A stretch of 64,000 nt of DNA, taken from positions 135,218 to 199,217 of the forward strand of contig MEGH01000005.1 of NCBI GenBank assembly GCA_001725415.1, read 5' to 3'. The notes beneath the pieces are model-generated. The model had not been told where the DNA came from, ran no database searches, and was given only the letters and a program-made list of their open reading frames with translations. Positions within the stretch are counted from its first letter, which is position 1; each line of letters starts with the position of its first letter. This document shows, piece by piece, positions 1 through 64,000 of the stretch. Origin of the DNA: Pseudonocardia sp. SCN 73-27. GTDB taxonomy: Bacteria > Actinomycetota > Actinomycetes > Mycobacteriales > Pseudonocardiaceae. A program made the position numbers and the translations under genes.

Positions 1-77
1 CCGGGCTCGTCGAGGTCGAGCTCCTCGATCTCGAAGGGCTTGCCCGGCTCGATCATGACCGCTGCGCGGGTCTTCAC
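1..77 (-). CDS. Zinc-dependent alcohol dehydrogenase, N-terminal fragment cut by window edge
   Basis: Only the first 25 codons lie in the window. A GTG at 75-77 follows a strong GAGGAGG ribosome site at 83-89 and reads VKTRAAVMIEPGKPFEIEEL, the usual opening of medium-chain zinc alcohol dehydrogenases of the actinobacterial (NDMA/mycothiol-linked) type. Family members oxidise alcohols or reduce aldehydes with NAD. The catalytic domain is outside the window, so the exact subfamily cannot be judged. It lies 69 bases downstream of the binding-protein gene on the same strand and could be the last gene of that operon. Confidence 0.65.
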   Translation of the reverse strand, partial: MKTRAAVMIEPGKPFEIEELDLDEP

Positions 78-146
78 TGATTTCCTCCTCGTCGTCCCGT
101 GTTCCAGGACCTGGGTGCTCGGGGCGCGTACCCGTTCCGCGAGGCG

Positions 147-1301
147 TCAGGCGATCTCGACGAAGGCGCCGGACTGGACGCGGACGACCGTGTACTGCGC
201 GGTGCTGTTGTCCGAGCCCTTGCCGTAGGTGATCGGCCCGGTCGCTCCCGCCAGCCCCGAGATCCCGTTGAGCGCGTTCTTCAGCCCGTCGCGGCTTGTC
301 GATCCCGAAGCCTTGAGGCCCTCGAGCAGCGCGAGCATCCCGTCGTGGCCGAGGGCGGCGAACTGGTCGGGGTCGCTGCCGAACTTCGCGCGGTAGGCCT
401 CGACGAACGCCTTCGACGCAGGCTCGGTCGACGTCGCGAGGAACGGCACGAACGTCACCGCGCCCTCCCCTGCGGGACCGGCGAGGGAGAAGACCTCCTT
501 GGCGGAGAACGCGGGGCCGCCCATGAACTGCACGTTCGAGCCGCGGGCCCGGACCTCCTTCATGAAGGCGGCGGACTCCGCGGGCAGGTGGCTGATGAAC
601 ACGGCGTCGGGGTTGCCGGCGAGGATCGTGCTGACCGCGCCCGCGACGTCGGTCTGGCCCTCGGGCACGGTCGCGGTCGCCACGACCTGGTAGCCCCCGG
701 CGGCGGCGTTCTGCTCCAGCAGGCCGCGCTCCTCGATCGAGCTGTTGTTGGCCGGGTCGTAGAACAGGGCGATGCGGGTGGGGTTGCCGGTGCCCGCCCG
801 GACCTTGCCGAGGGTGTCCGCGAAGGTCTTGGCCTCCACGGGCGCGACGCGGTAGGTCCAGTCGTTGAGCGTGCCCTCCTTGAAGTTCTCCGCCGACGTC
901 GGCGCGAGGGTCACCACGCTCGTCTGCTGGGAGACCGGTGCCGCGAGCACGAGGGCGCTCGACGACGTCGGTCCGAGGATGGCGACGGCGCCGTCCGCGG
1001 TGAGGCTGCGCATCGCCTGGGCCGTGTTCGACTTGTTGCTCGCGAGGTCGTAGTCCTTGATCTCGACCTTCGCGCCGTTCACGCCGCCCGCGGCGTTGAA
1101 CTGCTCGACGGCGAGCTCGGCGCCCTTGTGGATCGCCTGGCCGTACGAGGCGATCGGACCGGTCATGTCCTGCATCACGCCGACGACGACGCTGTCGCCG
1201 CTCGCCAGCGCGTCGCCCTGGCCGGTCTCCGCGGGCTGCGCGGTGCACGCCGCCAGCGCCAGAACCGTCGACGCGACAAGCGCGCCCGTCCATTTCCTCA
1301 T
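147..1301 (-). CDS. Branched-chain amino acid-type ABC transporter substrate-binding lipoprotein
   Basis: A 384-residue periplasmic-binding protein of the Leu/Ile/Val (Peripla_BP_6) family. It starts with a lipoprotein signal: basic MRK, a hydrophobic stretch and lipobox LAAC at residues 16-19, so the mature protein would be anchored on the outer face of the membrane by Cys19. The first lobe begins near residue 39 (VVVGVMQDMTGPIASYG), typical of the family. It is the last gene of the livG-livF-livH-livM operon, 54 bases after livM. In degradation clusters such importers often carry aromatic or other carboxylic acids rather than amino acids; the ligand here is unknown. Confidence 0.9.
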   Translation of the reverse strand: MRKWTGALVASTVLALAACTAQPAETGQGDALASGDSVVVGVMQDMTGPIASYGQAIHKGAELAVEQFNAAGGVNGAKVEIKDYDLASNKSNTAQAMRSLTADGAVAILGPTSSSALVLAAPVSQQTSVVTLAPTSAENFKEGTLNDWTYRVAPVEAKTFADTLGKVRAGTGNPTRIALFYDPANNSSIEERGLLEQNAAAGGYQVVATATVPEGQTDVAGAVSTILAGNPDAVFISHLPAESAAFMKEVRARGSNVQFMGGPAFSAKEVFSLAGPAGEGAVTFVPFLATSTEPASKAFVEAYRAKFGSDPDQFAALGHDGMLALLEGLKASGSTSRDGLKNALNGISGLAGATGPITYGKGSDNSTAQYTVVRVQSGAFVEIA

Positions 1302-1355
1302 GTCGTCTCCGTCGACGCCGGGACCGGCTGCTGCCGGTCGGGGGAAGGGGGACCG

Positions 1356-2231
1356 TCAGCGGCCGGAGCCGGTGAGGGTCGGTCGGTCGTCCGAGGGCGC
1401 GGGTGCCGTCGTGGCGCGCAGGACGCGGGTCGGGCGGCGGGGGATCGCCCCGTCCCGCCGGACCAGCATCACCACGACGAGTACCCCGCCCAGGAGCAGG
1501 GCCTGCTGGACGTTGTCGAGCTCGACGACGCGCGGCAGGACGGTCAGCACGAACCCGCCGACCAGTGCGCCGATACCGTTGGTGGACCCACCGACGATCA
1601 CGTAGACGAGCAGGTTGAGCGAGTGGTCGAAACCGAGGTCGCCCGGCTGGACGACGCCCGCCTGGAAGGCGAGCAGTGCGCCGGCGAACCCGGCGACCGC
1701 GGCGCTCGCCGCGAACACCTGGATGCGCAGCCGGTCCGCGGAGCGTCCGGTCATGTCCACGAGCTGCGGCTCGCCGCTGAGCAGCAGCATGTTCAGCTCG
1801 ACGCGCGAGCCGCGCAGCACCAGGACCTCGACCAGCACGACGACCAGGACCGCGCCCCCGACCAGCGGCAGCAGCTCCAGCAGCGGGAGGCCGGCCAGCC
1901 CGGCGGCGCCGCCGAGCGCGTCGGTGCCGGTCGCGACGGCGACGAGGATCTCGCCGAAGAGCAGCGTCGCCAGCGCGAGGAACAGGTGGTTGAGCCGCAG
2001 CGTCACCAGCGCGAGCAGCACACCGATCAGGCCGGCGACCAGGGCGGCGACGAGCAGCGCGACGATCGGCGGCAGGCCCGCGCGGGCGGCGAGGCCGGCG
2101 GCGTAACCACCTGCGCCGGCGAGTGCGGCGTGCCCGACCGAGAGCTGGCCGGAGCGCACGACGAGGCCGAGTGACCAGGCGAGGATCGCGTTGATCCCGC
2201 CGAGCACGATCAGGCTGTCCCAGTAGCCCAT
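1356..2231 (-). CDS. livM: Branched-chain amino acid ABC transporter permease, LivM type
   Basis: A 291-residue integral membrane protein with about eight to ten hydrophobic segments. The early motif SGQLSVGHAALAGAGGYAAG is the typical LivM signature. It should form the channel with LivH. The start ATG is one base from the livH stop codon, so translation is probably coupled. The last 30 or so residues are polar and proline-rich, a cytoplasmic tail not needed by the family. The substrate cannot be told from sequence. Confidence 0.9.
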   Translation of the reverse strand: MGYWDSLIVLGGINAILAWSLGLVVRSGQLSVGHAALAGAGGYAAGLAARAGLPPIVALLVAALVAGLIGVLLALVTLRLNHLFLALATLLFGEILVAVATGTDALGGAAGLAGLPLLELLPLVGGAVLVVVLVEVLVLRGSRVELNMLLLSGEPQLVDMTGRSADRLRIQVFAASAAVAGFAGALLAFQAGVVQPGDLGFDHSLNLLVYVIVGGSTNGIGALVGGFVLTVLPRVVELDNVQQALLLGGVLVVVMLVRRDGAIPRRPTRVLRATTAPAPSDDRPTLTGSGR

Positions 2232-2232
2232 C

Positions 2233-3087
2233 TCAGTACTCCTTCATGAGGCCGCTGGGCTTGAGCACCATCAGCGCGAAGAGCACCGCGAACGCGATGG
2301 CGCCGCTGAGCGCCGACGTCGTGTACTGCAGGCTGACGGACTCGACGAGTCCCACGGCGAGACCGCCGACGACCGCCCCGGGCAGGTTGCCCGCGCCGCC
2401 GATCAGCATGGCGACCATGCCCTTGAGCCCGGCGGTCGCGCCGAGCAGCGGTCCGACCGACCCCGCGGTGAGCGCGATGAACACCCCGGCCAGGCCGATG
2501 AGCAGGCTGGACACGACGGCCGAGCCGAGCCTGACCGCGGGGAGGTTGACCCCGTACGCCCCGGCGAGGTCGGGGGCCCAGGCCGAGGAGCGGAACGCCA
2601 GCCCGACCCTGCTCGACCGCATCACGACGATCGCGGCCACCACGAGCACCAGGGCCACCGCGATCTGCAGCACGGCCCCCCACGACAGGTAGGTGCCGCC
2701 CAGCCGGGCGCCGCCCTCGGGGAGGACCGGCGGGACGGGGCGGAGGAGGTCACCGAAGATCGCGACGAGCCCCGCGGTGAGCAGCAGGCCGAAGCCCAGC
2801 GAGGTGATGATCGGGTAGATCTGGCCCTTCGAGAGGGTCGGCACGATCGCGACGAAATGGCTCGCGACGCCGATCACCACGGCCCCCAGGAGGCCGTAGA
2901 CGAAGGCGAGCACCACCCCGTGCTGGGCGCCGAGGTAGGCGAGCATGCCCGCGCACGACAGCACCTGCAGCAGGGCCAGATTGACCGTGCGGACGGTGGC
3001 CCAGACCAGGCTGAAGGCGATGGCGATCAACGCGTAGGTGGCGCCTGCCGACAGCCCGTCGAGCAAGGCTTGGGCGAAGTACGTCAC
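2233..3087 (-). CDS. livH: Branched-chain amino acid ABC transporter permease, LivH type
   Basis: A 284-residue membrane permease. I start it at the GTG at 3085-3087, which overlaps the livF stop codon (GTGA) and gives the family-like opening VTYFAQALLDGLSAGATYAL. The upstream open frame runs further but is only the shadow of livF. The MVAMLIGGAGNLPGAVVGGL segment near residue 230 matches the conserved cytoplasmic coupling loop of LivH proteins. It pairs with LivM to form the transmembrane channel and is coupled to both neighbours by overlap or one-base spacing. Confidence 0.9.
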   Translation of the reverse strand: MTYFAQALLDGLSAGATYALIAIAFSLVWATVRTVNLALLQVLSCAGMLAYLGAQHGVVLAFVYGLLGAVVIGVASHFVAIVPTLSKGQIYPIITSLGFGLLLTAGLVAIFGDLLRPVPPVLPEGGARLGGTYLSWGAVLQIAVALVLVVAAIVVMRSSRVGLAFRSSAWAPDLAGAYGVNLPAVRLGSAVVSSLLIGLAGVFIALTAGSVGPLLGATAGLKGMVAMLIGGAGNLPGAVVGGLAVGLVESVSLQYTTSALSGAIAFAVLFALMVLKPSGLMKEY

Positions 3088-3803
3088 GGGGTGCTCCCGT
3101 CGGTGTGGACGGCGAACTCGGCGAGGTTGAGGTCCGCGAAGTCGAGGTCGTCGGGGGCGTCGGTGACGTGGCCCTCGCGCATGAGCACGATCCGGCTGGC
3201 CACGTGCTGCACCTGGGCGGCACGCTGCTCGACGAGCAGGATGCTGTGGCCCTCCTCGCGCAGCGCGAGCATCACGCCCATGACCTCGTCGACGATCCGC
3301 GGGGCCAGGCCGAGGGAGGGCTCGTCGACGAGCAGCAGCCGCGGCGCGGTCTCCAGCGCGCGCGCGAGGGAGAGCATCTGCTGCTCGCCACCGCTGAGCG
3401 TGCCCGCGGCCCGGCCACGGGTGCGGGCCAGGATCGGGAACCGCTCGTATGAGGCGTCGCGACGTGCCGACGTCCAGCCCGGGGTGAAGCGGGACATGTC
3501 GAGGTTCTCCTCGACCGACAGTTCCCGGATCACGCCGCGGCCCTCCGGGATCCACGCGCACCGCAGGCGCGCGCGGCGGTGCGCGGGCAGCGCGGTGACG
3601 TCGTCGTCGCCGAGGTGGACGCTGCCGGCGCTGGGCTTGACGAGCCCGATCACCGTGCGCAGCAGGGTGGACTTGCCCGCACCGTTGGGACCGGCGAGCA
3701 GGACGAGCTCGCCGGGGCGGACGGTCAGGTCGACGACGTGGAGGACCTCGAGGCCGCGGTAGCCGGCCCGGATTCCCTCAACGCGGAGTACGGGTTGCGC
3801 CAA
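3084..3803 (-). CDS. livF: Branched-chain amino acid ABC transporter ATP-binding protein, LivF type
   Basis: A 239-residue ABC ATPase with all core motifs: Walker A GPNGAGKST (38-46), signature LSGGEQQ (136-142) and Walker B LLLVDEP (156-162). The loop IPEGRGVIRELSVEENL is diagnostic of LivF. The start is a TTG at 3801-3803 lying inside the end of livG, preceded by GGAGG seven bases upstream, so livG and livF overlap by 26 bases. It energises import together with LivG. Confidence 0.9.
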   Translation of the reverse strand: MAQPVLRVEGIRAGYRGLEVLHVVDLTVRPGELVLLAGPNGAGKSTLLRTVIGLVKPSAGSVHLGDDDVTALPAHRRARLRCAWIPEGRGVIRELSVEENLDMSRFTPGWTSARRDASYERFPILARTRGRAAGTLSGGEQQMLSLARALETAPRLLLVDEPSLGLAPRIVDEVMGVMLALREEGHSILLVEQRAAQVQHVASRIVLMREGHVTDAPDDLDFADLNLAEFAVHTDGSTP

Positions 3804-4542
3804 GGTAGGCCTCCTGGACGGGCGTCGAGGTGAGGACGTCGTGCGTCGCCCCCTCGATCAGCAGCTTCCCCGCGTCCAGGACGACGGCCCGGTCGGCGAG
3901 GGAGGACAGGAACGGGATGTTGTGCTCGACGAGGAGCACGCCGACACCGCCTGCGGCGAGCCGGGCGAGCGCGGCCGACAGGACCTTCGCCTCGTCCGCG
4001 GTCATCCCGGAGGCCGGTTCGTCGACCAGCAGCACGGCCGGGTCGTTGACCAGTGCGCGGGCCACCTCGAAACGGCGAATCTCACCGAGGGTGAGGTCCG
4101 GGACACGCCGGTCGGCGACCGCCTCGAGATCGAGGTCACGCAGCAGTGCGGCGATTGCGTCCATCGACCGGCGCGATCCCGGCAGCCACCGGTGCCGGAA
4201 CCCACGGGCCTGTGCGAACAGCTCCTCGGAGACCGTGAGCCGGCCGGCGTTACGGGGGATCTGGAACGTGAGGCCGATCCCCGCGCGGCAGCGGCGGGTG
4301 AACGACAGGCCGGTCAGCTCGACGTCGCCGAGACGGAACCGGCCCTCCTGGGCCGTGACGAGCCCGGCGATCGCCTTGAGCAGGGTGCTCTTGCCCGCGC
4401 CGTTCGGGCCGATGAGGCCGACCACCTCGCCCGGCGCCACCGTCAGGGAGATCTCGGTGACCGCGGTGGTACCGCCGTAGCGGACCTCGACGTCGTCGAC
4501 CCGCAGCGCGGGCGCGGACCGGTCCGTCGATCCGGCGTTCAT
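3778..4542 (-). CDS. livG: Branched-chain amino acid ABC transporter ATP-binding protein, LivG type
   Basis: A 254-residue ABC ATPase, first gene of the importer operon. I chose the ATG at 4540-4542 (MNAGST) because GGGAG sits four bases upstream; an in-frame ATG at 4579-4581 lacks a ribosome site. Walker A GPNGAGKST is at residues 45-53, the signature is LTLGE (LivG proteins often deviate from LSGGQ), and Walker B is VLLVDEP. The C-terminal EAYLG motif is typical of LivG. An AT-rich inverted repeat just upstream suggests local regulation. Confidence 0.88.
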   Translation of the reverse strand: MNAGSTDRSAPALRVDDVEVRYGGTTAVTEISLTVAPGEVVGLIGPNGAGKSTLLKAIAGLVTAQEGRFRLGDVELTGLSFTRRCRAGIGLTFQIPRNAGRLTVSEELFAQARGFRHRWLPGSRRSMDAIAALLRDLDLEAVADRRVPDLTLGEIRRFEVARALVNDPAVLLVDEPASGMTADEAKVLSAALARLAAGGVGVLLVEHNIPFLSSLADRAVVLDAGKLLIEGATHDVLTSTPVQEAYLGATRTPR

Positions 4543-4600
4543 GAGGCTCCCAGCGTCGTCGCAAGCAGTCGGTGTCACCATCGTCTGACCGGTAACACTA

Positions 4601-4617
4601 TATGAACCATATTCATA
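4601..4617. promoter_or_regulatory. Inverted repeat in the livG promoter region
   Basis: Six-base arms TATGAA and TTCATA are perfect inverted repeats separated by five bases. The site is about 60 bases upstream of the chosen livG start, in one of the few AT-rich patches of this very GC-rich region. That fits an operator for a TetR/GntR-like regulator overlapping the livG promoter. The regulator is unknown. TTCATA also occurs in the 10.7 kb divergent promoter. Confidence 0.4.
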
Positions 4618-4666
4618 GATTCTCCGGACGTCAACCAGCCTGACGAGCGGCGACACCGGAAGGGAA

Positions 4667-5564
4667 TCATCCGGTAGGTACGGTTAGCTCGTCCCAGAGA
4701 TACAGCTCACCGACGTCGACCGCGTCACTCCCGAGGAGCTCCGCCCAGGCCTCCTCGGGCAGGTCGGCGTCGCGCAACACCCACAGCAGCCGCGTGAGGG
4801 GGTGCAGACCGCACTCCTGGGTGACACCGATCGCGCCGTGGAGCTGATGGGCCGCCGCCGCGATCCTCGTCGCGGCCGCACCGCACACGACGCGCGCCAC
4901 GACCGCGGCCGTGAACGTCGTCGCACCCACCGCGCGGTCGGTGGCCACCTCGGCCTGGACCAGCTCGACCCGCGCCCTCGCCAGCGCCGTCGCGACGGCA
5001 GGGATGCGTACCAGGGGCCGCCCGAACTGCTCGCGGACGGCGACGTGCTCACGCGTCAGCCGGTAGGCGGCGCGGGCCGCACCGGTGATCGCCGCGGCCC
5101 GCAGCACGGCGAGGCGCGCGGCGACCTCCGTTCCGGGGACCGCACACGGCAGCCCCCGCGAGGCCGATCTCCTGTTCGACGCCGGCCGCACCGACCGTCG
5201 CACCGTCGTCGAGGACGACCAGCCGGGCGGGCCCGCCGTCGAGGGGGGCCACGACGACGTGCGAGACCGGGCCCGTCACCCGCGGCGGCGGCGCACCCGC
5301 CCCGCTCAGGACGACCGCGCCCCGCACGGGGAGCACGCCGCCCGCCCAGGCCGCCACCGCGTGCGCGGCCACGGGAAGGTCCCACCCGCTCTCGGCGACC
5401 GCGCCCACCACCTCGGCGAGATCGGCGAGGTCACCCCCCGACCCCCCGCGCTCCTCCGGCACTCCGACCGTCGTCAGCCCGAGCTCGGACAGCTGCGCCC
5501 ATCCGGCCTCCTCGTCCGCGGCACCTGCCAGCACCTCCCGGACCACCGTCGCGACGTCGCTCAC
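4667..5564 (-). pseudogene. Acyl-CoA dehydrogenase (small-subunit type), frameshifted
   Basis: The N-terminal half (GTG at 5562-5564, VSDVATVVREVL...) and the C-terminal half (EHVAVREQFGRPL..., LHGAIGVTQECGLHPL) both match acyl-CoA dehydrogenases but lie in different frames. The break is near the run of five C at 5153-5157; removing one base restores a continuous product of about 298 residues. The start overlaps the stop of the upstream dehydrogenase (GTGA), so the two probably formed a paired enzyme like the alpha2beta2 FadE enzymes of sterol degraders. It may be a true inactivation or an indel error in the assembly. Confidence 0.75.
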
Positions 5565-6682
5565 GCCGCAACCTCCGCCTTCGCCACCATCGACAGCAGG
5601 ACCTCGGCCGCGCCGCCGCGCAGCGAGAACGCCGGCGAGGCCGCCAGCGCCTCGGCGAGGTCGCGGCGGAACCCGGCGGGCCCGTACGGCGCGACCTTGC
5701 GCGCGAGCTCCAGGACGTCGCGTTCGAACTCGTTGCCCAGCAGCTTGCAGGTCGCCGCCTCCCGGACCGGGGACCGCCCCGACCCCAGCGCCTCGGCCAC
5801 GTCCCGGCACAGCGCACGGAGCACCGCCAGCCGCGCGGTCAGCCTGCCGATCTCGGCCCGCACGCCGGGGATCCCGGCGGCGTGCGCGAGGACCTGCGCG
5901 AACAGGGGGTAGGTCGTGAGCACCCGCTCCGGGCCGCCGCGTTCGAAGGCGAGCTGCTCGGTGACCTGCCGCCACCCCTGCCCCGGCGTGCCGAGCAACC
6001 GCCGTCCGGGCACCCGCACGGCGTCGAAGGAGACCTCGTTGAAGTGGTGCTCGCCGGTCATGTCGACGATCGGCGAGATCTCGATCCCCTCGGAGGTCAT
6101 GTCGACGACGAACTCCGACAGGCCCGCGTGGGGTCGCTCACCCTCTGCCCGCGGGTGGGTGCGGGCGAGCACGTACACGTGGGTGGCCAGGTGCGCGCCG
6201 CTGGTCCAGATCTTACGCCCGGTGAGGACGTACCCGCCTGCGCCGTCGGGCTCCGCCCGGGTCCGGACCGCGGCGAGGTCGGATCCCGCCTCGGGTTCGC
6301 TCAGGCCGAGACAGAACACCGCGTCGGCGGCCGCGATCGCCGGCAGCAGCTCCTGCTTCAGCTCGTCGCTGCCGTGCCGCAGGATCGCGGGGCCGATCTG
6401 GCGGTCGGCGATCCAGTGCAGCGCGACGGGTGCGCCGGCACGCAGCAGCTCCTCGGTGACGGCGAGGCGGTGGAGCTGACCGAGGCCGCGTCCGTACGGA
6501 GCGGGCCAGGTCATGCCGAGCAGGCCGCGTGCCGCCAGTTCCTTGCTGAAGGCGCGGTCCGGGCTGCGGAGCCAGGAGTCGCTGCGCGGGGTGTACCGGC
6601 CGTCGCGGCGCCAGTGCGCACAGAGCTCGCGCACCTGGGTCCGCAGGTCGTCGGGCGTGGGCGGGGTCGTGTCGGCGGGCAC
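5561..6682 (-). CDS. Acyl-CoA dehydrogenase
   Basis: A 373-residue flavoprotein predicted to introduce a double bond next to the thioester of an acyl-CoA. FAD/substrate-binding motifs are visible: GLSEPEAGSDLAAVRTRA near 140 and KIWTSGAHLATHVYV near 175. It is first in its operon and overlaps the frameshifted partner by four bases. The order (large then small dehydrogenase gene) matches two-subunit FadE pairs of actinobacterial steroid catabolism. It is transcribed away from the thiolase operon at 6767 across an 84-base shared promoter region. Confidence 0.88.
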   Translation of the reverse strand: MPADTTPPTPDDLRTQVRELCAHWRRDGRYTPRSDSWLRSPDRAFSKELAARGLLGMTWPAPYGRGLGQLHRLAVTEELLRAGAPVALHWIADRQIGPAILRHGSDELKQELLPAIAAADAVFCLGLSEPEAGSDLAAVRTRAEPDGAGGYVLTGRKIWTSGAHLATHVYVLARTHPRAEGERPHAGLSEFVVDMTSEGIEISPIVDMTGEHHFNEVSFDAVRVPGRRLLGTPGQGWRQVTEQLAFERGGPERVLTTYPLFAQVLAHAAGIPGVRAEIGRLTARLAVLRALCRDVAEALGSGRSPVREAATCKLLGNEFERDVLELARKVAPYGPAGFRRDLAEALAASPAFSLRGGAAEVLLSMVAKAEVAA

Positions 6683-6766
6683 CGGCGGCCACTCTCCTCG
6701 GGTCCGTCGCGGGCGTCCGTCCCGCGAGAATCTATGTATATAGTATCCCTGAGTTCTGGAGGGAAC
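6683..6766. promoter_or_regulatory. Divergent promoter region with AT-rich repeat
   Basis: This 84-base region separates two divergent catabolic operons. It holds an AT-rich core at 6731-6746 in which CTAT and ATAG (6732-6735 and 6740-6743) form an inverted repeat. GGAGGG at 6758-6763 is the ribosome site of the thiolase gene. The core could be a -10 element, an operator, or both. Confidence 0.4.
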
Positions 6767-7948
6767 ATGAACGAAGCCGTGGTGGTCGACACCGTCCGCT
6801 CACCGATGGGGCGCGGCCGACCGGAGGGCGCACTGGCGGCGCTGCACCCCGTCGACCTGCTGGCCCAGACCATCACCGCCCTGTTGTCGCGCAACAGGAT
6901 CGACCCCGCTCTCGTCGACGACGTGGTGATCGGATGCGTCAGCCAGGCCGGTGAGCAGTCCGGCAACGTCGGCCGCATGGCATGGCTCGCCGCCGGGCTG
7001 CCCGAGCACGTGCCGGCGGTCACGGTCGAACGCAAGTGCGGGTCGAGCCAGCAGGCCGTCCACTTCGGAGCAGCAGGCATCGCCGCCGGCGAGTACGACG
7101 CCGTCGTCGTGTGCGGGGTCGAGTCGATGAGCCGCGTCCCGATGGGGGCCAACCGGCTCGGCGCGGACGTCCACGGGCCGTCGGTCGCCGCCCGGTACAC
7201 ACCCGGGCTGGTGTCACAGGGGGTCGCGGCCGAGCTGGTCGCCAACCGCTGGAAGCTCTCGCGCACCGATCTCGACGAGTACTCCGCCCGCTCGCACGCC
7301 GCGGCGGCGCGGGCCGCCGACTCCGGCGGGTTCGCGGACGAGATCGTGCCCGTCACCCTGCCGGACGGCACCGTGGTCGACACCGACGAGACGATCCGTC
7401 GCGGCACCACGGCGGACCGGCTCGCCGGCCTGCGGACCGTGTTCGACGACGAGACCGCCCGCGCCCGGTTCCCGGACCTCGGGTGGGCCGTCACCGCCGG
7501 GAACTCGTCGCAGATCACCGATGGCGCCGCCGCGATGCTGCTGACGAGCGACCGGTTCGCCGAGAAGCACGGCCTGCGGCCGCGCGCCCGATTCCGCGGG
7601 TTCGCCGTGTGCGGCGACGACCCCGTGCTGATGCTCACCGCACCGATCCCCGCAACGGTGCGACTGCTCAACCGCACGGGGGTCCGGATCGACGACATCG
7701 ACCACTACGAGGTCAACGAGGCCTTCGCCAGCGTCCCCCTGGCCTGGCAGGCCGAGTTCGACACCGACCCCGACCGGCTCAACCCCCGCGGCGGCGCCAT
7801 CGCATTCGGCCACCCCCTCGGCGCCTCCGGCATCCGGCTCACCACCACCATGCTCGGCGCCCTCGAGGCCACCGGCGGCCGGCTCGGCCTGCAGACCATG
7901 TGCGAGGCCGGCGGCATGGCCAACGCCCTGATCCTCGAACGCATCTGA
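6767..7948 (+). CDS. Acetyl-CoA acetyltransferase family thiolase
   Basis: A 393-residue thiolase that should cleave a 3-ketoacyl-CoA with CoA. The nucleophile Cys91 sits in RKCGSSQQ; His349 (GHPLGASG) and Cys379 (TMCEAGG) complete the active site. The open frame extends far upstream, but only the ATG at 6767-6769 has a ribosome site (GGAGGG, three bases before) and a proper thiolase N-terminus (MNEAVVVDTVRSPMGRG). It is followed after 20 bases by an SDR and a hydratase, together the last three steps of a beta-oxidation-like cycle. Confidence 0.92.
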   Translation: MNEAVVVDTVRSPMGRGRPEGALAALHPVDLLAQTITALLSRNRIDPALVDDVVIGCVSQAGEQSGNVGRMAWLAAGLPEHVPAVTVERKCGSSQQAVHFGAAGIAAGEYDAVVVCGVESMSRVPMGANRLGADVHGPSVAARYTPGLVSQGVAAELVANRWKLSRTDLDEYSARSHAAAARAADSGGFADEIVPVTLPDGTVVDTDETIRRGTTADRLAGLRTVFDDETARARFPDLGWAVTAGNSSQITDGAAAMLLTSDRFAEKHGLRPRARFRGFAVCGDDPVLMLTAPIPATVRLLNRTGVRIDDIDHYEVNEAFASVPLAWQAEFDTDPDRLNPRGGAIAFGHPLGASGIRLTTTMLGALEATGGRLGLQTMCEAGGMANALILERI

Positions 7949-7968
7949 CCCGCTCGACAAGGAGACCC

Positions 7969-8727
7969 ATGGACATCGCAGGCACATCCGCCGTCGTCAC
8001 CGGCGGCGCGTCCGGCCTCGGCCTCGCCACGGCGAGACGGCTCGTGAAGGGCGGCGCGCACGTCGTCCTGCTGGACCTGGAGTCCTCGCAGGGCCACGAG
8101 GTCGCCGCGGAGATCGGCGCCCGGTTCGTCCCGGGGGACGTGCGGACCGAGGAGGGTGTCGCCCCGGCGCTCGACGCCGCCGAGGAGCTCGGGCCGCTGC
8201 GTTCCGTCGTCCACTGCGCCGGCCGCGGCCACGCGATGCGAATCCTCGGCAAGGACGGGTCGCCGGGTTCGCTGGCCGACTACACGTCGATCATCGAGCT
8301 CAACCTGATCGGCTCGTTCAACGTGGTGCGGCTCGCGGCGGCACGGATGGCGGCCACCGAGCCGGTCGACGGTGAGCGCGGCGCGATCGTCCTCACCGCG
8401 TCGGTCGCGGCGTGGGAGGGCCAGATCGGCCAGATCCCCTACGCCTCCTCCAAGGCCGGCATCGTCGGGATGACGCTGGTGGCCGCCCGCGATCTCGCAT
8501 CGAAGCTGATCCGGGTCGCGACGATCGCGCCGGGCATCATGGATACTCCACTGCTGAGCAGGCTGCCGCAGGAGGTCCGGGACTCACTCGGCGCGATGGT
8601 GCCCCACCCCAGCAGGCTGGGCACACCCGACGAGTTCGGCGCCCTGGCGGTGCACGTGCTGGAGAACCCGATGATCAACGGCGAGACGATCCGGCTCGAC
8701 GGCGCGATCCGGATGGCGCCGCGATGA
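7969..8727 (+). CDS. SDR family dehydrogenase, 3-hydroxyacyl-CoA dehydrogenase type II (HSD10)-like
   Basis: A 252-residue short-chain dehydrogenase. The NAD-binding motif TGGASGLG is at 11-18; the catalytic Ser145, Tyr158 and Lys162 (YASSK) are present. The C-terminal pattern [15 protein letters not shown] resembles the HSD10/2-methyl-3-hydroxybutyryl-CoA dehydrogenase group, which suits its place between a thiolase and an enoyl-CoA hydratase. GGAG lies six bases before the ATG. The gene at 59975 encodes a very close paralogue. Confidence 0.9.
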
Positions 8728-9506
8728 CCGCGGTCGCGCCGTCGAGCACACTGCGGGTCGAGAACGCCGACGGGATCGCCGTCCTCACCCTCGACCGCCC
8801 GGATCGGCGCAACGCCGTGGACCTGCCGACGGCCCGCCTGCTCGGCGCCGCCCTCGACGCCGTGGACGCCGATCCCGGGATCCGGGTGGCGATCCTCACC
8901 GGCGGGCCGCGGTTCTTCTCCGCGGGCATGGACCTGAAGGCCTTCGCGCAGACCGGTGAGCGACCGGTCCTGCCCGACCGCGGCGGGTTCGGCATCGTCG
9001 GGCGGCCGCCGACGACCCCGATCATCGCCGCGGTGGAGGGTGCCGCCCTCGGAGGTGGCTTTGAGATCGCGCTGGCCTGCGACCTGATCGTCGCCGGGGA
9101 GGGCGCGAGCTTCGGGCTGCCCGAGGTGAAGCGGGGACTGGTCGCCTCGGGCGGCGGGCTGCTGCGCCTGCCCCGCCGCATCCCGCGCAACGTCGCCACC
9201 GAGGCCGTCCTCACCGGCCGCCCTCTGTCGGCGGCACGCTGCGCCGAGCTCGGCCTGGTCAACGCGGTGGTCGCCGACGGCGAGGCCCTCGACGCCGCAC
9301 TCGCCCTCGCCGGCGACATCGCCGCCAACGCGCCGCTGGCCCTCGTCGCCTCGAAGCAGGTGATGGCCGATAGTGCACTGTGGACCGACGATGAGCAGTT
9401 CGCCCGTCAGGAAGCCGTGGTCGCGCCCGTCCGGACGTCCGAGGACGCCCGTGAGGGCGCCCGGGCCTTCGCCGAGAAGCGGGCGCCACGATGGTCGGGG
9501 CGCTGA
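8724..9506 (+). CDS. Enoyl-CoA hydratase/isomerase family protein
   Basis: A 260-residue crotonase-fold protein, expected to hydrate or isomerise an enoyl-CoA. Oxyanion-hole segments are FFSAGMDLKAF (near 72) and EGAALGGGFEIALACDL (near 107); a catalytic-type Glu is in FGLPEVKRG. The ATG overlaps the SDR stop (ATGA), so the three-gene unit is coupled. It ends just before a long hairpin shared with the convergent dehydrogenase gene. Confidence 0.9.
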   Translation: MTAVAPSSTLRVENADGIAVLTLDRPDRRNAVDLPTARLLGAALDAVDADPGIRVAILTGGPRFFSAGMDLKAFAQTGERPVLPDRGGFGIVGRPPTTPIIAAVEGAALGGGFEIALACDLIVAGEGASFGLPEVKRGLVASGGGLLRLPRRIPRNVATEAVLTGRPLSAARCAELGLVNAVVADGEALDAALALAGDIAANAPLALVASKQVMADSALWTDDEQFARQEAVVAPVRTSEDAREGARAFAEKRAPRWSGR

Positions 9507-9509
9507 CCC

Positions 9510-9562
9510 GGGCGGGGCCCGCCGCGGCGGGGCCCGCCCCCCCGCCGCGGCGGGCCCCGCCC
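9510..9562. terminator. Very long GC hairpin between convergent genes
   Basis: Two perfect 23-base arms (9510-9532 and 9540-9562) flank a seven-base loop. The hairpin fills the whole space between the hydratase stop (9506) and the dehydrogenase stop (9564), so it can serve as a bidirectional terminator. There is no U tract, which is common for actinobacterial terminators. Confidence 0.75.
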
Positions 9563-9563
9563 C

Positions 9564-10710
9564 TCAGCCGACCTCGCCGCAGAGCGTCGTCGCGATCCCG
9601 AGCTTGAGCACCTCCGACGCACCCTCGTAGACGCGCATCGGACGGGCCTGCCGGTAGTAGCGCTCGATCGGTGAGTTCGCGATCAGGCCCCAGCGGCCCA
9701 TGACCTGCACGCAGCGGTCCACCACGCGGCTCGCGGCCTCGGTCGCGGCCACCTTCGCCATCGAGGAGCGGTTGAGGGCCGCGCGGGCGTCCTCGCGCGC
9801 GAACGCCGCCGCGTCGTGGGTCAGCAGCCGTGCCATCTCGACGTCGTTCCACGAGTCGGCGAGCAACTGGGCGACCGGACCGTGCTTGAGCAGTGGCCTG
9901 CCGAACTGCTCGCGGGTGCGGGCGTGGCGGGCGGCCTCCTCGAGCGCTCCGGTCGCGAGGCCGACCGCGGCCCCGGCGACGGACACCCGGAACACCGCGA
10001 GTGTGCTCAGGACGAGGCCCATGGCCTTGCCGGGTGCGCCCAGCCGGGCCTCGGGCGGGAGCACGACGCCGCCGAACGTCACGTCGCCCAGCACGTGCGG
10101 CGCGATCAACTCGGGCGACGGGCGGGTCCGCACACCGGGCGCGTCGGCGGGGACCAGTACGAGCGAGAGCCCGGCGTCCTCCGCGGCCAGGGTGACGTAG
10201 AAGTCGGCCGCACCTGCGTTGGAGATGAACGTCTTCTCGCCGGTCACGACGAGCTCGCCGCCCTTGTCGACGACGGTGGTCGCGACGTTCTTGAGGTCCG
10301 AGCCCGCGTTCTCCTCGGTCAGCGCGAGCCCTGCCAGCGTGTCCAGGGACGCGACGCGCGGCAACCAGTCGCGCTTCTGCTCGTCCGTGCCGCCGACGGT
10401 GATCGCGTAGCTGCCGATGCCCTGCAGGGCGAACATGGAGTGGAGGTGGGACGAGGCCTTCATCAGCTCCTCGCGGACCAGGCAGGACCGCGAGCGGGTC
10501 GACCTGGTCCGCGCGCCCGCCGTACGCGGCGGGGACCATCAGCCCGGCGAGCCCACTGTCCCGCAACGCCTGACGGACCCCCGGATGAATCGCACTCATG
10601 GCGTCGGCCTCGGCAGCGATGTCGGCGACGGCCGCGCCGAGCGCCCGCGCCTCGTCCTGCACCGCGCGCTCGGCCGGTCCCAGACCTCTGCTCCGTTGAC
10701 GAGAATTCAT
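9564..10710 (-). pseudogene. Acyl-CoA dehydrogenase, frameshifted near its N-terminus
   Basis: The first about 75 codons (from ATG at 10708-10710, MNSRQRSRGLGPAERAVQDE) are in one frame and the rest (MKASSHLHSMFALQGIGSYA to the end) in another. Deleting one base near 10483-10490 gives a continuous, family-like join through LAVCLVREEL and a 381-residue enzyme. The rest looks intact: LALTEENAGSDL, EKTFISNAGAADFYV, REQFGRPL and YEGASEVLKL, whose Glu is at the usual catalytic position. Whether the shift is real or a sequencing indel cannot be decided here. It diverges from the SDR at 10849. Confidence 0.78.
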
Positions 10711-10808
10711 ACATACTATGTTACTGAATTGTCTACCGTCCGGAACTCCTTCCCGGTGCCTGGTCCGTCACCCTGGCCCCCATCTCGTGTTAATGATATG
10801 CATGAATT
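10704..10808. promoter_or_regulatory. Divergent promoter region with two facing AATTCATRCATAY sites
   Basis: Between the frameshifted dehydrogenase and the SDR, the 13-base word AATTCAT(A/G)CATA(C/T) occurs at 10704-10716 on the plus strand and at 10796-10808 on the minus strand, so the two copies face each other 79 bases apart. Both are AT-rich islands in GC-rich DNA. They look like paired operators for one repressor controlling both directions. The left copy overlaps the dehydrogenase start codon. Confidence 0.5.
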
Positions 10809-10848
10809 AGCCGGACCAACCGGCTGTGGGACCGAGCGAGGAGAGCCG

Positions 10849-11598
10849 ATGGACTTCAACCTGGCAGGACGGGTCGCGATCGTGACGGGAGCCAGCCGCG
10901 GGCTGGGCCGCGCCGCCGCGGAGGCGCTCGCCGCCGAGGGTGCGTCCGTCCTCGCCGTGGCGCGCTCCACCACCGACCTGGAGAAGCTCGCCGCGAGCAA
11001 CCCGGACCGGATCGCGACCGCCACCGTCGACATGCGTGACGCCGACGAGGTCGCCGCCCTCGCCGACACCGCGGTCGAACGCTTCGGACGGCTCGACATC
11101 GTCGTCAACAACGCAGGGATCGCCCCCGCCGGCCGCTTCGCCGACCAGGACCAGGCCCAGTGGGACGAGGTGTTCGCGGTCAACGTCCGCGCCCCCGCGG
11201 TCCTCGCCCGCGCGGCGGGCCGTCACTTCCTCCCCCAGCGCTCGGGCAAGGTCGTCAACGTCGCCAGCACATCCGGCATCAACGGCAAGCCCGTGCTGGT
11301 CTCTTACTCCGCGTCCAAGGGCGCGGTCCTGCAGTTCACCAAGGCCCTCGCCGCCGAGTGGGCCGGGTTCGGGATCCAGGTCACCGCCATCGCCCCCGGC
11401 GCCTTCGAGACCGACGCCCAGTCCGCCGTCCTCGACGACCCCGAGACGCTGCGCCGGCGGCTCCGCAAGATCCCCGCGGGCCGGATGGGCCGGTCCGAGG
11501 AGTTCGGCCCGCTGGTCTGCTACCTGGCCTCCCCGCTGTCGGACTTCATGACCGGTTCCGTGGTCGTCTTCGACGGCGGCGAGGTGAACAAGCTGTGA
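10849..11598 (+). CDS. SDR family oxidoreductase (FabG-like)
   Basis: A 249-residue classical short-chain dehydrogenase: cofactor motif TGASRGLG at 13-20, NNAG, a catalytic Tyr/Lys pair in YSASKGA, and a C-terminal GSVVVFDGGEVNKL. The ATG at 10849 follows GAGGAGAG at 10838-10845; the longer open frame upstream has no family similarity. It is first in a rightward group with the SRPBCC gene. The substrate is unknown; the context suggests a hydroxyacyl or alicyclic alcohol/ketone step. Confidence 0.88.
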   Translation: MDFNLAGRVAIVTGASRGLGRAAAEALAAEGASVLAVARSTTDLEKLAASNPDRIATATVDMRDADEVAALADTAVERFGRLDIVVNNAGIAPAGRFADQDQAQWDEVFAVNVRAPAVLARAAGRHFLPQRSGKVVNVASTSGINGKPVLVSYSASKGAVLQFTKALAAEWAGFGIQVTAIAPGAFETDAQSAVLDDPETLRRRLRKIPAGRMGRSEEFGPLVCYLASPLSDFMTGSVVVFDGGEVNKL

Positions 11599-11638
11599 CC
11601 GTCGGCGGGCACCGTCCCTCCCCCGTGAAGGAGCACCG

Positions 11639-12052
11639 ATGAACGTCCTGCAGACCCTCGTCGTCCCCGCGTCCCCCGACGCCGTGTGGGCGATCGCCGG
11701 TGACGTCACCGGTGTCCCCGCATGGATCCCGACCATCGACAGCGTCCGGATGGAGGGCGACGTCCGGCACGCCGTCTTCGCCGGTGGCGCCGGCGAAGGC
11801 CGGGAACGGATCACCGAGCACGACGACGCCGGACGCACCTACGTCTACGAGTACATCGACGGCCCGATGGAGATGGACAGCTACGTCTCCCGGGTCACGG
11901 TCCGCGACCACGCCGACGGCGCCGAGGTGCTGTGGGCGGCCGACTTCACCGCCGGCTCGCCGGAGGCCGACGCCGAACTCGCCACGGCGATCTCCGGGAT
12001 CTACCGGACGTCCTTGGCCGAACTGGCGCTGCGGGTCGCCGAGGCCCGCTGA
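11639..12052 (+). CDS. SRPBCC (START-like) family protein
   Basis: A 137-residue protein with the SRPBCC pattern: N-terminal strand LQTLVVPASPDAVWAIAGD, VPAWIPTIDSVRME, and a long C-terminal helix (IYRTSLAELALRVAEAR). This fold binds hydrophobic ligands in a deep cavity, and related proteins act as cyclases, dehydratases or ligand carriers. AAGGAG lies seven bases before the ATG. It follows the SDR by 40 bases, so it is probably in the same operon. The function is not predictable further. Confidence 0.8.
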   Translation: MNVLQTLVVPASPDAVWAIAGDVTGVPAWIPTIDSVRMEGDVRHAVFAGGAGEGRERITEHDDAGRTYVYEYIDGPMEMDSYVSRVTVRDHADGAEVLWAADFTAGSPEADAELATAISGIYRTSLAELALRVAEAR

Positions 12053-12153
12053 CGTCGACGGCCCCGCCGGGGGTCCGGCGGTGGGATACGGCATCCCCAC
12101 ACCGCGCGCGGGCGAACCACGTTGCCACTCGGACCCTCGAAGAAGAGGACGAC

Positions 12154-12630
12154 GTGGCCCGCAACGTCTGGTTCTACATGCTCGGCGTCGGCGACGCCTT
12201 CACCGCCAAGCACTTCTACACCAACGGCCTGTTCCACGTGGACGGCCGCGAGTTCTTCGTCGACGCCCCGGCCTACATGAACAAGATGTGGGCCGCGAAC
12301 AACGAGATCGGCGAGGAGCACGTCGACCTCGCCCGCTACCGGGAACTGTTCATCACGCACCTGCACGCCGATCACGTCGGCGGCGTGGAGGAGCTGGCCT
12401 ACCACCAGATGTACAAGACCGACGACCCGATCAAACTCTACGGGCCGGGCTGGATGCTGCAGGACATCTGGAGCCACCTGCGACCCGCGTTGGAGCCGTC
12501 GGTCCGCCCCGAGGGCGGCCTCGCGAGCTTCGACTGGTTCTTCGAGCCGATCGCGATCGACCAGCCCCCCGAGTCGGGCCTGCAGGGGAGCGCCTTCCAC
12601 GACTTCGGCGAGTTCAGCGTGACGTACGCT
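12154..12630 (+). pseudogene. Metallo-beta-lactamase-fold hydrolase, N-terminal half only
   Basis: From the GTG at 12154 the frame reads VARNVWFYMLGVGDAFTAKH and contains the metal-binding motif THLHADHVGG near residue 69, so it began as an MBL-fold hydrolase. Similarity stops near residue 157; the frame then runs 15 codons of unrelated sequence to a stop at 12675. The second metal-binding half of the domain (further His/Asp ligands) is missing, so it should be inactive. The break coincides with the start of a LysR C-terminal fragment, suggesting a deletion that fused two genes out of frame. Confidence 0.7.
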
Positions 12631-13120
12631 GATCGACCGCGACACCATGGACCTGCTGGTGTCCTTCGTCGGTGACCCCGGCAGCGGCGCCGTGCAACGC
12701 ATCGAGATCGGGTCGCAGGAGATGGTGTTCGCACTGCCCCCCGGCACCCCCGTCCCGGAAGGACCTGCGCTGCGGCTCGAGGACGTCGCGCACCTGCCGT
12801 GGGTCGTCGGGCCGCCGCAGACGTCGATGCAGCAGGTCCTGCGGGCCGCCTTCGACCGGATCGGCGCGCCGCTGCCGATCGCCGTCGAGACTGAGTTCAT
12901 GGACACCATCCCCGCGCTCGTCGCGGCCGGAACCGGCGCGGCGATCCTGCCCGCGCCCACCGCGCACCAGCTCATCGGGCTCGGCATCGTGGTGCGCCGC
13001 CCCGAGCCCGCGATCGACCGCTCCTACTATCTGTTCTACGTCGCCAACCGGCTCTCCTACGCGGCGCAGGCGTTCCTCCGTGTCGCGACGACCCTCAGCG
13101 GGCTCACCCGCCAGCCATAG
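12623..13120 (+). pseudogene. LysR-type regulator, C-terminal (effector-binding) fragment
   Basis: The frame through the ATG at 12647 reads TLIDRDTMDLLVSFVGD and continues as the second half of a LysR substrate-binding domain (EIGSQEMVFALPPG, LPWVVGPPQTSMQQVLRAAF, ALVAAGTGAAILPAP) to a TAG at 13118-13120. The DNA-binding helix-turn-helix and first half of the effector domain are absent. Upstream it runs straight into the truncated metallo-beta-lactamase gene in another frame. It is best read as a remnant; a stand-alone 157-residue product from 12647 is possible but would not bind DNA. Confidence 0.7.
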
Positions 13121-13225
13121 GCCGAGCGTATGGGTGACCCAGGCAGCTCGCGTTGGATCGCCCGCGGAGGCCCGACGCAGGATGGCCCGAGCCGTCCCCA
13201 GCACCGAGCCGCGAGGAGTACGTCA

Positions 13226-14572
13226 GTGCCGATGTCGAAGCAGAAGCTCATGCACCTGGTGGGCTTCTCCCTATGGTCCCCGTCCGCGCACATGGTCGGC
13301 GCCTGGCGCCACCCGGAGAGCCACGGCCCCGGCATGTCCTGGGAGGGACCCGAGGTGTGGCAGCGCATCGCGCAGGACTGCGAACGCGGCAAGATGGACG
13401 CCTTCTTCTTCGCGAGCCAGCTCGCCCCCTACGGCGTCTACCAGAACAGCATCGCCCCCACGCTGCGCGACGGCATCCAGTTCCCCACCCCCGACGTGAT
13501 GCTGCTGCTGCCGATGATGGCCGCGGTCACGGAGCGGCTCGGGCTCGTCTCCACGCTCTCCACGACGTACAACCACCCCTACAGTGCGGTCCGCCAGTTC
13601 TCGACGCTCGACCACCTGACGAAGGGCCGCATCGGCTGGAACGTCGTCACCTCGTTCCAGCCGCGCGAGGCCGCCAACTACGGCATCGAGCCGGTGCCGC
13701 ACGACGAGCGCTACGTGCGGGCCGAGGAGTACATGGAGGTCTGCAAGCAGCTCTGGGCCAGCTGGGCGCCCGACTCGGTCGTCGAGGACAAGGAGGCCGG
13801 CATCTGGGCCGACGCCACGAAGGTCCACGACATCGACTTCGACGGGAAGTACTACAAGTGCAAGGGCCCCGCACCCGTCCCGCCGTCGCCGCAGGGCACG
13901 CCGGTGCTGTTCCAGGCCGGCGGCTCCGGCAGCGGGCGTGACTTCTGCGCCCGCTGGTCCGACGCCGCGCTGTCGTTCCAGATGAACGTCGTCCAGATGA
14001 AGGCCTACGCCGAGGACATGAGCGCCCGCGCCGTCGCCGCCGGCCGCCGGGCAGAGGACCTGCAGAAGTTCTTCGGCGTCCAGCCGATCGTCGCGGTCAG
14101 CGAGGGGGAGGCGAAGGAGAAGCAGCAGTACCTCAACGGCCTCGTCCCGCCCGACGGCTCGCTGGCCCTGCTCTCGGGCCACACGGCGTTCGACTTCGAC
14201 ACGCTCGACCTCGACGCCCCCGCCGACGAGATCCCCGACATGCCCGGCATCCAAGGCATCTGGGGCGCCGTCACCAGCCTCGCCGACCACGGCCTGGAGA
14301 AGATGACGATCCGCGAGGGCGCCCGCGCCTACGGCCAGAGCGTGCTCATGCCGCAGCTGGTCGGCACCCCACAGCAGGTGGCCGACGAGCTGATCTCACT
14401 GTGGGAGGAGAGCGACGGCGACGGCTTCCTGATCACCTGCCCCGTCCGGCCCGGCGGCTTCGGCGAGTTCACCGACCTCGTCGTCCCGATCCTGCAGAAG
14501 GCCGGGGTGTACCGGAACGACTACGCGGGCAAGACGTTCCGCGACCACCTGGCCCAGACCGACGCCGGCTGA
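13226..14572 (+). CDS. LLM class flavin-dependent monooxygenase, NtaA/SnaA/DszA type
   Basis: A 448-residue luciferase-like monooxygenase of the nitrilotriacetate/pristinamycin/dibenzothiophene-sulfone group, which use FMNH2 supplied by a separate reductase. Family features include MHLVGFSLWSPSAHMVGAWR at the N-terminus, LGLVSTLSTTYNHPY, GRIGWNVVTSF and LFQAGGSGSGRDF. The GTG at 13226 is preceded by GAGGAG seven bases upstream; an ATG two codons later is possible. No flavin reductase is nearby. It may add oxygen to an alicyclic ring or a sulfur/nitrogen compound. Confidence 0.88.
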   Translation: MPMSKQKLMHLVGFSLWSPSAHMVGAWRHPESHGPGMSWEGPEVWQRIAQDCERGKMDAFFFASQLAPYGVYQNSIAPTLRDGIQFPTPDVMLLLPMMAAVTERLGLVSTLSTTYNHPYSAVRQFSTLDHLTKGRIGWNVVTSFQPREAANYGIEPVPHDERYVRAEEYMEVCKQLWASWAPDSVVEDKEAGIWADATKVHDIDFDGKYYKCKGPAPVPPSPQGTPVLFQAGGSGSGRDFCARWSDAALSFQMNVVQMKAYAEDMSARAVAAGRRAEDLQKFFGVQPIVAVSEGEAKEKQQYLNGLVPPDGSLALLSGHTAFDFDTLDLDAPADEIPDMPGIQGIWGAVTSLADHGLEKMTIREGARAYGQSVLMPQLVGTPQQVADELISLWEESDGDGFLITCPVRPGGFGEFTDLVVPILQKAGVYRNDYAGKTFRDHLAQTDAG

Positions 14573-14653
14573 CCGCGGACCCCGCCGAGTTCGACACGAA
14601 GCTGGTTCCGGTGCGCGTGCCGGCAGCCCGAGGTCGAGCTCGGCGGACCGTCC

Positions 14654-15364
14654 TCAGTCGACGCCGAGCTGGTCGAGGGTGCGCTGGGCGGCGTCGAGCT
14701 CCTCGCGCAGCTGCGCCACCCGCTCCTCCTGACGACGCCGGGCCTCGGCCAGCGCCGACGTCATCACCTCCGCGACCGCGGGCGGGAGCGAGCGGGCCAC
14801 GGCAGCGACCTCGGTGGCCGGGAGGGGCGTCGCGGGTACGACCCGCTTCGTGCCCACCCGCACCTCGACCGCCCAGTCGCCGTCGACGGTGGAGGTCAGG
14901 CTGACGGAAACCGGGCCAGAACGCTCGGCGCGCTTGCGAGGACGCGCCGGGGCCTTCGTCACGGGCGTCGCGGCCGGCTCTTCCTGCGGGGCTCGGGAAC
15001 GCCCGGGGGCCGGCGCCGGCAGGACGGGCGCAGGCGTCGGTGCCTCCGTGGGAAGCGCATCGTCCGCGGCCGGCTTCGGCCGCTGCCGCGTCGTCGCCGG
15101 CCTGCGGGCGGGCCGGGTACGCGTGAGCTCGTTCGGCGAGCAGAACATCGTGTCGCGCGAGCCTGCGGGGCGGACCTGGATGAAGTCGCCCTCCGCGACG
15201 TCGCCGACGGCCACGACCTTCGCCGAGCCACCCGCCGGCACCCCGACCGCGGCCGCCGTGAACCAGACCGTCACGGTCGTGCCCGCGGCGACCTCGTCGC
15301 GTACTGCCGTCACGTCGTCGTCGGTCAACGCACCCCGCGCCGCGGCCGAACCCCGTCCTGCCAC
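14654..15364 (-). CDS. Hypothetical protein, possibly DUF6319-like
   Basis: A 236-residue protein I do not recognise with certainty. Residues about 12-80 form a compact domain (LTDDDVTAVRDEVAAG, VTVWFTAAAVGVPAGGSAKV, EGDFIQVRPAGSRDTMF). A Pro/Ala/Lys-rich linker follows (about 85-145), then a second domain and a charged C-terminal helix (about 205-236, EARRRQEERVAQLREEL) that could form a coiled coil. The pattern recalls a small actinobacterial family of unknown role (DUF6319), from memory only. It is probably a chromosomal housekeeping-type gene outside the catabolic unit, next to a tRNA remnant. Confidence 0.6.
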   Translation of the reverse strand: MAGRGSAAARGALTDDDVTAVRDEVAAGTTVTVWFTAAAVGVPAGGSAKVVAVGDVAEGDFIQVRPAGSRDTMFCSPNELTRTRPARRPATTRQRPKPAADDALPTEAPTPAPVLPAPAPGRSRAPQEEPAATPVTKAPARPRKRAERSGPVSVSLTSTVDGDWAVEVRVGTKRVVPATPLPATEVAAVARSLPPAVAEVMTSALAEARRRQEERVAQLREELDAAQRTLDQLGVD

Positions 15365-15456
15365 CCGTCAGCTCCCCACTGCTCGCCGCTGTCATCCTCG
15401 TCCTCGGCTGCGTGGCCGGGAGCGAGGACCACCACGACCGGTTTCGGAATCACAAT

Positions 15457-15488
15457 AGGCCGGAGAGTCAGAACGACTCGTCCGGCCT
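15457..15488 (-). terminator. Hairpin terminator behind the tRNA 3' fragment
   Basis: Nested perfect arms AGGCCGGA (15457-15464) with TCCGGCCT (15481-15488), and GAGTC with GACTC inside, around a five-base loop. It lies just past the 3' end of the leftward tRNA fragment, where a tRNA terminator is expected, which suggests the left side of this junction is the native tRNA flank. Confidence 0.6.
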
Positions 15489-15497
15489 GATCGGAAG

Positions 15498-15543
<46 letters not shown>

Positions 15544-15779
15544 TTGACCGACCCCCCTCACAAGCCCCGACCAGCGACAACGTCATCGAAAGGCTCCTCT
15601 CTAGCCTCCAAAACCGACCACGCGCAGGGTTTCGCACTACGAGTGGCTTCACCGCTCGCGGAGACCCGGCCGGGTCCGCCCGAAGCCATGAGGGTCGCCT
15701 CCGGCCGTACAGTGCGAAGGTGCCGACAGCGGCATAGGCGGTCATACCGGAGACCGACCGAGCGGGCTCGGCTCTCCGT

Positions 15780-16458
15780 CACCCCGTCGGCCCATTCGTG
15801 GAGCTGCCGGATCCCGCCGAGGTAGGCCGCCACCGGTTCGTCCAGCAGCAGCCCGCGCGCGGTCGCCTTCGGGCACGAGCCGTGCGGCGTTGCGGGCGAT
15901 GGTCGCGTCGATCTCGGTCGGCGTGGTGGTGACGATCTCCCCCGGCGGCTCGTCGGTCTCGCCCACGACGGTGATCGCCGTGTCCGGGAGCGGAGGACCG
16001 GCGTCGGCACACGGGCTCGCGGACGACACGACTGCGGCGACCGGGACACCGGCGGCAACCAAACCTCGCAGGTGGGCCACCTCGGTTCCGAAGTGCCAGC
16101 CGTCCTGCCGCCGGACCACCGTCGCGACCAGCAGGTCGGGCCGCAGCGGCCCGGTGAGCAGGGCCGGGACCGCGGAGAGCCTGGCGGGCACCCACCGCGC
16201 CGATCCGTCCTCCACCATCGCCCGCGTGCCGGGTCCGCCCATCAGCACTCGGACGTCGGCAAACGCGGTGGCGTCCAGCTCGGGCGCCTGCAGCGGCATC
16301 CAGCCGAGCACCAGCCCGTCGTCGCGGCCACGGGCGACCTCGCCCACCCAACGCGGCGTGTGCGGCCCGGGGGGGGTGCCGCACCCGTCACCCAGCGCCA
16401 CTCGCGAACCGGGTCGTACGAGGCCCCCGAGAGCGCTCTCCTCCAGGCTCTCCGTCAC
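15780..16458 (-). pseudogene. Acetyl-CoA hydrolase/4-hydroxybutyrate CoA-transferase family gene, decayed
   Basis: A GTG at 16456-16458, two bases after the thiolase stop, opens a frame matching the N-terminal domain of this family for about 199 residues (VTESLEESALGGLVRPGSRV ... IDATIARNAARLVPEGD). The expected glycine-rich continuation is missing. In another frame a short piece (RGLLLDEPVAAYLGGIRQLHEWADG) resembles the family's C-terminal domain, then similarity ends near 15780. So the gene appears to have an internal deletion with frameshift and a lost 3' end; the intact family has about 400-430 residues. It was the last gene of the amidohydrolase operon. Confidence 0.65.
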
Positions 16459-16460
16459 CG

Positions 16461-17627
16461 TCAGAGCAGCTGGACGAGCGTGGCGTTGGCGGTGCCGCCG
16501 CCCTCGCACATCGTCTGGAGCCCGAAGCGGATGTCGTTGTCGCGCATATGGTGCAGAAGCCGGGTCATCAGGATCGTGCCGGAGCCCCCGAGCGGGTGCC
16601 CGACGGCGATCGCCCCGCCGAGCGGGTTGAGCGCGTCCTCGTCCGCGGCGAACTCGGCCTGCCAGGCCAGCGGGACAGGGGCGAAGGCCTCGTTGACCTC
16701 GAAGGCGCCGATGTCGCCGATCGAGAGTCCGGTGCGCTTGAGCAGCTTCTGCGTGGCCGGGATCGGCCCGGTGAGCATGAGGATCGGATCGGCCCCGGCG
16801 ACCGCGCCGCCGTGATAGCGGGCCATCGGGGTCAGCCCGAGCTCGCAGGCACGTTCCGCGCTCGCCACAAGCACCGCCGAGGCGCCGTCGGAGATCTGGG
16901 ACGAGTTGCCGGCGTGGATCACCCCGTCCTCGCGGAATGCGGGCTTCAGGGCGGCCAGCTTTTCGACGGTGGTCCCGCGGCGCAGGCCCTCGTCGGCGCT
17001 GAAGCCGGGCGCCCCGGGGACGGTGGCGAGCTGCCCCACGAACGCGCCGGCGTCGACCGCCGCCGCGGTGCGCTCGTGGGAGCGGGCGGCGTACTCGTCG
17101 AGCCGGGTGCGGGAGAAGCCCCACTGCCGGGCGATCCGCTCCGCGCCGATACCCTGGTTGAAGTCCTCCCCGGGGAACTCCCCGCTCGTCAGGTCCGCGG
17201 CGTAGCGCTCCCGCGCCAACGGACCGTACGGCCGTCCCAGATCTCGGCCCGCCCCCATCGGGACCCGGCTCATCGTCTCGACGCCGCCGGCGACCACCAG
17301 GTCGTACTGCCCGGAGAGCACCATTCCGGCGGCGAAGTCGAACGCGGACTGGCTCGACCCGCAGGCCCGGTTGAGCGTGATCCCGGGCACCGACTCGGGC
17401 CAGCCCGCCGCGAGTACGGCGTACCGTCCGATCTGCGCGGCCTGGTCCCCCACCTGGCTGACGCAGCCCCAGATGACGTCGTCGACCAGTGCGGGATCGA
17501 TGCCCGTGCGTTCCTGCAGCGCGCGCAGGACCGCCGCGGAGAGGTCGACGGGATGCACGTCGGCGAGGGCACCGTTGCGTTTCCCGATGGGCGTGCGCAC
17601 GGCGTCGACGATCACGGTGTCAGGCAT
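16461..17627 (-). CDS. Acetyl-CoA acetyltransferase family thiolase
   Basis: A 388-residue thiolase. The nucleophile Cys89 lies in NRACGSSQSA; GHPLGGSG carries the catalytic His and TMCEGGG the second Cys near the C-terminus. It is related to but clearly distinct from the thiolase at 6767. Its start overlaps the end of the upstream dehydrogenase gene by eight bases, in an operon with two dehydrogenases, a hydratase and an amidohydrolase. It should thiolyse the 3-ketoacyl-CoA formed in this pathway. Confidence 0.92.
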   Translation of the reverse strand: MPDTVIVDAVRTPIGKRNGALADVHPVDLSAAVLRALQERTGIDPALVDDVIWGCVSQVGDQAAQIGRYAVLAAGWPESVPGITLNRACGSSQSAFDFAAGMVLSGQYDLVVAGGVETMSRVPMGAGRDLGRPYGPLARERYAADLTSGEFPGEDFNQGIGAERIARQWGFSRTRLDEYAARSHERTAAAVDAGAFVGQLATVPGAPGFSADEGLRRGTTVEKLAALKPAFREDGVIHAGNSSQISDGASAVLVASAERACELGLTPMARYHGGAVAGADPILMLTGPIPATQKLLKRTGLSIGDIGAFEVNEAFAPVPLAWQAEFAADEDALNPLGGAIAVGHPLGGSGTILMTRLLHHMRDNDIRFGLQTMCEGGGTANATLVQLL

Positions 17628-18774
17628 GGTTCCTCCGATGGTTCGATGGGGTGGTCCCCCGGCTCGTGTCCCGGCCCCGCTCTGCCTCGACGTGGTCGAA
17701 CATCCGGGCCAGGTGCTCCTCCGGGCCGCCGAGGAGCATCCGGTTCACCGTGGCACGGCGCAGGAGGAGATGTGCCGGGTGCTCCCAGGTCATCCCGATC
17801 CCTCCGTGCACCTGGATGTTCTCGCCCGCGGCCAGCAGCGCGGCCTCGGAGCACGTGTAGGCGGCGACGGCGGTGGCTTGTCCGGTGTCCGAGCGCCCCT
17901 GGTCGGTCGCGAGGGCGGCGTAGAGCGCCGACGAGCGGGCGGCCTCGACCTCGAGCAGCACGTCCGCGAGCGCGTGCTTGACGGCCTGGAACGACCCGAC
18001 GGGCCGCCCGAACTGCGTGCGCATCCCCGCGTAGCCGACCGCGTCCGCCAGGCAGCGCTCCGCAATTCCGACCTGCTCCGCGGCGACGAGCACGGCGGCG
18101 ACGTCCAGCACCGCCCGGACGGGCGCCGTGCCGGCGACACCGAGCAGGTCCCCGGGTGCCTCCTCGAACGTCACCCGCGCGGCCCGCCGCGTCGGGTCGA
18201 CCGTCTCGATCGGCTGGGCCTTGCACCCCGGGCTCCCCGCCTCCACCAGGAACAGCGCCGTGCCGGCGGCAGTCCGCGCGCTGACCACGAGCAGTTCGGC
18301 GGACTCGCCGCCCAGGACCCAGTCCTTCACACCGCTGACGGTCCAGCCTGCCGGCCCCGCGGCCGCCCGCGTCTCCGGTACCGCGTCGACGACCCGCCCC
18401 GGCTCCCGGAAGGCCAGGGTGCCGGTCCGTAGGCCGCGGGCCAGCTCGGGCAGCGCGCTGTGGGCGGGGTGCACCCGCAGCAGCGCCTGCGCGGCGAGGC
18501 AGGTCGCCAGCAGCGGGGCGCACAGCAGGCTGCGCCCCGCCTCGGCGAGCACGAGCCCGAGCTCGACCAGCCCGAACCCGCTCCCTCCACAGTCCTCGGG
18601 GACGGCCAGGGCCGGCAGCTCGAGCTCGTCACAGAGCCGGCGCCAGACCTCCGGGGCCCAGCCGCTCGCCGAGTCCATCGCCTGCCGGACCGCCTCGTCC
18701 GGGGAGGCCTCCGCCAGGAAGGCGCGAACGGCGGCCTGCAGGTCGAGATGCTCCTGGTCGTAGCGAAACTGCAC
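17620..18774 (-). CDS. Acyl-CoA dehydrogenase, small-subunit (FadE27/ChsE2-like) type
   Basis: A 384-residue acyl-CoA dehydrogenase. I start it at the GTG at 18772-18774 (VQFRYDQEHLDLQAAVRAFL), 11 bases after the upstream dehydrogenase stop. Motifs: VPEDCGGSGFGLVELGLVLAE, RTQFGRPVGSFQAVKHALAD and VHGGIGMTWEHPAHLLLRRA. It lacks the YxGT(S/N)(Q/E)I ending of the neighbouring dehydrogenase. Such tandem pairs form alpha2beta2 enzymes in mycobacterial sterol side-chain breakdown (for example FadE26-FadE27), with only one subunit supplying the catalytic base. That assembly is inferred from order and motifs. Confidence 0.88.
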   Translation of the reverse strand: MQFRYDQEHLDLQAAVRAFLAEASPDEAVRQAMDSASGWAPEVWRRLCDELELPALAVPEDCGGSGFGLVELGLVLAEAGRSLLCAPLLATCLAAQALLRVHPAHSALPELARGLRTGTLAFREPGRVVDAVPETRAAAGPAGWTVSGVKDWVLGGESAELLVVSARTAAGTALFLVEAGSPGCKAQPIETVDPTRRAARVTFEEAPGDLLGVAGTAPVRAVLDVAAVLVAAEQVGIAERCLADAVGYAGMRTQFGRPVGSFQAVKHALADVLLEVEAARSSALYAALATDQGRSDTGQATAVAAYTCSEAALLAAGENIQVHGGIGMTWEHPAHLLLRRATVNRMLLGGPEEHLARMFDHVEAERGRDTSRGTTPSNHRRNHA

Positions 18775-18785
18775 GATTGTCCCTA

Positions 18786-20024
18786 TCAGGATCGTGACGG
18801 GGCGGCCGGCTCGCGCGGCAGGCCGAGCACCCGTTCGGCGAGGATGTTCCGCTGGATCTGGGAGGTGCCGGCGTAGATCGTGCCGGCCCGGGCGTTGAGC
18901 GCGGTGTCCCACCAGCTCCGTGACGACGCCGGGTCGGCGCCTGGCTCGTCCGTGCGCAGCTGCCGGGAGGATCCCTTGCCGGCCAGCGCCAGCCCGTCCA
19001 GACCCTGCACGTCCAGGGCGAGCGCGGTGACCTCGCGGTGGTACTCGCTCCAGAAGAGCTTGGACACCGACGAGGCCGCACCGAGCTCACCCCCGGCCAG
19101 GACGTCCGACACGATCCGCAGCCCCAGCTGCCGCATCACCTCCACCCGCACGTAGGCCCGGCCGAGGCGCGACCGGACGAGCGGGTCCCGGTCCCGGCCG
19201 ACCCGCCGCACGAGCTCGGCGAGCCGGTCGAGCTCGGCCCGGAACTGGATCGGCGTCGTCGCCGCTTCCTCGCCGCGCTCGTACGTCAGCAGCATCGACG
19301 CGATCCGCCAGCCCTCCCCCGGATCGCCGACGATCATCGACCGGGGTGTGCGGGCGCCGTCGAAGAAGACCTCGCAGAAGTCGGTCCGCCCGGTGGCGTG
19401 CCGGATCGGCCGCACGTCCACCCCTGGCTGGTCGAGCGGGACGAGGAGGAAGGACAGCCCCGCGTGCCGGGGAACGTCGGGATCGGTGCGGGCCAGGACG
19501 AAGGTCCCGGTCGCGGTGTGTGCGCCGGAGGTCCAGGTCTTCTGCCCGTCCACGACCCATTCGTCGCCGTCGAGCCGCGCGCGGGTGCTCACGGCGGCCA
19601 GGTCCGACCCTGCGCCGGGCTCGGAGAACCCCTGGCACCAGCGTTGGTCGCCCGAGAGCAGGGCGGGCAGGACGGCCTGCTTCTGCTCGGCCGTGCCGAA
19701 CCGGAGCAGGGTGTTCCCGAGCATCTTGACACCGGTGAGATCCGCGGGCTGCTCGCCGAACGGCAGGCCCGCCTTGGTCAGCTCCTCGACCAGCACGATC
19801 TGGTGCAGCGGGGTCAGCCCTCGCCCTCCGTACTCCACCGGCCACGCCACACCCAGGAGCCCGCGGCGGTACATCGTGCGCCGCCACTCGCGGACGAACC
19901 GCCGCGTCGCCTCCGCATCGGGGATGGCGCCCGTCCCCGCCCAGCCCTCGGGGAGCTCCTCGGCGATCACCGCCCTCACCTCGGCCCGGAAGTCCTCGAC
20001 CTCCGCCGGATACCTCAGGTCCAT
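18786..20024 (-). CDS. Acyl-CoA dehydrogenase, large-subunit type
   Basis: A 412-residue flavoprotein with LGVAWPVEYGGRGLTPLHQIV, QGFSEPGAGSDLAAVSTRA, QKTWTSGAHTATGTFV and the C-terminal TIYAGTSQIQRNILAERVLG. It probably pairs with the dehydrogenase encoded just downstream, as in two-gene FadE systems. It oxidises an acyl-CoA to an enoyl-CoA with electrons passing to ETF. It follows the hydratase gene by 103 bases in the leftward amidohydrolase operon. Confidence 0.9.
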   Translation of the reverse strand: MDLRYPAEVEDFRAEVRAVIAEELPEGWAGTGAIPDAEATRRFVREWRRTMYRRGLLGVAWPVEYGGRGLTPLHQIVLVEELTKAGLPFGEQPADLTGVKMLGNTLLRFGTAEQKQAVLPALLSGDQRWCQGFSEPGAGSDLAAVSTRARLDGDEWVVDGQKTWTSGAHTATGTFVLARTDPDVPRHAGLSFLLVPLDQPGVDVRPIRHATGRTDFCEVFFDGARTPRSMIVGDPGEGWRIASMLLTYERGEEAATTPIQFRAELDRLAELVRRVGRDRDPLVRSRLGRAYVRVEVMRQLGLRIVSDVLAGGELGAASSVSKLFWSEYHREVTALALDVQGLDGLALAGKGSSRQLRTDEPGADPASSRSWWDTALNARAGTIYAGTSQIQRNILAERVLGLPREPAAPSRS

Positions 20025-20127
20025 GCCACCTCGTTCACGTTCTCACCCACGTCGACGCCGGTCGTCGGCCGGTGGCTCAGGCGCCCTCTCAGGCGTCCTC
20101 CGGCCGCCCGGCCCTCCGGCGGCGTCC

Positions 20128-20877
20128 TCAGCGGTTCCGCCAGCGCGGGTCACGGCGCTCGGCGAACGCGGTCGCCCCCTCGCGGGCATCCCCCGAGTTG
20201 AAGACGGTCTCGGCGAGCTCCCGCTGGCGGACCCAGAAGTCGTCCGCACCGGGGCCGGTCCGGAGGAGCTCCTTCACGGCCCCCACCCCGAGCGGAGCAC
20301 TGCGGGCGATGCCCGCCGCGATGTCCAGCGCCTCCGGCAGCGCCTTCCCGGGCGGGGTGACCCGCGAGACGAGCCCGAAGTGATGCGCCCTCTCGGCCCC
20401 CATCCGATCCCCGGTGAAGGCGAGCTCCGCGACGACCGGCCGGGGCAGCACCGCGGGCAGCCGGTGGAGCGCTCCACCGCTGGGGAACAGACCCACCCGC
20501 GTCTCCGGCAGGCCGACCAGCGCATCCTCGGCCATGACGAGGATGTCGGCGACCAGCGCCAGCTCGAAGCCGCCACCCAGCGCAAATCCCTCGATGGCAG
20601 CGACGAGCGGCTTGCGCGCCCCCTCCCGGAGCAGGACCTGGGAGCCACGCGGCCGGCCGTGCCGGGCGAACGCCTTGAGGTCCATACCCGAGCAGAACGT
20701 CCCGGCCGCCCCCGTAAGAACTCCGACCCGGAGGTCGTCGCGGTGGTCGAGTTCGTCGAAGGCGGCCCGGACCCCGAGGGCGAGATCGGAGTCGATCGCG
20801 TTCCTCACCTCCGGCCGGTTGAGCGTCACGACGAGCACCTCGTCGACGACCTCGGTCAGCACCGCGTCCGACGTCAC
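20128..20877 (-). CDS. Enoyl-CoA hydratase/isomerase family protein
   Basis: A 249-residue crotonase-fold protein: oxyanion-hole segments TFCSGMDLKAFARHG and EGFALGGGFELALVADI, with Glu in VGLPETRVGL. It resembles the hydratase at 8724 in the SGMDLKAF motif and the DPRWRNR-type C-terminus (there APRWSGR), so the two are probably paralogues. It is second in the operon, 26 bases after the amidohydrolase gene. Confidence 0.9.
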   Translation of the reverse strand: MTSDAVLTEVVDEVLVVTLNRPEVRNAIDSDLALGVRAAFDELDHRDDLRVGVLTGAAGTFCSGMDLKAFARHGRPRGSQVLLREGARKPLVAAIEGFALGGGFELALVADILVMAEDALVGLPETRVGLFPSGGALHRLPAVLPRPVVAELAFTGDRMGAERAHHFGLVSRVTPPGKALPEALDIAAGIARSAPLGVGAVKELLRTGPGADDFWVRQRELAETVFNSGDAREGATAFAERRDPRWRNR

Positions 20878-20903
20878 TGGTCACTCCTCACTTCGTACGG
20901 ATA

Positions 20904-22169
20904 TCAGCTCGTGCCGAGCAGGAGCGACGCCCGCCGCATCTCCGCGGGCGGCTCCGGATGGTGGTAGAGGGCTGCCGCGTTGCCGAAGCAGATCTTCTCC
21001 ACTGTCGGCATGGGCAGGGATTCGAGCTCCGAGCGGAACAGGGCCTGGCTATCCGGCCACGAGCTGTCGGTATGGGGGAAATCCACCTCGAGCATCATGC
21101 GGTCCTCGCTGATGACGTCGAGGCGGCGGAAGGCCGAGGGGTCCTCGATCGAGGTGAACCAGAAGTTCCGGTGCAGAACGTCAACCGGGTGGGTCGTGGC
21201 ACCTGCCCAGACCTCGGGTTCGGCCTCGCGCTGCCGGTAGGCCCGGTGGAGCCGCTCGACGACCATCGGCACCCAGGAGATGCCGGCCTCGGACAGGACA
21301 ACGCGGATGTCGGGGTACCGCTGCGGGACCCCGGAGAAGATCCAGTCGACGACGGTCTCGATGCCGTTCAGCGGGAAGAGCGCCACCTGTGCCGGCACCG
21401 GGGTGTCCGGCGACGGGCAGCTGATCCGGCCCGACGAGCCGATGTGCAGGTTGATCGCGGTCTCGGTCTCGGCACAGGCCTTCCAGAAGGGCTCCCAGTG
21501 CCGGTCGTGCACGCTCGGGTACCCGAGCTCGGCGGAGTTCTCGGTGAAGGTGACGGCGTGCACGCCGCGTTCGGCGTTGCGCCGGACCTCCTTCGCCGCG
21601 AGCTCCGGATCGGCGAGATAGGTGAGCTGGCACGGGATCAACCGGTCTGGGTGCGAGCCTGCCCATTCCTCGACCACCCAGTCGTTGTAGGCCTGCACGC
21701 AGGCGAAAGCGACCTTCGGGTCCGGGATCCTCGACAGGGTCGTCCCGGCGAAGCCCCAGGTGATCGACGGGAAGCAGAGCGACGCCCACACCCCGGCCAG
21801 GTCCATGTCCTTCACCCGGGCGTCGGTGTCATAGACCGAGGCGCGGTAGTCCTCCCGCCGCATCTTCTGCGAGCGCCACTCGCTGATCGGCCGGTTCGCC
21901 GCGCCGTCCATCCCGCTGAAGAAGAACCGCCGGTCGCCCACCTGCCAGGCGGGACGCCCGTCGATCTCGACGTGCTTCGGTGCGCCGTCGCGCAGCGCCG
22001 CCGGCACGCGGTCGAAAAGGGTCGCGGGCTCGAAGGCGTGGTCGTCCACCGAAATGACCGGGCACCAGACGTCCCGGGGCTCCGGTTCGGGAAGAAAGGA
22101 CAGCTCGTGATGCGGACCGATCCGGAAGATGCTGGAGTCCGACAGGGACGCCTGGAGATCACTGGGCAT
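20904..22169 (-). CDS. Amidohydrolase family protein (ACMSD-like TIM barrel), paralogue A
   Basis: A 421-residue amidohydrolase_2 (PF04909-type) protein, the fold of aminocarboxymuconate-semialdehyde and orsellinate-type decarboxylases and of hydrolases. Instead of the usual HxH after the first strand it has SVDDH. Later landmarks are NLHIGSSG (near 240), SEAGISWVPM and EVDFPHTDSSWPDS (near 375). I start at the ATG at 22167-22169, with GAGAGG upstream. It is very similar to the protein at 25005 and leads the operon running to 15780. It may hydrolyse or decarboxylate a ring-derived acid; the reaction is unknown. Confidence 0.85.
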   Translation of the reverse strand: MPSDLQASLSDSSIFRIGPHHELSFLPEPEPRDVWCPVISVDDHAFEPATLFDRVPAALRDGAPKHVEIDGRPAWQVGDRRFFFSGMDGAANRPISEWRSQKMRREDYRASVYDTDARVKDMDLAGVWASLCFPSITWGFAGTTLSRIPDPKVAFACVQAYNDWVVEEWAGSHPDRLIPCQLTYLADPELAAKEVRRNAERGVHAVTFTENSAELGYPSVHDRHWEPFWKACAETETAINLHIGSSGRISCPSPDTPVPAQVALFPLNGIETVVDWIFSGVPQRYPDIRVVLSEAGISWVPMVVERLHRAYRQREAEPEVWAGATTHPVDVLHRNFWFTSIEDPSAFRRLDVISEDRMMLEVDFPHTDSSWPDSQALFRSELESLPMPTVEKICFGNAAALYHHPEPPAEMRRASLLLGTS

Positions 22170-22481
22170 CGATCGACCTCTCGGAGGGCACGGCAGGAAA
22201 CGGGAAATCGAAGCCCTACTCTCGGCGGGGCGTCCTGGAATGGTCAAGGCCGCAGGATGGTGGCGCCGGTGCCCCTCTGGGCCCCCTTCCGCACCCGGCG
22301 AGCGCGGTGTTCGATAAACGCCGCAGCGAGGATCGAATCAGCCCCGAGAAAGAGGGGTACCGCTGATACCAGCAGCATGGCGAACATGGTCTGAATTCGC
22401 TGTGGAGAGGCAGACTGACGATTCACCCGGCCGCCGATTGACCACCGAACCCGGGTGGCCGCACTGACCAGGAGCCTTGTG
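22170..22481. promoter_or_regulatory. Divergent promoter region between two amidohydrolase genes
   Basis: These 312 bases hold no convincing gene. The notable element is the 20-bp motif at 22356-22375. The stretch 22310-22440 is less GC-rich than coding DNA, which suits promoters for the leftward operon and the rightward amidohydrolase. Confidence 0.55.
22356..22375 (+). promoter_or_regulatory. Putative operator: GGTAC-N6-TACCAGCAG
   Basis: The site reads GGTACCGCTGATACCAGCAG. Its GGTA and TACC are inverted repeats. It shares GGTAC and TACCAGCAG at the same spacing with 62445-62464, and is similar to the sites at 26406, 26475, 34261 and 34361. It is about 107 bases before the rightward amidohydrolase start. 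Confidence 0.55.
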
Positions 22482-23684
22482 ATGACGAGTCCATTCCCAC
22501 GCCTCATCTCCGCCGACGACCACGTCCTCGAACCAGCCACCCTGTGGACCGACCGGCTACCGAGCCGTTACCGCGGGATCGGTCCACACGTACGCCGCGA
22601 GAAGGTGGCGTTCGACCCGAAGGTCTCGCTCTCGCTGCACGCCGAGGCATCCGCCGACGGGGTGTGGGCGGACGTCTGGCACTTCGAGTCCAAGCGCGAG
22701 CCGCTGATGCTGGTGGGCGCCGCCGTCGGCTACGGACACGACGAGGTCGAGCTGCGGCCGACGACCTTCGACGAGGTTCGCCCCGGCTGCTACATCCCGG
22801 CCGCCCGGCTGGCCGACATGGACATGGCCGGGGTCGAGGCGTCCCTCTGCTTCCCGAACATGGCGCCGACCCGCTTCTGCGGCCAGGGCTTCCTGGAGGC
22901 CCAGGACAGGGAGCTCGGCCTGCTCTGCGTCCGCGCCTACAACGACTACATGATCGACGAATGGTGCGCGGACTCGGGCGGGCGGCTCGTTCCGCTGTGC
23001 ATCATCCCGCTGTGGGACCCGGAGCTGGCAGCGCAGGAGGTGCGGCGGACGGCGTCCCGGGGTAACCGCGCGGTCTGCTTCTCGGAGGCACCGGCACGGC
23101 TCGGCCTACCCTCGATCCACTCCGGTGCCTGGGAACCGTTCTTCCAGGCCTGCGAGGAGACCGGGACCGTCCTGATGATCCACGTGGGCTCGAGCTCCCA
23201 CGTCCCGATGCCCTCGGACGACGCACCGATGGGCGAGTCCAACATTCTGGTCACCCTGAACTCGGTGACCGCGATGGTCGACTGGCTCTTCTCGGGGATC
23301 TTCGTCCGCTACCCGAACCTGAAGATCTGCCTGGCAGAGTGCCAGATCGGCTGGGTGCCCTACATCCTGCAGCGCGCGGACGAGATCTGGGAGATCCACG
23401 GCAACTGGGCCGGCACCCGCGCCCGCGTCCCGGAGCTGCCCAGCACCTACTTCAGGTCGAACGTCTTCGTGACGTTCTTCAGCGACGTCGTCGGCCTGCG
23501 CAACCTCGACGCCATCGGCGCGGACAACGTCCTCGTCGAGACCGACTACCCGCACTCGGACTCGACCTGGCCCTGCAGCCAGCCGCACCTGCAGAAGCAG
23601 GTCGAGCTCGCTGGGATCACCGACCCCGAGATCATCGAGAAGATCGCCCGCGGCAACGCCCGGAAGCTCTTCCAGCTGGACTGA
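22482..23684 (+). CDS. Amidohydrolase family protein, paralogue B
   Basis: A 400-residue amidohydrolase_2-type TIM barrel. It opens MTSPFPRLISADDHVLEPAT, with ADDH at the position of the usual HxH metal site; later landmarks are MIHVGSSSHVPM, AECQIGWVPYILQR and ETDYPHSDSTWPCS. The ATG at 22482 (GTG one codon earlier) follows AGGAG. It is a single-gene unit divergent from the operon headed by paralogue A and ends at a strong hairpin. It is closer in motifs to paralogue D (48762) than to A and C. Confidence 0.85.
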   Translation: MTSPFPRLISADDHVLEPATLWTDRLPSRYRGIGPHVRREKVAFDPKVSLSLHAEASADGVWADVWHFESKREPLMLVGAAVGYGHDEVELRPTTFDEVRPGCYIPAARLADMDMAGVEASLCFPNMAPTRFCGQGFLEAQDRELGLLCVRAYNDYMIDEWCADSGGRLVPLCIIPLWDPELAAQEVRRTASRGNRAVCFSEAPARLGLPSIHSGAWEPFFQACEETGTVLMIHVGSSSHVPMPSDDAPMGESNILVTLNSVTAMVDWLFSGIFVRYPNLKICLAECQIGWVPYILQRADEIWEIHGNWAGTRARVPELPSTYFRSNVFVTFFSDVVGLRNLDAIGADNVLVETDYPHSDSTWPCSQPHLQKQVELAGITDPEIIEKIARGNARKLFQLD

Positions 23685-23685
23685 C

Positions 23686-23735
23686 CCGTAGGCTGCGGTG
23701 CCGTCCGACAGCGTCGGTGGCACCGCAGCCTACGG
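23686..23735. terminator. Hairpin terminator between convergent genes
   Basis: Perfect 17-base arms (23686-23702 and 23719-23735), with further pairing of CCGAC with GTCGG inside the loop. It lies between the stop codons of the amidohydrolase (23684) and the convergent dehydrogenase (23748). Confidence 0.8.
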
Positions 23736-23747
23736 CGTCTCCCGGCC

Positions 23748-24899
23748 CTACAGACCCATCGACTTGGCGATGATGCTCCGCATGATCTCGCTGGTTCCGG
23801 CGTAGATCCGGGTCGCGCGGGCGTCCGCGAACAGCCGCGCGATCGGAGTCTCCAGCATGTAGCCGTACCCCCCGAACAGCTGCAGGCAGCTGTCCAGGCT
23901 CCGCGCCTGCATCTCCGTGCAGAACAGCTTCACGCGCGCGGCGTCGGGCCCGCTCAACCGTCCTTCCAGCAGCTCCGAGACCGCCAGATCGAGCATCGCC
24001 TGCGCCGCCTCGATCTCCGTCGACACGCCGGCGAGGACGAACTTGGTGTTCTGGAACGCGCTCAGCGTCGTTCCGAACGCCGAGCGCCCGCTGGTGTGGT
24101 CGATCGTCAGTGCCAGCGCGGACCGGGCCTGAGCCACCGACCCGACTGCGATGGCGAGCCGCTCCTGCGCCAGGTTGCCGGTGAGGTACTCGAAGGCCCT
24201 CCCAGGCTCGCCCAGCAGGTTGGCCGCAGGAACGCGCACCTCGTCGAAGAACAGCTCGGTCGTGTCCTGGGTCCGGAGCCCGAGTTTCGCCAGCCGGGGG
24301 CCCTTCTCGAACCCGGGCATTCCTGCCTCGACCACGAACAACGACAAGCCGGCCCGACGATCCACCGGATCGGGCGGTGAGGTGCGCGCGACGACGATCA
24401 CCAGGTCCGCATGCTCACCACCGGAGATGAAGGTCTTGGACCCGCTGAGGACGTAGACGTCGCCCTCCGCGACCGCGGTCGTCCGGATGCCGGCGAGATC
24501 GGACCCCGCACCCGGCTCGGTCATGGCGATCGCGGTGTAGAGCACGCCCTCCGCGATGCCGGGCAGCCAGCGCTGCCGCTGCTCTGCGTTCGCGACCGTG
24601 AGGAAGTACGGCAGTACGACGTCGAGGTGGGTCCGCAGCGCGCCGAGGACGACGTTCGCGCGGCCGGTCTCCTCCTGCAGCACGACGTTGTAGCGGTAGT
24701 CCGCGCACCCGGCGCCGCCGTACTCCACCGGGATGTTGATGCCCATCACGCCGAGCTCTCCGAGCTCGCGGAACAGCTGGCGCGGAACGACTCCGACGCG
24801 TTCCCACTCGTCGTAGACGGGCAGGATCGATCGGGTCAGGTAGCTCCGGACCAGCGAGCGGAACTCCTCGTGGTCCGGGCTGAAGAGAACTCGTCGCAA
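23748..24899 (-). CDS. Acyl-CoA dehydrogenase
   Basis: A 383-residue flavoprotein with the full set of family landmarks: INIPVEYGGAGCADYRYNVV, IAMTEPGAGSDLAGIRTTA, SKTFISGGEHADLVIVVAR, LFGGYGYMLETPIARLFADA and RIYAGTSEIMRSIIAKSMGL. The YAGT ending, without Glu before GT, is typical of isovaleryl/long-chain types, where the base sits in another helix. It has its own ATG, and a hairpin separates it from the upstream amidohydrolase gene. It closely resembles the dehydrogenase at 46688. Confidence 0.9.
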   Translation of the reverse strand: MRRVLFSPDHEEFRSLVRSYLTRSILPVYDEWERVGVVPRQLFRELGELGVMGINIPVEYGGAGCADYRYNVVLQEETGRANVVLGALRTHLDVVLPYFLTVANAEQRQRWLPGIAEGVLYTAIAMTEPGAGSDLAGIRTTAVAEGDVYVLSGSKTFISGGEHADLVIVVARTSPPDPVDRRAGLSLFVVEAGMPGFEKGPRLAKLGLRTQDTTELFFDEVRVPAANLLGEPGRAFEYLTGNLAQERLAIAVGSVAQARSALALTIDHTSGRSAFGTTLSAFQNTKFVLAGVSTEIEAAQAMLDLAVSELLEGRLSGPDAARVKLFCTEMQARSLDSCLQLFGGYGYMLETPIARLFADARATRIYAGTSEIMRSIIAKSMGL

Positions 24900-24955
24900 C
24901 CTTCATCTCCTCGGGAGTGATCGGGGCACCCGTCGTGCGGGGTCGACACGCGGAT

Positions 24956-24985
24956 GGGCCGGTCACCGAGATCGGTGACCGGCCC
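24956..24985 (-). terminator. Hairpin downstream of amidohydrolase paralogue C
   Basis: Perfect 12-base arms (24956-24967 and 24974-24985) around a six-base loop, 20 bases after the amidohydrolase stop codon and before the next leftward gene. It is a likely terminator or attenuator between the two genes. Confidence 0.7.
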
Positions 24986-25004
24986 AGCCGGACGGCGCTA
25001 CTCG

Positions 25005-26270
25005 TCAGGAGGTGCCACTCTCCGCGTGCGTGGAACTCTTGACCAGCGCGTCGGGCGGTGCCGGGTGCTGGTAGAGATCGGCGGCGTTCTGGTAGCAGAG
25101 CTTGCGGATCGTCTCGACCGGTAGACCCTCGAGCTGCCGGCGGAACGTCTCCTGACTCTGCGGCCACGTGCCGTCGGGGTGCGGGTAGTCGACCTCCACC
25201 ATGACCTTGTCCTCGCCGATGATGTCGAGGGCCCGGAAGCCGGAGGGATCCTCGATCGAGGTGAACCAGAAGTTGCGCCGCAGCAGGTCTACCGGGTCCG
25301 GGTCGCTCGGCGCCCAGTACGTGGTCTCCCGGCGCCGGCGTGAGGCGACGGTGAGACGCTCGATCACCATCGGCACCCACGAGATGCCGGCCTCGGACAA
25401 CACGATCTTGAGGTCCGGGAACCGCATCGTGACCTTGGAGAGCACCCAGTCGACGACGGCCTCGATGCCGTTGATCGGGAACAGCGCGCTCATCGACAGC
25501 GTGGGCGAGTCGGGCGAAGGCTGCGAGATTTTCCCCGACGACCCCACATGCAGGTTGAGGACGGTGCCGGTCTCCTCGCAGGCCTGCAGGAACGGGTCCC
25601 AGTGGCCACCGTGGATGCTCGGGTACCCCAGACCGTGCGGGTTCTCCGAGAAGCTCACCGAGTGAACACCGCGAGCGGCGTTGCGCCGGATCTCCTGCGC
25701 CGCGACGACCGGGTCAACGAGATACGGCAGCTGGCACGGGATGAAGCGCTCCGGGTACGCCCCGCACCACTCCTCGACCATCCAGTCGTTGTAGGCCTGC
25801 ACGCACGCCAGCGCGACGTCCTTGTCCGGCAGCTTGTTCAACGTGGTACCGGCGAAGCCCCACACGATCGAAGGAAAGTTCAGCGACGCCCACACGCCGT
25901 TGAGATCCATGTCCTGCACGCGGGCGTGGATGTCCCACACTCCGCGGCGGTACTGCTCCAGATGCATCGCGGACGCGTGCACCTGCTCGATGGGCCGGCC
26001 CGCAGCACCGTCGATCCCCAGCAGCGGGAAGTGCCGGTCACCGATCTGCCACACCGGGTGCCCGTCGTGCTCCACCATCCTCGGCACGACATCGCGGAAC
26101 CTCGCCGGCACCCGGTCGAAGAGCGTGCTCGGCTCGAAGGCGTGGTCGTCCACCGAGATGACCGGGCACCACACCTCGCGCGGACCCGGATCGGGCAGCA
26201 GCGTCAGAGGACCGGTGAAGTTCGCGTCATCGAATTCGGTCGCTTCGACAACGCTGTCCAGCTCCATCAT
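25005..26270 (-). CDS. Amidohydrolase family protein, paralogue C
   Basis: A 421-residue amidohydrolase_2-type protein, the same length as and very similar to paralogue A (20904), sharing EVWCPVISVDDHAFEPSTLFDRVPA, SIVWGFAGTTLNKLP, NLHVGSSGKISQPSPDSP, SEAGISWVPMVIERL and EVDYPHPDGTWPQS. Again DDH replaces HxH. Two ATGs begin the frame (26268-26270 or one codon later). It diverges from the carboxylic acid reductase across a region holding two putative operators, so amidohydrolase and reductase are probably co-regulated. Confidence 0.86.
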   Translation of the reverse strand: MMELDSVVEATEFDDANFTGPLTLLPDPGPREVWCPVISVDDHAFEPSTLFDRVPARFRDVVPRMVEHDGHPVWQIGDRHFPLLGIDGAAGRPIEQVHASAMHLEQYRRGVWDIHARVQDMDLNGVWASLNFPSIVWGFAGTTLNKLPDKDVALACVQAYNDWMVEEWCGAYPERFIPCQLPYLVDPVVAAQEIRRNAARGVHSVSFSENPHGLGYPSIHGGHWDPFLQACEETGTVLNLHVGSSGKISQPSPDSPTLSMSALFPINGIEAVVDWVLSKVTMRFPDLKIVLSEAGISWVPMVIERLTVASRRRRETTYWAPSDPDPVDLLRRNFWFTSIEDPSGFRALDIIGEDKVMVEVDYPHPDGTWPQSQETFRRQLEGLPVETIRKLCYQNAADLYQHPAPPDALVKSSTHAESGTS

Positions 26271-26405
26271 GAGGCGTGAATCCTTTCCTCTGCCCTGACA
26301 GCGGTGATTGTGATGGGAACGGCACGATCACGCGGCCGAACCGCTCGCAGGCGGGTCAGGGACTCGTATCTGCAAAGTCAACCACGGCCCCCGCACCCGA
26401 ACAAT

Positions 26406-26425
26406 GTCACTGGCATTACCAGTAT
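26406..26425 (+). promoter_or_regulatory. Putative operator, plus-strand copy at 26.4 kb
   Basis: The site reads GTCACTGGCATTACCAGTAT. Inside it ACTGG (26409-26413) and CCAGT (26419-26423) are a perfect inverted repeat. It aligns with 34261-34280 (two differences) and with the other members of the GGTAC-N6-TACCAGCA group. Confidence 0.6.
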
Positions 26426-26474
26426 GCGGACATGCTGGCCGACGCCGTCACACTCGAGCCAGCGCCGAGCGCGG

Positions 26475-26494
26475 ATGCTGGTATCTCTGGTAAC
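26475..26494 (-). promoter_or_regulatory. Putative operator, minus-strand copy at 26.5 kb
   Basis: On the minus strand it reads GTTACCAGAGATACCAGCAT, fitting G(G/T)(T/C)AC-N6-TACCAGCA(T/G). With the plus-strand copy at 26406 it gives one site per direction of this divergent promoter. Confidence 0.55.
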
Positions 26495-26632
26495 AGTATC
26501 GGCCTCACCTTGTTCGCCGGCCGCGCCCGATCATAAGGTCGAGCGAGTCGGTTCACATTCAGAAATTGCCGCGAACAATCGCAGACAATGCGCGTCCATC
26601 TTGGCGGTGCGCGAACGGCAGAGAAAAGATCA

Positions 26633-29600
26633 ATGATGACCTTGGACCCACGAGCACTGCCCGCGTACGCCCGGCGCGTCCTCGATCTCGCCGAAACCGA
26701 TCCGCAGCTACGTGAGCTGATGCCCGACGGCGCGGTCGAGGAAGCCCTGGGCCGGCCGGATCTCTCGTTCGAGCAGGCCCTCGCCACGGTACTCGACACC
26801 TACGCGGAGCGCCCCGCGCTGGGGGAGCGAGGCTACGACATCGCGCTCGGTGACTCCGGGCGCCACGTCCGCGCATGGAACCCCTGGTTCCGGACCATCA
26901 CCTACGGCGAGCTGCACGGGCAGATCACCGGTCTCGCGAGCAGCTGGCGGCACCAGCCGCGCCATCGAGTCGATCCCGGTGACTTCGTCTGCGTGCTCGG
27001 CACCACCAGCATCGACTTCGTGACCATCGACCTCGCCTGCGCGTTCGCCCACGCGGTGAGCGTGCCGTTGCAGGGCACGATGGGCGCTGCCAACCTCGAC
27101 AGGATCCTCCACGACACCACGCCGACGACCGTCGCCGCAACCGTCGCCGAGCTGTCGCTGGCCGCCGAGCTCGTCGCGGCGCACCCGTCGGTCCGGAGCC
27201 TCGTCGTGATCGACAGCGACGAGCGGGTCGACGACGAGCGCGAGGCGATCGAGGCAGCCGCCGAAACGCTGGGCCGGAGCAGGTCGTCAGCCGCCCTGGT
27301 CATGCTGGCCGAGCTGGTCGCCCGTGGCGCTGCCGAACCCTGGACCCCGCTACCGCCCGCCCCTGAGGGCAACGATCGGCTGGCACTGCTCGTTCACTCG
27401 TCCGGGAGCACCGGAACCCCCAAGGGGGCCGTCCTGACCGAGCGCCTCGCCAGGGCACCGTTCAGCCGGGCACCGGTCCCGGTCCCGGTCGTCCGCCTGT
27501 GCTTCGCGCCGATGGCCCACACGGCCGGCCGGGGCTCGCCCTACGGCGCCCTGGCCCACGGCGGAACCGCCTTCTTCACAGCACGCCCCGATCTGTCCAT
27601 GCTGTTCGAGGACATGCGGCTGGTGCGGCCGACCGAGAGCTTCGCCTTCCCTCGAATCCTCGAGATGGTGCATCGGGCCTTCCAGGGCGACGTCACACGC
27701 CGGGTGAACTCCGGCATCGACCCGGCCAAGGCGAGCGCCGACGTCATGGCAGAGATGCGCGACACCTTCCTGGGCGACCGGATATCGCTCCTGACCGTCG
27801 GTGGGGCACCGACCCCGCCGGCGCTCGCCCGCTTCACCGCGGAGTGCCTCCCGGTCGAGATCAGCGATCGCTACGGCTCCACCGAGGTGGGTCAGGTCAC
27901 CGAGAACGGCCGGATCATGCGCCCGCCGATCATCGACTACCGGCTGCGTGACGTGCCGGAGCTCGGCTACCACACCACCGACGAGCCGTATCCCCGCGGG
28001 GAGCTCTGCCTCCGGACTGCGACGGCGATCAGTGGTTACTTCAATCGGCCGGACGCCACCGCCGCCCTCTTCGACGAGGACGGCTACCTGCTCACCGGCG
28101 ACATCATGGAGGAACGCGGCCCGGACCACCTCGTCTACGTCGACCGGCGCCACGACGTCCTCAAACTCTCCCAGGGGGAGTTCGTCGCCGCGGGTGCGCT
28201 CCGGACGGCGTTCGAGGACGGCAGCGACGTCATCCACCAGATCTACCTCTACGGCACGTCCGTCCGGTCGTACCTGGTCGCAGTCGTCGTGCCCGACGCA
28301 GAGGCCGTGCGACGCGTCCTCGGGGAACGGCCCCGGGATGGCGCCTTGAAGGAACTCATCAGGGCCGAGCTGAACGAGGTCGGCGCCACCGCCGGCCTCA
28401 AGGCCTTCGAGATCCCCCGTGACTTCCTCGTCGAGCCGGAGCCCTTCACACACGAGAACGACCTGCTGACCTCGCTGCACAAGCCGAGGCGACCCAACCT
28501 CGAGCGCAAGTACGGCGGCCGTCTCGAAGCGTTGTACGACGAGCTGGAACGTCGTCAACGCGACGAGCTGGACGCGCTGCGTGGCGGCGGGGACAGCCTG
28601 GACGTACTCGAGAAGATCGGCAGGGCGCTGGAGGCGTCGCTCGGTCTCGAGCACGTCGACGTGCACCGGCCCTACGGGTTCACCGAGCTCGGCGGTGACT
28701 CGCTGGGCGCCGTGGCGTTCTCGGAGCTGCTCGAGGATCTGTTCGGCGTCGAGGTCCCGGTGACCACGATTCTCAGCCCGGCGGGCAACCCGGTGCGGTG
28801 GGCGCGGGCGGTCGAGGCGGCCCTGCGCCACGAGGGATCACCAGCGACCTTCAGCGCCGTCCACGGGAGGGGAACGCGCGAGCTGCGCGCGGCGGACCTC
28901 GGTCTGGACGCCTTCCTGGACGCGGACGCCCTCCGGGACACACCCGGGAGCGAGCCTCCTACCGCCCCTCGCACCGTGCTGCTCACCGGAGCGACCGGCT
29001 TCCTCGGCCGGTTCCTCTGTCTGGAGTGGCTCGAGGAACTCGCCGCCACCGGGGGGACACTCGTCGCGCTCGTGCGCGCCGCCGACGAGCCCGCTGCCCG
29101 CAGCCGCCTGGATGCCGCGTTCGCGAGCGACCCGGCCCTGCTGGAGCGGTTCCGGGCACTGGCGCGGGACCGTCTCCGGATCCTCCCAGGAGATGTCGCC
29201 GAACCACGGCTCGGGTTGACCGCACGGGACCACGACCGGCTCGCGGACGAGGTGGACCGGATCGTCCACCCGGCGGCGCTGGTGAACCACGTGCTCGGCT
29301 ACGAGTCTCTCTTCGGCCCCAACGTGGCAGGCACCGCCCAGCTCATCGGACTGGCACTGCACCGGCGGCAGAAGCGGATCGACTTCGTCTCCTCCGCGGC
29401 GGTCCGGCCGTTTCTCGACCGATCCGCCGGCCCGCAGGACGAGTGGCCGTTGTCGCCACAGATCGTGCTCACCGGGCGGTACGGCTCCGGGTACGGCGCG
29501 AGCAAGTGGGCAGCCGAGCTGCTCCTGCACGACGCACACCGGCGGTTCGGCCTACCGGTGGACATCCACCGTGGGTCCATGATGCTCCCGCATCGGCACT

Positions 29601-30160
29601 ACCGCGGACAGATCAACCCAGACGACGTCTTCACCCGTCTGCTCCACAGCGTCATCACGACGGGGCTCGCTCCCCGGTCGTTCTACTTCCCCGGACCGGA
29701 CGGCTCGCGGGCCAGAGCCCACTACGACGGTCTGCCGGTCGACTTCGTCGCCGCGGCGATCGTCCGGCTCGGAGCGCAGGCCCATCGCGACGTCCGCACG
29801 CTCCACGTCTCGAACTTCCATGTCGACGACGGGTACTCCCTCGACATGTTCGTGGACTGGATCGAGCAGGCGGGCTACCCGATCCGCCGCATCGACGACC
29901 ACGGGGAGTGGCTGCGCCTGTTCGAGGAGCGACTGCGGGCGCTTCCCGAGGACGAACGCAACCGGTCGTCGCTCGCCGTCCTCGACTCGCTCCGACGGCC
30001 CGACGACCCGTCGGGCCGCGCGGCGAGGGGCACCAGGTTCCGGGAGGCGCTCGACGCGGTTCCCGGTGGTGGCTTGGCGCCACCGCATCTCACCCGCGAG
30101 TTCCTCGGCAAGTGTCTCGATGACATGCGCCGGCTCGGCCTCCTCCCAGCACCAGCCTGA
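26633..30160 (+). CDS. car: Carboxylic acid reductase (adenylation - carrier - thioester reductase)
   Basis: A 1175-residue multidomain enzyme that reduces free carboxylic acids to aldehydes with ATP and NADPH. The adenylation domain occupies about 1-640, with P-loop HSSGSTGTPKG at 255-265 and the YGSTEVG and LLTGDIMEERG motifs. A carrier domain has GGDSLG with the phosphopantetheine Ser near 690. The C-terminal NADPH domain has TGATGFLG at 785-792 and catalytic Tyr954/Lys958 (YGASK). The length matches known CARs. Two ATGs (26633 and 26636) could start it. It needs a phosphopantetheinyl transferase, not seen here. It leads an operon with an SDR and a hydratase. Confidence 0.93.
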   Translation: MMTLDPRALPAYARRVLDLAETDPQLRELMPDGAVEEALGRPDLSFEQALATVLDTYAERPALGERGYDIALGDSGRHVRAWNPWFRTITYGELHGQITGLASSWRHQPRHRVDPGDFVCVLGTTSIDFVTIDLACAFAHAVSVPLQGTMGAANLDRILHDTTPTTVAATVAELSLAAELVAAHPSVRSLVVIDSDERVDDEREAIEAAAETLGRSRSSAALVMLAELVARGAAEPWTPLPPAPEGNDRLALLVHSSGSTGTPKGAVLTERLARAPFSRAPVPVPVVRLCFAPMAHTAGRGSPYGALAHGGTAFFTARPDLSMLFEDMRLVRPTESFAFPRILEMVHRAFQGDVTRRVNSGIDPAKASADVMAEMRDTFLGDRISLLTVGGAPTPPALARFTAECLPVEISDRYGSTEVGQVTENGRIMRPPIIDYRLRDVPELGYHTTDEPYPRGELCLRTATAISGYFNRPDATAALFDEDGYLLTGDIMEERGPDHLVYVDRRHDVLKLSQGEFVAAGALRTAFEDGSDVIHQIYLYGTSVRSYLVAVVVPDAEAVRRVLGERPRDGALKELIRAELNEVGATAGLKAFEIPRDFLVEPEPFTHENDLLTSLHKPRRPNLERKYGGRLEALYDELERRQRDELDALRGGGDSLDVLEKIGRALEASLGLEHVDVHRPYGFTELGGDSLGAVAFSELLEDLFGVEVPVTTILSPAGNPVRWARAVEAALRHEGSPATFSAVHGRGTRELRAADLGLDAFLDADALRDTPGSEPPTAPRTVLLTGATGFLGRFLCLEWLEELAATGGTLVALVRAADEPAARSRLDAAFASDPALLERFRALARDRLRILPGDVAEPRLGLTARDHDRLADEVDRIVHPAALVNHVLGYESLFGPNVAGTAQLIGLALHRRQKRIDFVSSAAVRPFLDRSAGPQDEWPLSPQIVLTGRYGSGYGASKWAAELLLHDAHRRFGLPVDIHRGSMMLPHRHYRGQINPDDVFTRLLHSVITTGLAPRSFYFPGPDGSRARAHYDGLPVDFVAAAIVRLGAQAHRDVRTLHVSNFHVDDGYSLDMFVDWIEQAGYPIRRIDDHGEWLRLFEERLRALPEDERNRSSLAVLDSLRRPDDPSGRAARGTRFREALDAVPGGGLAPPHLTREFLGKCLDDMRRLGLLPAPA

Positions 30161-30207
30161 ACGCTCGGGGCGCCGGGCGCTCGCGACACGACGAAGGGAG
30201 CTGCACC

Positions 30208-31047
30208 ATGCAGCGGACGTGGTTCATCACCGGCGCCGCAGGAGGCCTCGGACGGGCCTTGACCGAAGCGGCGCTCGCCCGCGGCGACACCGTGGTCGGA
30301 TCCGTCCGCCGCGCCGAGCATGCCGCGGAGCTCGAGGCGCTCGCACCGACACGGTGCTTCGCCGAAATCCTCGATCTCACCGCAGGAGACGCCGCGATCC
30401 GGGCCGCCGTGGAGTCAGCGATCGCGCGCGCCGGCGACCTCGACGTCGTCGTGAACAACGCCGGCTACGGCCTGGTGGGGGCCGCGGAGGAGGTCAGCGA
30501 CACCGAGGCGCGCCACCAGTTCGAGACGAACTTCTTCGGCGCGCTCAGCGTCCTCCGCGCGGTTCTCCCCCACCTGCGCGCACGCCGCCGCGGGCACATC
30601 ATCAACCTCTCGTCCGCCACCGGATTGTTCGGCAGCCCGGGACTCGCCCTCTACAGCGCGTCGAAGTTCGCGCTCGAGGGGCTGTCGGAGGCGCTGCAGA
30701 GCGAGGTGACACCGTGGGGGATCCGGGTGACCATCGTCGAGCCCGGGGCCTTCCGCACCGACTGGGCCGGTCGCAGCATCGTCAAGTCGGAACGGGTCAT
30801 CGACGGGTATGCCGACGGGGGCAGCACCCGCGACATGATCGACTCGATGAACGGCAACCAGGCCGGCGACCCCGCGAGGCTCGCGGCCGCCGTGCTGACC
30901 GTTGTCGACGCGGACGAGCCGCCGCTGCGCCTGCTTCTCGGAACCGGGCTGCCCGAGCGGGTACGCCAGAAGCACGAGAGAATGAGCGCGGAGATCGCCG
31001 CGTGGCGGCACATCACGGACTCCACGTCCTTCGAGAGCACGCCGTGA
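30208..31047 (+). CDS. SDR family oxidoreductase
   Basis: A 279-residue short-chain dehydrogenase with TGAAGGLG at 8-15, NNAGYGL, a Ser in NLSSATG and YSASKFALEG (catalytic Tyr/Lys), plus a 30-residue C-terminal extension (ERVRQKHERMSAEIAAW). This 'SDR with extended C-terminus' type often reduces aldehydes or ketones. It lies 47 bases after the carboxylic acid reductase, with AAGGGAG before the ATG, so it may act on the aldehyde made by the reductase. That link is inference. Confidence 0.88.
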   Translation: MQRTWFITGAAGGLGRALTEAALARGDTVVGSVRRAEHAAELEALAPTRCFAEILDLTAGDAAIRAAVESAIARAGDLDVVVNNAGYGLVGAAEEVSDTEARHQFETNFFGALSVLRAVLPHLRARRRGHIINLSSATGLFGSPGLALYSASKFALEGLSEALQSEVTPWGIRVTIVEPGAFRTDWAGRSIVKSERVIDGYADGGSTRDMIDSMNGNQAGDPARLAAAVLTVVDADEPPLRLLLGTGLPERVRQKHERMSAEIAAWRHITDSTSFESTP

Positions 31048-31763
31048 CCCTGGTCCTGCGATCCGATCGTGCGGGCGTGGCCACCCTGATGCTGAACCGG
31101 CCGGAGAAGCTCAACGCCCTCACGCCTGCGATGGTCGCCGAGCTCCGGACGCACCTTCAGGGGATCGCCGGCAGCGACACCGTCGGCTGTCTCGTCCTGC
31201 GCGGTGCCGGCCGAAGCTTCTGCGCCGGCCTCGACATCGGCGGCGTGGGCCAGGAGTCCACGCCGGCGGAGCGCCGGGCCGGCGCCGAGCTGGTCGACCT
31301 CCTGGAGTCGATCCCGCAGCCGAGCATCGCGGCGATCCACGGCTATTGCTTCACCGGCGGCCTGGAGCTTGCGCTGGGCTGCGATCTGCTCGTGGCCACC
31401 GACTCGGCCACCCTCTGCGACACCCATGCCCGGCTCGGGCTCGTTCCCGTGTGGGGGATGTCCGTCCGGCTGCCCGAACGTGTCGGAAAGGCCCGTGCCA
31501 AGCGGATGCTGCTGACCTCGGAGCGGCTCGACGCGCGGACAGCCGTGAACGTCGGGCTCCTCGACTCCTGCTGGCCGGAGACGGACTTCGACGCCGAGCT
31601 CGACCGCCTCACCGAGGCGATCTGCGCAAACTCCTGGGGCAGCAACCGGCACATCAAGCGCCTTCTCCACCTCACCGCCGACGAGCGCACGCTGCGGCTC
31701 GCCTTCGAACGCACGCGTCCATGGGGCCTCCCCGACGACGGGGCGGCCCGTCGTCGGGGGTAG
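31044..31763 (+). CDS. Enoyl-CoA hydratase/isomerase family protein
   Basis: A 239-residue crotonase-fold protein starting at a GTG (31044) that overlaps the SDR stop codon (GTGA). It has NRPEKLNAL, SFCAGLDIGG and HGYCFTGGLELALGCDLLVA. The segment after the second oxyanion loop reads DTHARLGLVPVWGMSVRL, with no Glu at the usual hydratase position, so it may be an isomerase or another crotonase activity. Its last codons form half of a hairpin. Confidence 0.88.
   Translation: MTLVLRSDRAGVATLMLNRPEKLNALTPAMVAELRTHLQGIAGSDTVGCLVLRGAGRSFCAGLDIGGVGQESTPAERRAGAELVDLLESIPQPSIAAIHGYCFTGGLELALGCDLLVATDSATLCDTHARLGLVPVWGMSVRLPERVGKARAKRMLLTSERLDARTAVNVGLLDSCWPETDFDAELDRLTEAICANSWGSNRHIKRLLHLTADERTLRLAFERTRPWGLPDDGAARRRG
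31730..31759 (+). terminator. Hairpin overlapping the 3' end of the hydratase gene
   Basis: Perfect 13-base arms (31730-31742 and 31747-31759) around a four-base loop lie within the last codons of the hydratase gene. It is probably the terminator of the carboxylic acid reductase operon, and also for the convergent gene that stops at 31772. Confidence 0.65.
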
Positions 31764-31771
31764 CCCCGAGA

Positions 31772-32839
<1,068 letters not shown>

Positions 32840-34099
32840 CTATGCGGGCTTCGGCAGGAACTGGTTGACACTCTCCGGTGCGCACTGCGGCTGGGCGCCC
32901 TCCGGGGTCGTGAACTTCCCGCCCTGGATACTCATCACGAAGTAGCAGATGTTCGCGGTCGGCTTCCCCTGCGTGTAGGTCAGCGGCGCCGTCGAGCCCT
33001 GCAAGGTCTCCCCCTCCAACGCGTACAGGCCCTGCTTGATGCTCGCCGCGGTCACCTCGCCGTTCTTCGGGCCCATCTCGACCGCCCGCTCGAAGAGCTT
33101 CCCGCCGAGGTAGCTGCTGTAGGTGATGCCGCTGTCCTGGTCACCCAGGTCCGGGACGTACTTCGTCAGGAACTCCCGGTAGGCCTTGCCCCCCGGCGTG
33201 CTGGTGTCGAAGAACGGGCCTACGTGACTGACCTGGACCGCGCCGTCGAGGCCTGCGCCGTTCAGCCAGTTCGGCGCGAAGTTGCTCCCGCCCACCACGA
33301 ACTTCGCGGTCACGCCCTGCGAGTTGCAGTTCGCGACGATCCGAAGAGTCGTCGCCGCGGCCGCCCCGATGTTGTAGGACTGCACGCCCTCGGCCTTCAG
33401 CGACTGACACGTGGCCGTGTAGTCGGGCGCGGACCCCGACACCTTGGCCACGACCGGCAGCTCCATGGCGACGACCTGCGCGAGCGACTGCACACTCGCC
33501 ACGGTCTCGGCGCAGATCGGGGACTCGGCGCAGTAGAGGAAGGAGCCCTTGTTCCCCAGCTTCTTCGCCTGGGTCAGCGCCCCGTACTGCAAAGCCGCCG
33601 ACGACGTCCCGACCGGAAAGAACCCGGCGTTCGTGTACATCGACACGCTGCCCGGGAACCCACCCACCACTGGGACCCCGGCGGCTTCCACGTACTTGGC
33701 CCACGACGCGTCGACCACCGAGTTCTCCCCGACGATCGCCACCACCTTCTCCTGCTCGACGAGCTCCTTCGCCGACTGCAGGGACTTCGTCGGGTTCGCA
33801 CCGTCGTCCTTGGTGACCAGCCGGACCTTGTGGCCGGCGATGCCACCGGCGTCGTTGACGGCCTTCGCCCACGCCTCGACGACCTTGGTGCCACCCGACA
33901 GCGACGAGGCACTCGGCCCGCTCACCGAGCCGATGTAGCCGACCACGATCTCGGATCCGGTCGGAGCGCCGGAACCACCGGAGGAACCGGTCCCTCCCGC
34001 CCCGGAGCCGCATCCGGCAAGTACCGCGCCCACGACCGCAGCAAGACAAATGGTGCCTGCTCGCCGCCACATTCTGGTTCCTCGCCAAGTGACGTCCAT
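32840..34099 (-). CDS. ABC transporter substrate-binding lipoprotein, Leu/Ile/Val type
   Basis: A 419-residue periplasmic-binding protein starting at the ATG at 34097-34099, which has GGAGG five bases upstream. A lipobox LAGC follows a hydrophobic stretch (about residues 15-31), then a Gly/Ser-rich tether and the family fold from EIVVGYIGSVSGPSASSL. Four later Cys residues (in CAESPIC, ATC, ANC and QPQC) may form disulfides. It diverges from the fused permease/ATPase gene at 34582 and probably delivers the ligand to that transporter. Confidence 0.9.
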   Translation of the reverse strand: MDVTWRGTRMWRRAGTICLAAVVGAVLAGCGSGAGGTGSSGGSGAPTGSEIVVGYIGSVSGPSASSLSGGTKVVEAWAKAVNDAGGIAGHKVRLVTKDDGANPTKSLQSAKELVEQEKVVAIVGENSVVDASWAKYVEAAGVPVVGGFPGSVSMYTNAGFFPVGTSSAALQYGALTQAKKLGNKGSFLYCAESPICAETVASVQSLAQVVAMELPVVAKVSGSAPDYTATCQSLKAEGVQSYNIGAAAATTLRIVANCNSQGVTAKFVVGGSNFAPNWLNGAGLDGAVQVSHVGPFFDTSTPGGKAYREFLTKYVPDLGDQDSGITYSSYLGGKLFERAVEMGPKNGEVTAASIKQGLYALEGETLQGSTAPLTYTQGKPTANICYFVMSIQGGKFTTPEGAQPQCAPESVNQFLPKPA

Positions 34100-34260
34100 C
34101 GGACCTCCACATCCTGCGCACACGCCTTTGCGTACGCTTGGCCGCCGACCCCACGACAACAGTAATCACGACATGATTACGTGGTCGAATCGCCGCACAC
34201 ACGGGCGCAGCCAGGGACTTGCGTCCGCGCAGTCAACCACGCGCCCTCATCCCGAACAAT

Positions 34261-34280
34261 GTCACTGCCATTACCAGCAT
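34261..34280 (+). promoter_or_regulatory. Putative operator, plus-strand copy at 34.3 kb
   Basis: The site reads GTCACTGCCATTACCAGCAT, differing at two positions from 26406-26425. It keeps TACCAGCAT, the best conserved half of the motif. Confidence 0.6.
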
Positions 34281-34360
34281 TGCGCGCTCCGCAGGCACCG
34301 ACAGGATCCCCCTGGATGCACCCTGAACAGGTCAAACTCCTTCTAGTACGCCACCGATAT

Positions 34361-34380
34361 ATGCTAGTGCTCCACGTAAC
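34361..34380 (-). promoter_or_regulatory. Putative operator, minus-strand copy at 34.4 kb
   Basis: On the minus strand it reads GTTACGTGGAGCACTAGCAT. It keeps GTTAC and most of TACCAGCAT (CACTAGCAT), so it is the weakest copy. It lies within a patch conserved with 26475-26499. Confidence 0.45.
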
Positions 34381-34581
34381 AGCATGGAGGTAACCTTGCC
34401 AATAGCAGGGTCGAACCATACGCTGCGAAAAGCCCGTCGAGCCTGAAATACCGATGCGCGAACTGGCCAACGATGTACCAGTCCTGCTCAATCAAGATCT
34501 CGCAGCGCGATGACCTGCGCGTGAACTCGCCGGGTCACGAGCCGCTCGTGATCGTGGGTCATTTGGTGGTGACGTACTCAC

Positions 34582-37319
<2,738 letters not shown>

Positions 37320-37323
<4 letters not shown>

Positions 37324-38078
37324 GCACGGAGACGGCCTCGGCGCCCGAGGCCACGGCGCCGGACAAGCACGCGGCGCTGCGTCTCGACGCTGTCATCGCA
37401 GGCTACGGCCGGACGACAGTCCTGCGGGACGTGAACGTGACCGTGCCCGCGGGGAAGATCGTCGCGTTGCTCGGAGCCAATGGAGCGGGCAAGACGACCC
37501 TGCTCCGAATCGCCTCGGGCATGCTGCGCCCTACGGCTGGGACGGTCCACCTCGGCGGGGACGACGTCACCAGGACCCCGCCCCACCAGCGCGTCCGCAA
37601 GGGACTGTGTCTGATCCCCGAAGGTCGCGGCATCTTCCGTGACCTCACGGTCACCGACAACCTGCGGCTGTTCACCCCGCCGTGGGAGGGCGGGGAGCGC
37701 CGCGCCGACGCCGTCGATCGCGCCCTCGACGTCTTCCCGGCCCTGCAGACCCGCCGAGGTCACCTGGCCGGCCACCTGTCGGGGGGCCAGCAGCAGATGC
37801 TCGCCCTTGCTCGCTGCTACCTCGCGAATCCCCGGGTGATCATGCTCGACGAGGTGTCCTTGGGGCTGGCACCCAAGGTCGTCGACGAGATCTTCGAGTC
37901 GCTCCGCACCCTGGCGACGACCGGGCTCACGCTCTTGCTCGTCGAGCAGTACGTCAACCGGGTCCTGCCCATGGCGGACAAGGTCGTGCTGCTCGACCGC
38001 GGCCAGGTCGTGTACGACGGCGACGCCACGGACCTCGACGAGGAGACGGTGCTGGGCGGCTATCTCGGAACCGGCTGA
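37320..38078 (+). CDS. livF: Branched-chain amino acid ABC transporter ATP-binding protein, LivF type
   Basis: A 252-residue ABC ATPase: Walker A GANGAGKTT, the LivF hallmark IPEGRGIFRDLTVTDNL, signature LSGGQQQ and Walker B VIMLDEVSLGL, with Val instead of the usual Pro after DE. The ATG overlaps the stop of the fused transporter gene (ATGA), which fixes the start. It supplies the second nucleotide-binding domain of that importer. A roughly 18-residue Ala/Thr/Glu-rich leader precedes the fold. Confidence 0.92.
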
Positions 38079-38127
38079 GCACCCCCACCGGTCCGGCATC
38101 GTCGCCGGACCCGCCCGGAAGGACGAC

Positions 38128-39507
38128 ATGGAGCAGTTCCGTCTCGACGCGATGCTCGACAACGCCCGGCTGCACGCTCCCGCCCCGTTCACCGTCCACG
38201 GTGAGGACCCGATCTTCCCGTCCCGCTTCCGGGTGGGCGAGGCCTCGGCGGTCGCGCAAGGTCTGGCCGCATCGGCCGCCGCCGAGCTACACGCCCGGCG
38301 TACGGGCGACACGCAGTCGGTGAGCGTGGACGTCGGCGCCGCCGCAGCCACTCTCGTCTCGCACGACTTCGAGCTCATCGACGGGGAGCCGGTACCCCAG
38401 CCGTGGTGGGAGGTCCCGGCGACCAACGCGATGTACCGGTGCCGGGCCGGCGACTGGATCTACCTGCAGGGCCAGCTACCACACCTGCACCAGGGGATCC
38501 TGGGGCTGCTCGGCTGCGGCGACGACGCCCTGTCGGTCGGCGACGCCGTCGCCGGCTGGGACTCCTTCGAGCTCGAGGCCGAGCTGGCCGAGCGGCGGCT
38601 GTGCGGCGCACGGGCCCGCACGCCCGAGGAGTGGGCGACCCATCCGCAAGGCGCCTACCTGCAGCAGCTACCCGCGGTCCGGATCAGCAGGATCGGCGAC
38701 GGGCGCGTCCACCGCCTCGCCCCTGCCGACCGTCCGCTCGACGGCGTCCGGGTGCTGGAATTCGCGCGCATCCTGGCCGGCCCGATGACGGGCCGCACCC
38801 TGGCCGAGCACGGCGCCGACGTGCTCAACGTCAGCTCCTCCCGGCTCTTCGACTTCTTCATGACCACCCTGGTCACAGGCCGTGGGAAGCGGTCGACCTT
38901 CCTCGACCTCGACGACGGCGACGACCTGTCCCGACTGCGGGCGCTGCTGGACGACTGCGACGTGTTCGTCGACGGCTTCCGGCCCGGCGCCCTCGCCGCG
39001 CGGGGTCTGGGGCCCGAAGAGCTCGCCGAGCTACGGCCCGGGATCGTATACGTCACCGTCAGCTGCTACGGGAACGGCGGCCCCTGGCGCGAGCGGCGCG
39101 GCTGGGAGCAGCTGGCCCAGATGGTCTCGGGGCTGGCGATCGGCCAGGGTTCCCCGGAGCAGCCGGAGATCGTCCTGCCAGGCGCCCCGAACGACTTCAT
39201 CACCGGGATCCTCGCTGCCTACGGAACCATCACCGCGCTCACCCGCCGGTCGGAGGAGGGCGGGAGCTGGCTGGTCGAGGCGTCTCTCAGCCAGACAGCA
39301 GGCTGGATCGTCCGCAATGGCACCGTCGATCCCGCTCACCCGGGAGGCGTGCCGGCGGAGACGCGTGTCGAAACGCAGGCGGGACCGCTCGGAGCCTGCA
39401 CCCATCTCGCACCCGTCGTCCGCATGAGCCGGACTCCTCCGCGGTGGGAACGCGGGACCCCGCAGTGGGGTGCCGACTCCCCGAGTTGGACGTCCAGCAG
39501 GGCGTGA
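38128..39507 (+). CDS. Class III CoA-transferase family protein (CaiB/BaiF)
   Basis: A 459-residue protein of the family that moves CoA between carboxylic acids through an aspartyl-CoA intermediate. It is organised unusually: the first about 200 residues (VGEASAVAQGLAASAAAELH..., YRCRAGDWIYLQ) resemble the C-terminal part of CaiB proteins, and the canonical N-terminal lobe begins near 207 (LDGVRVLEFARILAGPMTGRTLAEHGADV). This arrangement is seen in a subgroup of 'CoA transferase' proteins. It follows livF by 49 bases and could activate the imported acid. Confidence 0.82.
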   Translation: MEQFRLDAMLDNARLHAPAPFTVHGEDPIFPSRFRVGEASAVAQGLAASAAAELHARRTGDTQSVSVDVGAAAATLVSHDFELIDGEPVPQPWWEVPATNAMYRCRAGDWIYLQGQLPHLHQGILGLLGCGDDALSVGDAVAGWDSFELEAELAERRLCGARARTPEEWATHPQGAYLQQLPAVRISRIGDGRVHRLAPADRPLDGVRVLEFARILAGPMTGRTLAEHGADVLNVSSSRLFDFFMTTLVTGRGKRSTFLDLDDGDDLSRLRALLDDCDVFVDGFRPGALAARGLGPEELAELRPGIVYVTVSCYGNGGPWRERRGWEQLAQMVSGLAIGQGSPEQPEIVLPGAPNDFITGILAAYGTITALTRRSEEGGSWLVEASLSQTAGWIVRNGTVDPAHPGGVPAETRVETQAGPLGACTHLAPVVRMSRTPPRWERGTPQWGADSPSWTSSRA

Positions 39508-39511
39508 CCTC

Positions 39512-39576
39512 CTGGCCACGGCGTCCGTGGCCAGACGCGAGAGTGCGGATGGTCGCCAGGCGGCCATCCGCACTCT
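39512..39576 (+). terminator. Tandem hairpins between convergent genes
   Basis: Two perfect hairpins sit between the CoA-transferase stop (39507) and the convergent MFS stop (39646). The first has 10-base arms (39512-39521 and 39525-39534); the second has 13-base arms (39540-39552 and 39564-39576). They are likely terminators for the fused-transporter operon and for the opposite strand. Confidence 0.75.
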
Positions 39577-39645
39577 GTCCGGGGCAGGAGGTGAAACGTC
39601 GCGGTTCTCCACCCGTCAGGAGGAGGCGACCTCCTCTTCGCCCTG

Positions 39646-41058
39646 CTACACGGCGGACGGGGATGTCGTCGCGCCCGGGACCTCCTCCGAGATCGTCTCC
39701 AGCGAGCGGTTGCGAGTACGTTCGCCGAACAGGCCGATCACCGCTGCCGCCACGAAAGCTGCCACGCCGAGAATCACGAACACGGTATCGCTGCCGAGGC
39801 CGGAGAGAGCCCAGGCGATCAGGAAGGTGCTCAGGAACGTCGCGATCCGCCCTGCGCCGTTGCCGATTCCTGCACCGAGGGCACGCAGCCGGGTCGGAAA
39901 GACCTCGGGGAGGTAGGCATAGGTGCACGCATTGCCCGCGTAGATGGCCAGGAACAGCAGGAACCCGGCCACCAGCAGGACGGTGTAGCTGGTGGCGAAC
40001 GCAAAGGCCATCAGCAGCAGGCCGAACGCCACATTGATCAGCATGAGCGAGGTCCGGCGCTCGATCCGGTCGATGAAGAGCGTCGCCAGCAACGCGCCCG
40101 GACAGGCCGCGATGGCGATCGTGGACACGAACGACAGGCTCTGCGCCGTGGTGAAGCCGTTCTCGACCATCAGGGTGGGCAGCCAGGCGTTGAAGCCGTA
40201 GCCGGCAGACGTCACGATGATCATGTAGGTCGCCAGTACCACGAGGCGTCTGCGCAGCGGCGGCTGGAGGAACTCCCGAGGCGAGCCGGTCGCCACCACC
40301 GGGCGTGGCTCAGGCTCCGCGAGCTCACCACCCACCCGGCGTCGGGCATCCTCTTCGAGCTCGACGACGATCGCCTCGGCCCTCGGGTCTTCGGGTCGGT
40401 TCGCCCCGCTCCAGCGCACCGACTCCGGCAGGCTCCGCGCCGCGATGAGCGCCACGACGATGCCACCGGCACCGACCACGAACACCCACTTCCAGCCCGA
40501 CGGCGACGTGGGGACGACGACACGCGCGAAGACCGCCATCAGCGGGATGCCGAGCAGGCCCAGGGCCAGGATCAGTGCCTGGATGCGCCCACGGCTCTGC
40601 TTGGGGTACATCTCGGACACGTAGGTGAGTAGGACGACCGTCATGGCCTGCAGGCCGAAGCCGACCATGATCCGGTAGACCGACAGGTCGACCATGCCGG
40701 TCGCGAAGGCCGACGCGAGCGAGAACGCCGAGTAGACCACGACGGCGCCGATGATCACCCGCTTGCGGCCCAGCCGGTCGGCGACCCGTCCGCCGACGAT
40801 CGAACCCACGAACATGCCCAGGAACGAGGCTGCTGTGACGAACCCGATCTGCTCCAGCGACAGTCCCCACTGCTCGCGGATCGCCGGGGCGACCAGGGCG
40901 AAGCTGTTGAGATCGGCCATGTCGAAGAAGAACAGGGCACCGAGCAGGACGAGCCATCGACGGTGTCTGCGGGTCAGGACGGGGATGCGATCGATGCGAT
41001 CGCTCAGGCCGGCGGCGCGGGGAGGGTCAGGAGTCAGGTGGGGCAACGTCTTCTCCAC
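39646..41058 (-). CDS. MFS transporter (sugar porter / aromatic-acid type)
   Basis: A membrane transporter of about 470 residues with 12 predicted hydrophobic helices. MFS signatures are GGRVADRLGRKRVI between helices 2 and 3, SEMYPKQSRGR at the end of helix 4 region, IDRIERRTSLML, and PEVFPTRLRALGAG in the second half. The start is uncertain: I use the GTG at 41056-41058 (VEKTLPHLTPDPP), because further upstream the frame only overlaps the CoA-transferase gene. It probably moves a carboxylic acid or an osmolyte; it forms a leftward unit with the CoA-transferase. Confidence 0.85.
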   Translation of the reverse strand: MEKTLPHLTPDPPRAAGLSDRIDRIPVLTRRHRRWLVLLGALFFFDMADLNSFALVAPAIREQWGLSLEQIGFVTAASFLGMFVGSIVGGRVADRLGRKRVIIGAVVVYSAFSLASAFATGMVDLSVYRIMVGFGLQAMTVVLLTYVSEMYPKQSRGRIQALILALGLLGIPLMAVFARVVVPTSPSGWKWVFVVGAGGIVVALIAARSLPESVRWSGANRPEDPRAEAIVVELEEDARRRVGGELAEPEPRPVVATGSPREFLQPPLRRRLVVLATYMIIVTSAGYGFNAWLPTLMVENGFTTAQSLSFVSTIAIAACPGALLATLFIDRIERRTSLMLINVAFGLLLMAFAFATSYTVLLVAGFLLFLAIYAGNACTYAYLPEVFPTRLRALGAGIGNGAGRIATFLSTFLIAWALSGLGSDTVFVILGVAAFVAAAVIGLFGERTRNRSLETISEEVPGATTSPSAV

Positions 41059-41138
41059 GATGAGATCGATCTTGCCTGGGAGGAGCCTGGTGAGGACCAG
41101 GCAGCTGCGTCGGGCAGTGAGGTGCTCCGGCGGCCCGG

Positions 41139-42320
41139 TTACGGGGCAGCGTTCCAGGCGGGATCGTCGAGCACGTCGTCCCTGCTGGCGTCGAGCTCCT
41201 CCCCCGTCCACCGGATGACACCGGGGGTTCGGCCGAATCGCGGGACGACGCCGGACATCCGCATGGGGCCGTACTGCGGGTCCTGCACAGTCTCGATCGC
41301 ACCCCGTGCCGCGTAGTGCGGGTCCGCGAAGATGTCCGCGATGTCGTACTCGAAGCAGTACGCGACGTCGTTCTCGTCGCAGATCTTCGTCAGCTCCTCA
41401 CTCGTGTGCGCACCTACCCAGCCGGCCAGGATCGGTTCGAGCTCGTGGCGGTGCGCAACCCGTGCCGAGTTGGTCGCGAACCGAGGATCGACGGCGAGCT
41501 CCCTGCCCCCCACCGTCTCGAGGAGACGTTCCGCCACGGGCTGTGTGCTGGCAGTCAGGGAGAACCATTTGCCGTCGGCCGTCTGCCAGGTCCCGACGGG
41601 CGAGACGTACGTGTTGGACGTGCCCTCGCGGCCGATGACCACCCCCTCCTGATCGTAGGTGGCGGTCATCAGCTCCATGACCCGGAAGCACGCCTCGTAG
41701 AGGGCCAGATCGATCTCCTGACCCTCACCGGAGCGCAACCGCTCGCTGTAGGCCGCGAGCACCGCCGCGGTGCCGAGCATCGCACCGAAGTAGTCACCGA
41801 CCGGGATCCCTGGATGGACCGGCGGGCGGTCCGCGAACCCGTTGATCGAGGAGAACCCGCTGAAGGACTGGGCGATCCGGCCGAACGCCCGGTGGCCGCG
41901 ATTCGGGCCGGTCTGACCGAACCCGGAGACCCGAAGCATCACCAACGCCGGATTGATCTCGCGCAGCGCGGGATAGCCGAGCTGCCAGCGCTCCAGCGTG
42001 CCCGGCGTGAAATTCTCGACCAGCACGTCGGCGGAGCGAACGAGGCGCCGCAAGACGTCTCGGTCGTCGTCGCGCCGCAGGTCCAGGGCCACCGACCGCT
42101 TGCCCCGTCCATTGACCTTCCACCACAACGGCGCCCCGGAGTGCGACCCGAGCTTGCGAATCGGGTCCCCGATCCCCGGCTGCTCGACTTTCACCACGTC
42201 GGCGCCCCAGTCAGCCAGAAGGGTTCCGATCATCGGACCAGCGACGAGCTGTCCGATGTCGAGAACCCGAACCCCCACGAGCGGGCCCGCGGCCGGCGGT
42301 CGATCGGCTTTCACCACCAT
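41139..42320 (-). CDS. Class III CoA-transferase (CaiB/BaiF family)
   Basis: A 393-residue CoA-transferase of normal length and order: GVRVLDIGQLVAGPMIGTLLADWGADVVKVE at the N-terminus, NGRGKRSVALDL, VLVENFTPGTLERW and PVGDYFGA, whose Asp is at the catalytic position of formyl-CoA-transferase-like enzymes. It would attach CoA to a carboxylic acid using an acyl-CoA donor. It starts 144 bases from the TetR gene, with which it shares a divergent promoter region, so TetR may control it. Confidence 0.9.
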   Translation of the reverse strand: MVVKADRPPAAGPLVGVRVLDIGQLVAGPMIGTLLADWGADVVKVEQPGIGDPIRKLGSHSGAPLWWKVNGRGKRSVALDLRRDDDRDVLRRLVRSADVLVENFTPGTLERWQLGYPALREINPALVMLRVSGFGQTGPNRGHRAFGRIAQSFSGFSSINGFADRPPVHPGIPVGDYFGAMLGTAAVLAAYSERLRSGEGQEIDLALYEACFRVMELMTATYDQEGVVIGREGTSNTYVSPVGTWQTADGKWFSLTASTQPVAERLLETVGGRELAVDPRFATNSARVAHRHELEPILAGWVGAHTSEELTKICDENDVAYCFEYDIADIFADPHYAARGAIETVQDPQYGPMRMSGVVPRFGRTPGVIRWTGEELDASRDDVLDDPAWNAAP

Positions 42321-42420
42321 GCACCCTCCACAGTCGAGTCAGCCGACCGTACCCAGCCAGTGCCGGTCGAGACTGGTGGCGATTCCACCCGCCGCCGGGT
42401 GGCCCGCGCCGTCGGGCCGG

Positions 42421-42446
42421 GTACACTACACCGATCAGTATTGTCG
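42421..42446. promoter_or_regulatory. Putative TetR operator between CoA-transferase and TetR genes
   Basis: An imperfect inverted repeat, ACACTA (42423-42428) and TATTGT (42439-42444, five of six positions complementary), lies 20 bases before the TetR start. The left half shares the word ACACTAC with the palindrome in front of the paralogous TetR gene at 61.4 kb. AAGGAG at 42451-42456 is the TetR ribosome site. Confidence 0.4.
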
Positions 42447-42464
42447 GCGGAAGGAGCACGACAG

Positions 42465-43097
42465 ATGGTTTCCGTCGAGCAGCCGGCCCGGGGCCGAAGG
42501 CGCTCGGTGCAGAAGCGCACCGCGATGCTCGATGCGGCGCAGGAGCTCTTCCTCGCCGACGGCTACGAGCGCACCAGTGTCGACGCGATCGCCGCCCGCG
42601 CGAACGTATCGAAGCGGACCGTGTACGACCACTTCGGCGAGAAGGAGCTCGTCTACACGGCTGTGATGGACCGCGTCTCGGCACGGTTCATGATGACGAT
42701 CAAGGCGGCCATCGAGGAGGAGCTCCCGGAGGGATGCGACCTGCGGCCTGGCCTGCTCGCATTCGTCCGGAGGGTCGCCACGGACACCTTCTCGTCGTCG
42801 GACTACGTGCTGTTCCGGAAGCTGGGCAGCCTCAAGTACGTCGGCGGCCGGGTTCGGGGTACCGCGCGCAACGCCCCGAAGGAGCAGGTCGTGCACCGCA
42901 TGGCGCAGTTCATCGAGGCAGGCATGCTGCGGCCCGGCGATCCCTGGCGGACCGCCGAGCACTTCATCGCACTGACGCACCTGCTCGCCATGGACACCCT
43001 GGACCCCACCGAACCCAGCAGCCAGGCCGAGCTCGACGACATCCTCGTCAACGGCGTGGACGCCTTCCTGCGCGCCTACTCGCCCGACGCTCGCTAG
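42465..43097 (+). CDS. TetR/AcrR family transcriptional regulator
   Basis: A 210-residue repressor with an N-terminal helix-turn-helix (about 17-62): [40 protein letters not shown]. The ligand domain includes [20 protein letters not shown]. The ATG at 42465 follows AAGGAG; the longer frame upstream is a shadow of the opposite gene. It is a clear paralogue of the TetR at 60743 (near-identical helix-turn-helix and [16 protein letters not shown] segment). Its stop codon overlaps the stop of the convergent thiolase gene through a shared CTAG. Confidence 0.9.
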
Positions 43098-44290
43098 AGA
43101 TCCTCGGCAGTGCGGTAGATCGTCACGACCGCTGCACCACCCACACCGATGTTGTGCTGCAGCGCCGCCGTCGCTCCCTCGACCTGCCGTGCGGCAGCCG
43201 TCCCGCGGAGTTGCCAGGTGAGTTCCGCGCACTGTGCGAGACCGGTGGCGCCCAGCGGGTGCCCCTTCGAGATCAGACCGCCGGAGGGGTTGACGACCCA
43301 TTTCCCGCCATAGTCCACGGCGCCTTCCTCGACGAGGGCACCGGCGCGGCCGGGCTGGCACAGACCTAGCGCGTCGTAGGTCACCAGCTCGTTGGTGCTG
43401 AAGCAGTCGTGCAGCTCGATGACCTGAACGTCCTCGGGACCGAGGCCGGACTGCTCGTAGGCGGCGCGCGCGGCGGCGGCCGTCATGTGGTAGCCGACGA
43501 GGCTCGCGTCGCTCCCGTCGAAGAGCTCCTCGGTGTCGGTGGTCAGCGCCTGGCCGACGATCTCCACTGCCTGCCGGCGCAGCCCGTGGTTCTGCACGAA
43601 GGACTCGCTGGCCACGACGACCGCGGCGCCGCCGTCGGAGGTCGGGCAGCACTGCAGCTTGGTCAGCGGATCGTATACGGGCGCCGAGGCCAGGATCTCC
43701 TCCAGCGAGTACTCGTCCCGGAACTGCGAGTAGGGGTTGTTCACCGAGTGCCGGTGGTTCTTCACCGCGATCTTCGCGATCGTCTCGCGGGACACGCCGT
43801 GGCGCTCCATGTATTCGCGGCCGGCGTTGCCGAAGATCTGCGCGGCGGTCGGCGCCTCCGTCAGCCCGCGGCGGGCCGCCATGGCCTCGATGTGCCGGCC
43901 GGTCGGTGCGGTGCGGTCGGCCCAATGGTCACGCAGGCTCCCCCGTTCCATCTTCTCGAACCCGAGTGCCAGGACGCAGTCGGCGATCCCGGCGTGGACG
44001 TACTGGTTCGCCAGGTAGAGCGCCGTCGAACCCGTCGCACAGTTGTTGTTGACGTTGACCATCGGAATGCCGGTCAGGCCCACCTCGTAGAGCGCCCGCT
44101 GCCCCGAGGTGGAGTCCCCGTAGCAGTAGGCGAGAAAGGCGTGCTGCACGCAGTCGTACGGGACCCCGGCATCGAGCAGGGCGTTCGTCGCGGCCTCGCG
44201 GCCGATGTCGGGATAGTCCCATCCCTCGCGTCGCCCCGGCTTCTCGAACTTCGTCATCCCCACCCCGATGACGAACGAGCGGTTCGGCAT
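43094..44290 (-). CDS. SCP-x/lipid-transfer-protein type thiolase
   Basis: A 398-residue thiolase of the sterol-carrier/lipid-transfer group. The nucleophilic Cys is in [12 protein letters not shown] (near residue 87), followed by HDCFSTNEL and the catalytic His motif [18 protein letters not shown] start at the ATG at 44288-44290, which has AGAGGAGA upstream. Family members cleave branched or sterol-derived 3-ketoacyl-CoAs. It is the last gene of the 17-gene leftward run and would complete the chain-shortening cycle there. Confidence 0.9.
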
Positions 44291-44300
44291 GTCTTCTCCT

Positions 44301-45926
44301 CTACCGCCTGTCCCACTGGACGGCGGCGCTCTCCCGGTCCCACGTCGTCGGGGTGCATCCCTCGTCGCGCAACCTGTACTTGTGCACCCGGCCGACGGCA
44401 CTCACCGGCAGGGCGTCGCGGAACTCGATATAGCGGGGCAGCGCGAAGTAGGGCAGCCGCTCCTTGAGCCATTCGAAGAGCTCGGCCTCGCCGAGCGATT
44501 CAGTCCTTTCCGCCAGAACGGCCGTCACCTTCAGGTCGTCTTCGGTGACGTCCGACGGCACCGCGTGCACGGCCACCTCCGCGATGCCCGGATGACCGAG
44601 GATGACGCTCTCGACCTCCTGGCTCGAGATGTTCTCGCCGCGCCTGCGCAGGTAGTCCTTCTTCCGGTCGGCGAAGTAGAAGTAGCCGTCGGCATCGAAC
44701 CGCCCGAGGTCACCGGTGTGGAACCACAGGTGCCGGGTCACGGCAGCGAACGCCTCCGGCCGCCGCCAGTACCCCTCGAACATCACCCCGGGCCGCCGCG
44801 GACGGCAGACGACCTCACCGACCTCGCCGACCGGCACCTCGCGGTGCTGGTCGTCGAAGAGCCGGACGTCGAAGTCCGCCGAGTTCGCCTTGCCGGAACT
44901 TCCGGCGGGCGAGTCGACACCACCGGGCAGGGTGGTGAGCGGGAAGCACTCGGTGAGGCCGTAGCTGTTGCCTCCCACCTGCTCCACACCGAACCGGGCC
45001 TTCCAGGTCTCCACCAGCTCCGTCGGGAACGGCGCGCCGTGCACGATGCGGATCCGCCCGTGGCAGCGGGCCATCTCCGGGGTGTCGTCCATCTGCGCGA
45101 TCAGCGCGCCCATCGAGCCGAGCAGGTTGACCATGGTGGCCCCGGTCCGCTCGACGTCCGGCCAGAAACCGGACACCGAGAATCGCTTGGCGATGGAGGC
45201 CGATCCCCGCAGCAGCATGGTGCCGAGCACGGTGCCGCTGACCAGGTTGAAGTGGTAGATCGGCAGGGGGCTCCAGTTGAGGTCCTCCTGCCGGCGCCCG
45301 GCCTGGGACAGGATGCCGCGGCCTGAGCTGAACACGTACCCGTTCGAGATGACGCAGCCCTTCGACGGGCCGGTTGTTCCTCCGGTGTAGATGATCAGCG
45401 CGGTGTCGTCGGTCCGCCGCTCCACCCACGTCTCGCCGTACCCGTCGAGGAGGTGGTCGGCCAACGGCTCCACCGCGACCCGGCCGAGGCGGTCGACGGC
45501 GGGGGTCCCGCGGACCAGCAGGAGCTCGACACTCGGCATGGCCTCCAGCTCGGAGCCGAAGCGGTCCACGAAGTCGGCCTCGCACACCACGACGCCCGCC
45601 CCCGAGTCCGCGACGACGTGCGACAGGAAGGTCCCCTTCAGTGCCGTGTTGATCGGTACCCAGATCCCGCCCACCATGTTCGTCGCGAACCAGAGCGCCA
45701 CGGCATCGACGTTGTTGTCGAGCATCGTGACGACGGTCTGCTCCGGCCCGACCCCCGCCCGGCGGAGCCCCGCGGCGTACCCGGTCGCCCGCGCCCACAG
45801 CTCCCGGTAGGTGTAAGACTCGCCCGCGAAGTCCAGGAACATGCGGTCGCCGACCTCGTCGACGCAGTCCCGCAACAGCGCGACCACCGTCGTCCCGGCC
45901 GGCGCGCCGACCTCCCAGTCACCCAC
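44301..45926 (-). CDS. AMP-dependent acyl-CoA synthetase/ligase
   Basis: A 541-residue adenylate-forming enzyme that would activate a carboxylic acid to its CoA thioester with ATP. The P-loop [12 protein letters not shown] is at 179-190; later motifs are [40 protein letters not shown] and a C-terminal catalytic-type Lys in [12 protein letters not shown]. It resembles crotonobetaine/carnitine-CoA ligases (CaiC-like). It sits ten bases before the thiolase gene and 15 after a hydratase, so it is probably the activation step of this operon. Confidence 0.9.
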
Positions 45927-45941
45927 CGCTCCTCCTCCGTC

Positions 45942-46688
45942 CTAGTTCGGGCCCGGCGACCACGCCGGGGCCCGTCCTGCCACGAATGCCGCGAAGCCCT
46001 CCTGGGCCTCATCCGTACCGATAGACGCGGCGACCGCCTTCTCGTCCACCGCCTCGACGCCCGCGTGCGCCGTCCGCTTCCAGACCGCACGTGCCTCCGG
46101 CGCAGCCCGCAGCAGCTCAGCGGCGACGCGGAGCGCCTCCTCGTGCAGGTGATCGTGCGGCACGACCCGGGCCACGAGGCCGATGTCGCGTGCCTCCGCG
46201 GCGTCGAACGAGCGCGAGGTCAGGGCCAGCTCCTTGGCCCGGGCCAGCCCGATCACCGGTGGGAGCAACGTCGCGCTCCACGGCGCGGCGACACCCAGGC
46301 GCAGCTCCGGGAGCCGGAACCGCGCCCGCTCGCTCACCACGGCGACGTCCGCCAGGACCGCGAGCCAGAGGCCACTGGCCTGGCAGTGTCCGTTGACCGC
46401 CACCACGACCGGTACCTCACCCCGGTACAGCGGGGCAAAGGGCAGGTCGTCGTCCGTCAGCGAGTCGTCCTCGGTGCCGATCTCGCCACCCACGACGAAC
46501 ACGTCGTCGATGCCGGTGACCACGAGGACGTCCAGCCCCGGGTCGTCCCGGACCAACCGGACGACCCGGCCGAGCCCCCGGTACATGTCCATCGACAGCG
46601 CGTTCCGCCGGGCCGGGTTGTCCACGGTGCACCAACCGACCTGCCCGCGGCGCTCGAACCGCAGGCCGGGAGTGCCGAGCTCGTCCAT
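45942..46688 (-). CDS. Enoyl-CoA hydratase/isomerase family protein
   Basis: A 248-residue crotonase-fold protein. The ATG at 46686-46688 overlaps the upstream dehydrogenase stop (ATGA). First oxyanion segment: VFVVGGEIGT, where the family usually has F(S/C)AGxD; second: NGHCQASGLWLAVLADVAVV, with A-S-G-L instead of G-G-G. Glu is kept in RFRLPELRLGV. These changes suggest a specialised substrate or a non-hydratase reaction. Confidence 0.85.
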   Translation of the reverse strand: MDELGTPGLRFERRGQVGWCTVDNPARRNALSMDMYRGLGRVVRLVRDDPGLDVLVVTGIDDVFVVGGEIGTEDDSLTDDDLPFAPLYRGEVPVVVAVNGHCQASGLWLAVLADVAVVSERARFRLPELRLGVAAPWSATLLPPVIGLARAKELALTSRSFDAAEARDIGLVARVVPHDHLHEEALRVAAELLRAAPEARAVWKRTAHAGVEAVDEKAVAASIGTDEAQEGFAAFVAGRAPAWSPGPN

Positions 46689-47842
46689 CAGACGCCCAGC
46701 ATCCGGCGGCCGATGATGTCCTTCATGATCTCGTTGGTGCCACCGTAGATCGACATCGCCCGCCCGTCCCGCCATGCGCGACCGACCGCGCACTCCTCCA
46801 TGTAGCCATAGGCCCCGTGGAGCTGGATGCATGTCGTGAGCACCCGGGAGTTGAGCTCGGCGCACCACCATTTGGACTGCGCAGCCTCCTCGGCGGTCAG
46901 CGTGCCGGCCTGGTGCGCTGCCAGCTGGGCGTCGACGAACGCCTGGGCGACGTCGAGCTCCGTGCGCATCGTGGCGAGCTGGAACCGCGAGTTCTGGAAG
47001 GAGCCGATCGGCTGGCCGAACGCACGGCGCTCCCTGCAGTACGTGAGGGTCTCCTTGAAGGCCGCCTCGGCATGGGCAAGCGCCGTCACCGCGATGGACA
47101 GCCGCTCCTGGGGAAGCATCGCCATCAGCTGGTAGAACCCGCGGCCCTCCTCGCCGAGCAGGTTCTCCACCGGGACTTCCACCTCCTCGAGGAAGAGCTC
47201 GGCGGTGTCCGCCGCGTGCTGGCCCACCTTGTCCAGGTTGCGTCCTCGGCGGAACCCCGGCCGGTCCGTCTCGACGACGACCAGGCTGAGGTTGCGCTGC
47301 GGCGCGGGATCGTCCCCCGTGCGGCACACCAGGATCACGAGATCGCTGTTGATCCCGTTGGAGATGAAGACCTTGCTCCCGCTGATCACGTAATGGTCGC
47401 CCCGGCGCACCGCCCTGGTCGTGATCGCGGCGAGATCGGACCCGGTGTTCGGCTCGGTCATCGCCACGGCCCCGACCAGCTCTCCCGAGCAGAGCCCGGG
47501 GAGCCACCGCTCGTGCTGCTCCGAGGAGCCGTACCGCACGTAGTAGGGCAGAACCACGTCCGCGTGGGTGGAGATCCCCAGGCCGGCGTTCATCACGCCG
47601 GCCCGGCAGACCTCCTCCAGGAAGATCGCGTTGAAGCGGAAGTCCGGCTCACCTGCACCGCCGAGCGCCTCGGGCACGCCCAGAGCGAGGATCCCTGCCT
47701 CACCCGCCTTGGGGAACAGCGACTTGTCGACGAGCCCGGCGCTCTCCCACGACTCGAAATGCGGGACGATCTCCCGGACGACGAACGACCGCACTGCATT
47801 GCGGAAGAGCTCGTGATCGTCGTCGAAGATGGTTCGTTCCAC
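46688..47842 (-). CDS. Acyl-CoA dehydrogenase
   Basis: A 384-residue flavoprotein: VPEALGGAGEPDFRFNAIF, VAMTEPNTGSDLAAITTRA, SKVFISNGINSDLVILV, RRAFGQPIGSFQNSRFQLA, LHGAYGYMEECAVGRAWRDG and SIYGGTNEIMKDIIGRRML. It closely resembles the dehydrogenase at 23748. It is 12 bases downstream of the LLM oxidoreductase gene and overlaps the hydratase start, so expression is coupled. Confidence 0.9.
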   Translation of the reverse strand: MERTIFDDDHELFRNAVRSFVVREIVPHFESWESAGLVDKSLFPKAGEAGILALGVPEALGGAGEPDFRFNAIFLEEVCRAGVMNAGLGISTHADVVLPYYVRYGSSEQHERWLPGLCSGELVGAVAMTEPNTGSDLAAITTRAVRRGDHYVISGSKVFISNGINSDLVILVCRTGDDPAPQRNLSLVVVETDRPGFRRGRNLDKVGQHAADTAELFLEEVEVPVENLLGEEGRGFYQLMAMLPQERLSIAVTALAHAEAAFKETLTYCRERRAFGQPIGSFQNSRFQLATMRTELDVAQAFVDAQLAAHQAGTLTAEEAAQSKWWCAELNSRVLTTCIQLHGAYGYMEECAVGRAWRDGRAMSIYGGTNEIMKDIIGRRMLGV

Positions 47843-47854
47843 CGTGGTTCCGTT

Positions 47855-48733
47855 CTAGGCGGTCCGGAGGAGCTCCACCATCGCGGGGAGCTCCTCGATC
47901 AGTGTGGACACGGCCGGCTCGTGGACCGACTCCCGGCGCGGCCCGACCTGCCACGGCGCGAGGAGGAAAGCGTCGACGCCGAGGTCCCGTAGAGCTCTCA
48001 CCCGCTCTGTGGTCACCCTGCCCCGCAGGCCCGTCCTGACCTCGAACGGGCGGTCCGCGGTCCCGGCCTTCTCGCGTTCCTCGCGGAGTCTGCCGAGGAT
48101 CGCCGCCAGCTCCTCGGCTGTGTGGTTCACGCCCACCCAGCCGTCCGCATGCTTCGCGCACCGGCGCAACGCGGCGTCCGACGTGCCGCCGACGAAGAGC
48201 GGAACCGGCGCCGCCGGCGTGGGATTCACCGCGATCGCGTCGAAGGAGAAGTGCTGGCCCGCGTGCGCGACCGGATGCCCCGTCCACAGGTGCGGGAGGA
48301 GGTCGAGCATCTCGTCGAGCACGGCACCCCGGCGGCTGAAGTCCTTGCGGCCCAGCGCCTCGAACTCCTCGCGCAACCACCCGACCCCGACGCCGAGGTC
48401 GAACCGGCCAGCCCCGAGGGCAGACACGGTGGCGACCTCCTTCGCCAGCATCACCGGATGCCGCAACGGGGCGATCAGCACTGCGGTCATGAGCCGGACC
48501 CGGCTCGTCGCGGCCGTGAGTGCGGCGGCAACGATGAGCGGGTCGGGCAGCTGTGTCTCCGGCGGGAGCACTGCCGGCTTCCCTCTGCCGTAGGGGTACG
48601 GCGACGAGAAGTCCATCGGCACGCACGGGTGGTCGGAGAGAGCCAGCCCGGACACCCCGCACTCCTCCGCGGCAACCGTGAGCTCCCGCAGACCCGCGGG
48701 CTGGAGGAACGGCAGGGAGAGCCAGACCTTCAT
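47855..48733 (-). CDS. LLM class F420/flavin-dependent oxidoreductase
   Basis: A 292-residue luciferase-like TIM-barrel protein starting at the ATG at 48731-48733 (MKVWLSLPFLQPAGLRELTV). Family landmarks: GLALSDHPCVPMDFSSPYPYG, LLIAP-type LIAPLRHPVMLAKEVATV, GRFDLGVGVGWLREEFEALG and VPLFVGGTSDAALRR. The GVGWLREEF pattern is typical of the F420-dependent actinobacterial subgroup. The encoded reaction (reduction, oxidation or Baeyer-Villiger type) cannot be fixed. It resembles the decayed gene at 63094. Confidence 0.87.
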   Translation of the reverse strand: MKVWLSLPFLQPAGLRELTVAAEECGVSGLALSDHPCVPMDFSSPYPYGRGKPAVLPPETQLPDPLIVAAALTAATSRVRLMTAVLIAPLRHPVMLAKEVATVSALGAGRFDLGVGVGWLREEFEALGRKDFSRRGAVLDEMLDLLPHLWTGHPVAHAGQHFSFDAIAVNPTPAAPVPLFVGGTSDAALRRCAKHADGWVGVNHTAEELAAILGRLREEREKAGTADRPFEVRTGLRGRVTTERVRALRDLGVDAFLLAPWQVGPRRESVHEPAVSTLIEELPAMVELLRTA

Positions 48734-48761
48734 CACCGCTGCTCCCCACGGGAGGGCGGCC

Positions 48762-49988
48762 TCATCGACGACCCGTTGGCGGCGCCTCGGGCAGGTCGAA
48801 GTTGAACACGCGAGCCGCGTTGTCCTGGAGAATCTTCCGCTTGACGTCGTCGGGCAGGCCAGCAAGCTGCTTGTGCGCGACCTCGATGCAGTTCGGCCAG
48901 GTCGAGTCGGTGTGCGGGTAGTCCGTCTCGATCATGACGTTGTCCACCCCGATCTTGTCCAGCGCGCTTACGCCGAACGGGTCCTCGATGAAGCAGCCGT
49001 AGAAGTGCTTGCGGAACAGCTCCGAGGGCATGACCGACATGTCGAGCCCGCCGAGGTCGTCGTCCCGGCCACCGACCGCGCCCGTGGTGAGGTCGCCGCC
49101 GAAGTCGCCCTTGGCCGCCCAGCCCCGATGCACCTCGACGACGTGGTCGCTGCGCTCGAGGACATACGGGATCCACCCGATCCCGCCCTCGGACAGGCAG
49201 AGCTTCAGGTCCGGGTACTTGGGCAGCCACGGGCTGAACAACCAGTCGATGCAGGCCGCCGCGGTGCTCGCGACTGGGGTCAGCGCAATGATGGCGGCCA
49301 TCGGCATCTCCGGCGAGGTCGCCGGCAGTTGCGACGACGAACCGAGGTGCATGCAGATCGGCATCCCGGTCTCCGCGGCCGCCGCGACCATCGGCTCCCA
49401 GAACCCGTTCCGGTCGTGGATCGACGGAAGCCCGAGCTGGTAGGGGTTCTCGCTGAATGCGATGGCCTTGGCGCCCTTGGCCGCTGTCCGCTCGATCTCC
49501 TTGGCCGCGAGGTGCGCGTCCCACAGCGGCAGGATGATCATCGGGATCAGCCGGTCGGGAGCGGTCCCGCACCACTCGTCGATCATCCAGTCGTTGTATG
49601 CCTTGACGCAGGCCAGCCCCAGCTGACGGTCAGTGGCCTCGGTGAAGGTCTGACCGCAGAACCGCGGGAAGGACGGGAAGGACAGCGAGGCGATGACGCC
49701 CGCGCGGTTCATGTCCTCGACCCGGGCGGCCGGCTCGTAGCAGCCGGGCCGCATGTCGTCGTAGGTCACCGGCAGCGGGCTGAACTCCTCCCGCTTCTTC
49801 CCAGCGGCTGCGGACAGGCCCGTCGTCGGCATCCGCTTGCCCTCGAAGACCCACGCCTCACCCTGGTCGTCGCGCACCATGCGCGGACCGGCCTCGCGCA
49901 TGGCAGCCGGGAGGCGGTCCTGCCAGACATGCGGCGGTTCGAGAACGTGGTCGTCCACGGAGACCAACCAGTCCAGAGAGAGAGTCAC
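48762..49988 (-). CDS. Amidohydrolase family protein, paralogue D
   Basis: A 408-residue amidohydrolase_2-type TIM barrel. The GTG at 49986-49988 follows AAAGGGG and gives VTLSLDWLVSVDDHVLEPPH, again with DDH at the first metal-site position. Other landmarks: SFPRFCGQTF, CMHLGSSSQLPATSP, SEGGIGWIPYVLERS and ETDYPHTDSTWPNC. It shares more with paralogue B (22482) than with A and C. It lies between the hydratase and LLM genes of the 17-gene run, spaced 19 and 28 bases. Confidence 0.87.
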   Translation of the reverse strand: MTLSLDWLVSVDDHVLEPPHVWQDRLPAAMREAGPRMVRDDQGEAWVFEGKRMPTTGLSAAAGKKREEFSPLPVTYDDMRPGCYEPAARVEDMNRAGVIASLSFPSFPRFCGQTFTEATDRQLGLACVKAYNDWMIDEWCGTAPDRLIPMIILPLWDAHLAAKEIERTAAKGAKAIAFSENPYQLGLPSIHDRNGFWEPMVAAAAETGMPICMHLGSSSQLPATSPEMPMAAIIALTPVASTAAACIDWLFSPWLPKYPDLKLCLSEGGIGWIPYVLERSDHVVEVHRGWAAKGDFGGDLTTGAVGGRDDDLGGLDMSVMPSELFRKHFYGCFIEDPFGVSALDKIGVDNVMIETDYPHTDSTWPNCIEVAHKQLAGLPDDVKRKILQDNAARVFNFDLPEAPPTGRR

Positions 49989-50007
49989 TGTCGCGTCCCC
50001 TTTGTCG

Positions 50008-50817
50008 TCAGGAGACCTGTGCCGCGCCGGCACGGGTCCCGGTCTTGATGGCGTCGGTGTACGAGTCGAGGGTGGTCCGGAACTCGGGCAGGGCGAAGGT
50101 CTCGCTCTCCGCGGCGAACGCGAAGTCGAGCACCGTCGCCACAGCCCGGCTCATGTGCATGTTCAGCGCCCGCTTGGTGTCCCGCAGAGCCTGCTGCGGC
50201 TGCGCGGCGAGTCGTTCGGCCAGCTCGAGCGCGCGCTCCAACACGGTCTCGTGCGACACCACGTGGTTGGCCAGCCCGATTCGCTCCGCAGTAACCGCGT
50301 CGATCCGGTCACCGGTCAGGAGATACTCCTTGGCCCGCAGGATGCTCATCATCAGAGGCCAGGCCAGCACTCCGCCGTCCGCCGCCACGACACCGAGGTT
50401 GACGTGCGGATCGGCGAAGAAGGCCTTGTCGCTCATGAACACGACGTCGGCGAGCACCGCGAGACTGCACCCGAGACCGACTGCCGGACCGTTGACCGCC
50501 GCGACGATCGGCTTGGGGAAGGCCAGCATCTCGGTGACGATCCGCCTGGCTTCGGCCATCGTGCTGTACCGGTACTGCGCATCCTCGGAGACCCGGGTCA
50601 GGTAGTCCGTGTCTCCGCCGGCCGAAAAAGCCCGTCCGGCACCGGTGAGCACCACCGCGCGCACCTCCTCGTCAAGGGCCAGGTTGCGCCACACTGCAGC
50701 GAGCGCCCGGTGCAGACGCTCGTCGACGGCGTTGAGGCGATCCGGACGATTCATGACGACCGTCCGCACCGGGCCCGCGCCCTCGATCCTCAGTACCTCG
50801 GTGTCGATGCGATCCAT
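50008..50817 (-). CDS. Enoyl-CoA hydratase/isomerase family protein
   Basis: A 269-residue crotonase-fold protein. I start at the ATG at 50815-50817 (MDRIDTEVLRIEGAGPVRTV); the frame continues 26 codons further upstream without family similarity. Motifs: MNRPDRLNAV, AFSAGGDTDYL and NGPAVGLGCSLAVLADVVF. The loop FADPHVNLGVVAADGGVLAWP has no Glu at the common hydratase position, as in some isomerase or hydrolase branches. It is followed by amidohydrolase D. Confidence 0.88.
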   Translation of the reverse strand: MDRIDTEVLRIEGAGPVRTVVMNRPDRLNAVDERLHRALAAVWRNLALDEEVRAVVLTGAGRAFSAGGDTDYLTRVSEDAQYRYSTMAEARRIVTEMLAFPKPIVAAVNGPAVGLGCSLAVLADVVFMSDKAFFADPHVNLGVVAADGGVLAWPLMMSILRAKEYLLTGDRIDAVTAERIGLANHVVSHETVLERALELAERLAAQPQQALRDTKRALNMHMSRAVATVLDFAFAAESETFALPEFRTTLDSYTDAIKTGTRAGAAQVS

Positions 50818-50898
50818 CGTGCCCAGCCCTTCTTCGGAACTTCGATCCAGTATTGGCGCGGTCGGCGGTCGGCCGACAGACCGAACCGATGCCATCAG

Positions 50899-50912
50899 TG
50901 GTACTGCTACCC
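50899..50912. promoter_or_regulatory. Short inverted repeat upstream of the hydratase gene
   Basis: GGTA and TACC (50900-50903 and 50908-50911) are inverted repeats with four bases between, in the 108-base gap inside the 17-gene run. It is reminiscent of the 20-bp motif (GGTAC, TACC) but the spacing differs, so membership in the group is doubtful. Confidence 0.25.
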
Positions 50913-50925
50913 ACAGCCTGCACTG

Positions 50926-52053
50926 CTATCCGGATGCGAGATCCAGCCAGTCGGCACGGGCGAAACGCTCGATCGCGTCGGGGTCGGGATCGAACCCGGA
51001 CCCCGGCTGGTCCGAGACGACGAGGAGGCCGTCCCGCAGCTCGAAACGGCCTGGAACCAGGCCGTTGAACCACGGCACGTACTCCCACCACGCCTCACGC
51101 TGGTTCAGAGCGGCGATCAGCTGAGCCGACACGTGGGGGTAGATGTGCGGTAGCAGGACGCCCTCACCCTGCGACACCAGCTCCGCCGTCCGCATCCACT
51201 GGGAGATCCCCCCGACGCGCTCCAGCTCGGCGATGACGTAGGGCACGCCTGCGTCGACGAGCGCCCGGAAGTCCGCCTCCTCGAACAGGGATTCGCCGGT
51301 CGCGATCGGGACCGGGGATCGAACCACCAGCTCGCGGTAGCCGGCGAGGTCGTGATGGCCGATGGGGTCCTCGAGCCACGCGAGACCGAGCGGGGCGAAT
51401 GCCTCGGCGGCCCGCAGCGCGGCGGCCGGATCCCAGTGCTGAAGGGCGTCCACCATCAAGGTCGCATCAGCCGGCAGGGCCGCCTTGACGGCCCCGATCC
51501 GCTCGAGATCCTCCTCGAGGTCCGGCTTCCCGACGATCATCTTGATCGCCTTCACCCCACCGGCGTAGATGGCCTTCGCCTCGGTGACGAGGTCCTCGGG
51601 CGCCGAACCGAGCATCAATCCGGTCTGGTAGGCGCGGACCGTGTCCGACCGCTTCCCGAGGGCCCGGGCGAGGCTCACCCCGCGGCGCCGGCACAGCAGG
51701 TCCTGCACCGCCATCTCCAGGCCGGACGTCGCGAACGCCCCCGCCCCGGACCAGCCGACGAACCCCAGGTGTCCGCGCAGCGAGGTCACCACGGACTCCC
51801 CGTCATGGGGCGTGGTGCCGCGCAGTTGAGGACCGAGGAGCTGCAGGCCCGCCTCGAACAGCACCAGTAGCCGCTCCTGCTGCGCCCAGACCAGGGAGTA
51901 CCCCTGGGCACCGTCCGCGTCGGTCAACCGCACGACGATGACCCCGAGGTCCGCGCGGATCCGCTGGCCGTTGGGCAGCACGACGTCCTTGAGACCGGTC
52001 GGCAGCGCGAGCCGCCGCCCCTCCACACGCTCGATGCGCGATCCTTCACTCAT
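50926..52053 (-). CDS. Mandelate racemase/muconate lactonizing enzyme family protein (enolase superfamily)
   Basis: A 375-residue enolase-superfamily enzyme. Barrel landmarks: AIKMIVGK (near 170, one Lys at the place of the usual KxK), metal-ligand candidates Asp in LMVDALQHWD, Glu in WLEDPIGHHD and Glu in GESLFEE, and His in LPHIYPHVS near the C-terminal end. Members abstract a proton alpha to a carboxylate to give racemisation, cycloisomerisation or dehydration. The ATG overlaps the DUF35 gene stop by one base. It may act on a hydroxy acid released by the neighbouring aldolase-like protein; this is speculation. Confidence 0.85.
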   Translation of the reverse strand: MSEGSRIERVEGRRLALPTGLKDVVLPNGQRIRADLGVIVVRLTDADGAQGYSLVWAQQERLLVLFEAGLQLLGPQLRGTTPHDGESVVTSLRGHLGFVGWSGAGAFATSGLEMAVQDLLCRRRGVSLARALGKRSDTVRAYQTGLMLGSAPEDLVTEAKAIYAGGVKAIKMIVGKPDLEEDLERIGAVKAALPADATLMVDALQHWDPAAALRAAEAFAPLGLAWLEDPIGHHDLAGYRELVVRSPVPIATGESLFEEADFRALVDAGVPYVIAELERVGGISQWMRTAELVSQGEGVLLPHIYPHVSAQLIAALNQREAWWEYVPWFNGLVPGRFELRDGLLVVSDQPGSGFDPDPDAIERFARADWLDLASG

Positions 52054-52493
52054 CAGATCTCCTCACCGCTCCCGACCGACGGCTCCCAGCGCAGGATCGT
52101 CGCGTCCTCACCATGCTGGTCGACGACGGCCTGATAACCGACCCGGACGTGCAGCCCGATCGCCAGCCCCTCGCCGTCGGCAGGACCATTCCAGCCGCCC
52201 GGCATGAACACGTCGTCCTGATCGTCGAGCCGCACGAGCACGACGGTGTAGGGCACCAGGGCCTGTGGTGACGGCGGGCGGTGCGTGACGGTCCAGGACA
52301 CGACCGTCCCGGTGCCCCGCGACTCGGTCCACCGCCACTCCAGCGACCCGCAGTCGTTGCAGATCGCCCGGGACGGCCAGCGCAGCCGACCGCAGTCGGT
52401 GCAGGTCTGCAAGGCGAGCTCGTGTCGGCGCAGTGCCAGCCACCATTCCCTGGAGTCACGATCCATCAGGACCGGAACCTGCTGGTCGCTCAT
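52053..52493 (-). CDS. DUF35 zinc-ribbon/OB-fold protein, partner of the thiolase-like protein
   Basis: A 146-residue protein with a zinc ribbon (Cys31, Cys34, Cys45, Cys48 in CTDCGRLRWP and CNDCGS) followed by an OB-fold (GTVVSWTVTHRPPSP, YTVVLVRLDD). DUF35 proteins form complexes with SCP2-thiolase-like proteins; the Ltp2-DUF35 pair is a steroid side-chain retro-aldolase. Its ATG overlaps the stop of the thiolase-like gene (ATGA), strongly supporting that partnership. Confidence 0.9.
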   Translation of the reverse strand: MSDQQVPVLMDRDSREWWLALRRHELALQTCTDCGRLRWPSRAICNDCGSLEWRWTESRGTGTVVSWTVTHRPPSPQALVPYTVVLVRLDDQDDVFMPGGWNGPADGEGLAIGLHVRVGYQAVVDQHGEDATILRWEPSVGSGEEI

Positions 52494-53668
52494 GCCGCCT
52501 GCCTCAGCACGACCGCCGACGTCGCGCCCGAGAGCATGCCGGGCTGGGAGGTGGCGAGCGCGACCTCCGCTCCCGGCACCTGTCGGGGGCCACAGGCTCC
52601 GCGCAGCTGGTTCACCGCCTCGACGACGTGGTTGAGACCGTGGACGTATCCCTCTGACAGGTGCCCGCCGTGGGTGTTGACCGGCAGCGAACCGCCGAGT
52701 GCCGTCGCGCCGTCCGCCACCATGGCGGCCGCCTCGCCGGGCTTGCAGAAGCCGTAGGCCTCGAGCTGCATGAGGACGAGCGGGGTGAAGGCATCGTAGA
52801 ACTCGGCGACGTCGATCTCCTCCGGGCCGATTCCCGCCGAGGCGTACAGCCGGGGTGCCATCCGTACGGCAGGTGCCACCGACCGGTCGCTCCAGTGGTT
52901 CGAGGTGAGCTGGTACCCGCCGCCGAAGGCGGCACCGCTGATCAGAACCGCCGGCTTCCGGAGGTCCCTGGCCCGCTCCGCCGTGGTGACCACCAGCGCG
53001 ACTGCGCCATCGGTCTCCAGGCAGCAGTCGAACAGCCGCAGCGGATCGGAGATCCAGCGCGAGGCGAGGTAGTCCTCCATCGTCAGTGGTTGCGTCATCA
53101 TCGCCCTGGGGCTCAGCCGGGCGTGTTCACGCTGGGTGATGGCCACCCGGCCGAGATCCTCCGCCGCATAGTCCCAACGGTGCAGGTACGCCCGCGTCTC
53201 CATGGCGAACAGCTGCGGTGGAGTGAGATGGCCGTGCGGGATCCAGTACTGCGCGTCACCCGCCGCTGCGGCCGGCCCCGTGGCGGACCCCATCCGGCCC
53301 TCGGACCGGGAGTTCAGCGCGCGCCAGCAGACCACGCACTCGGCCATGCCCGAAGCGACCGCCATGGCCGCATCGACCAGGGTCCCGACCGAGGCGCTCC
53401 CGCCCCCGAACACGTCACGGACGAACCGGACATCGGCGATGCCGAGGCCCTGGGCCACCTGCGCAGGGTCGACCGAGTCACCGACGCGGTGACAGGCGAC
53501 ACCGTCGACGTCCCGCACCCCGAGCCCGGCGTCGTCGAGCGCCGCCCGGATCGCCCGCAGCGCGAGCGTCTGCGTGCTCACCCCGGAGTCCCGGGAGTAG
53601 TCCGTGTAACCGACACCCACGATCGCGGTCCGGTCGCGCAGGGTCCGCTCGGCGTGCGGCATGACCAC
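52490..53668 (-). CDS. Thiolase-fold protein lacking the nucleophilic cysteine (Ltp2-like, probable aldolase)
   Basis: A 392-residue thiolase-fold protein of the SCP2/lipid-transfer group. Where SCP-x thiolases have NNNCATGS, it reads FGGGSASVG (residues 88-95), so the acylated Cys is replaced by Gly; the C-terminal motif is NTHGGHLSEGYVHG instead of GGLISKGHP. Loss of Cys plus an adjacent DUF35 gene is the pattern of Ltp2-type retro-aldolases, which split beta-hydroxyacyl-CoAs. The start is a GTG at 53666-53668 sharing one base with the upstream stop, or the ATG two codons later. Confidence 0.86.
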   Translation of the reverse strand: MVMPHAERTLRDRTAIVGVGYTDYSRDSGVSTQTLALRAIRAALDDAGLGVRDVDGVACHRVGDSVDPAQVAQGLGIADVRFVRDVFGGGSASVGTLVDAAMAVASGMAECVVCWRALNSRSEGRMGSATGPAAAAGDAQYWIPHGHLTPPQLFAMETRAYLHRWDYAAEDLGRVAITQREHARLSPRAMMTQPLTMEDYLASRWISDPLRLFDCCLETDGAVALVVTTAERARDLRKPAVLISGAAFGGGYQLTSNHWSDRSVAPAVRMAPRLYASAGIGPEEIDVAEFYDAFTPLVLMQLEAYGFCKPGEAAAMVADGATALGGSLPVNTHGGHLSEGYVHGLNHVVEAVNQLRGACGPRQVPGAEVALATSQPGMLSGATSAVVLRQAA

Positions 53669-54648
53669 TACGCCCGGCTCGCGAGCGTCTCGCCGAGCTC
53701 GGACGTGATCGTCTGCAGGATCGTCGGCCAGCCGCGGAGCGTGTCCGGCCGGGCCGGCGTGGCGCCGCGGCGGTCGCCGAACAGCGCAAGGATCTCGGCG
53801 CCATCGGGACCGGCGACGACCGGCCCCATCGGGAACCCAGGGCGCTGCACCAGCATGTCGCCGGCCACCTGCTCCGCGCCGTCGACGGTGCAGCTCCCCC
53901 GCACGACGAGGTGGAAGACCTCGGTCTCCACGGTGAACCCGCTCGAGGCGAGCCCCCCGGCTCCGGTCGAGGCGAGCACGAGCACAGGGCCGCGCTCGAG
54001 GTCGCCGAGGAGCGATCCGGCAGCGTGGGTCGACTCGTCGATGCGCGGCCAGCTGTCGGCGTCGGCGTAGGACCCGTTCTGGAACGGCTTGCGGAAGTCG
54101 CCGAGTGTCGTGGCGAGGGCGGAGGCACCCGCCATGTCAGCCGGGTCGTCCGAGGTCAGGTCACCCGTGATGCCGAGCCAGGCGGCGAGCCTCGCGTCCC
54201 CGGCGCTGTGGGTCGGTGCGCTCGGGCTCACGTGGCGGACCTTGACACCACGCCGGTCAGCGAAGCAGAGCACTGTCCAGCCGCCCTCGGGGCCGTGCGC
54301 GTAATTGTCGCTCGGATAGGGCTTCCAGCCGCGCTGGAATCGGAACTCACCCTCGTCGTACGATTCCGGCCCCATCGGCAGCACACCGCGCGCAGAAAGA
54401 CGGAAATTGTCGCTCGCGTGCCCGTGGGCGGGTGCGTCCGGCGGTGTGAAACCCGGCTGGACCGCCAGGAACAACATGACCGGCCCTACCTCGCCGTCGC
54501 CGAGCAGGAGGGCCGTCGTGTCGAACGGGGTGTTCGCGGTCCGCGAGGACCTGCGCAGCTCCTCGGGCACCGTCCAGCGGGCGGTGTCCCGGAAGCTCAG
54601 TCCGACATGGTCCTCGTTCTCGGCGACTTCACCGAAGGTCTGGAGCAC
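53668..54648 (-). CDS. Unknown bicupin-like protein
   Basis: A 326-residue protein I do not recognise. It appears to consist of two cupin-like halves: the first with PAHGHASDNFRLSARG (paired His) and FRFQRGWKPYPSDNYAHGPEGG; the second with EVFHLVVRGSCTVDGAEQVAGDMLVQRPGFPMGPVV. I start at the GTG at 54646-54648, seven bases after GGAGG. There is no signal peptide. The gene is tightly coupled to the thiolase-like gene (one shared base), so it probably acts in the same pathway, perhaps as a small-molecule isomerase, dioxygenase or sensor. Confidence 0.7.
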   Translation of the reverse strand: MLQTFGEVAENEDHVGLSFRDTARWTVPEELRRSSRTANTPFDTTALLLGDGEVGPVMLFLAVQPGFTPPDAPAHGHASDNFRLSARGVLPMGPESYDEGEFRFQRGWKPYPSDNYAHGPEGGWTVLCFADRRGVKVRHVSPSAPTHSAGDARLAAWLGITGDLTSDDPADMAGASALATTLGDFRKPFQNGSYADADSWPRIDESTHAAGSLLGDLERGPVLVLASTGAGGLASSGFTVETEVFHLVVRGSCTVDGAEQVAGDMLVQRPGFPMGPVVAGPDGAEILALFGDRRGATPARPDTLRGWPTILQTITSELGETLASRA

Positions 54649-54758
54649 GACACTGCCTCCTGAATAGACGGGTGACCTGACCGGTCTCCCCATTCTTGGC
54701 GGGGTGCCGACAAGCGGCCAGACCGCAAAGGGATAGAGGGACTACCATGTTCGCCGAT

Positions 54759-55931
54759 TCAACGGACGCGCTGGTCGAATCGCGTGCCGAGGTACTCCGA
54801 CGCGATCCGGACCCGTTGGATGTTCAGGGTGCCCCCGGCGAGCGACCATCCGTGGGCGTCCCGATGCAGGCGTTCGACCTCGTACTCCTCGGAGTAGCCG
54901 TAGCCACCCAGCACCTGGATCGCCAGGTCCGAGACGACTTTCGCGGTCTCGTTCGCGGTGCACTTCGCGATGGACGCAGCGAGGGGGCTCGGCGCACCGC
55001 GACCGGCCTCGGTCGCCGCCGCATAGATCAGCAGCCGGGCCGCCTCCACGCGCATCACCATGTCCGCGATCGCCCCCTGCACGAGCTGGAAGTCCGCGAT
55101 CGGGCGGCCGAACTGCCTGCGCTCCGTGACGTGTCGTGCCGCCCGGTCCAGCGCGGTCTGCGCCACCGCGAGCGACATCGTCGCGTTGCCGAGGCGCTCG
55201 ATGGAGAAGGCGGTGAAGAGCGTCGAGAATCCGCCCGCCGGGACGATGAGGTTCGTGAGCGGCACCCGGACGTCGGTGAGCCCGATGTCGGCGGAGCAGA
55301 TTCCGCGGAAGCCCATGAGCTGTTCCTGGGCCCCGAACTCCACACCAGGGGTGTCCCCGTCGACGACGACGGCGCCGATCGCGCGAGACCCGGGACTGTC
55401 GTCCAGCCGCAGGTACACCAGGTACTGCTCCGAGTGGCCGGCGCCCGAGCACCACCGCTTGACGCCGTTGATCACCACCGCGTCGCCGTCGATCCGGCCC
55501 CGGGTGGTCATGTCGGTCGCGGCGGTGCCGGCCTCGGGCTCGGAGATCGACACCGCCAGCGTCTTCTCACCCGCGACGATCGGGGGCAGCAAGCGGCTCC
55601 GCTGCTCGTCGGAGCCGAACAGGTCGATCACCCGGGCCGGACCGGTACAGGCCTCGAAGACCGGCCAGGCGGCAACCGGTGAGGCCTTCGCCAGCTCCTC
55701 CAGAACCACGAGCGCGTCGAGCAGTGGCCGGCCCTCCCCGCCGTACGCCTCGGGCAGCGTGATGCCGAGGAGGCCGAGGTCCGAGAGGGCGCGCCGTTCG
55801 GCCGCGGGCAGCGGAGTCCGGTCCCGGTCCCACTCCCGGGCGTGCGGGGCGAACCTGTCGGCCGCCAGCTTCGCGACCATCTGCCGCAGCGCGATCTGGT
55901 CCGGTTCGAGCCGAGCCAGGATGTCCTTCAT
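54759..55931 (-). CDS. Acyl-CoA dehydrogenase
   Basis: A 390-residue flavoprotein: LGITLPEAYGGEGRPLLDALV, VSISEPEAGTAATDMTTRG (with A-A-T-D where most have SDLA), GVKRWCSGAGHSEQYLVYL, RRQFGRPIADFQLVQGAIADM, LGGYGYSEEYEVERLHRDA and the C-terminal SLAGGTLNIQRVRIASEYLG. The changed TAATD and GGTLNI motifs set it apart from the other dehydrogenases in this window and resemble the group acting on succinyl- or cyclic acyl-CoAs. It lies ten bases after the DoxX gene. Confidence 0.88.
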   Translation of the reverse strand: MKDILARLEPDQIALRQMVAKLAADRFAPHAREWDRDRTPLPAAERRALSDLGLLGITLPEAYGGEGRPLLDALVVLEELAKASPVAAWPVFEACTGPARVIDLFGSDEQRSRLLPPIVAGEKTLAVSISEPEAGTAATDMTTRGRIDGDAVVINGVKRWCSGAGHSEQYLVYLRLDDSPGSRAIGAVVVDGDTPGVEFGAQEQLMGFRGICSADIGLTDVRVPLTNLIVPAGGFSTLFTAFSIERLGNATMSLAVAQTALDRAARHVTERRQFGRPIADFQLVQGAIADMVMRVEAARLLIYAAATEAGRGAPSPLAASIAKCTANETAKVVSDLAIQVLGGYGYSEEYEVERLHRDAHGWSLAGGTLNIQRVRIASEYLGTRFDQRVR

Positions 55932-55941
55932 CTCTCTCCGT

Positions 55942-56472
55942 TCACTGGGGAGCGCCGGCAGCCGTCGCCGGCGTGCCGTCGTTCAGCGGGGGTCGGTATG
56001 TGAGCAGGAGCAGGCCCGCGGCCCCGATCACACCGAGCCCGGCGGCGAACAGCGCGGCCCACACTCCGGCGATCGACACGCCCAGCGCCGCGTCGAGCGA
56101 GAGTGCCCCCGGGCCCGTCCAGGCGAGGACCACGGCACAGAGGGCAAGCACGAGGACGTACTCATACCCGTCCCGGAAGACGAAGAACCCGTTGCGGCGA
56201 TGGGCGACGACGCCGGCGACCGCCATCACACCCACCGCGGCCGCCGCCGACAGCGGCGTCGCCAGACCGAGAAGGATCCCCACGCCGGCCACGACCTCGG
56301 TGACGGCACTCATCGTGGCCTGCACAATGCCGTGGCGCAGGCCGAGGCCTTCGAACCACCGCGCCGCTCCTGGCAGCCTCCCCCCGCCGAACGCATGGTT
56401 CAGGCCGTGGACGACCAGCACACCACCGACGACCAGACGCAGCAGCAGCATGGCCCCGTCAACGCGCTCCAC
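55942..56472 (-). CDS. DoxX family membrane protein
   Basis: A 176-residue membrane protein with four hydrophobic helices and the DoxX pattern LLLRLVVGGVLVVHGLNHAFGGG at the N-terminus, RNGFFVFRDGYEYVLVLALC later. I start at the GTG at 56470-56472, nine bases after GGGAGGG. DoxX proteins are found with oxidases and thiosulfate:quinone systems, but many have no defined role. Its place between a carboxymuconolactone-decarboxylase-like gene and a dehydrogenase suggests a membrane electron-transfer or protective role. Confidence 0.83.
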   Translation of the reverse strand: MERVDGAMLLLRLVVGGVLVVHGLNHAFGGGRLPGAARWFEGLGLRHGIVQATMSAVTEVVAGVGILLGLATPLSAAAAVGVMAVAGVVAHRRNGFFVFRDGYEYVLVLALCAVVLAWTGPGALSLDAALGVSIAGVWAALFAAGLGVIGAAGLLLLTYRPPLNDGTPATAAGAPQ

Positions 56473-56507
56473 GCACGCCACCCCTCCCGTACTTCTGGCC
56501 CGCCGGT

Positions 56508-56831
56508 TCAGCTGACATTCCGGTAGACGCGAAGGTGCGCGCCCCGGTCGAGGGTCCGCTCCGCGATGCACAGCGACTCCTCCAGCGCGTCCCGGCCGCC
56601 GTAGATGCCCGCATGCAGCAGCACTTCCTGGATCTCCTCGGTCCCGCATCCACTGGTCGCTGCCCCGCGCAGTGCGGTGCGAAGCTCCTCGAAGCGGGAC
56701 TGCGCCGCCAGGATCGCGACGGTCACCAGGCTCCGGTCCCGGGCGCCGAGCCCGGGCCGCGCCCACAGCTCCCCCCAGCACCTCATCGCGTCGAAGTCCG
56801 CGAGCGGACCTGCGAACGACTCCTCCGACAT
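56508..56831 (-). CDS. Carboxymuconolactone decarboxylase family protein
   Basis: A 107-residue all-helical protein with the family pattern RDRSLVTVAILAAQ, LRTALRGAATSGCGTEEIQEVLLHAGIYGG and an AFxSL-like C-terminus. The central Glu/His residues in EIQEVLLH are as in PcaC-type decarboxylases; the CxxC of AhpD-type peroxidases is absent. The ATG at 56829-56831 follows GAGAGGAGAGG. It may decarboxylate a lactone or keto acid, but the family also includes proteins of unknown role. Confidence 0.83.
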   Translation of the reverse strand: MSEESFAGPLADFDAMRCWGELWARPGLGARDRSLVTVAILAAQSRFEELRTALRGAATSGCGTEEIQEVLLHAGIYGGRDALEESLCIAERTLDRGAHLRVYRNVS

Positions 56832-56853
56832 CGTTGCCTCTCCTCTCGGCGGG

Positions 56854-57891
56854 CTACTTGTGGCCCGGCGCGACCACGAACTTCGACACGTCGACCGACC
56901 CGGCGGGGACCCCGCCGGCCACGAGCAGCGCGATCTGGTCCTGCAGCGCGTCGATCGGGACTGCGAGACCGGGCCGGGTCTCGGTGTAGATGGTGTCGTC
57001 GAGGTAGCCGGCGAGCGACTCCGCCATGGCGGTGTCCCCACCGGTGACCGTCTCGGCGATGTGGCCGATGACGGCGGGGCGGTTCGCCGGGTCCCGGATG
57101 AACTCGATCGCCTGCTGCTCCGACGCCACCCAGCGATTGATCACCTCGGGATTGGCCTCGGCGAAGGTCCGGTTCGTCATCATGCCGATGACCGACTTCG
57201 CGAACCGGTCCGGTGCCTCCTCCGCCACGTCCAGGTACAGCGCACCCGCACCGGCCTTGGCTATGATGTCGGCGGCCGGGGCCACGTTGATCAAGGCGTC
57301 GAGAGCGTTTTGCTGGAACTGCGCAATCGCGGCCTGGCTCGTGGACACCGCCACGATGGTCACGTCCTTGTCGGGGTCCAGCCCAGCCTCGCGCAGCAGG
57401 CCCCGCAGCACCCGGTCGGCGCTGCTCCCGATGCCCGGCACCGCGACCGTCCGGCCGCGGAGCGCCTCGATCTTGGACTTCCAGTCACCGGTAGGAGCGG
57501 TGAGGCCGGCGCGGGCGGAGATCTGGAACAGGTTGCGGTTGATCACACTGCCGGCAACGCCGATGGGCTGGCCCTGGGCCGCCGCGGACAGCCCCGAGGC
57601 GACGTCGGCGAGCAGCCCCTGGGCGTCTCCGCTGGCGAGCAGCCGCATGGCCGTCGCACCGTCACCGGGCTTGACGAAGGTGACCTTCAAGCCGTTTCGG
57701 GCGAAGATCCCCTCCTCCTGAGCCACGACGTCCGAGATGTAGAGCAGCGATCCGGGGAACTGCTGCAGGGTCAGCGGCAACGCGCTGTCCGCGTCCTCCG
57801 GGGGCGCCGCGGCGCCCCCGCAAGCGGTCAGCCCGGCCAGGCCGAGGGCGGCCGCGACGGCCACGATCGAACGGGTCAGTCTGCGGGACAC
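56854..57891 (-). CDS. ABC transporter substrate-binding lipoprotein, NMT1/SsuA type
   Basis: A 345-residue binding protein of the nitrate/taurine/sulfonate/thiamine-precursor group. The GTG at 57889-57891 has AAGGAG seven bases upstream. A lipoprotein signal ends at LTACGG. Mature-domain landmarks: SDVVAQEEGIFARNGLKVTFV, VPGIGSSADRVLRGLLREAGLDP and VNVAP-type INVAPAADIIAKAGAG. It is the third gene of the import part of the 17-gene run. Related systems also import phthalate-like and other aromatic acids, so the ligand could be the pathway substrate. Confidence 0.9.
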   Translation of the reverse strand: MSRRLTRSIVAVAAALGLAGLTACGGAAAPPEDADSALPLTLQQFPGSLLYISDVVAQEEGIFARNGLKVTFVKPGDGATAMRLLASGDAQGLLADVASGLSAAAQGQPIGVAGSVINRNLFQISARAGLTAPTGDWKSKIEALRGRTVAVPGIGSSADRVLRGLLREAGLDPDKDVTIVAVSTSQAAIAQFQQNALDALINVAPAADIIAKAGAGALYLDVAEEAPDRFAKSVIGMMTNRTFAEANPEVINRWVASEQQAIEFIRDPANRPAVIGHIAETVTGGDTAMAESLAGYLDDTIYTETRPGLAVPIDALQDQIALLVAGGVPAGSVDVSKFVVAPGHK

Positions 57892-57920
57892 GAGGTCACT
57901 CCTTCGGGAGACGATGCGGA

Positions 57921-58769
57921 TCACGGCGCGACGCCCCAGGACAGCCGTCGCTGCAACTGCCCGACGACCCAGTCCAGGGCGAACGCGAGCAGGGCCAGCA
58001 GGAACAGGATGGCGAACGATCCGGCGATGTCGAACTCGTTGGTCGCCTCGACCAGCCGCAGCCCGAGGCCCTCCGTGGAGGCGACCATCTCGGCGACTAC
58101 CACACCGAGCACTGCGTACACGGAGCCCAGCCGTAGCCCCGCGACGATAGCCGGGCCGGCCGTCGGCAGCTGGAGCAGGCGGAAGCGCTGAAGCCTCGTC
58201 ATGCCGAGAGTCCGAGCGAGAGTGGCCCGGTCCGCGTCGACGCCGTCGACCCCGGCCAGGGTGGTGATCAGCAACAGGAAGTAGACGACGCTGACCGCCA
58301 CGGCGATCTTTGCACCCGACCCGAGCCCGAACCACACGAGGAAGATCGGGGCGAGGGCGGGCCGGGGCAGCGAGTTCGCGAGGGTGACCACGGGCTGCAC
58401 GGCGCGCCGGAACCGAGGCAGCTCGCCGAGGAGGAGCCCGCTCAGCACGCCGGTCGACGCGCCGAGCGCCAGCCCGGCCAATGCGGCGGTCAGGGTCACG
58501 CCCACGTCGATCCAGATGGGACCGCTCAGCTGCCGTACGAGACTCTCGGCCACGCTCACCGGATCGCTGATGAACACCGGGTTCATCCAGTGCAGCGCCC
58601 CCGCGGCGAACCAGAGCAGCAGGAATGCCGTGACGACGCCGAGCCGCATGCCCCACACCGCGATCCGGTCGCGGACCCGGGCCCGGCCGTGCTCCACACG
58701 CAGCCGATCGTGGATCGCTGCCCGATCGGGACGAGTGGAGTCCCTGCTGAGGGTGGCCCGCGCGGTCAC
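57921..58769 (-). CDS. ABC transporter permease, SsuC/TauC type
   Basis: A 282-residue permease with about six membrane helices. The coupling motif is in ATLARTLGMTRLQRFRLLQLPTAGPAIVAGLRLGSVYAV, the EAA-type loop of this family. The GTG at 58767-58769 overlaps the ATPase stop codon (GTGA). The first about 40 residues are polar and cytoplasmic. It forms the membrane part of the importer with the flanking genes. Confidence 0.9.
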   Translation of the reverse strand: MTARATLSRDSTRPDRAAIHDRLRVEHGRARVRDRIAVWGMRLGVVTAFLLLWFAAGALHWMNPVFISDPVSVAESLVRQLSGPIWIDVGVTLTAALAGLALGASTGVLSGLLLGELPRFRRAVQPVVTLANSLPRPALAPIFLVWFGLGSGAKIAVAVSVVYFLLLITTLAGVDGVDADRATLARTLGMTRLQRFRLLQLPTAGPAIVAGLRLGSVYAVLGVVVAEMVASTEGLGLRLVEATNEFDIAGSFAILFLLALLAFALDWVVGQLQRRLSWGVAP

Positions 58770-59632
58770 GACTCGCCTCGGGCGCCGTGCTCGGCCGGAG
58801 CGGCCTCGGCCAGGCGCGCATCGGAGACCTCCGCGCGCAGGGCGGCGCGCAGGTCGTCGTGCAGCGCCTGCCAACCCGGATCCGCCCCGAGCTGCTCGAC
58901 GGTTCGCGGCCGTGGCAGCCCGACCGGGATGTCACGGACCAGCCGTCCGGGACGCGACCCGAGGAGCACCACGCGGTCGCTCAGCGAGATCGCCTCGTCG
59001 AGGTCGTGGGTGACGAACAGGACCGTCGAGCGCAGCTCGTCCCACAGCGCCAGGAACTCGTTCTGGATCAGCAGCCGCGTCTGGGCGTCCAACGCGGCAA
59101 ACGGCTCGTCCATCAGGATGCAGCGAGGCGACAAAGACAACGTGCGCGCGATCGCGATGCGCTGACGCATGCCCTGCGACAACTCGGAGACGTGGGCGTC
59201 GGCGAAGTCGGCGAGGTGGACCCTTTCGAGCCAGTCGAGCGCCAGCTCGCGCCGTTCGGCCCGGCGGACTCCGCGCACCTGCAGCCCCAGCTCCACGTTC
59301 TCGATGGCGGTCCGCCAGGGGTAGAGGGCATCCCGCGCGAGCATGTAGGCCACCTCCCCGGAGGCACCCGAGACACCGCGGCCGTCGAGGGTCACCGAGC
59401 CCTCGGTCGGCCGGGCCAGACCCGCCAGGAGGTTGAGCAGGGTCGTCTTGCCGCAGCCCGAGGGGCCGACGAGCGCGACGAACTCGCCGGGCGCGATGTC
59501 GAGATCGATGTCGACAATGGCGTCCACCACCCGGTCCGCGGTCACGAACGACTGGGACACGCCCTCGAATCGGATCGCCGCCCCGCCGAGCGACGCCGGT
59601 GGACGGGCTGCCGTCGCTGATGCCTGGGACAT
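58766..59632 (-). CDS. ABC transporter ATP-binding protein, SsuB/TauB type
   Basis: A 288-residue ABC ATPase: Walker A GPSGCGKTT, Q-loop region YMLARDALYPWRT, signature LSQGMRQR, Walker B CILMDEPFAALD and the switch His in VTHDLDEA. This MLARDALYPWRT pattern is that of the nitrate/sulfonate importer group. The ATG at 59630-59632 is the first start of the 17-gene leftward run, so its promoter should lie in 59633-59779. Confidence 0.91.
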   Translation of the reverse strand: MSQASATAARPPASLGGAAIRFEGVSQSFVTADRVVDAIVDIDLDIAPGEFVALVGPSGCGKTTLLNLLAGLARPTEGSVTLDGRGVSGASGEVAYMLARDALYPWRTAIENVELGLQVRGVRRAERRELALDWLERVHLADFADAHVSELSQGMRQRIAIARTLSLSPRCILMDEPFAALDAQTRLLIQNEFLALWDELRSTVLFVTHDLDEAISLSDRVVLLGSRPGRLVRDIPVGLPRPRTVEQLGADPGWQALHDDLRAALRAEVSDARLAEAAPAEHGARGES

Positions 59633-59779
59633 GCCGGAGCCTCCAATCGCTCCCACCTCCGACCACCGCGGCGAGAGTGTCCGAAGGCTACGGGCGCGCC
59701 CGGTTCCGAACGTGGTACGGCTTCTGCTCGTATCTCCTCGGTCCTCCTGCAGGGACGAGGCGCGGGGCACTATCCAGTC

Positions 59780-59971
59780 ATGCGAATCTCGGTGAACTAC
59801 GAACTCTGCGAGAGCAACGCGTTGTGCACGGCGGTGGCACCGGACGTCTTCGAGATCCGCGACGACGGCTATCTCCACTTCCTCGACGAGGACCCGCCGG
59901 AGGCGCAGCGCCCCGCGGTTGCCGAAGCGGTGCAGATCTGCCCCCGCGCCGCGATCACTCTCGAGAGCTGA
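59780..59971 (+). CDS. Small single-cluster ferredoxin, probable [3Fe-4S] type
   Basis: A 63-residue ferredoxin with three Cys only: Cys10 and Cys16 in CESNALC and Cys54 in CPRAA. That spacing (C-x5-C ... C-P), with one cluster Cys missing, is typical of the [3Fe-4S] ferredoxins that feed electrons to cytochromes P450 in actinobacteria. No P450 or Rieske gene is present in the window. It is followed after three bases by an SDR gene and diverges from the 17-gene run. Confidence 0.88.
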   Translation: MRISVNYELCESNALCTAVAPDVFEIRDDGYLHFLDEDPPEAQRPAVAEAVQICPRAAITLES

Positions 59972-59974
59972 ACG

Positions 59975-60733
59975 ATGGACACCTCGGGGATCTCGGCAGT
60001 TGTCACGGGCGGCGCCTCCGGGCTGGGTCTGGCGACGGCCCGGAGGCTGGTGACGTCCGGTGCTCGCGTCGTCCTCCTCGACGTGGAGGGATCGGCGGGG
60101 GCGAAGGCCGCAGCCGACATCGGGGCGGTCTTCGTGCCGGGCGACGTGACCACAGAGGCCGGGGTAGGGCCCGCCCTCGATGCCGCAGAAGAGCTCGGTG
60201 CGCTCCGGGCGGTGGTGCACTGTGCCGGCCGCGGCCTCACGATGCGGGTGCTCGACAAAGAGGGGACGGCGTCGTCGCTCGCGGACTACGCGTCGATCGT
60301 CACGCTCAATCTCGTCGGTTCGTTCAACGTCCTCCGGCTCGCTGCCGAGCGGATCGCGGCGACGGAGCCCGTCGAGGGCGAGCGTGGAGCAATCGTGCTG
60401 ACGGCGTCCGTGGCGGCCTGGGAGGGTCAGATCGGACAGATCCCGTACGCGTCGTCGAAGGCCGGGGTCGTCGGCATGACGCTGGTCGCGGCGCGTGACC
60501 TGGCGTCGCGCCAGATCCGGGTCGCCACGATCGCCCCCGGGCTGTTCGACACTCCCCTGCTCGCTCGGCTGTCGGAGGAGGTCCGCGCGTCGCTCGGACG
60601 CTCGGTCCCGCACCCGAGCAGGCTCGGCAGCCCCGACGAGTACGCGGCGCTCGCCCAGCACATCCTCGAGAACCCGATGATCAACGGCGAGACGATCCGG
60701 TTGGACGGTGCCATCCGGATGGCACCCCGCTAG
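59975..60733 (+). CDS. SDR family dehydrogenase, HSD10-like, close paralogue of 7969-8727
   Basis: A 252-residue short-chain dehydrogenase of the same length as the protein at 7969 and very similar along its length, including [16 protein letters not shown], the identical run from [15 protein letters not shown], and [18 protein letters not shown] at the C-terminus. TGGASGLG and YASSK are intact. It follows the ferredoxin gene by three bases. It probably oxidises a 3-hydroxyacyl-CoA. The paralogue pair implies duplication or separate recruitment of one pathway step. Confidence 0.9.
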   Translation: MDTSGISAVVTGGASGLGLATARRLVTSGARVVLLDVEGSAGAKAAADIGAVFVPGDVTTEAGVGPALDAAEELGALRAVVHCAGRGLTMRVLDKEGTASSLADYASIVTLNLVGSFNVLRLAAERIAATEPVEGERGAIVLTASVAAWEGQIGQIPYASSKAGVVGMTLVAARDLASRQIRVATIAPGLFDTPLLARLSEEVRASLGRSVPHPSRLGSPDEYAALAQHILENPMINGETIRLDGAIRMAPR

Positions 60734-60742
60734 CTCCGACGA

Positions 60743-61351
60743 TCAGGTGTAGGCGCGGAGAAAGGCGTCCACACCGTCCACCAGCATCGCGTCGAGCTCG
60801 GCGTCCGGAGCGGCTGGGTCCAGCGTGTCCATCGCCAGCAGGAGCGTCAGCGCTGTGAAGTGTTCGACGACACGGTGGGGGTCCGCGGGTGCCAGCGCGC
60901 CGTCGGCCATGAACCGGGCGAACCGATGCACGACCAGCTCTTTCGTCGTCGTCCCGGTCTCCCCCCGGCTGCGGGGGAACCGGGGCCACACGCCGCCGAG
61001 CCGACGGAGCGCGGTGTCGGAGGAGGAGAAGGCACCCGCGGCCACCCGCCTGACGAACGCCAGCAACCCGGCGCGCAGGTCGCACCCGTCGGGCAGCTCC
61101 TCCTCGATCGCCGTCTCGACGGTGGCGAAGAAGTCGGCCGAGACCCGGCTCACGACCTCCGCGTAGACGAGCTCCTTATCGCCGAAGTGGTCGTACACGG
61201 TCCGCTTCGAGACCTTCGCACCCGCGGCGATCGCCTCGATGCTCGTCCGCTCGTAACCGTCCGCCAGAAAGAGTTGCTGCGCCGCGTCGAGCATCGCCGC
61301 GCGCTTCTTCGCCGAGCGCCTTCCCCCGTCCGACTGCACCACAGCGCCCAC
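60743..61351 (-). CDS. TetR/AcrR family transcriptional regulator
   Basis: A 202-residue repressor paralogous to the TetR at 42465: helix-turn-helix [20 protein letters not shown] and [20 protein letters not shown], then [23 protein letters not shown]. It ends nine bases from the convergent SDR stop and starts 21 bases from a perfect palindrome shared with the divergent XRE gene. Autorepression and control of the XRE gene are likely. The nearly identical recognition helix ([11 protein letters not shown] versus [11 protein letters not shown]) predicts related operators for the two TetR proteins. Confidence 0.9.
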   Translation of the reverse strand: MGAVVQSDGGRRSAKKRAAMLDAAQQLFLADGYERTSIEAIAAGAKVSKRTVYDHFGDKELVYAEVVSRVSADFFATVETAIEEELPDGCDLRAGLLAFVRRVAAGAFSSSDTALRRLGGVWPRFPRSRGETGTTTKELVVHRFARFMADGALAPADPHRVVEHFTALTLLLAMDTLDPAAPDAELDAMLVDGVDAFLRAYT

Positions 61352-61372
61352 CCTTGCCTGTTCCGGTGATTT

Positions 61373-61397
61373 ACTACACTACCTCGTGTAGTGTAGT
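61373..61397. promoter_or_regulatory. Palindrome (operator) between TetR and XRE genes
   Basis: Ten-base arms, ACTACACTAC (61373-61382) and GTAGTGTAGT (61388-61397), are perfect inverted repeats around five bases. The site sits in the 88-base gap between two divergent regulator genes. It is a strong candidate operator for the adjacent TetR protein; the half-site word ACACTAC recurs before the paralogous TetR gene. Confidence 0.75.
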
Positions 61398-61439
61398 TTG
61401 CGCCATGAGCACCGCTGCTCGAGAAGGAGGGAGCGCGCC

Positions 61440-62435
61440 ATGCCATCCTTGGCGACCACCACCGACATCCCGAACCGTCCGGGCACGCGCAGCCAACCGA
61501 CGGGTGCCCCCGTGTCCGATGCCCCTCGCACGTCCTCACTCGCCGCGGCCGCGTGGCATCCCACGGGCGGGATGCCCGAGTATTCGAGTCGGGCGCACGC
61601 GGCCGAGGAGCACGCCAGACGGGAAGAGCTCGCCGCCTTCCTCCGCGCCCGGCGGGAGTCGCTCCAACCCGAGGATCTCGGCATCCCGAGGCGCGGCCGG
61701 CGAAGGGTCAAAGGCCTGCGCCGACACGAGGTCGCCGACACGGCCTGCGTGAGCGTCACCTGGTACACGTGGCTCGAGCAGGGCCGGGACATCCGCACGA
61801 CCCCGCAGGTCATCGAGGCCCTCGCCCGGGCTCTGCAGCTCGACGACGACGGTCACCGCTACCTGCGCCGTCTCGCCGGCGTCGCGCCCCGCAACCTCGA
61901 CACCGCCTGCCGCCCGATCGCCGACGAAGGCCTTTCGGCCCTCGTCGACACCCTCCTCCCCCATCCGGCCCATCTGATGGAGCCGGTCACGGATCTCGTG
62001 GGGTGGAACCGGGCCTACAGCAGCTTGTTCGTCGATCCCGCAACCCTCGAGCCGCACCAGCGCAACGGTTTGTGGATCCAGGTGATGCATCCCCAGCTGC
62101 GCCGGCGCCTGGACGACTGGGAGGGCGAGACCGAGTTCGCGATTGCGCGGTTCCGCGCCGAGGCCTCCAAGTACCCGGGCGACCACCGGTTCGGGCAGGT
62201 GATCAACGGCCTGAAGGGTGGGAGCGAACTGTTCCGACGAGTCTGGGAACGGCATGAGGTCCAGGGCTTCGCCGCCCGGGTCGAGACCGTCACCCATCCG
62301 GAGGTCGGCCCCGTCCGCGCCCGGTTGGTCCAGCTCCGACCCCTCGATCATCCCCGGTTGCTGCTGATGGTCCACATGCTGGCGGACGAAGAATCACGCG
62401 AGCGGATGAACGAGCTGCTCGCCGACCGGATCTGA
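61440..62435 (+). CDS. XRE family regulator with MmyB-like ligand-binding domain
   Basis: A 331-residue regulator. After a disordered N-terminus, residues about 60-125 form the helix-turn-helix (ELAAFLRARRESLQPEDLGI, GLRRHEVADTACVSVTWYTWLEQGRDI). The rest is a MmyB-type PAS-like domain (PVTDLVGWNRAYSSLFVDP, RRRLDDWEGETEFAIARFRAEA), which in relatives binds fatty-acid-like ligands. The usual family has RReEVA-x-LAGVS; here DTACVS. I start at the ATG at 61440 because GGAGGG lies ahead of it. It probably senses a pathway acid or acyl compound. Confidence 0.87.
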   Translation: MPSLATTTDIPNRPGTRSQPTGAPVSDAPRTSSLAAAAWHPTGGMPEYSSRAHAAEEHARREELAAFLRARRESLQPEDLGIPRRGRRRVKGLRRHEVADTACVSVTWYTWLEQGRDIRTTPQVIEALARALQLDDDGHRYLRRLAGVAPRNLDTACRPIADEGLSALVDTLLPHPAHLMEPVTDLVGWNRAYSSLFVDPATLEPHQRNGLWIQVMHPQLRRRLDDWEGETEFAIARFRAEASKYPGDHRFGQVINGLKGGSELFRRVWERHEVQGFAARVETVTHPEVGPVRARLVQLRPLDHPRLLLMVHMLADEESRERMNELLADRI

Positions 62436-62444
62436 GATCGCGGT

Positions 62445-62464
62445 GGTACTGGCTGTACCAGCAG
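62445..62464 (+). promoter_or_regulatory. Putative operator: GGTAC-N6-TACCAGCAG
   Basis: The site reads GGTACTGGCTGTACCAGCAG. TGGTAC (62444-62449) and GTACCA (62455-62460) are perfect inverted repeats. It lies ten bases after the XRE stop and about 100 before the decayed SnoaL-like gene. It shares both halves of the motif with 22356-22375. Confidence 0.55.
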
Positions 62465-62561
62465 CCACTCACCGATTGTCGGCCGCCGACCTCACCGTCT
62501 ACTACTGGGCATCTCGCCGGTCCACGGCGATGACGGCGGACAGCGGCGAGGTGATCACTTG

Positions 62562-63097
62562 ATGACAGCATCCGACCCGGCCAGGGCTCGGGCTCGGGCC
62601 ACCCGCCCGACCAGCGACGCGCTGCGGCGGTTGCTCGACGAAGCGGCGGTCGTCGACGTCATGGTCAGGTACTGCCGTGGCATCGACCTCCTCGACCTCG
62701 ACGAGTACACCTCCTGCTTCGCCGAGACCCTTTCGGTCGCGTTCCCGGCCCGGAACGGCGAAGTGCGCACAATGTGACGCGAGGAGTGGGTCAGCTTCTG
62801 CAGGCGCCTGGTCGTCGGCTTCGACTCCACCCAGCACACCCTGACGAACCACCATGTCGAGCTACGGGGTGACGACGAGGCATCGTGCCTGTCGTACCTG
62901 CGCGCAATGCACTACCTCGCCGATCCGGAGCTGGACTCGTACGTCGCCGGTGGGCACTACCTCCACGACCCCGGCGGACCGTGGACGGGTGGAAGATCGT
63001 CCACTGGCGGTTCGTCACGACATGGGAACGCGGTGATCCCGGAGCATTCAGGACCGCTCTGGCCCGTACGCCACGCCAGGGTTCGGGGCTGTCGTGA
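62562..63097 (+). pseudogene. SnoaL/NTF2-like protein gene with nonsense and frameshift mutations
   Basis: From the ATG at 62562 the frame matches SnoaL-like proteins (LLDEAAVVDVMVRYCRGIDL, DEYTSCFAETL) until a TGA at 62775-62777. Similarity continues directly after it (REEWVSFCRRLVVGFDSTQH, LSYLRAMHYLADPELDSYVA), and near 62965-62970 shifts frame to RRTVDGWKIVHWRFVTTWER, ending at 63097. Two lesions (likely TCA to TGA, and one lost base) indicate a true pseudogene rather than a single sequencing error. The intact product would be about 178 residues, perhaps an isomerase, cyclase or dehydratase. Confidence 0.75.
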
Positions 63098-63994
63098 GGT
63101 TCGGGATCCACCTCCTGCAGGCCGGCCCGCGGCTCGCGGTCCAGGGCGCGATCGAGATGGCGGTCCGCATCGAGGAGCTCGGCTATCACTCGGCGTGGCT
63201 CTTCGACCACCTGATCTCCCCCGTCGACGTGTCGTCCTCCTGTCCCAGGGCCTCCGACGGCGACTACGCGATGGAGGCAACCTCCCCCTGTCTCGAGGCG
63301 GTGACCCTGCTGGCTGCACTGGCGGCCCGCACGGAACGCATTCGACTCGGCACGCGCGTTCTCGTGCCACTACTCCGCCATCCCGTCGTCCTGGCCAAGG
63401 AGCTGGCGACGATCGACGCCATAGCCGGCGGCCGGCTCGTCCTGGGCGTCGGTACAGGATGGATGCGGGAGGAGTTCGACGCCGTCGACGTTCCGATGGA
63501 CCGACGGCTCGCCCGCCTCGACGAGCACATCGGCCAGATGCAGCAGGCATGGCGACACGATGTCTCGCGCTTCGACGGGACCTTCTACAGCCACGCGCTG
63601 GCCGGCTTCCACCCGCAGCCACCGCAACCGGGCAACACGATCCCGGTGCTCATCGGCGGGATCCGGGACGCCGCCCTCCGACGGGTGGCGCGCTATGGCG
63701 GCGGGTGGGCCGTATTCACCCCACCGACCGGGAGCAGCGACAGCCACGATCCGCTGGCGCCGGAGGTCCTGCGGGAACGGCTCGACGTCCTGCGCCGGTT
63801 CTGCGACGAGGAGGGCCGGGACTTCGCCGAGCTGGTGATCCGTCACCAGCGGACGCCTGTCGAGCGACCCGCGGACCTACGAGGCGCACGCCCGGCTCGG
63901 CGTCACCGACTGTGCACTCGTCAGCTTCGCACCCCCCGAAGCGATCCTCGAGCGCGCCACGATGTTCGCCGAGACCGTCGGCACAGACCTGTAG
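63094..63994 (+). pseudogene. LLM class F420/flavin-dependent oxidoreductase gene, frameshifted near the 3' end
   Basis: A GTG at 63094 overlaps the SnoaL-like stop (GTGA) and opens VRFGIHLLQAGPRLAVQGAI, with SAWLFDHLISP, RHPVVLAKELATIDAI and LVLGVGTGWMREEFDAVDVP, so it is an LLM-family enzyme. Around 63837-63842 the family-like reading moves to another frame (VTSGRLSSDPRTYEAHARLG ... MFAETVGTDL) and stops with TAG at 63992-63994. Removing one base there gives 299 residues, a normal length. It may be an indel error or a real C-terminal lesion; it would be the only frameshift in the gene. Confidence 0.75.
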
Positions 63995-64000
63995 GACCGG

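Follow-up and report, generated by a model that had tools for sequence, protein, structure and literature searches.

Putative operators of an MmyB/MltR-type XRE regulator in a catabolic gene cluster of Pseudonocardia sp. SCN 73-27

Why does one short motif recur in four gaps among catabolic and uptake genes of Pseudonocardia sp. SCN 73-27, and which protein reads it? An earlier note on this DNA, a 64,000-nucleotide stretch (the window), took six such sites to mark a possible regulon of a dimeric regulator, and named as candidates an MmyB-like XRE protein and two TetR proteins. The analysis presented here suggests that the six sites are, with good probability, putative operators of an XRE regulator of MmyB/MltR type, the product of the gene at 61398-62435 (plus strand). 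This regulator would control a small, local catabolic regulon.

Form and placement of the six sites

All six sites were found where the earlier note had placed them, and every one lies between genes. The 20-bp pattern it proposed is exact in four of the six, with one mismatch in the copy at 26406 and two in that at 34361; the sites are better described as a 25-bp odd dyad, ATGCTGGTA-N7-TACCAGCAT, with the core TGGTA-N7-TACCA, so that the sites themselves stand but their bounds move to those given below.

The first site, s1 (22351-22375, minus strand), is found between divergent amidohydrolase genes, its proposed target at 20904-22247 (minus; Amidohydro_2) and a possible second target at 22455-23684 (plus). 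The CTGGTA half of s2 (26401-26425, minus) faces an amidohydrolase gene (25005-26270, minus) and that of s3 (26475-26499, plus) a carboxylic acid reductase gene (26588-30160, plus; recognised by Pfam and, above its cut-off, by NCBIfam NF041592), while the same half of s4 (34256-34280, minus) faces the gene for a periplasmic binding protein (32840-34159, minus; Peripla_BP_6), and that of s5 (34361-34385, plus), the weakest of the six putative operators, the gene for a fused ABC permease and ATPase of branched-chain amino-acid type (34582-37323, plus). Each of these four genes is the proposed target of the site facing it. The last site, s6 (62440-62464, minus), which receives a model score on both strands, the higher on the minus strand, lies 3' of the XRE gene and ~98 bp 5' of ATG 62562 in a short SnoaL-like open reading frame (62559-62777, plus) that stops at an in-frame TGA inside the domain.

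A dyad was chosen over a 9-bp direct repeat because TGKYA/TACCA is common to nearly all sites; the units of the direct repeat have only a YAC/TAC start in common across sites. The direct-repeat look of the sites could be used by a protein that does not bind dyads. A search of the whole window with Rfam at gathering scores gave no match to an RNA element, and a terminator scan returned two terminator-like matches against 1.3 expected, one of them formed by the s1 dyad itself.

The dyad TGNTA-N7-TACCAGNA, with up to two mismatches, gives 11 rows in the window, eight of which are the six sites (non-coding) and three coding. By the gene list made in this analysis 12.7% of the window is non-coding, and the placement of all six sites there has p ~4e-6, assuming independent sites. 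In the whole genome, the dyad with up to one mismatch gives 21 rows at 20 distinct places, five of them members of the six and one (C15:20820) 5' of another gene of the MLTR family discussed below, a count that is partly circular because the pattern was derived from window sites; the dyad is not over-represented there, and a reversed control pattern matched more often. When the 6.95-Mb genome was searched at E <=10 with a model of the six sites, the matches were the same six only (150 scored of 573 first-pass candidates). The motif is thus confined by this model to intergenic sites of the cluster and is not equally common inside unrelated genes, which gives computational support to the claim of a regulon.

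The XRE protein and a candidate operator signal in its family

The XRE gene, whose likely start is ATG 61440 or later, encodes an N-terminal HTH (HTH_31; Pfam E 1.2e-12) with the recognition stretch SVTWYTWLEQG, and a C-terminal MLTR ligand-binding domain (MLTR_LBD, PF17765) that scores 125.4 bits against a curated cut-off of 26.3; no NCBIfam model matched at E 0.001. A plain sequence search of the PDB gave no match, and the matches of a profile search were confined to three other HTH proteins. The AlphaFold model of the protein has MltR of Chloroflexus aurantiacus (3pxp) as the sole entry with E <=0.001 (E 4e-12), and it predicts the HTH and PAS-like ligand domain that MltR also has, although the two proteins are 17% identical. 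An excerpt of PMC3406030 describes the MltR structure as holding a bound myristate, the meaning of which is unclear.

The 460 bp 5' of 109 MmyB-like XRE genes with MLTR_LBD (MLTR genes) from other genomes were searched for all 5-bp inverted repeats with spacers of 0-13, one mismatch allowed and an expectation for each repeat. TGGTA-N7-TACCA ranked first (19/109, with 0.35 expected and 1/109 in the coding control), and CTGGT-N9-ACCAG, which is the same site, ranked second (27/109, 1.4 expected, coding control 0/109). Because many GC-rich repeats also exceed shuffles, the weight of this evidence is on rank and coding control, not on a p-value; the computed top sequence 5' of MLTR genes agrees with the core of the window sites. 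With at least 10 of its 12 bases matched, CTGGTA-N7-TACCAG is present upstream of 35 of the 109 genes, where 1.1 would be expected from its rate in 80 amidohydrolase loci (1.47 Mb), in 4/109 coding regions and in 0/109 downstream regions, which are shorter (mean 291 bp). The 35 sites form 15 clusters by flank similarity, and at this threshold the site is absent 5' of the other 74 genes. In a pilot on the first 29 loci, raw counts of TGGTA-N7 (4/29 upstream, 1/58 in the control) were not outstanding, and a ranking by raw number put mostly GC-rich repeats on top; the comparison called for more loci and for a separate expectation for each repeat.

A second set of 30 loci from another bacterial family had the site in 9/30 upstream, 0/30 coding and 0/30 downstream regions; one of the 30 is also in the first set, outside the nine, and the nine include two pairs with identical sites. 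TGGTA-N7 ranked tenth in this set (7/30, 0.1 expected), and the higher ranks may reflect near-identical orthologues with their entire flanks in common. When 100 genomes of one bacterial family were searched for the N7 dyad without mismatch, an MLTR gene was found at 4 of 29 listed loci (one per genome), compared with 0 of 22 for the N6 spacing; three of the four MLTR loci look homologous. Genes whose product has the WYT helix, as the window XRE does, carry the site in 21/50 cases, and the remaining MLTR genes in 14/59. In addition, a -10-like xATnCT stands directly 5' of the CTGGTA half in 28 of the 35 family sites, and could belong either to a promoter or to the dyad itself.

A model built from the 35 sites of other genomes only, R1, returned ten matches in the host genome, with C15:20820 first (E 0.12), s6 second (0.20) and s1 third (0.47); as all genome-wide E-values exceed 0.1, this result rests on rank. 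Five of the seven matches at ranks 4-10 fall inside long open reading frames with coding-type base use, and the other two are unassigned. Within the window, s6 (E 0.0018) and s1 (E 0.0043) stand out, s4 is marginal (E 0.22), s2 (E 1.1) and s3 (E 4.5) are at noise level, and s5 is not reported. Together, the first rank of TGGTA-N7-TACCA 5' of MLTR genes and the recovery of the C15 site, s6 and s1 by R1 favour the XRE protein among the candidates named earlier.

Conservation 5' of orthologous operons, which the earlier note had also raised, is weak. In Mycolicibacterium stellerae, whose cluster is syntenic, the only similar dyad nearby has the XRE gene on one side and an amidohydrolase gene on the other, but its spacer is 9 bp and not 7, and neither R1 nor the six-site model reports it. 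The one R1 match in seven amidohydrolase loci falls inside the M. stellerae XRE gene and is taken as chance. Among the matches listed when 301 genomes of the family of genome G128 were searched for relatives of the M. stellerae XRE, none is more than 42% identical.

Other readings of the sites

Because the host genome has further MLTR genes (on C15 and C46), the sites could be owned by another MLTR protein, chiefly that of C15:21177, or be common to several. The C46 gene has no site at 10/12. The site that R1 ranks first in the genome lies ~33 bp 5' of the likely GTG start of the C15 gene, where it is covered by a minus-strand open reading frame when this is read from its first possible start, and its core half-sites are identical to those of the six sites. 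However, all six sites are within ~40 kb of the cluster XRE gene and the six-site model places none elsewhere among the candidates scored; the window XRE also belongs to the WYT class, in which the site is commoner, whereas the C15 protein (LAGISVDYVVRLEQG) does not. Ownership by C15, or sharing, is therefore unlikely.

Promoter duplication or chance likeness, devoid of regulatory meaning, appears less probable still. It would draw on the fact that s2 and s4 are within one duplicated promoter of ~110 bp, so that the copies at 26406 and 34261 do not count as independent sites. The 20-bp pattern with up to three mismatches, moreover, has 39 matches in the window with 14.35 expected, and therefore includes chance matches (0 of 100 shuffles reached 39), and s2, s3 and s5 have no score of note in R1. 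Against this, blastn at E 0.01 found no similarity among the four gaps besides the s2/s4 pair, which means that the other sites were not spread by duplication, and s1 and s6 fit a sequence learned from other genomes. Conservation within the duplicated promoter also favours the operator reading, with 28 of the 30 columns nearest the operator edge identical and 55 of 82 in the next stretch (counted from the alignment).

Binding of the motif by either TetR protein is very improbable, since the motif is rare 5' of their homologues (0/29 and 1/29, or a single case in 38 distinct loci, which against 35/109 for MLTR genes gives Fisher p 1.2e-4) and both genes own another dyad. In their favour, both genes are inside the cluster and TetR proteins bind dyads, but their candidacy is contradicted by these results. 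TetR 1 (60743-61351, minus) is divergent from the XRE gene, and TetR 2 (42435-43097, plus) is 66-67% identical to it. A dyad, ACTACACTAC-N5-GTAGTGTAGT, at 61373-61397 in the gap that separates the TetR 1 and XRE genes, is a putative TetR operator, and an imperfect copy (12/14) is found at 42425-42444, at the start of TetR 2. At 12/14, ACTACAC-N6-GTGTAGT occurs in the window at the starts of these two genes only and is absent from the six sites; judged by eye, it is clear at five of seven close TetR homologues, degenerate at one and lacking at one.

Proposed control and its relation to known systems

In the preferred reading, with the six sites as operators of the cluster XRE protein, we infer binding as a dimer under control of a ligand. 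Such a dimer would read two CTGGTA-type half-sites about one helix turn apart, as lambda-type repressors do, and its predicted PAS-like domain would sense a small molecule, possibly a pathway intermediate of acid or acyl type, and so set jointly the expression of the uptake genes, amidohydrolases and carboxylic acid reductase. Operators of lambda cI and Cro are 17-bp odd dyads bound by an HTH dimer, which is the arrangement proposed here, although their sequence differs and these proteins have no small-molecule sensing domain.

Control could be negative or positive. Family sites near their own genes would suit autorepression. Activation would be suited by single promoter-like matches 3' of s3 (26552-26579, 0.1 expected) and of s5 (34569-34598, 0.2 expected), and by the description of MmyB as an activator. 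No site was found directly 5' of the XRE gene. Since the TetR 1 dyad lies within the gap common to both genes, TetR 1 may stand above the XRE regulator. The gene divergent from XRE is that of TetR 1, with an SDR gene (59975-60733) one gene beyond.

MmyB, the namesake of the family, is encoded on the Streptomyces coelicolor plasmid SCP1, and pseudo-palindromic B-boxes are its suggested targets according to an excerpt of PMC3406030. Sites of this kind are proposed in both systems; MmyB switches on an antibiotic cluster, whereas the putative targets here are catabolic and uptake genes. Section 12 of the same article describes MmyB-type genes of S. coelicolor and Saccharopolyspora as divergent from SDR/MDR genes, so that a single upstream region serves both the regulator and its putative target, and portrays MmyB-type regulators as numerous in actinobacteria and as proposed beacons for antibiotic clusters. 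The top inverted repeat upstream of MmyB-type genes is that of the window sites. In contrast, the window XRE, if read correctly here, would act at four separate gaps up to ~40 kb away, none before its own gene. No published operator sequence for the MLTR family was found in the open-access papers searched.

It seems reasonably likely, though less so than the local assignment, that a large part of the actinobacterial MmyB/MltR family uses one operator, CTGGTA-N7-TACCAG, whatever its targets, and that it was recruited here to a dispersed catabolic regulon under TetR control. If this is true, the amidohydrolase, reductase and uptake genes of the host become a testable co-regulated unit, the targets of orphan family members could be predicted and checked by a simple binding test, and the regulons of very many uncharacterised members, those at antibiotic clusters included, would be readable from genome sequence.

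The dyad and its sites

The window, part of contig C5 of a high-GC genome of 6.95 Mb, is a catabolic cluster that encodes amidohydrolases, acyl-CoA dehydrogenases, enoyl-CoA hydratases, a carboxylic acid reductase and CoA transferases, along with luciferase-like monooxygenases, thiolase-like proteins and uptake systems. From domain matches, one thiolase-like protein adjoins a ChsH2-type OB-fold protein (52053-53668), which we take to be the pairing of retro-aldolases in steroid side-chain breakdown.

An earlier note on this DNA described a 20-bp motif at six intergenic sites as a possible catabolic regulon. All six sites were found in the window (s1, 22351-22375; s2, 26401-26425; s3, 26475-26499; s4, 34256-34280; s5, 34361-34385; s6, 62440-62464), each of them outside genes, and they are spread over four intergenic gaps. 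When aligned in a single orientation, the sites read ATGCTGGTA-N7-TACCAGCAT, an odd dyad of 25 bp with the core TGGTA-N7-TACCA, and we suggest that this dyad is a better description of the predicted operator than the 20-bp form. Three of the gaps are divergent, two with two sites each and one with a single site; the CTGGTA half of s2 and s4 faces the minus-strand gene, that of s3 and s5 the plus-strand gene, and sites lie ~100 to 200 bp ahead of the likely start codon (read by eye). A duplicated promoter or leader of ~110 bp is common to s2 and s4 (26271-26440, upstream of an amidohydrolase gene, and 34160-34295, upstream of a binding-protein gene) and keeps GTGGTTGACT and AGTCCCTG besides the operator, so the independent occurrences were counted as five; this duplication aside, blastn found no mutual similarity among the remaining gaps. 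Two other features were observed near these sites: a near-perfect self-complementary stretch in the interval from s5 to the ABC transporter start (34535-34551, 94% over 17 bp), and a SnoaL-like ORF behind s6 (62559-62777) that is cut by an in-frame TGA inside the domain, as a sequence error or a broken gene would produce.

The MmyB-like regulator and its family

The XRE protein encoded at 61398-62435 (+) combines an XRE-type HTH with the MLTR ligand-binding domain (PF17765), and its predicted structure (mean pLDDT 83.8) is matched by MltR (3pxp) at E 4e-12, with no second entry passing 0.001. Excerpts of the MltR paper describe a dimer with recognition helices spaced one DNA turn, assign MmyB an activator role and pseudo-palindromic B-boxes, and state that 15 of 16 family members in S. 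coelicolor have an upstream region in common with a divergent target gene (PMC3406030). No operator letters for the family were found in those excerpts, nor a site for an MLTR-type regulator in parts of a paper on motifs of XRE regulators (PMC12565409) or of two others (PMC7532634; PMC10717218).

All 5-mer inverted repeats (spacers 0 to 13, one mismatch allowed, 20 shuffles as baseline) were counted in 460 bp around and before the conserved-domain start of 109 MLTR genes, all of them taken from genomes other than this one (29 loci plus 80 further stretches, among the matches listed). TGGTA-N7-TACCA ranked first (19/109 upstream vs 0.35 expected; coding control 1/109) and CTGGT-N9-ACCAG second (27/109 vs 1.4; coding control 0/109); many GC-rich repeats also exceeded the same shuffles, but the coding control contains most of the listed ones as well. 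With at least 10 matches to the 12-base core, sites occur upstream in 35/109, in coding sequence in 4/109 and downstream in 0/109; from their frequency in 80 amidohydrolase loci, 1.1 would be expected in the upstream regions. Judged by the similarity of their flanks, these 35 sites group into 15 clusters (the biggest of 12), and they start 32 to 139 bp ahead of the conserved domain in 33 cases and about 200 bp in two. A second MLTR set from another family, sharing one member with the first, gave 9/30 upstream and 0/30 both in coding sequence and downstream. Two further features recur in the MLTR promoters (28/35 sites): a block rich in A and G (about AAGAG), which lies 11-15 bp 5' of CTGGTA, and an element near -40, possibly a -10 box of the opposite strand.

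A model trained on the 35 foreign sites, with no sequence from this genome (R1), returned ten genomic matches, headed by C15:20820 (E 0.12), s6 (0.20) and s1 (0.47). The first is a site on contig C15 that precedes another MLTR gene by ~33 bp, measured to its likely GTG start; on contig C46, which has one full and two partial MLTR domain matches, none was found in 6 kb searched at 10/12. An unfiltered R1 scan of the window (23 rows) listed s6 on both strands (rows 1 and 3), s1 in row 2, s4 in row 4, s2 in row 5 and s3 in row 9, with E > 1 from row 5 on and s5 not among the rows. By these ranks and E-values, s6 and s1 are the predicted operators that the family model backs, and s2 to s5 are grouped with them by mutual likeness, as judged by a model of s1-s6 (R2). 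The upstream enrichment and the ranks of s6 and s1 favor the XRE protein, one candidate of the earlier note, as the regulator.

The TetR proteins and a second dyad

The two TetR proteins, also proposed there, are poor candidates, as the motif lies upstream of 0/29 TetR 1 and 1/29 TetR 2 homologs (overlapping sets, 38 distinct loci; Fisher p 1.2e-4 against 35/109 MLTR). TetR 1 (60743-61351, -) and TetR 2 (42435-43097, +) are 66-67% identical and, from their sequences, are a duplicated regulator at two places in one catabolic cluster. A different dyad, ACTACAC-N6-GTGTAGT, is exact beside the TetR 1 start, in the gap before the XRE gene (61373-61397), and imperfect beside the TetR 2 start (42425-42444); no other copy occurs within the window at 12/14, and close TetR homologs keep a version of it (such as ACTACACCGTGCAGTGTGG). 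Given the position of the exact copy, the XRE gene may be under the control of TetR 1, in what would be a two-step circuit.

Extent and conservation of the proposed regulon

A dyad pattern derived from the window sites themselves occurs, with up to one mismatch, at 20 genomic places, five of them sites of the earlier note. The genome scan which that note proposed, made with R2, matched s1-s6 and nothing else at E up to 10 (150 of 573 candidates scored), so the regulon seems local.

Much of the cluster is retained in Mycolicibacterium stellerae, where most identities are 63-83% (48% for one enzyme) and an XRE protein of 42% identity is encoded by a gene flanked by thiolase and amidohydrolase genes. 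Conservation near the orthologous cluster is weak: the gap behind this XRE gene contains CTGGTA-N9-TACCTG, but it is only suggestive of the operator because its spacer is not the same and it is missing from the matches of both R1 and R2. Amidohydrolases of 62-64% identity are also encoded at loci of five more species (L062-L065, L067), and the stretches fetched there gave no MLTR gene at E 1e-8.

The most economical reading is that these sites would constitute a small regulon under the cluster's own MmyB-like regulator, with a predicted operator that is common to much of its family.
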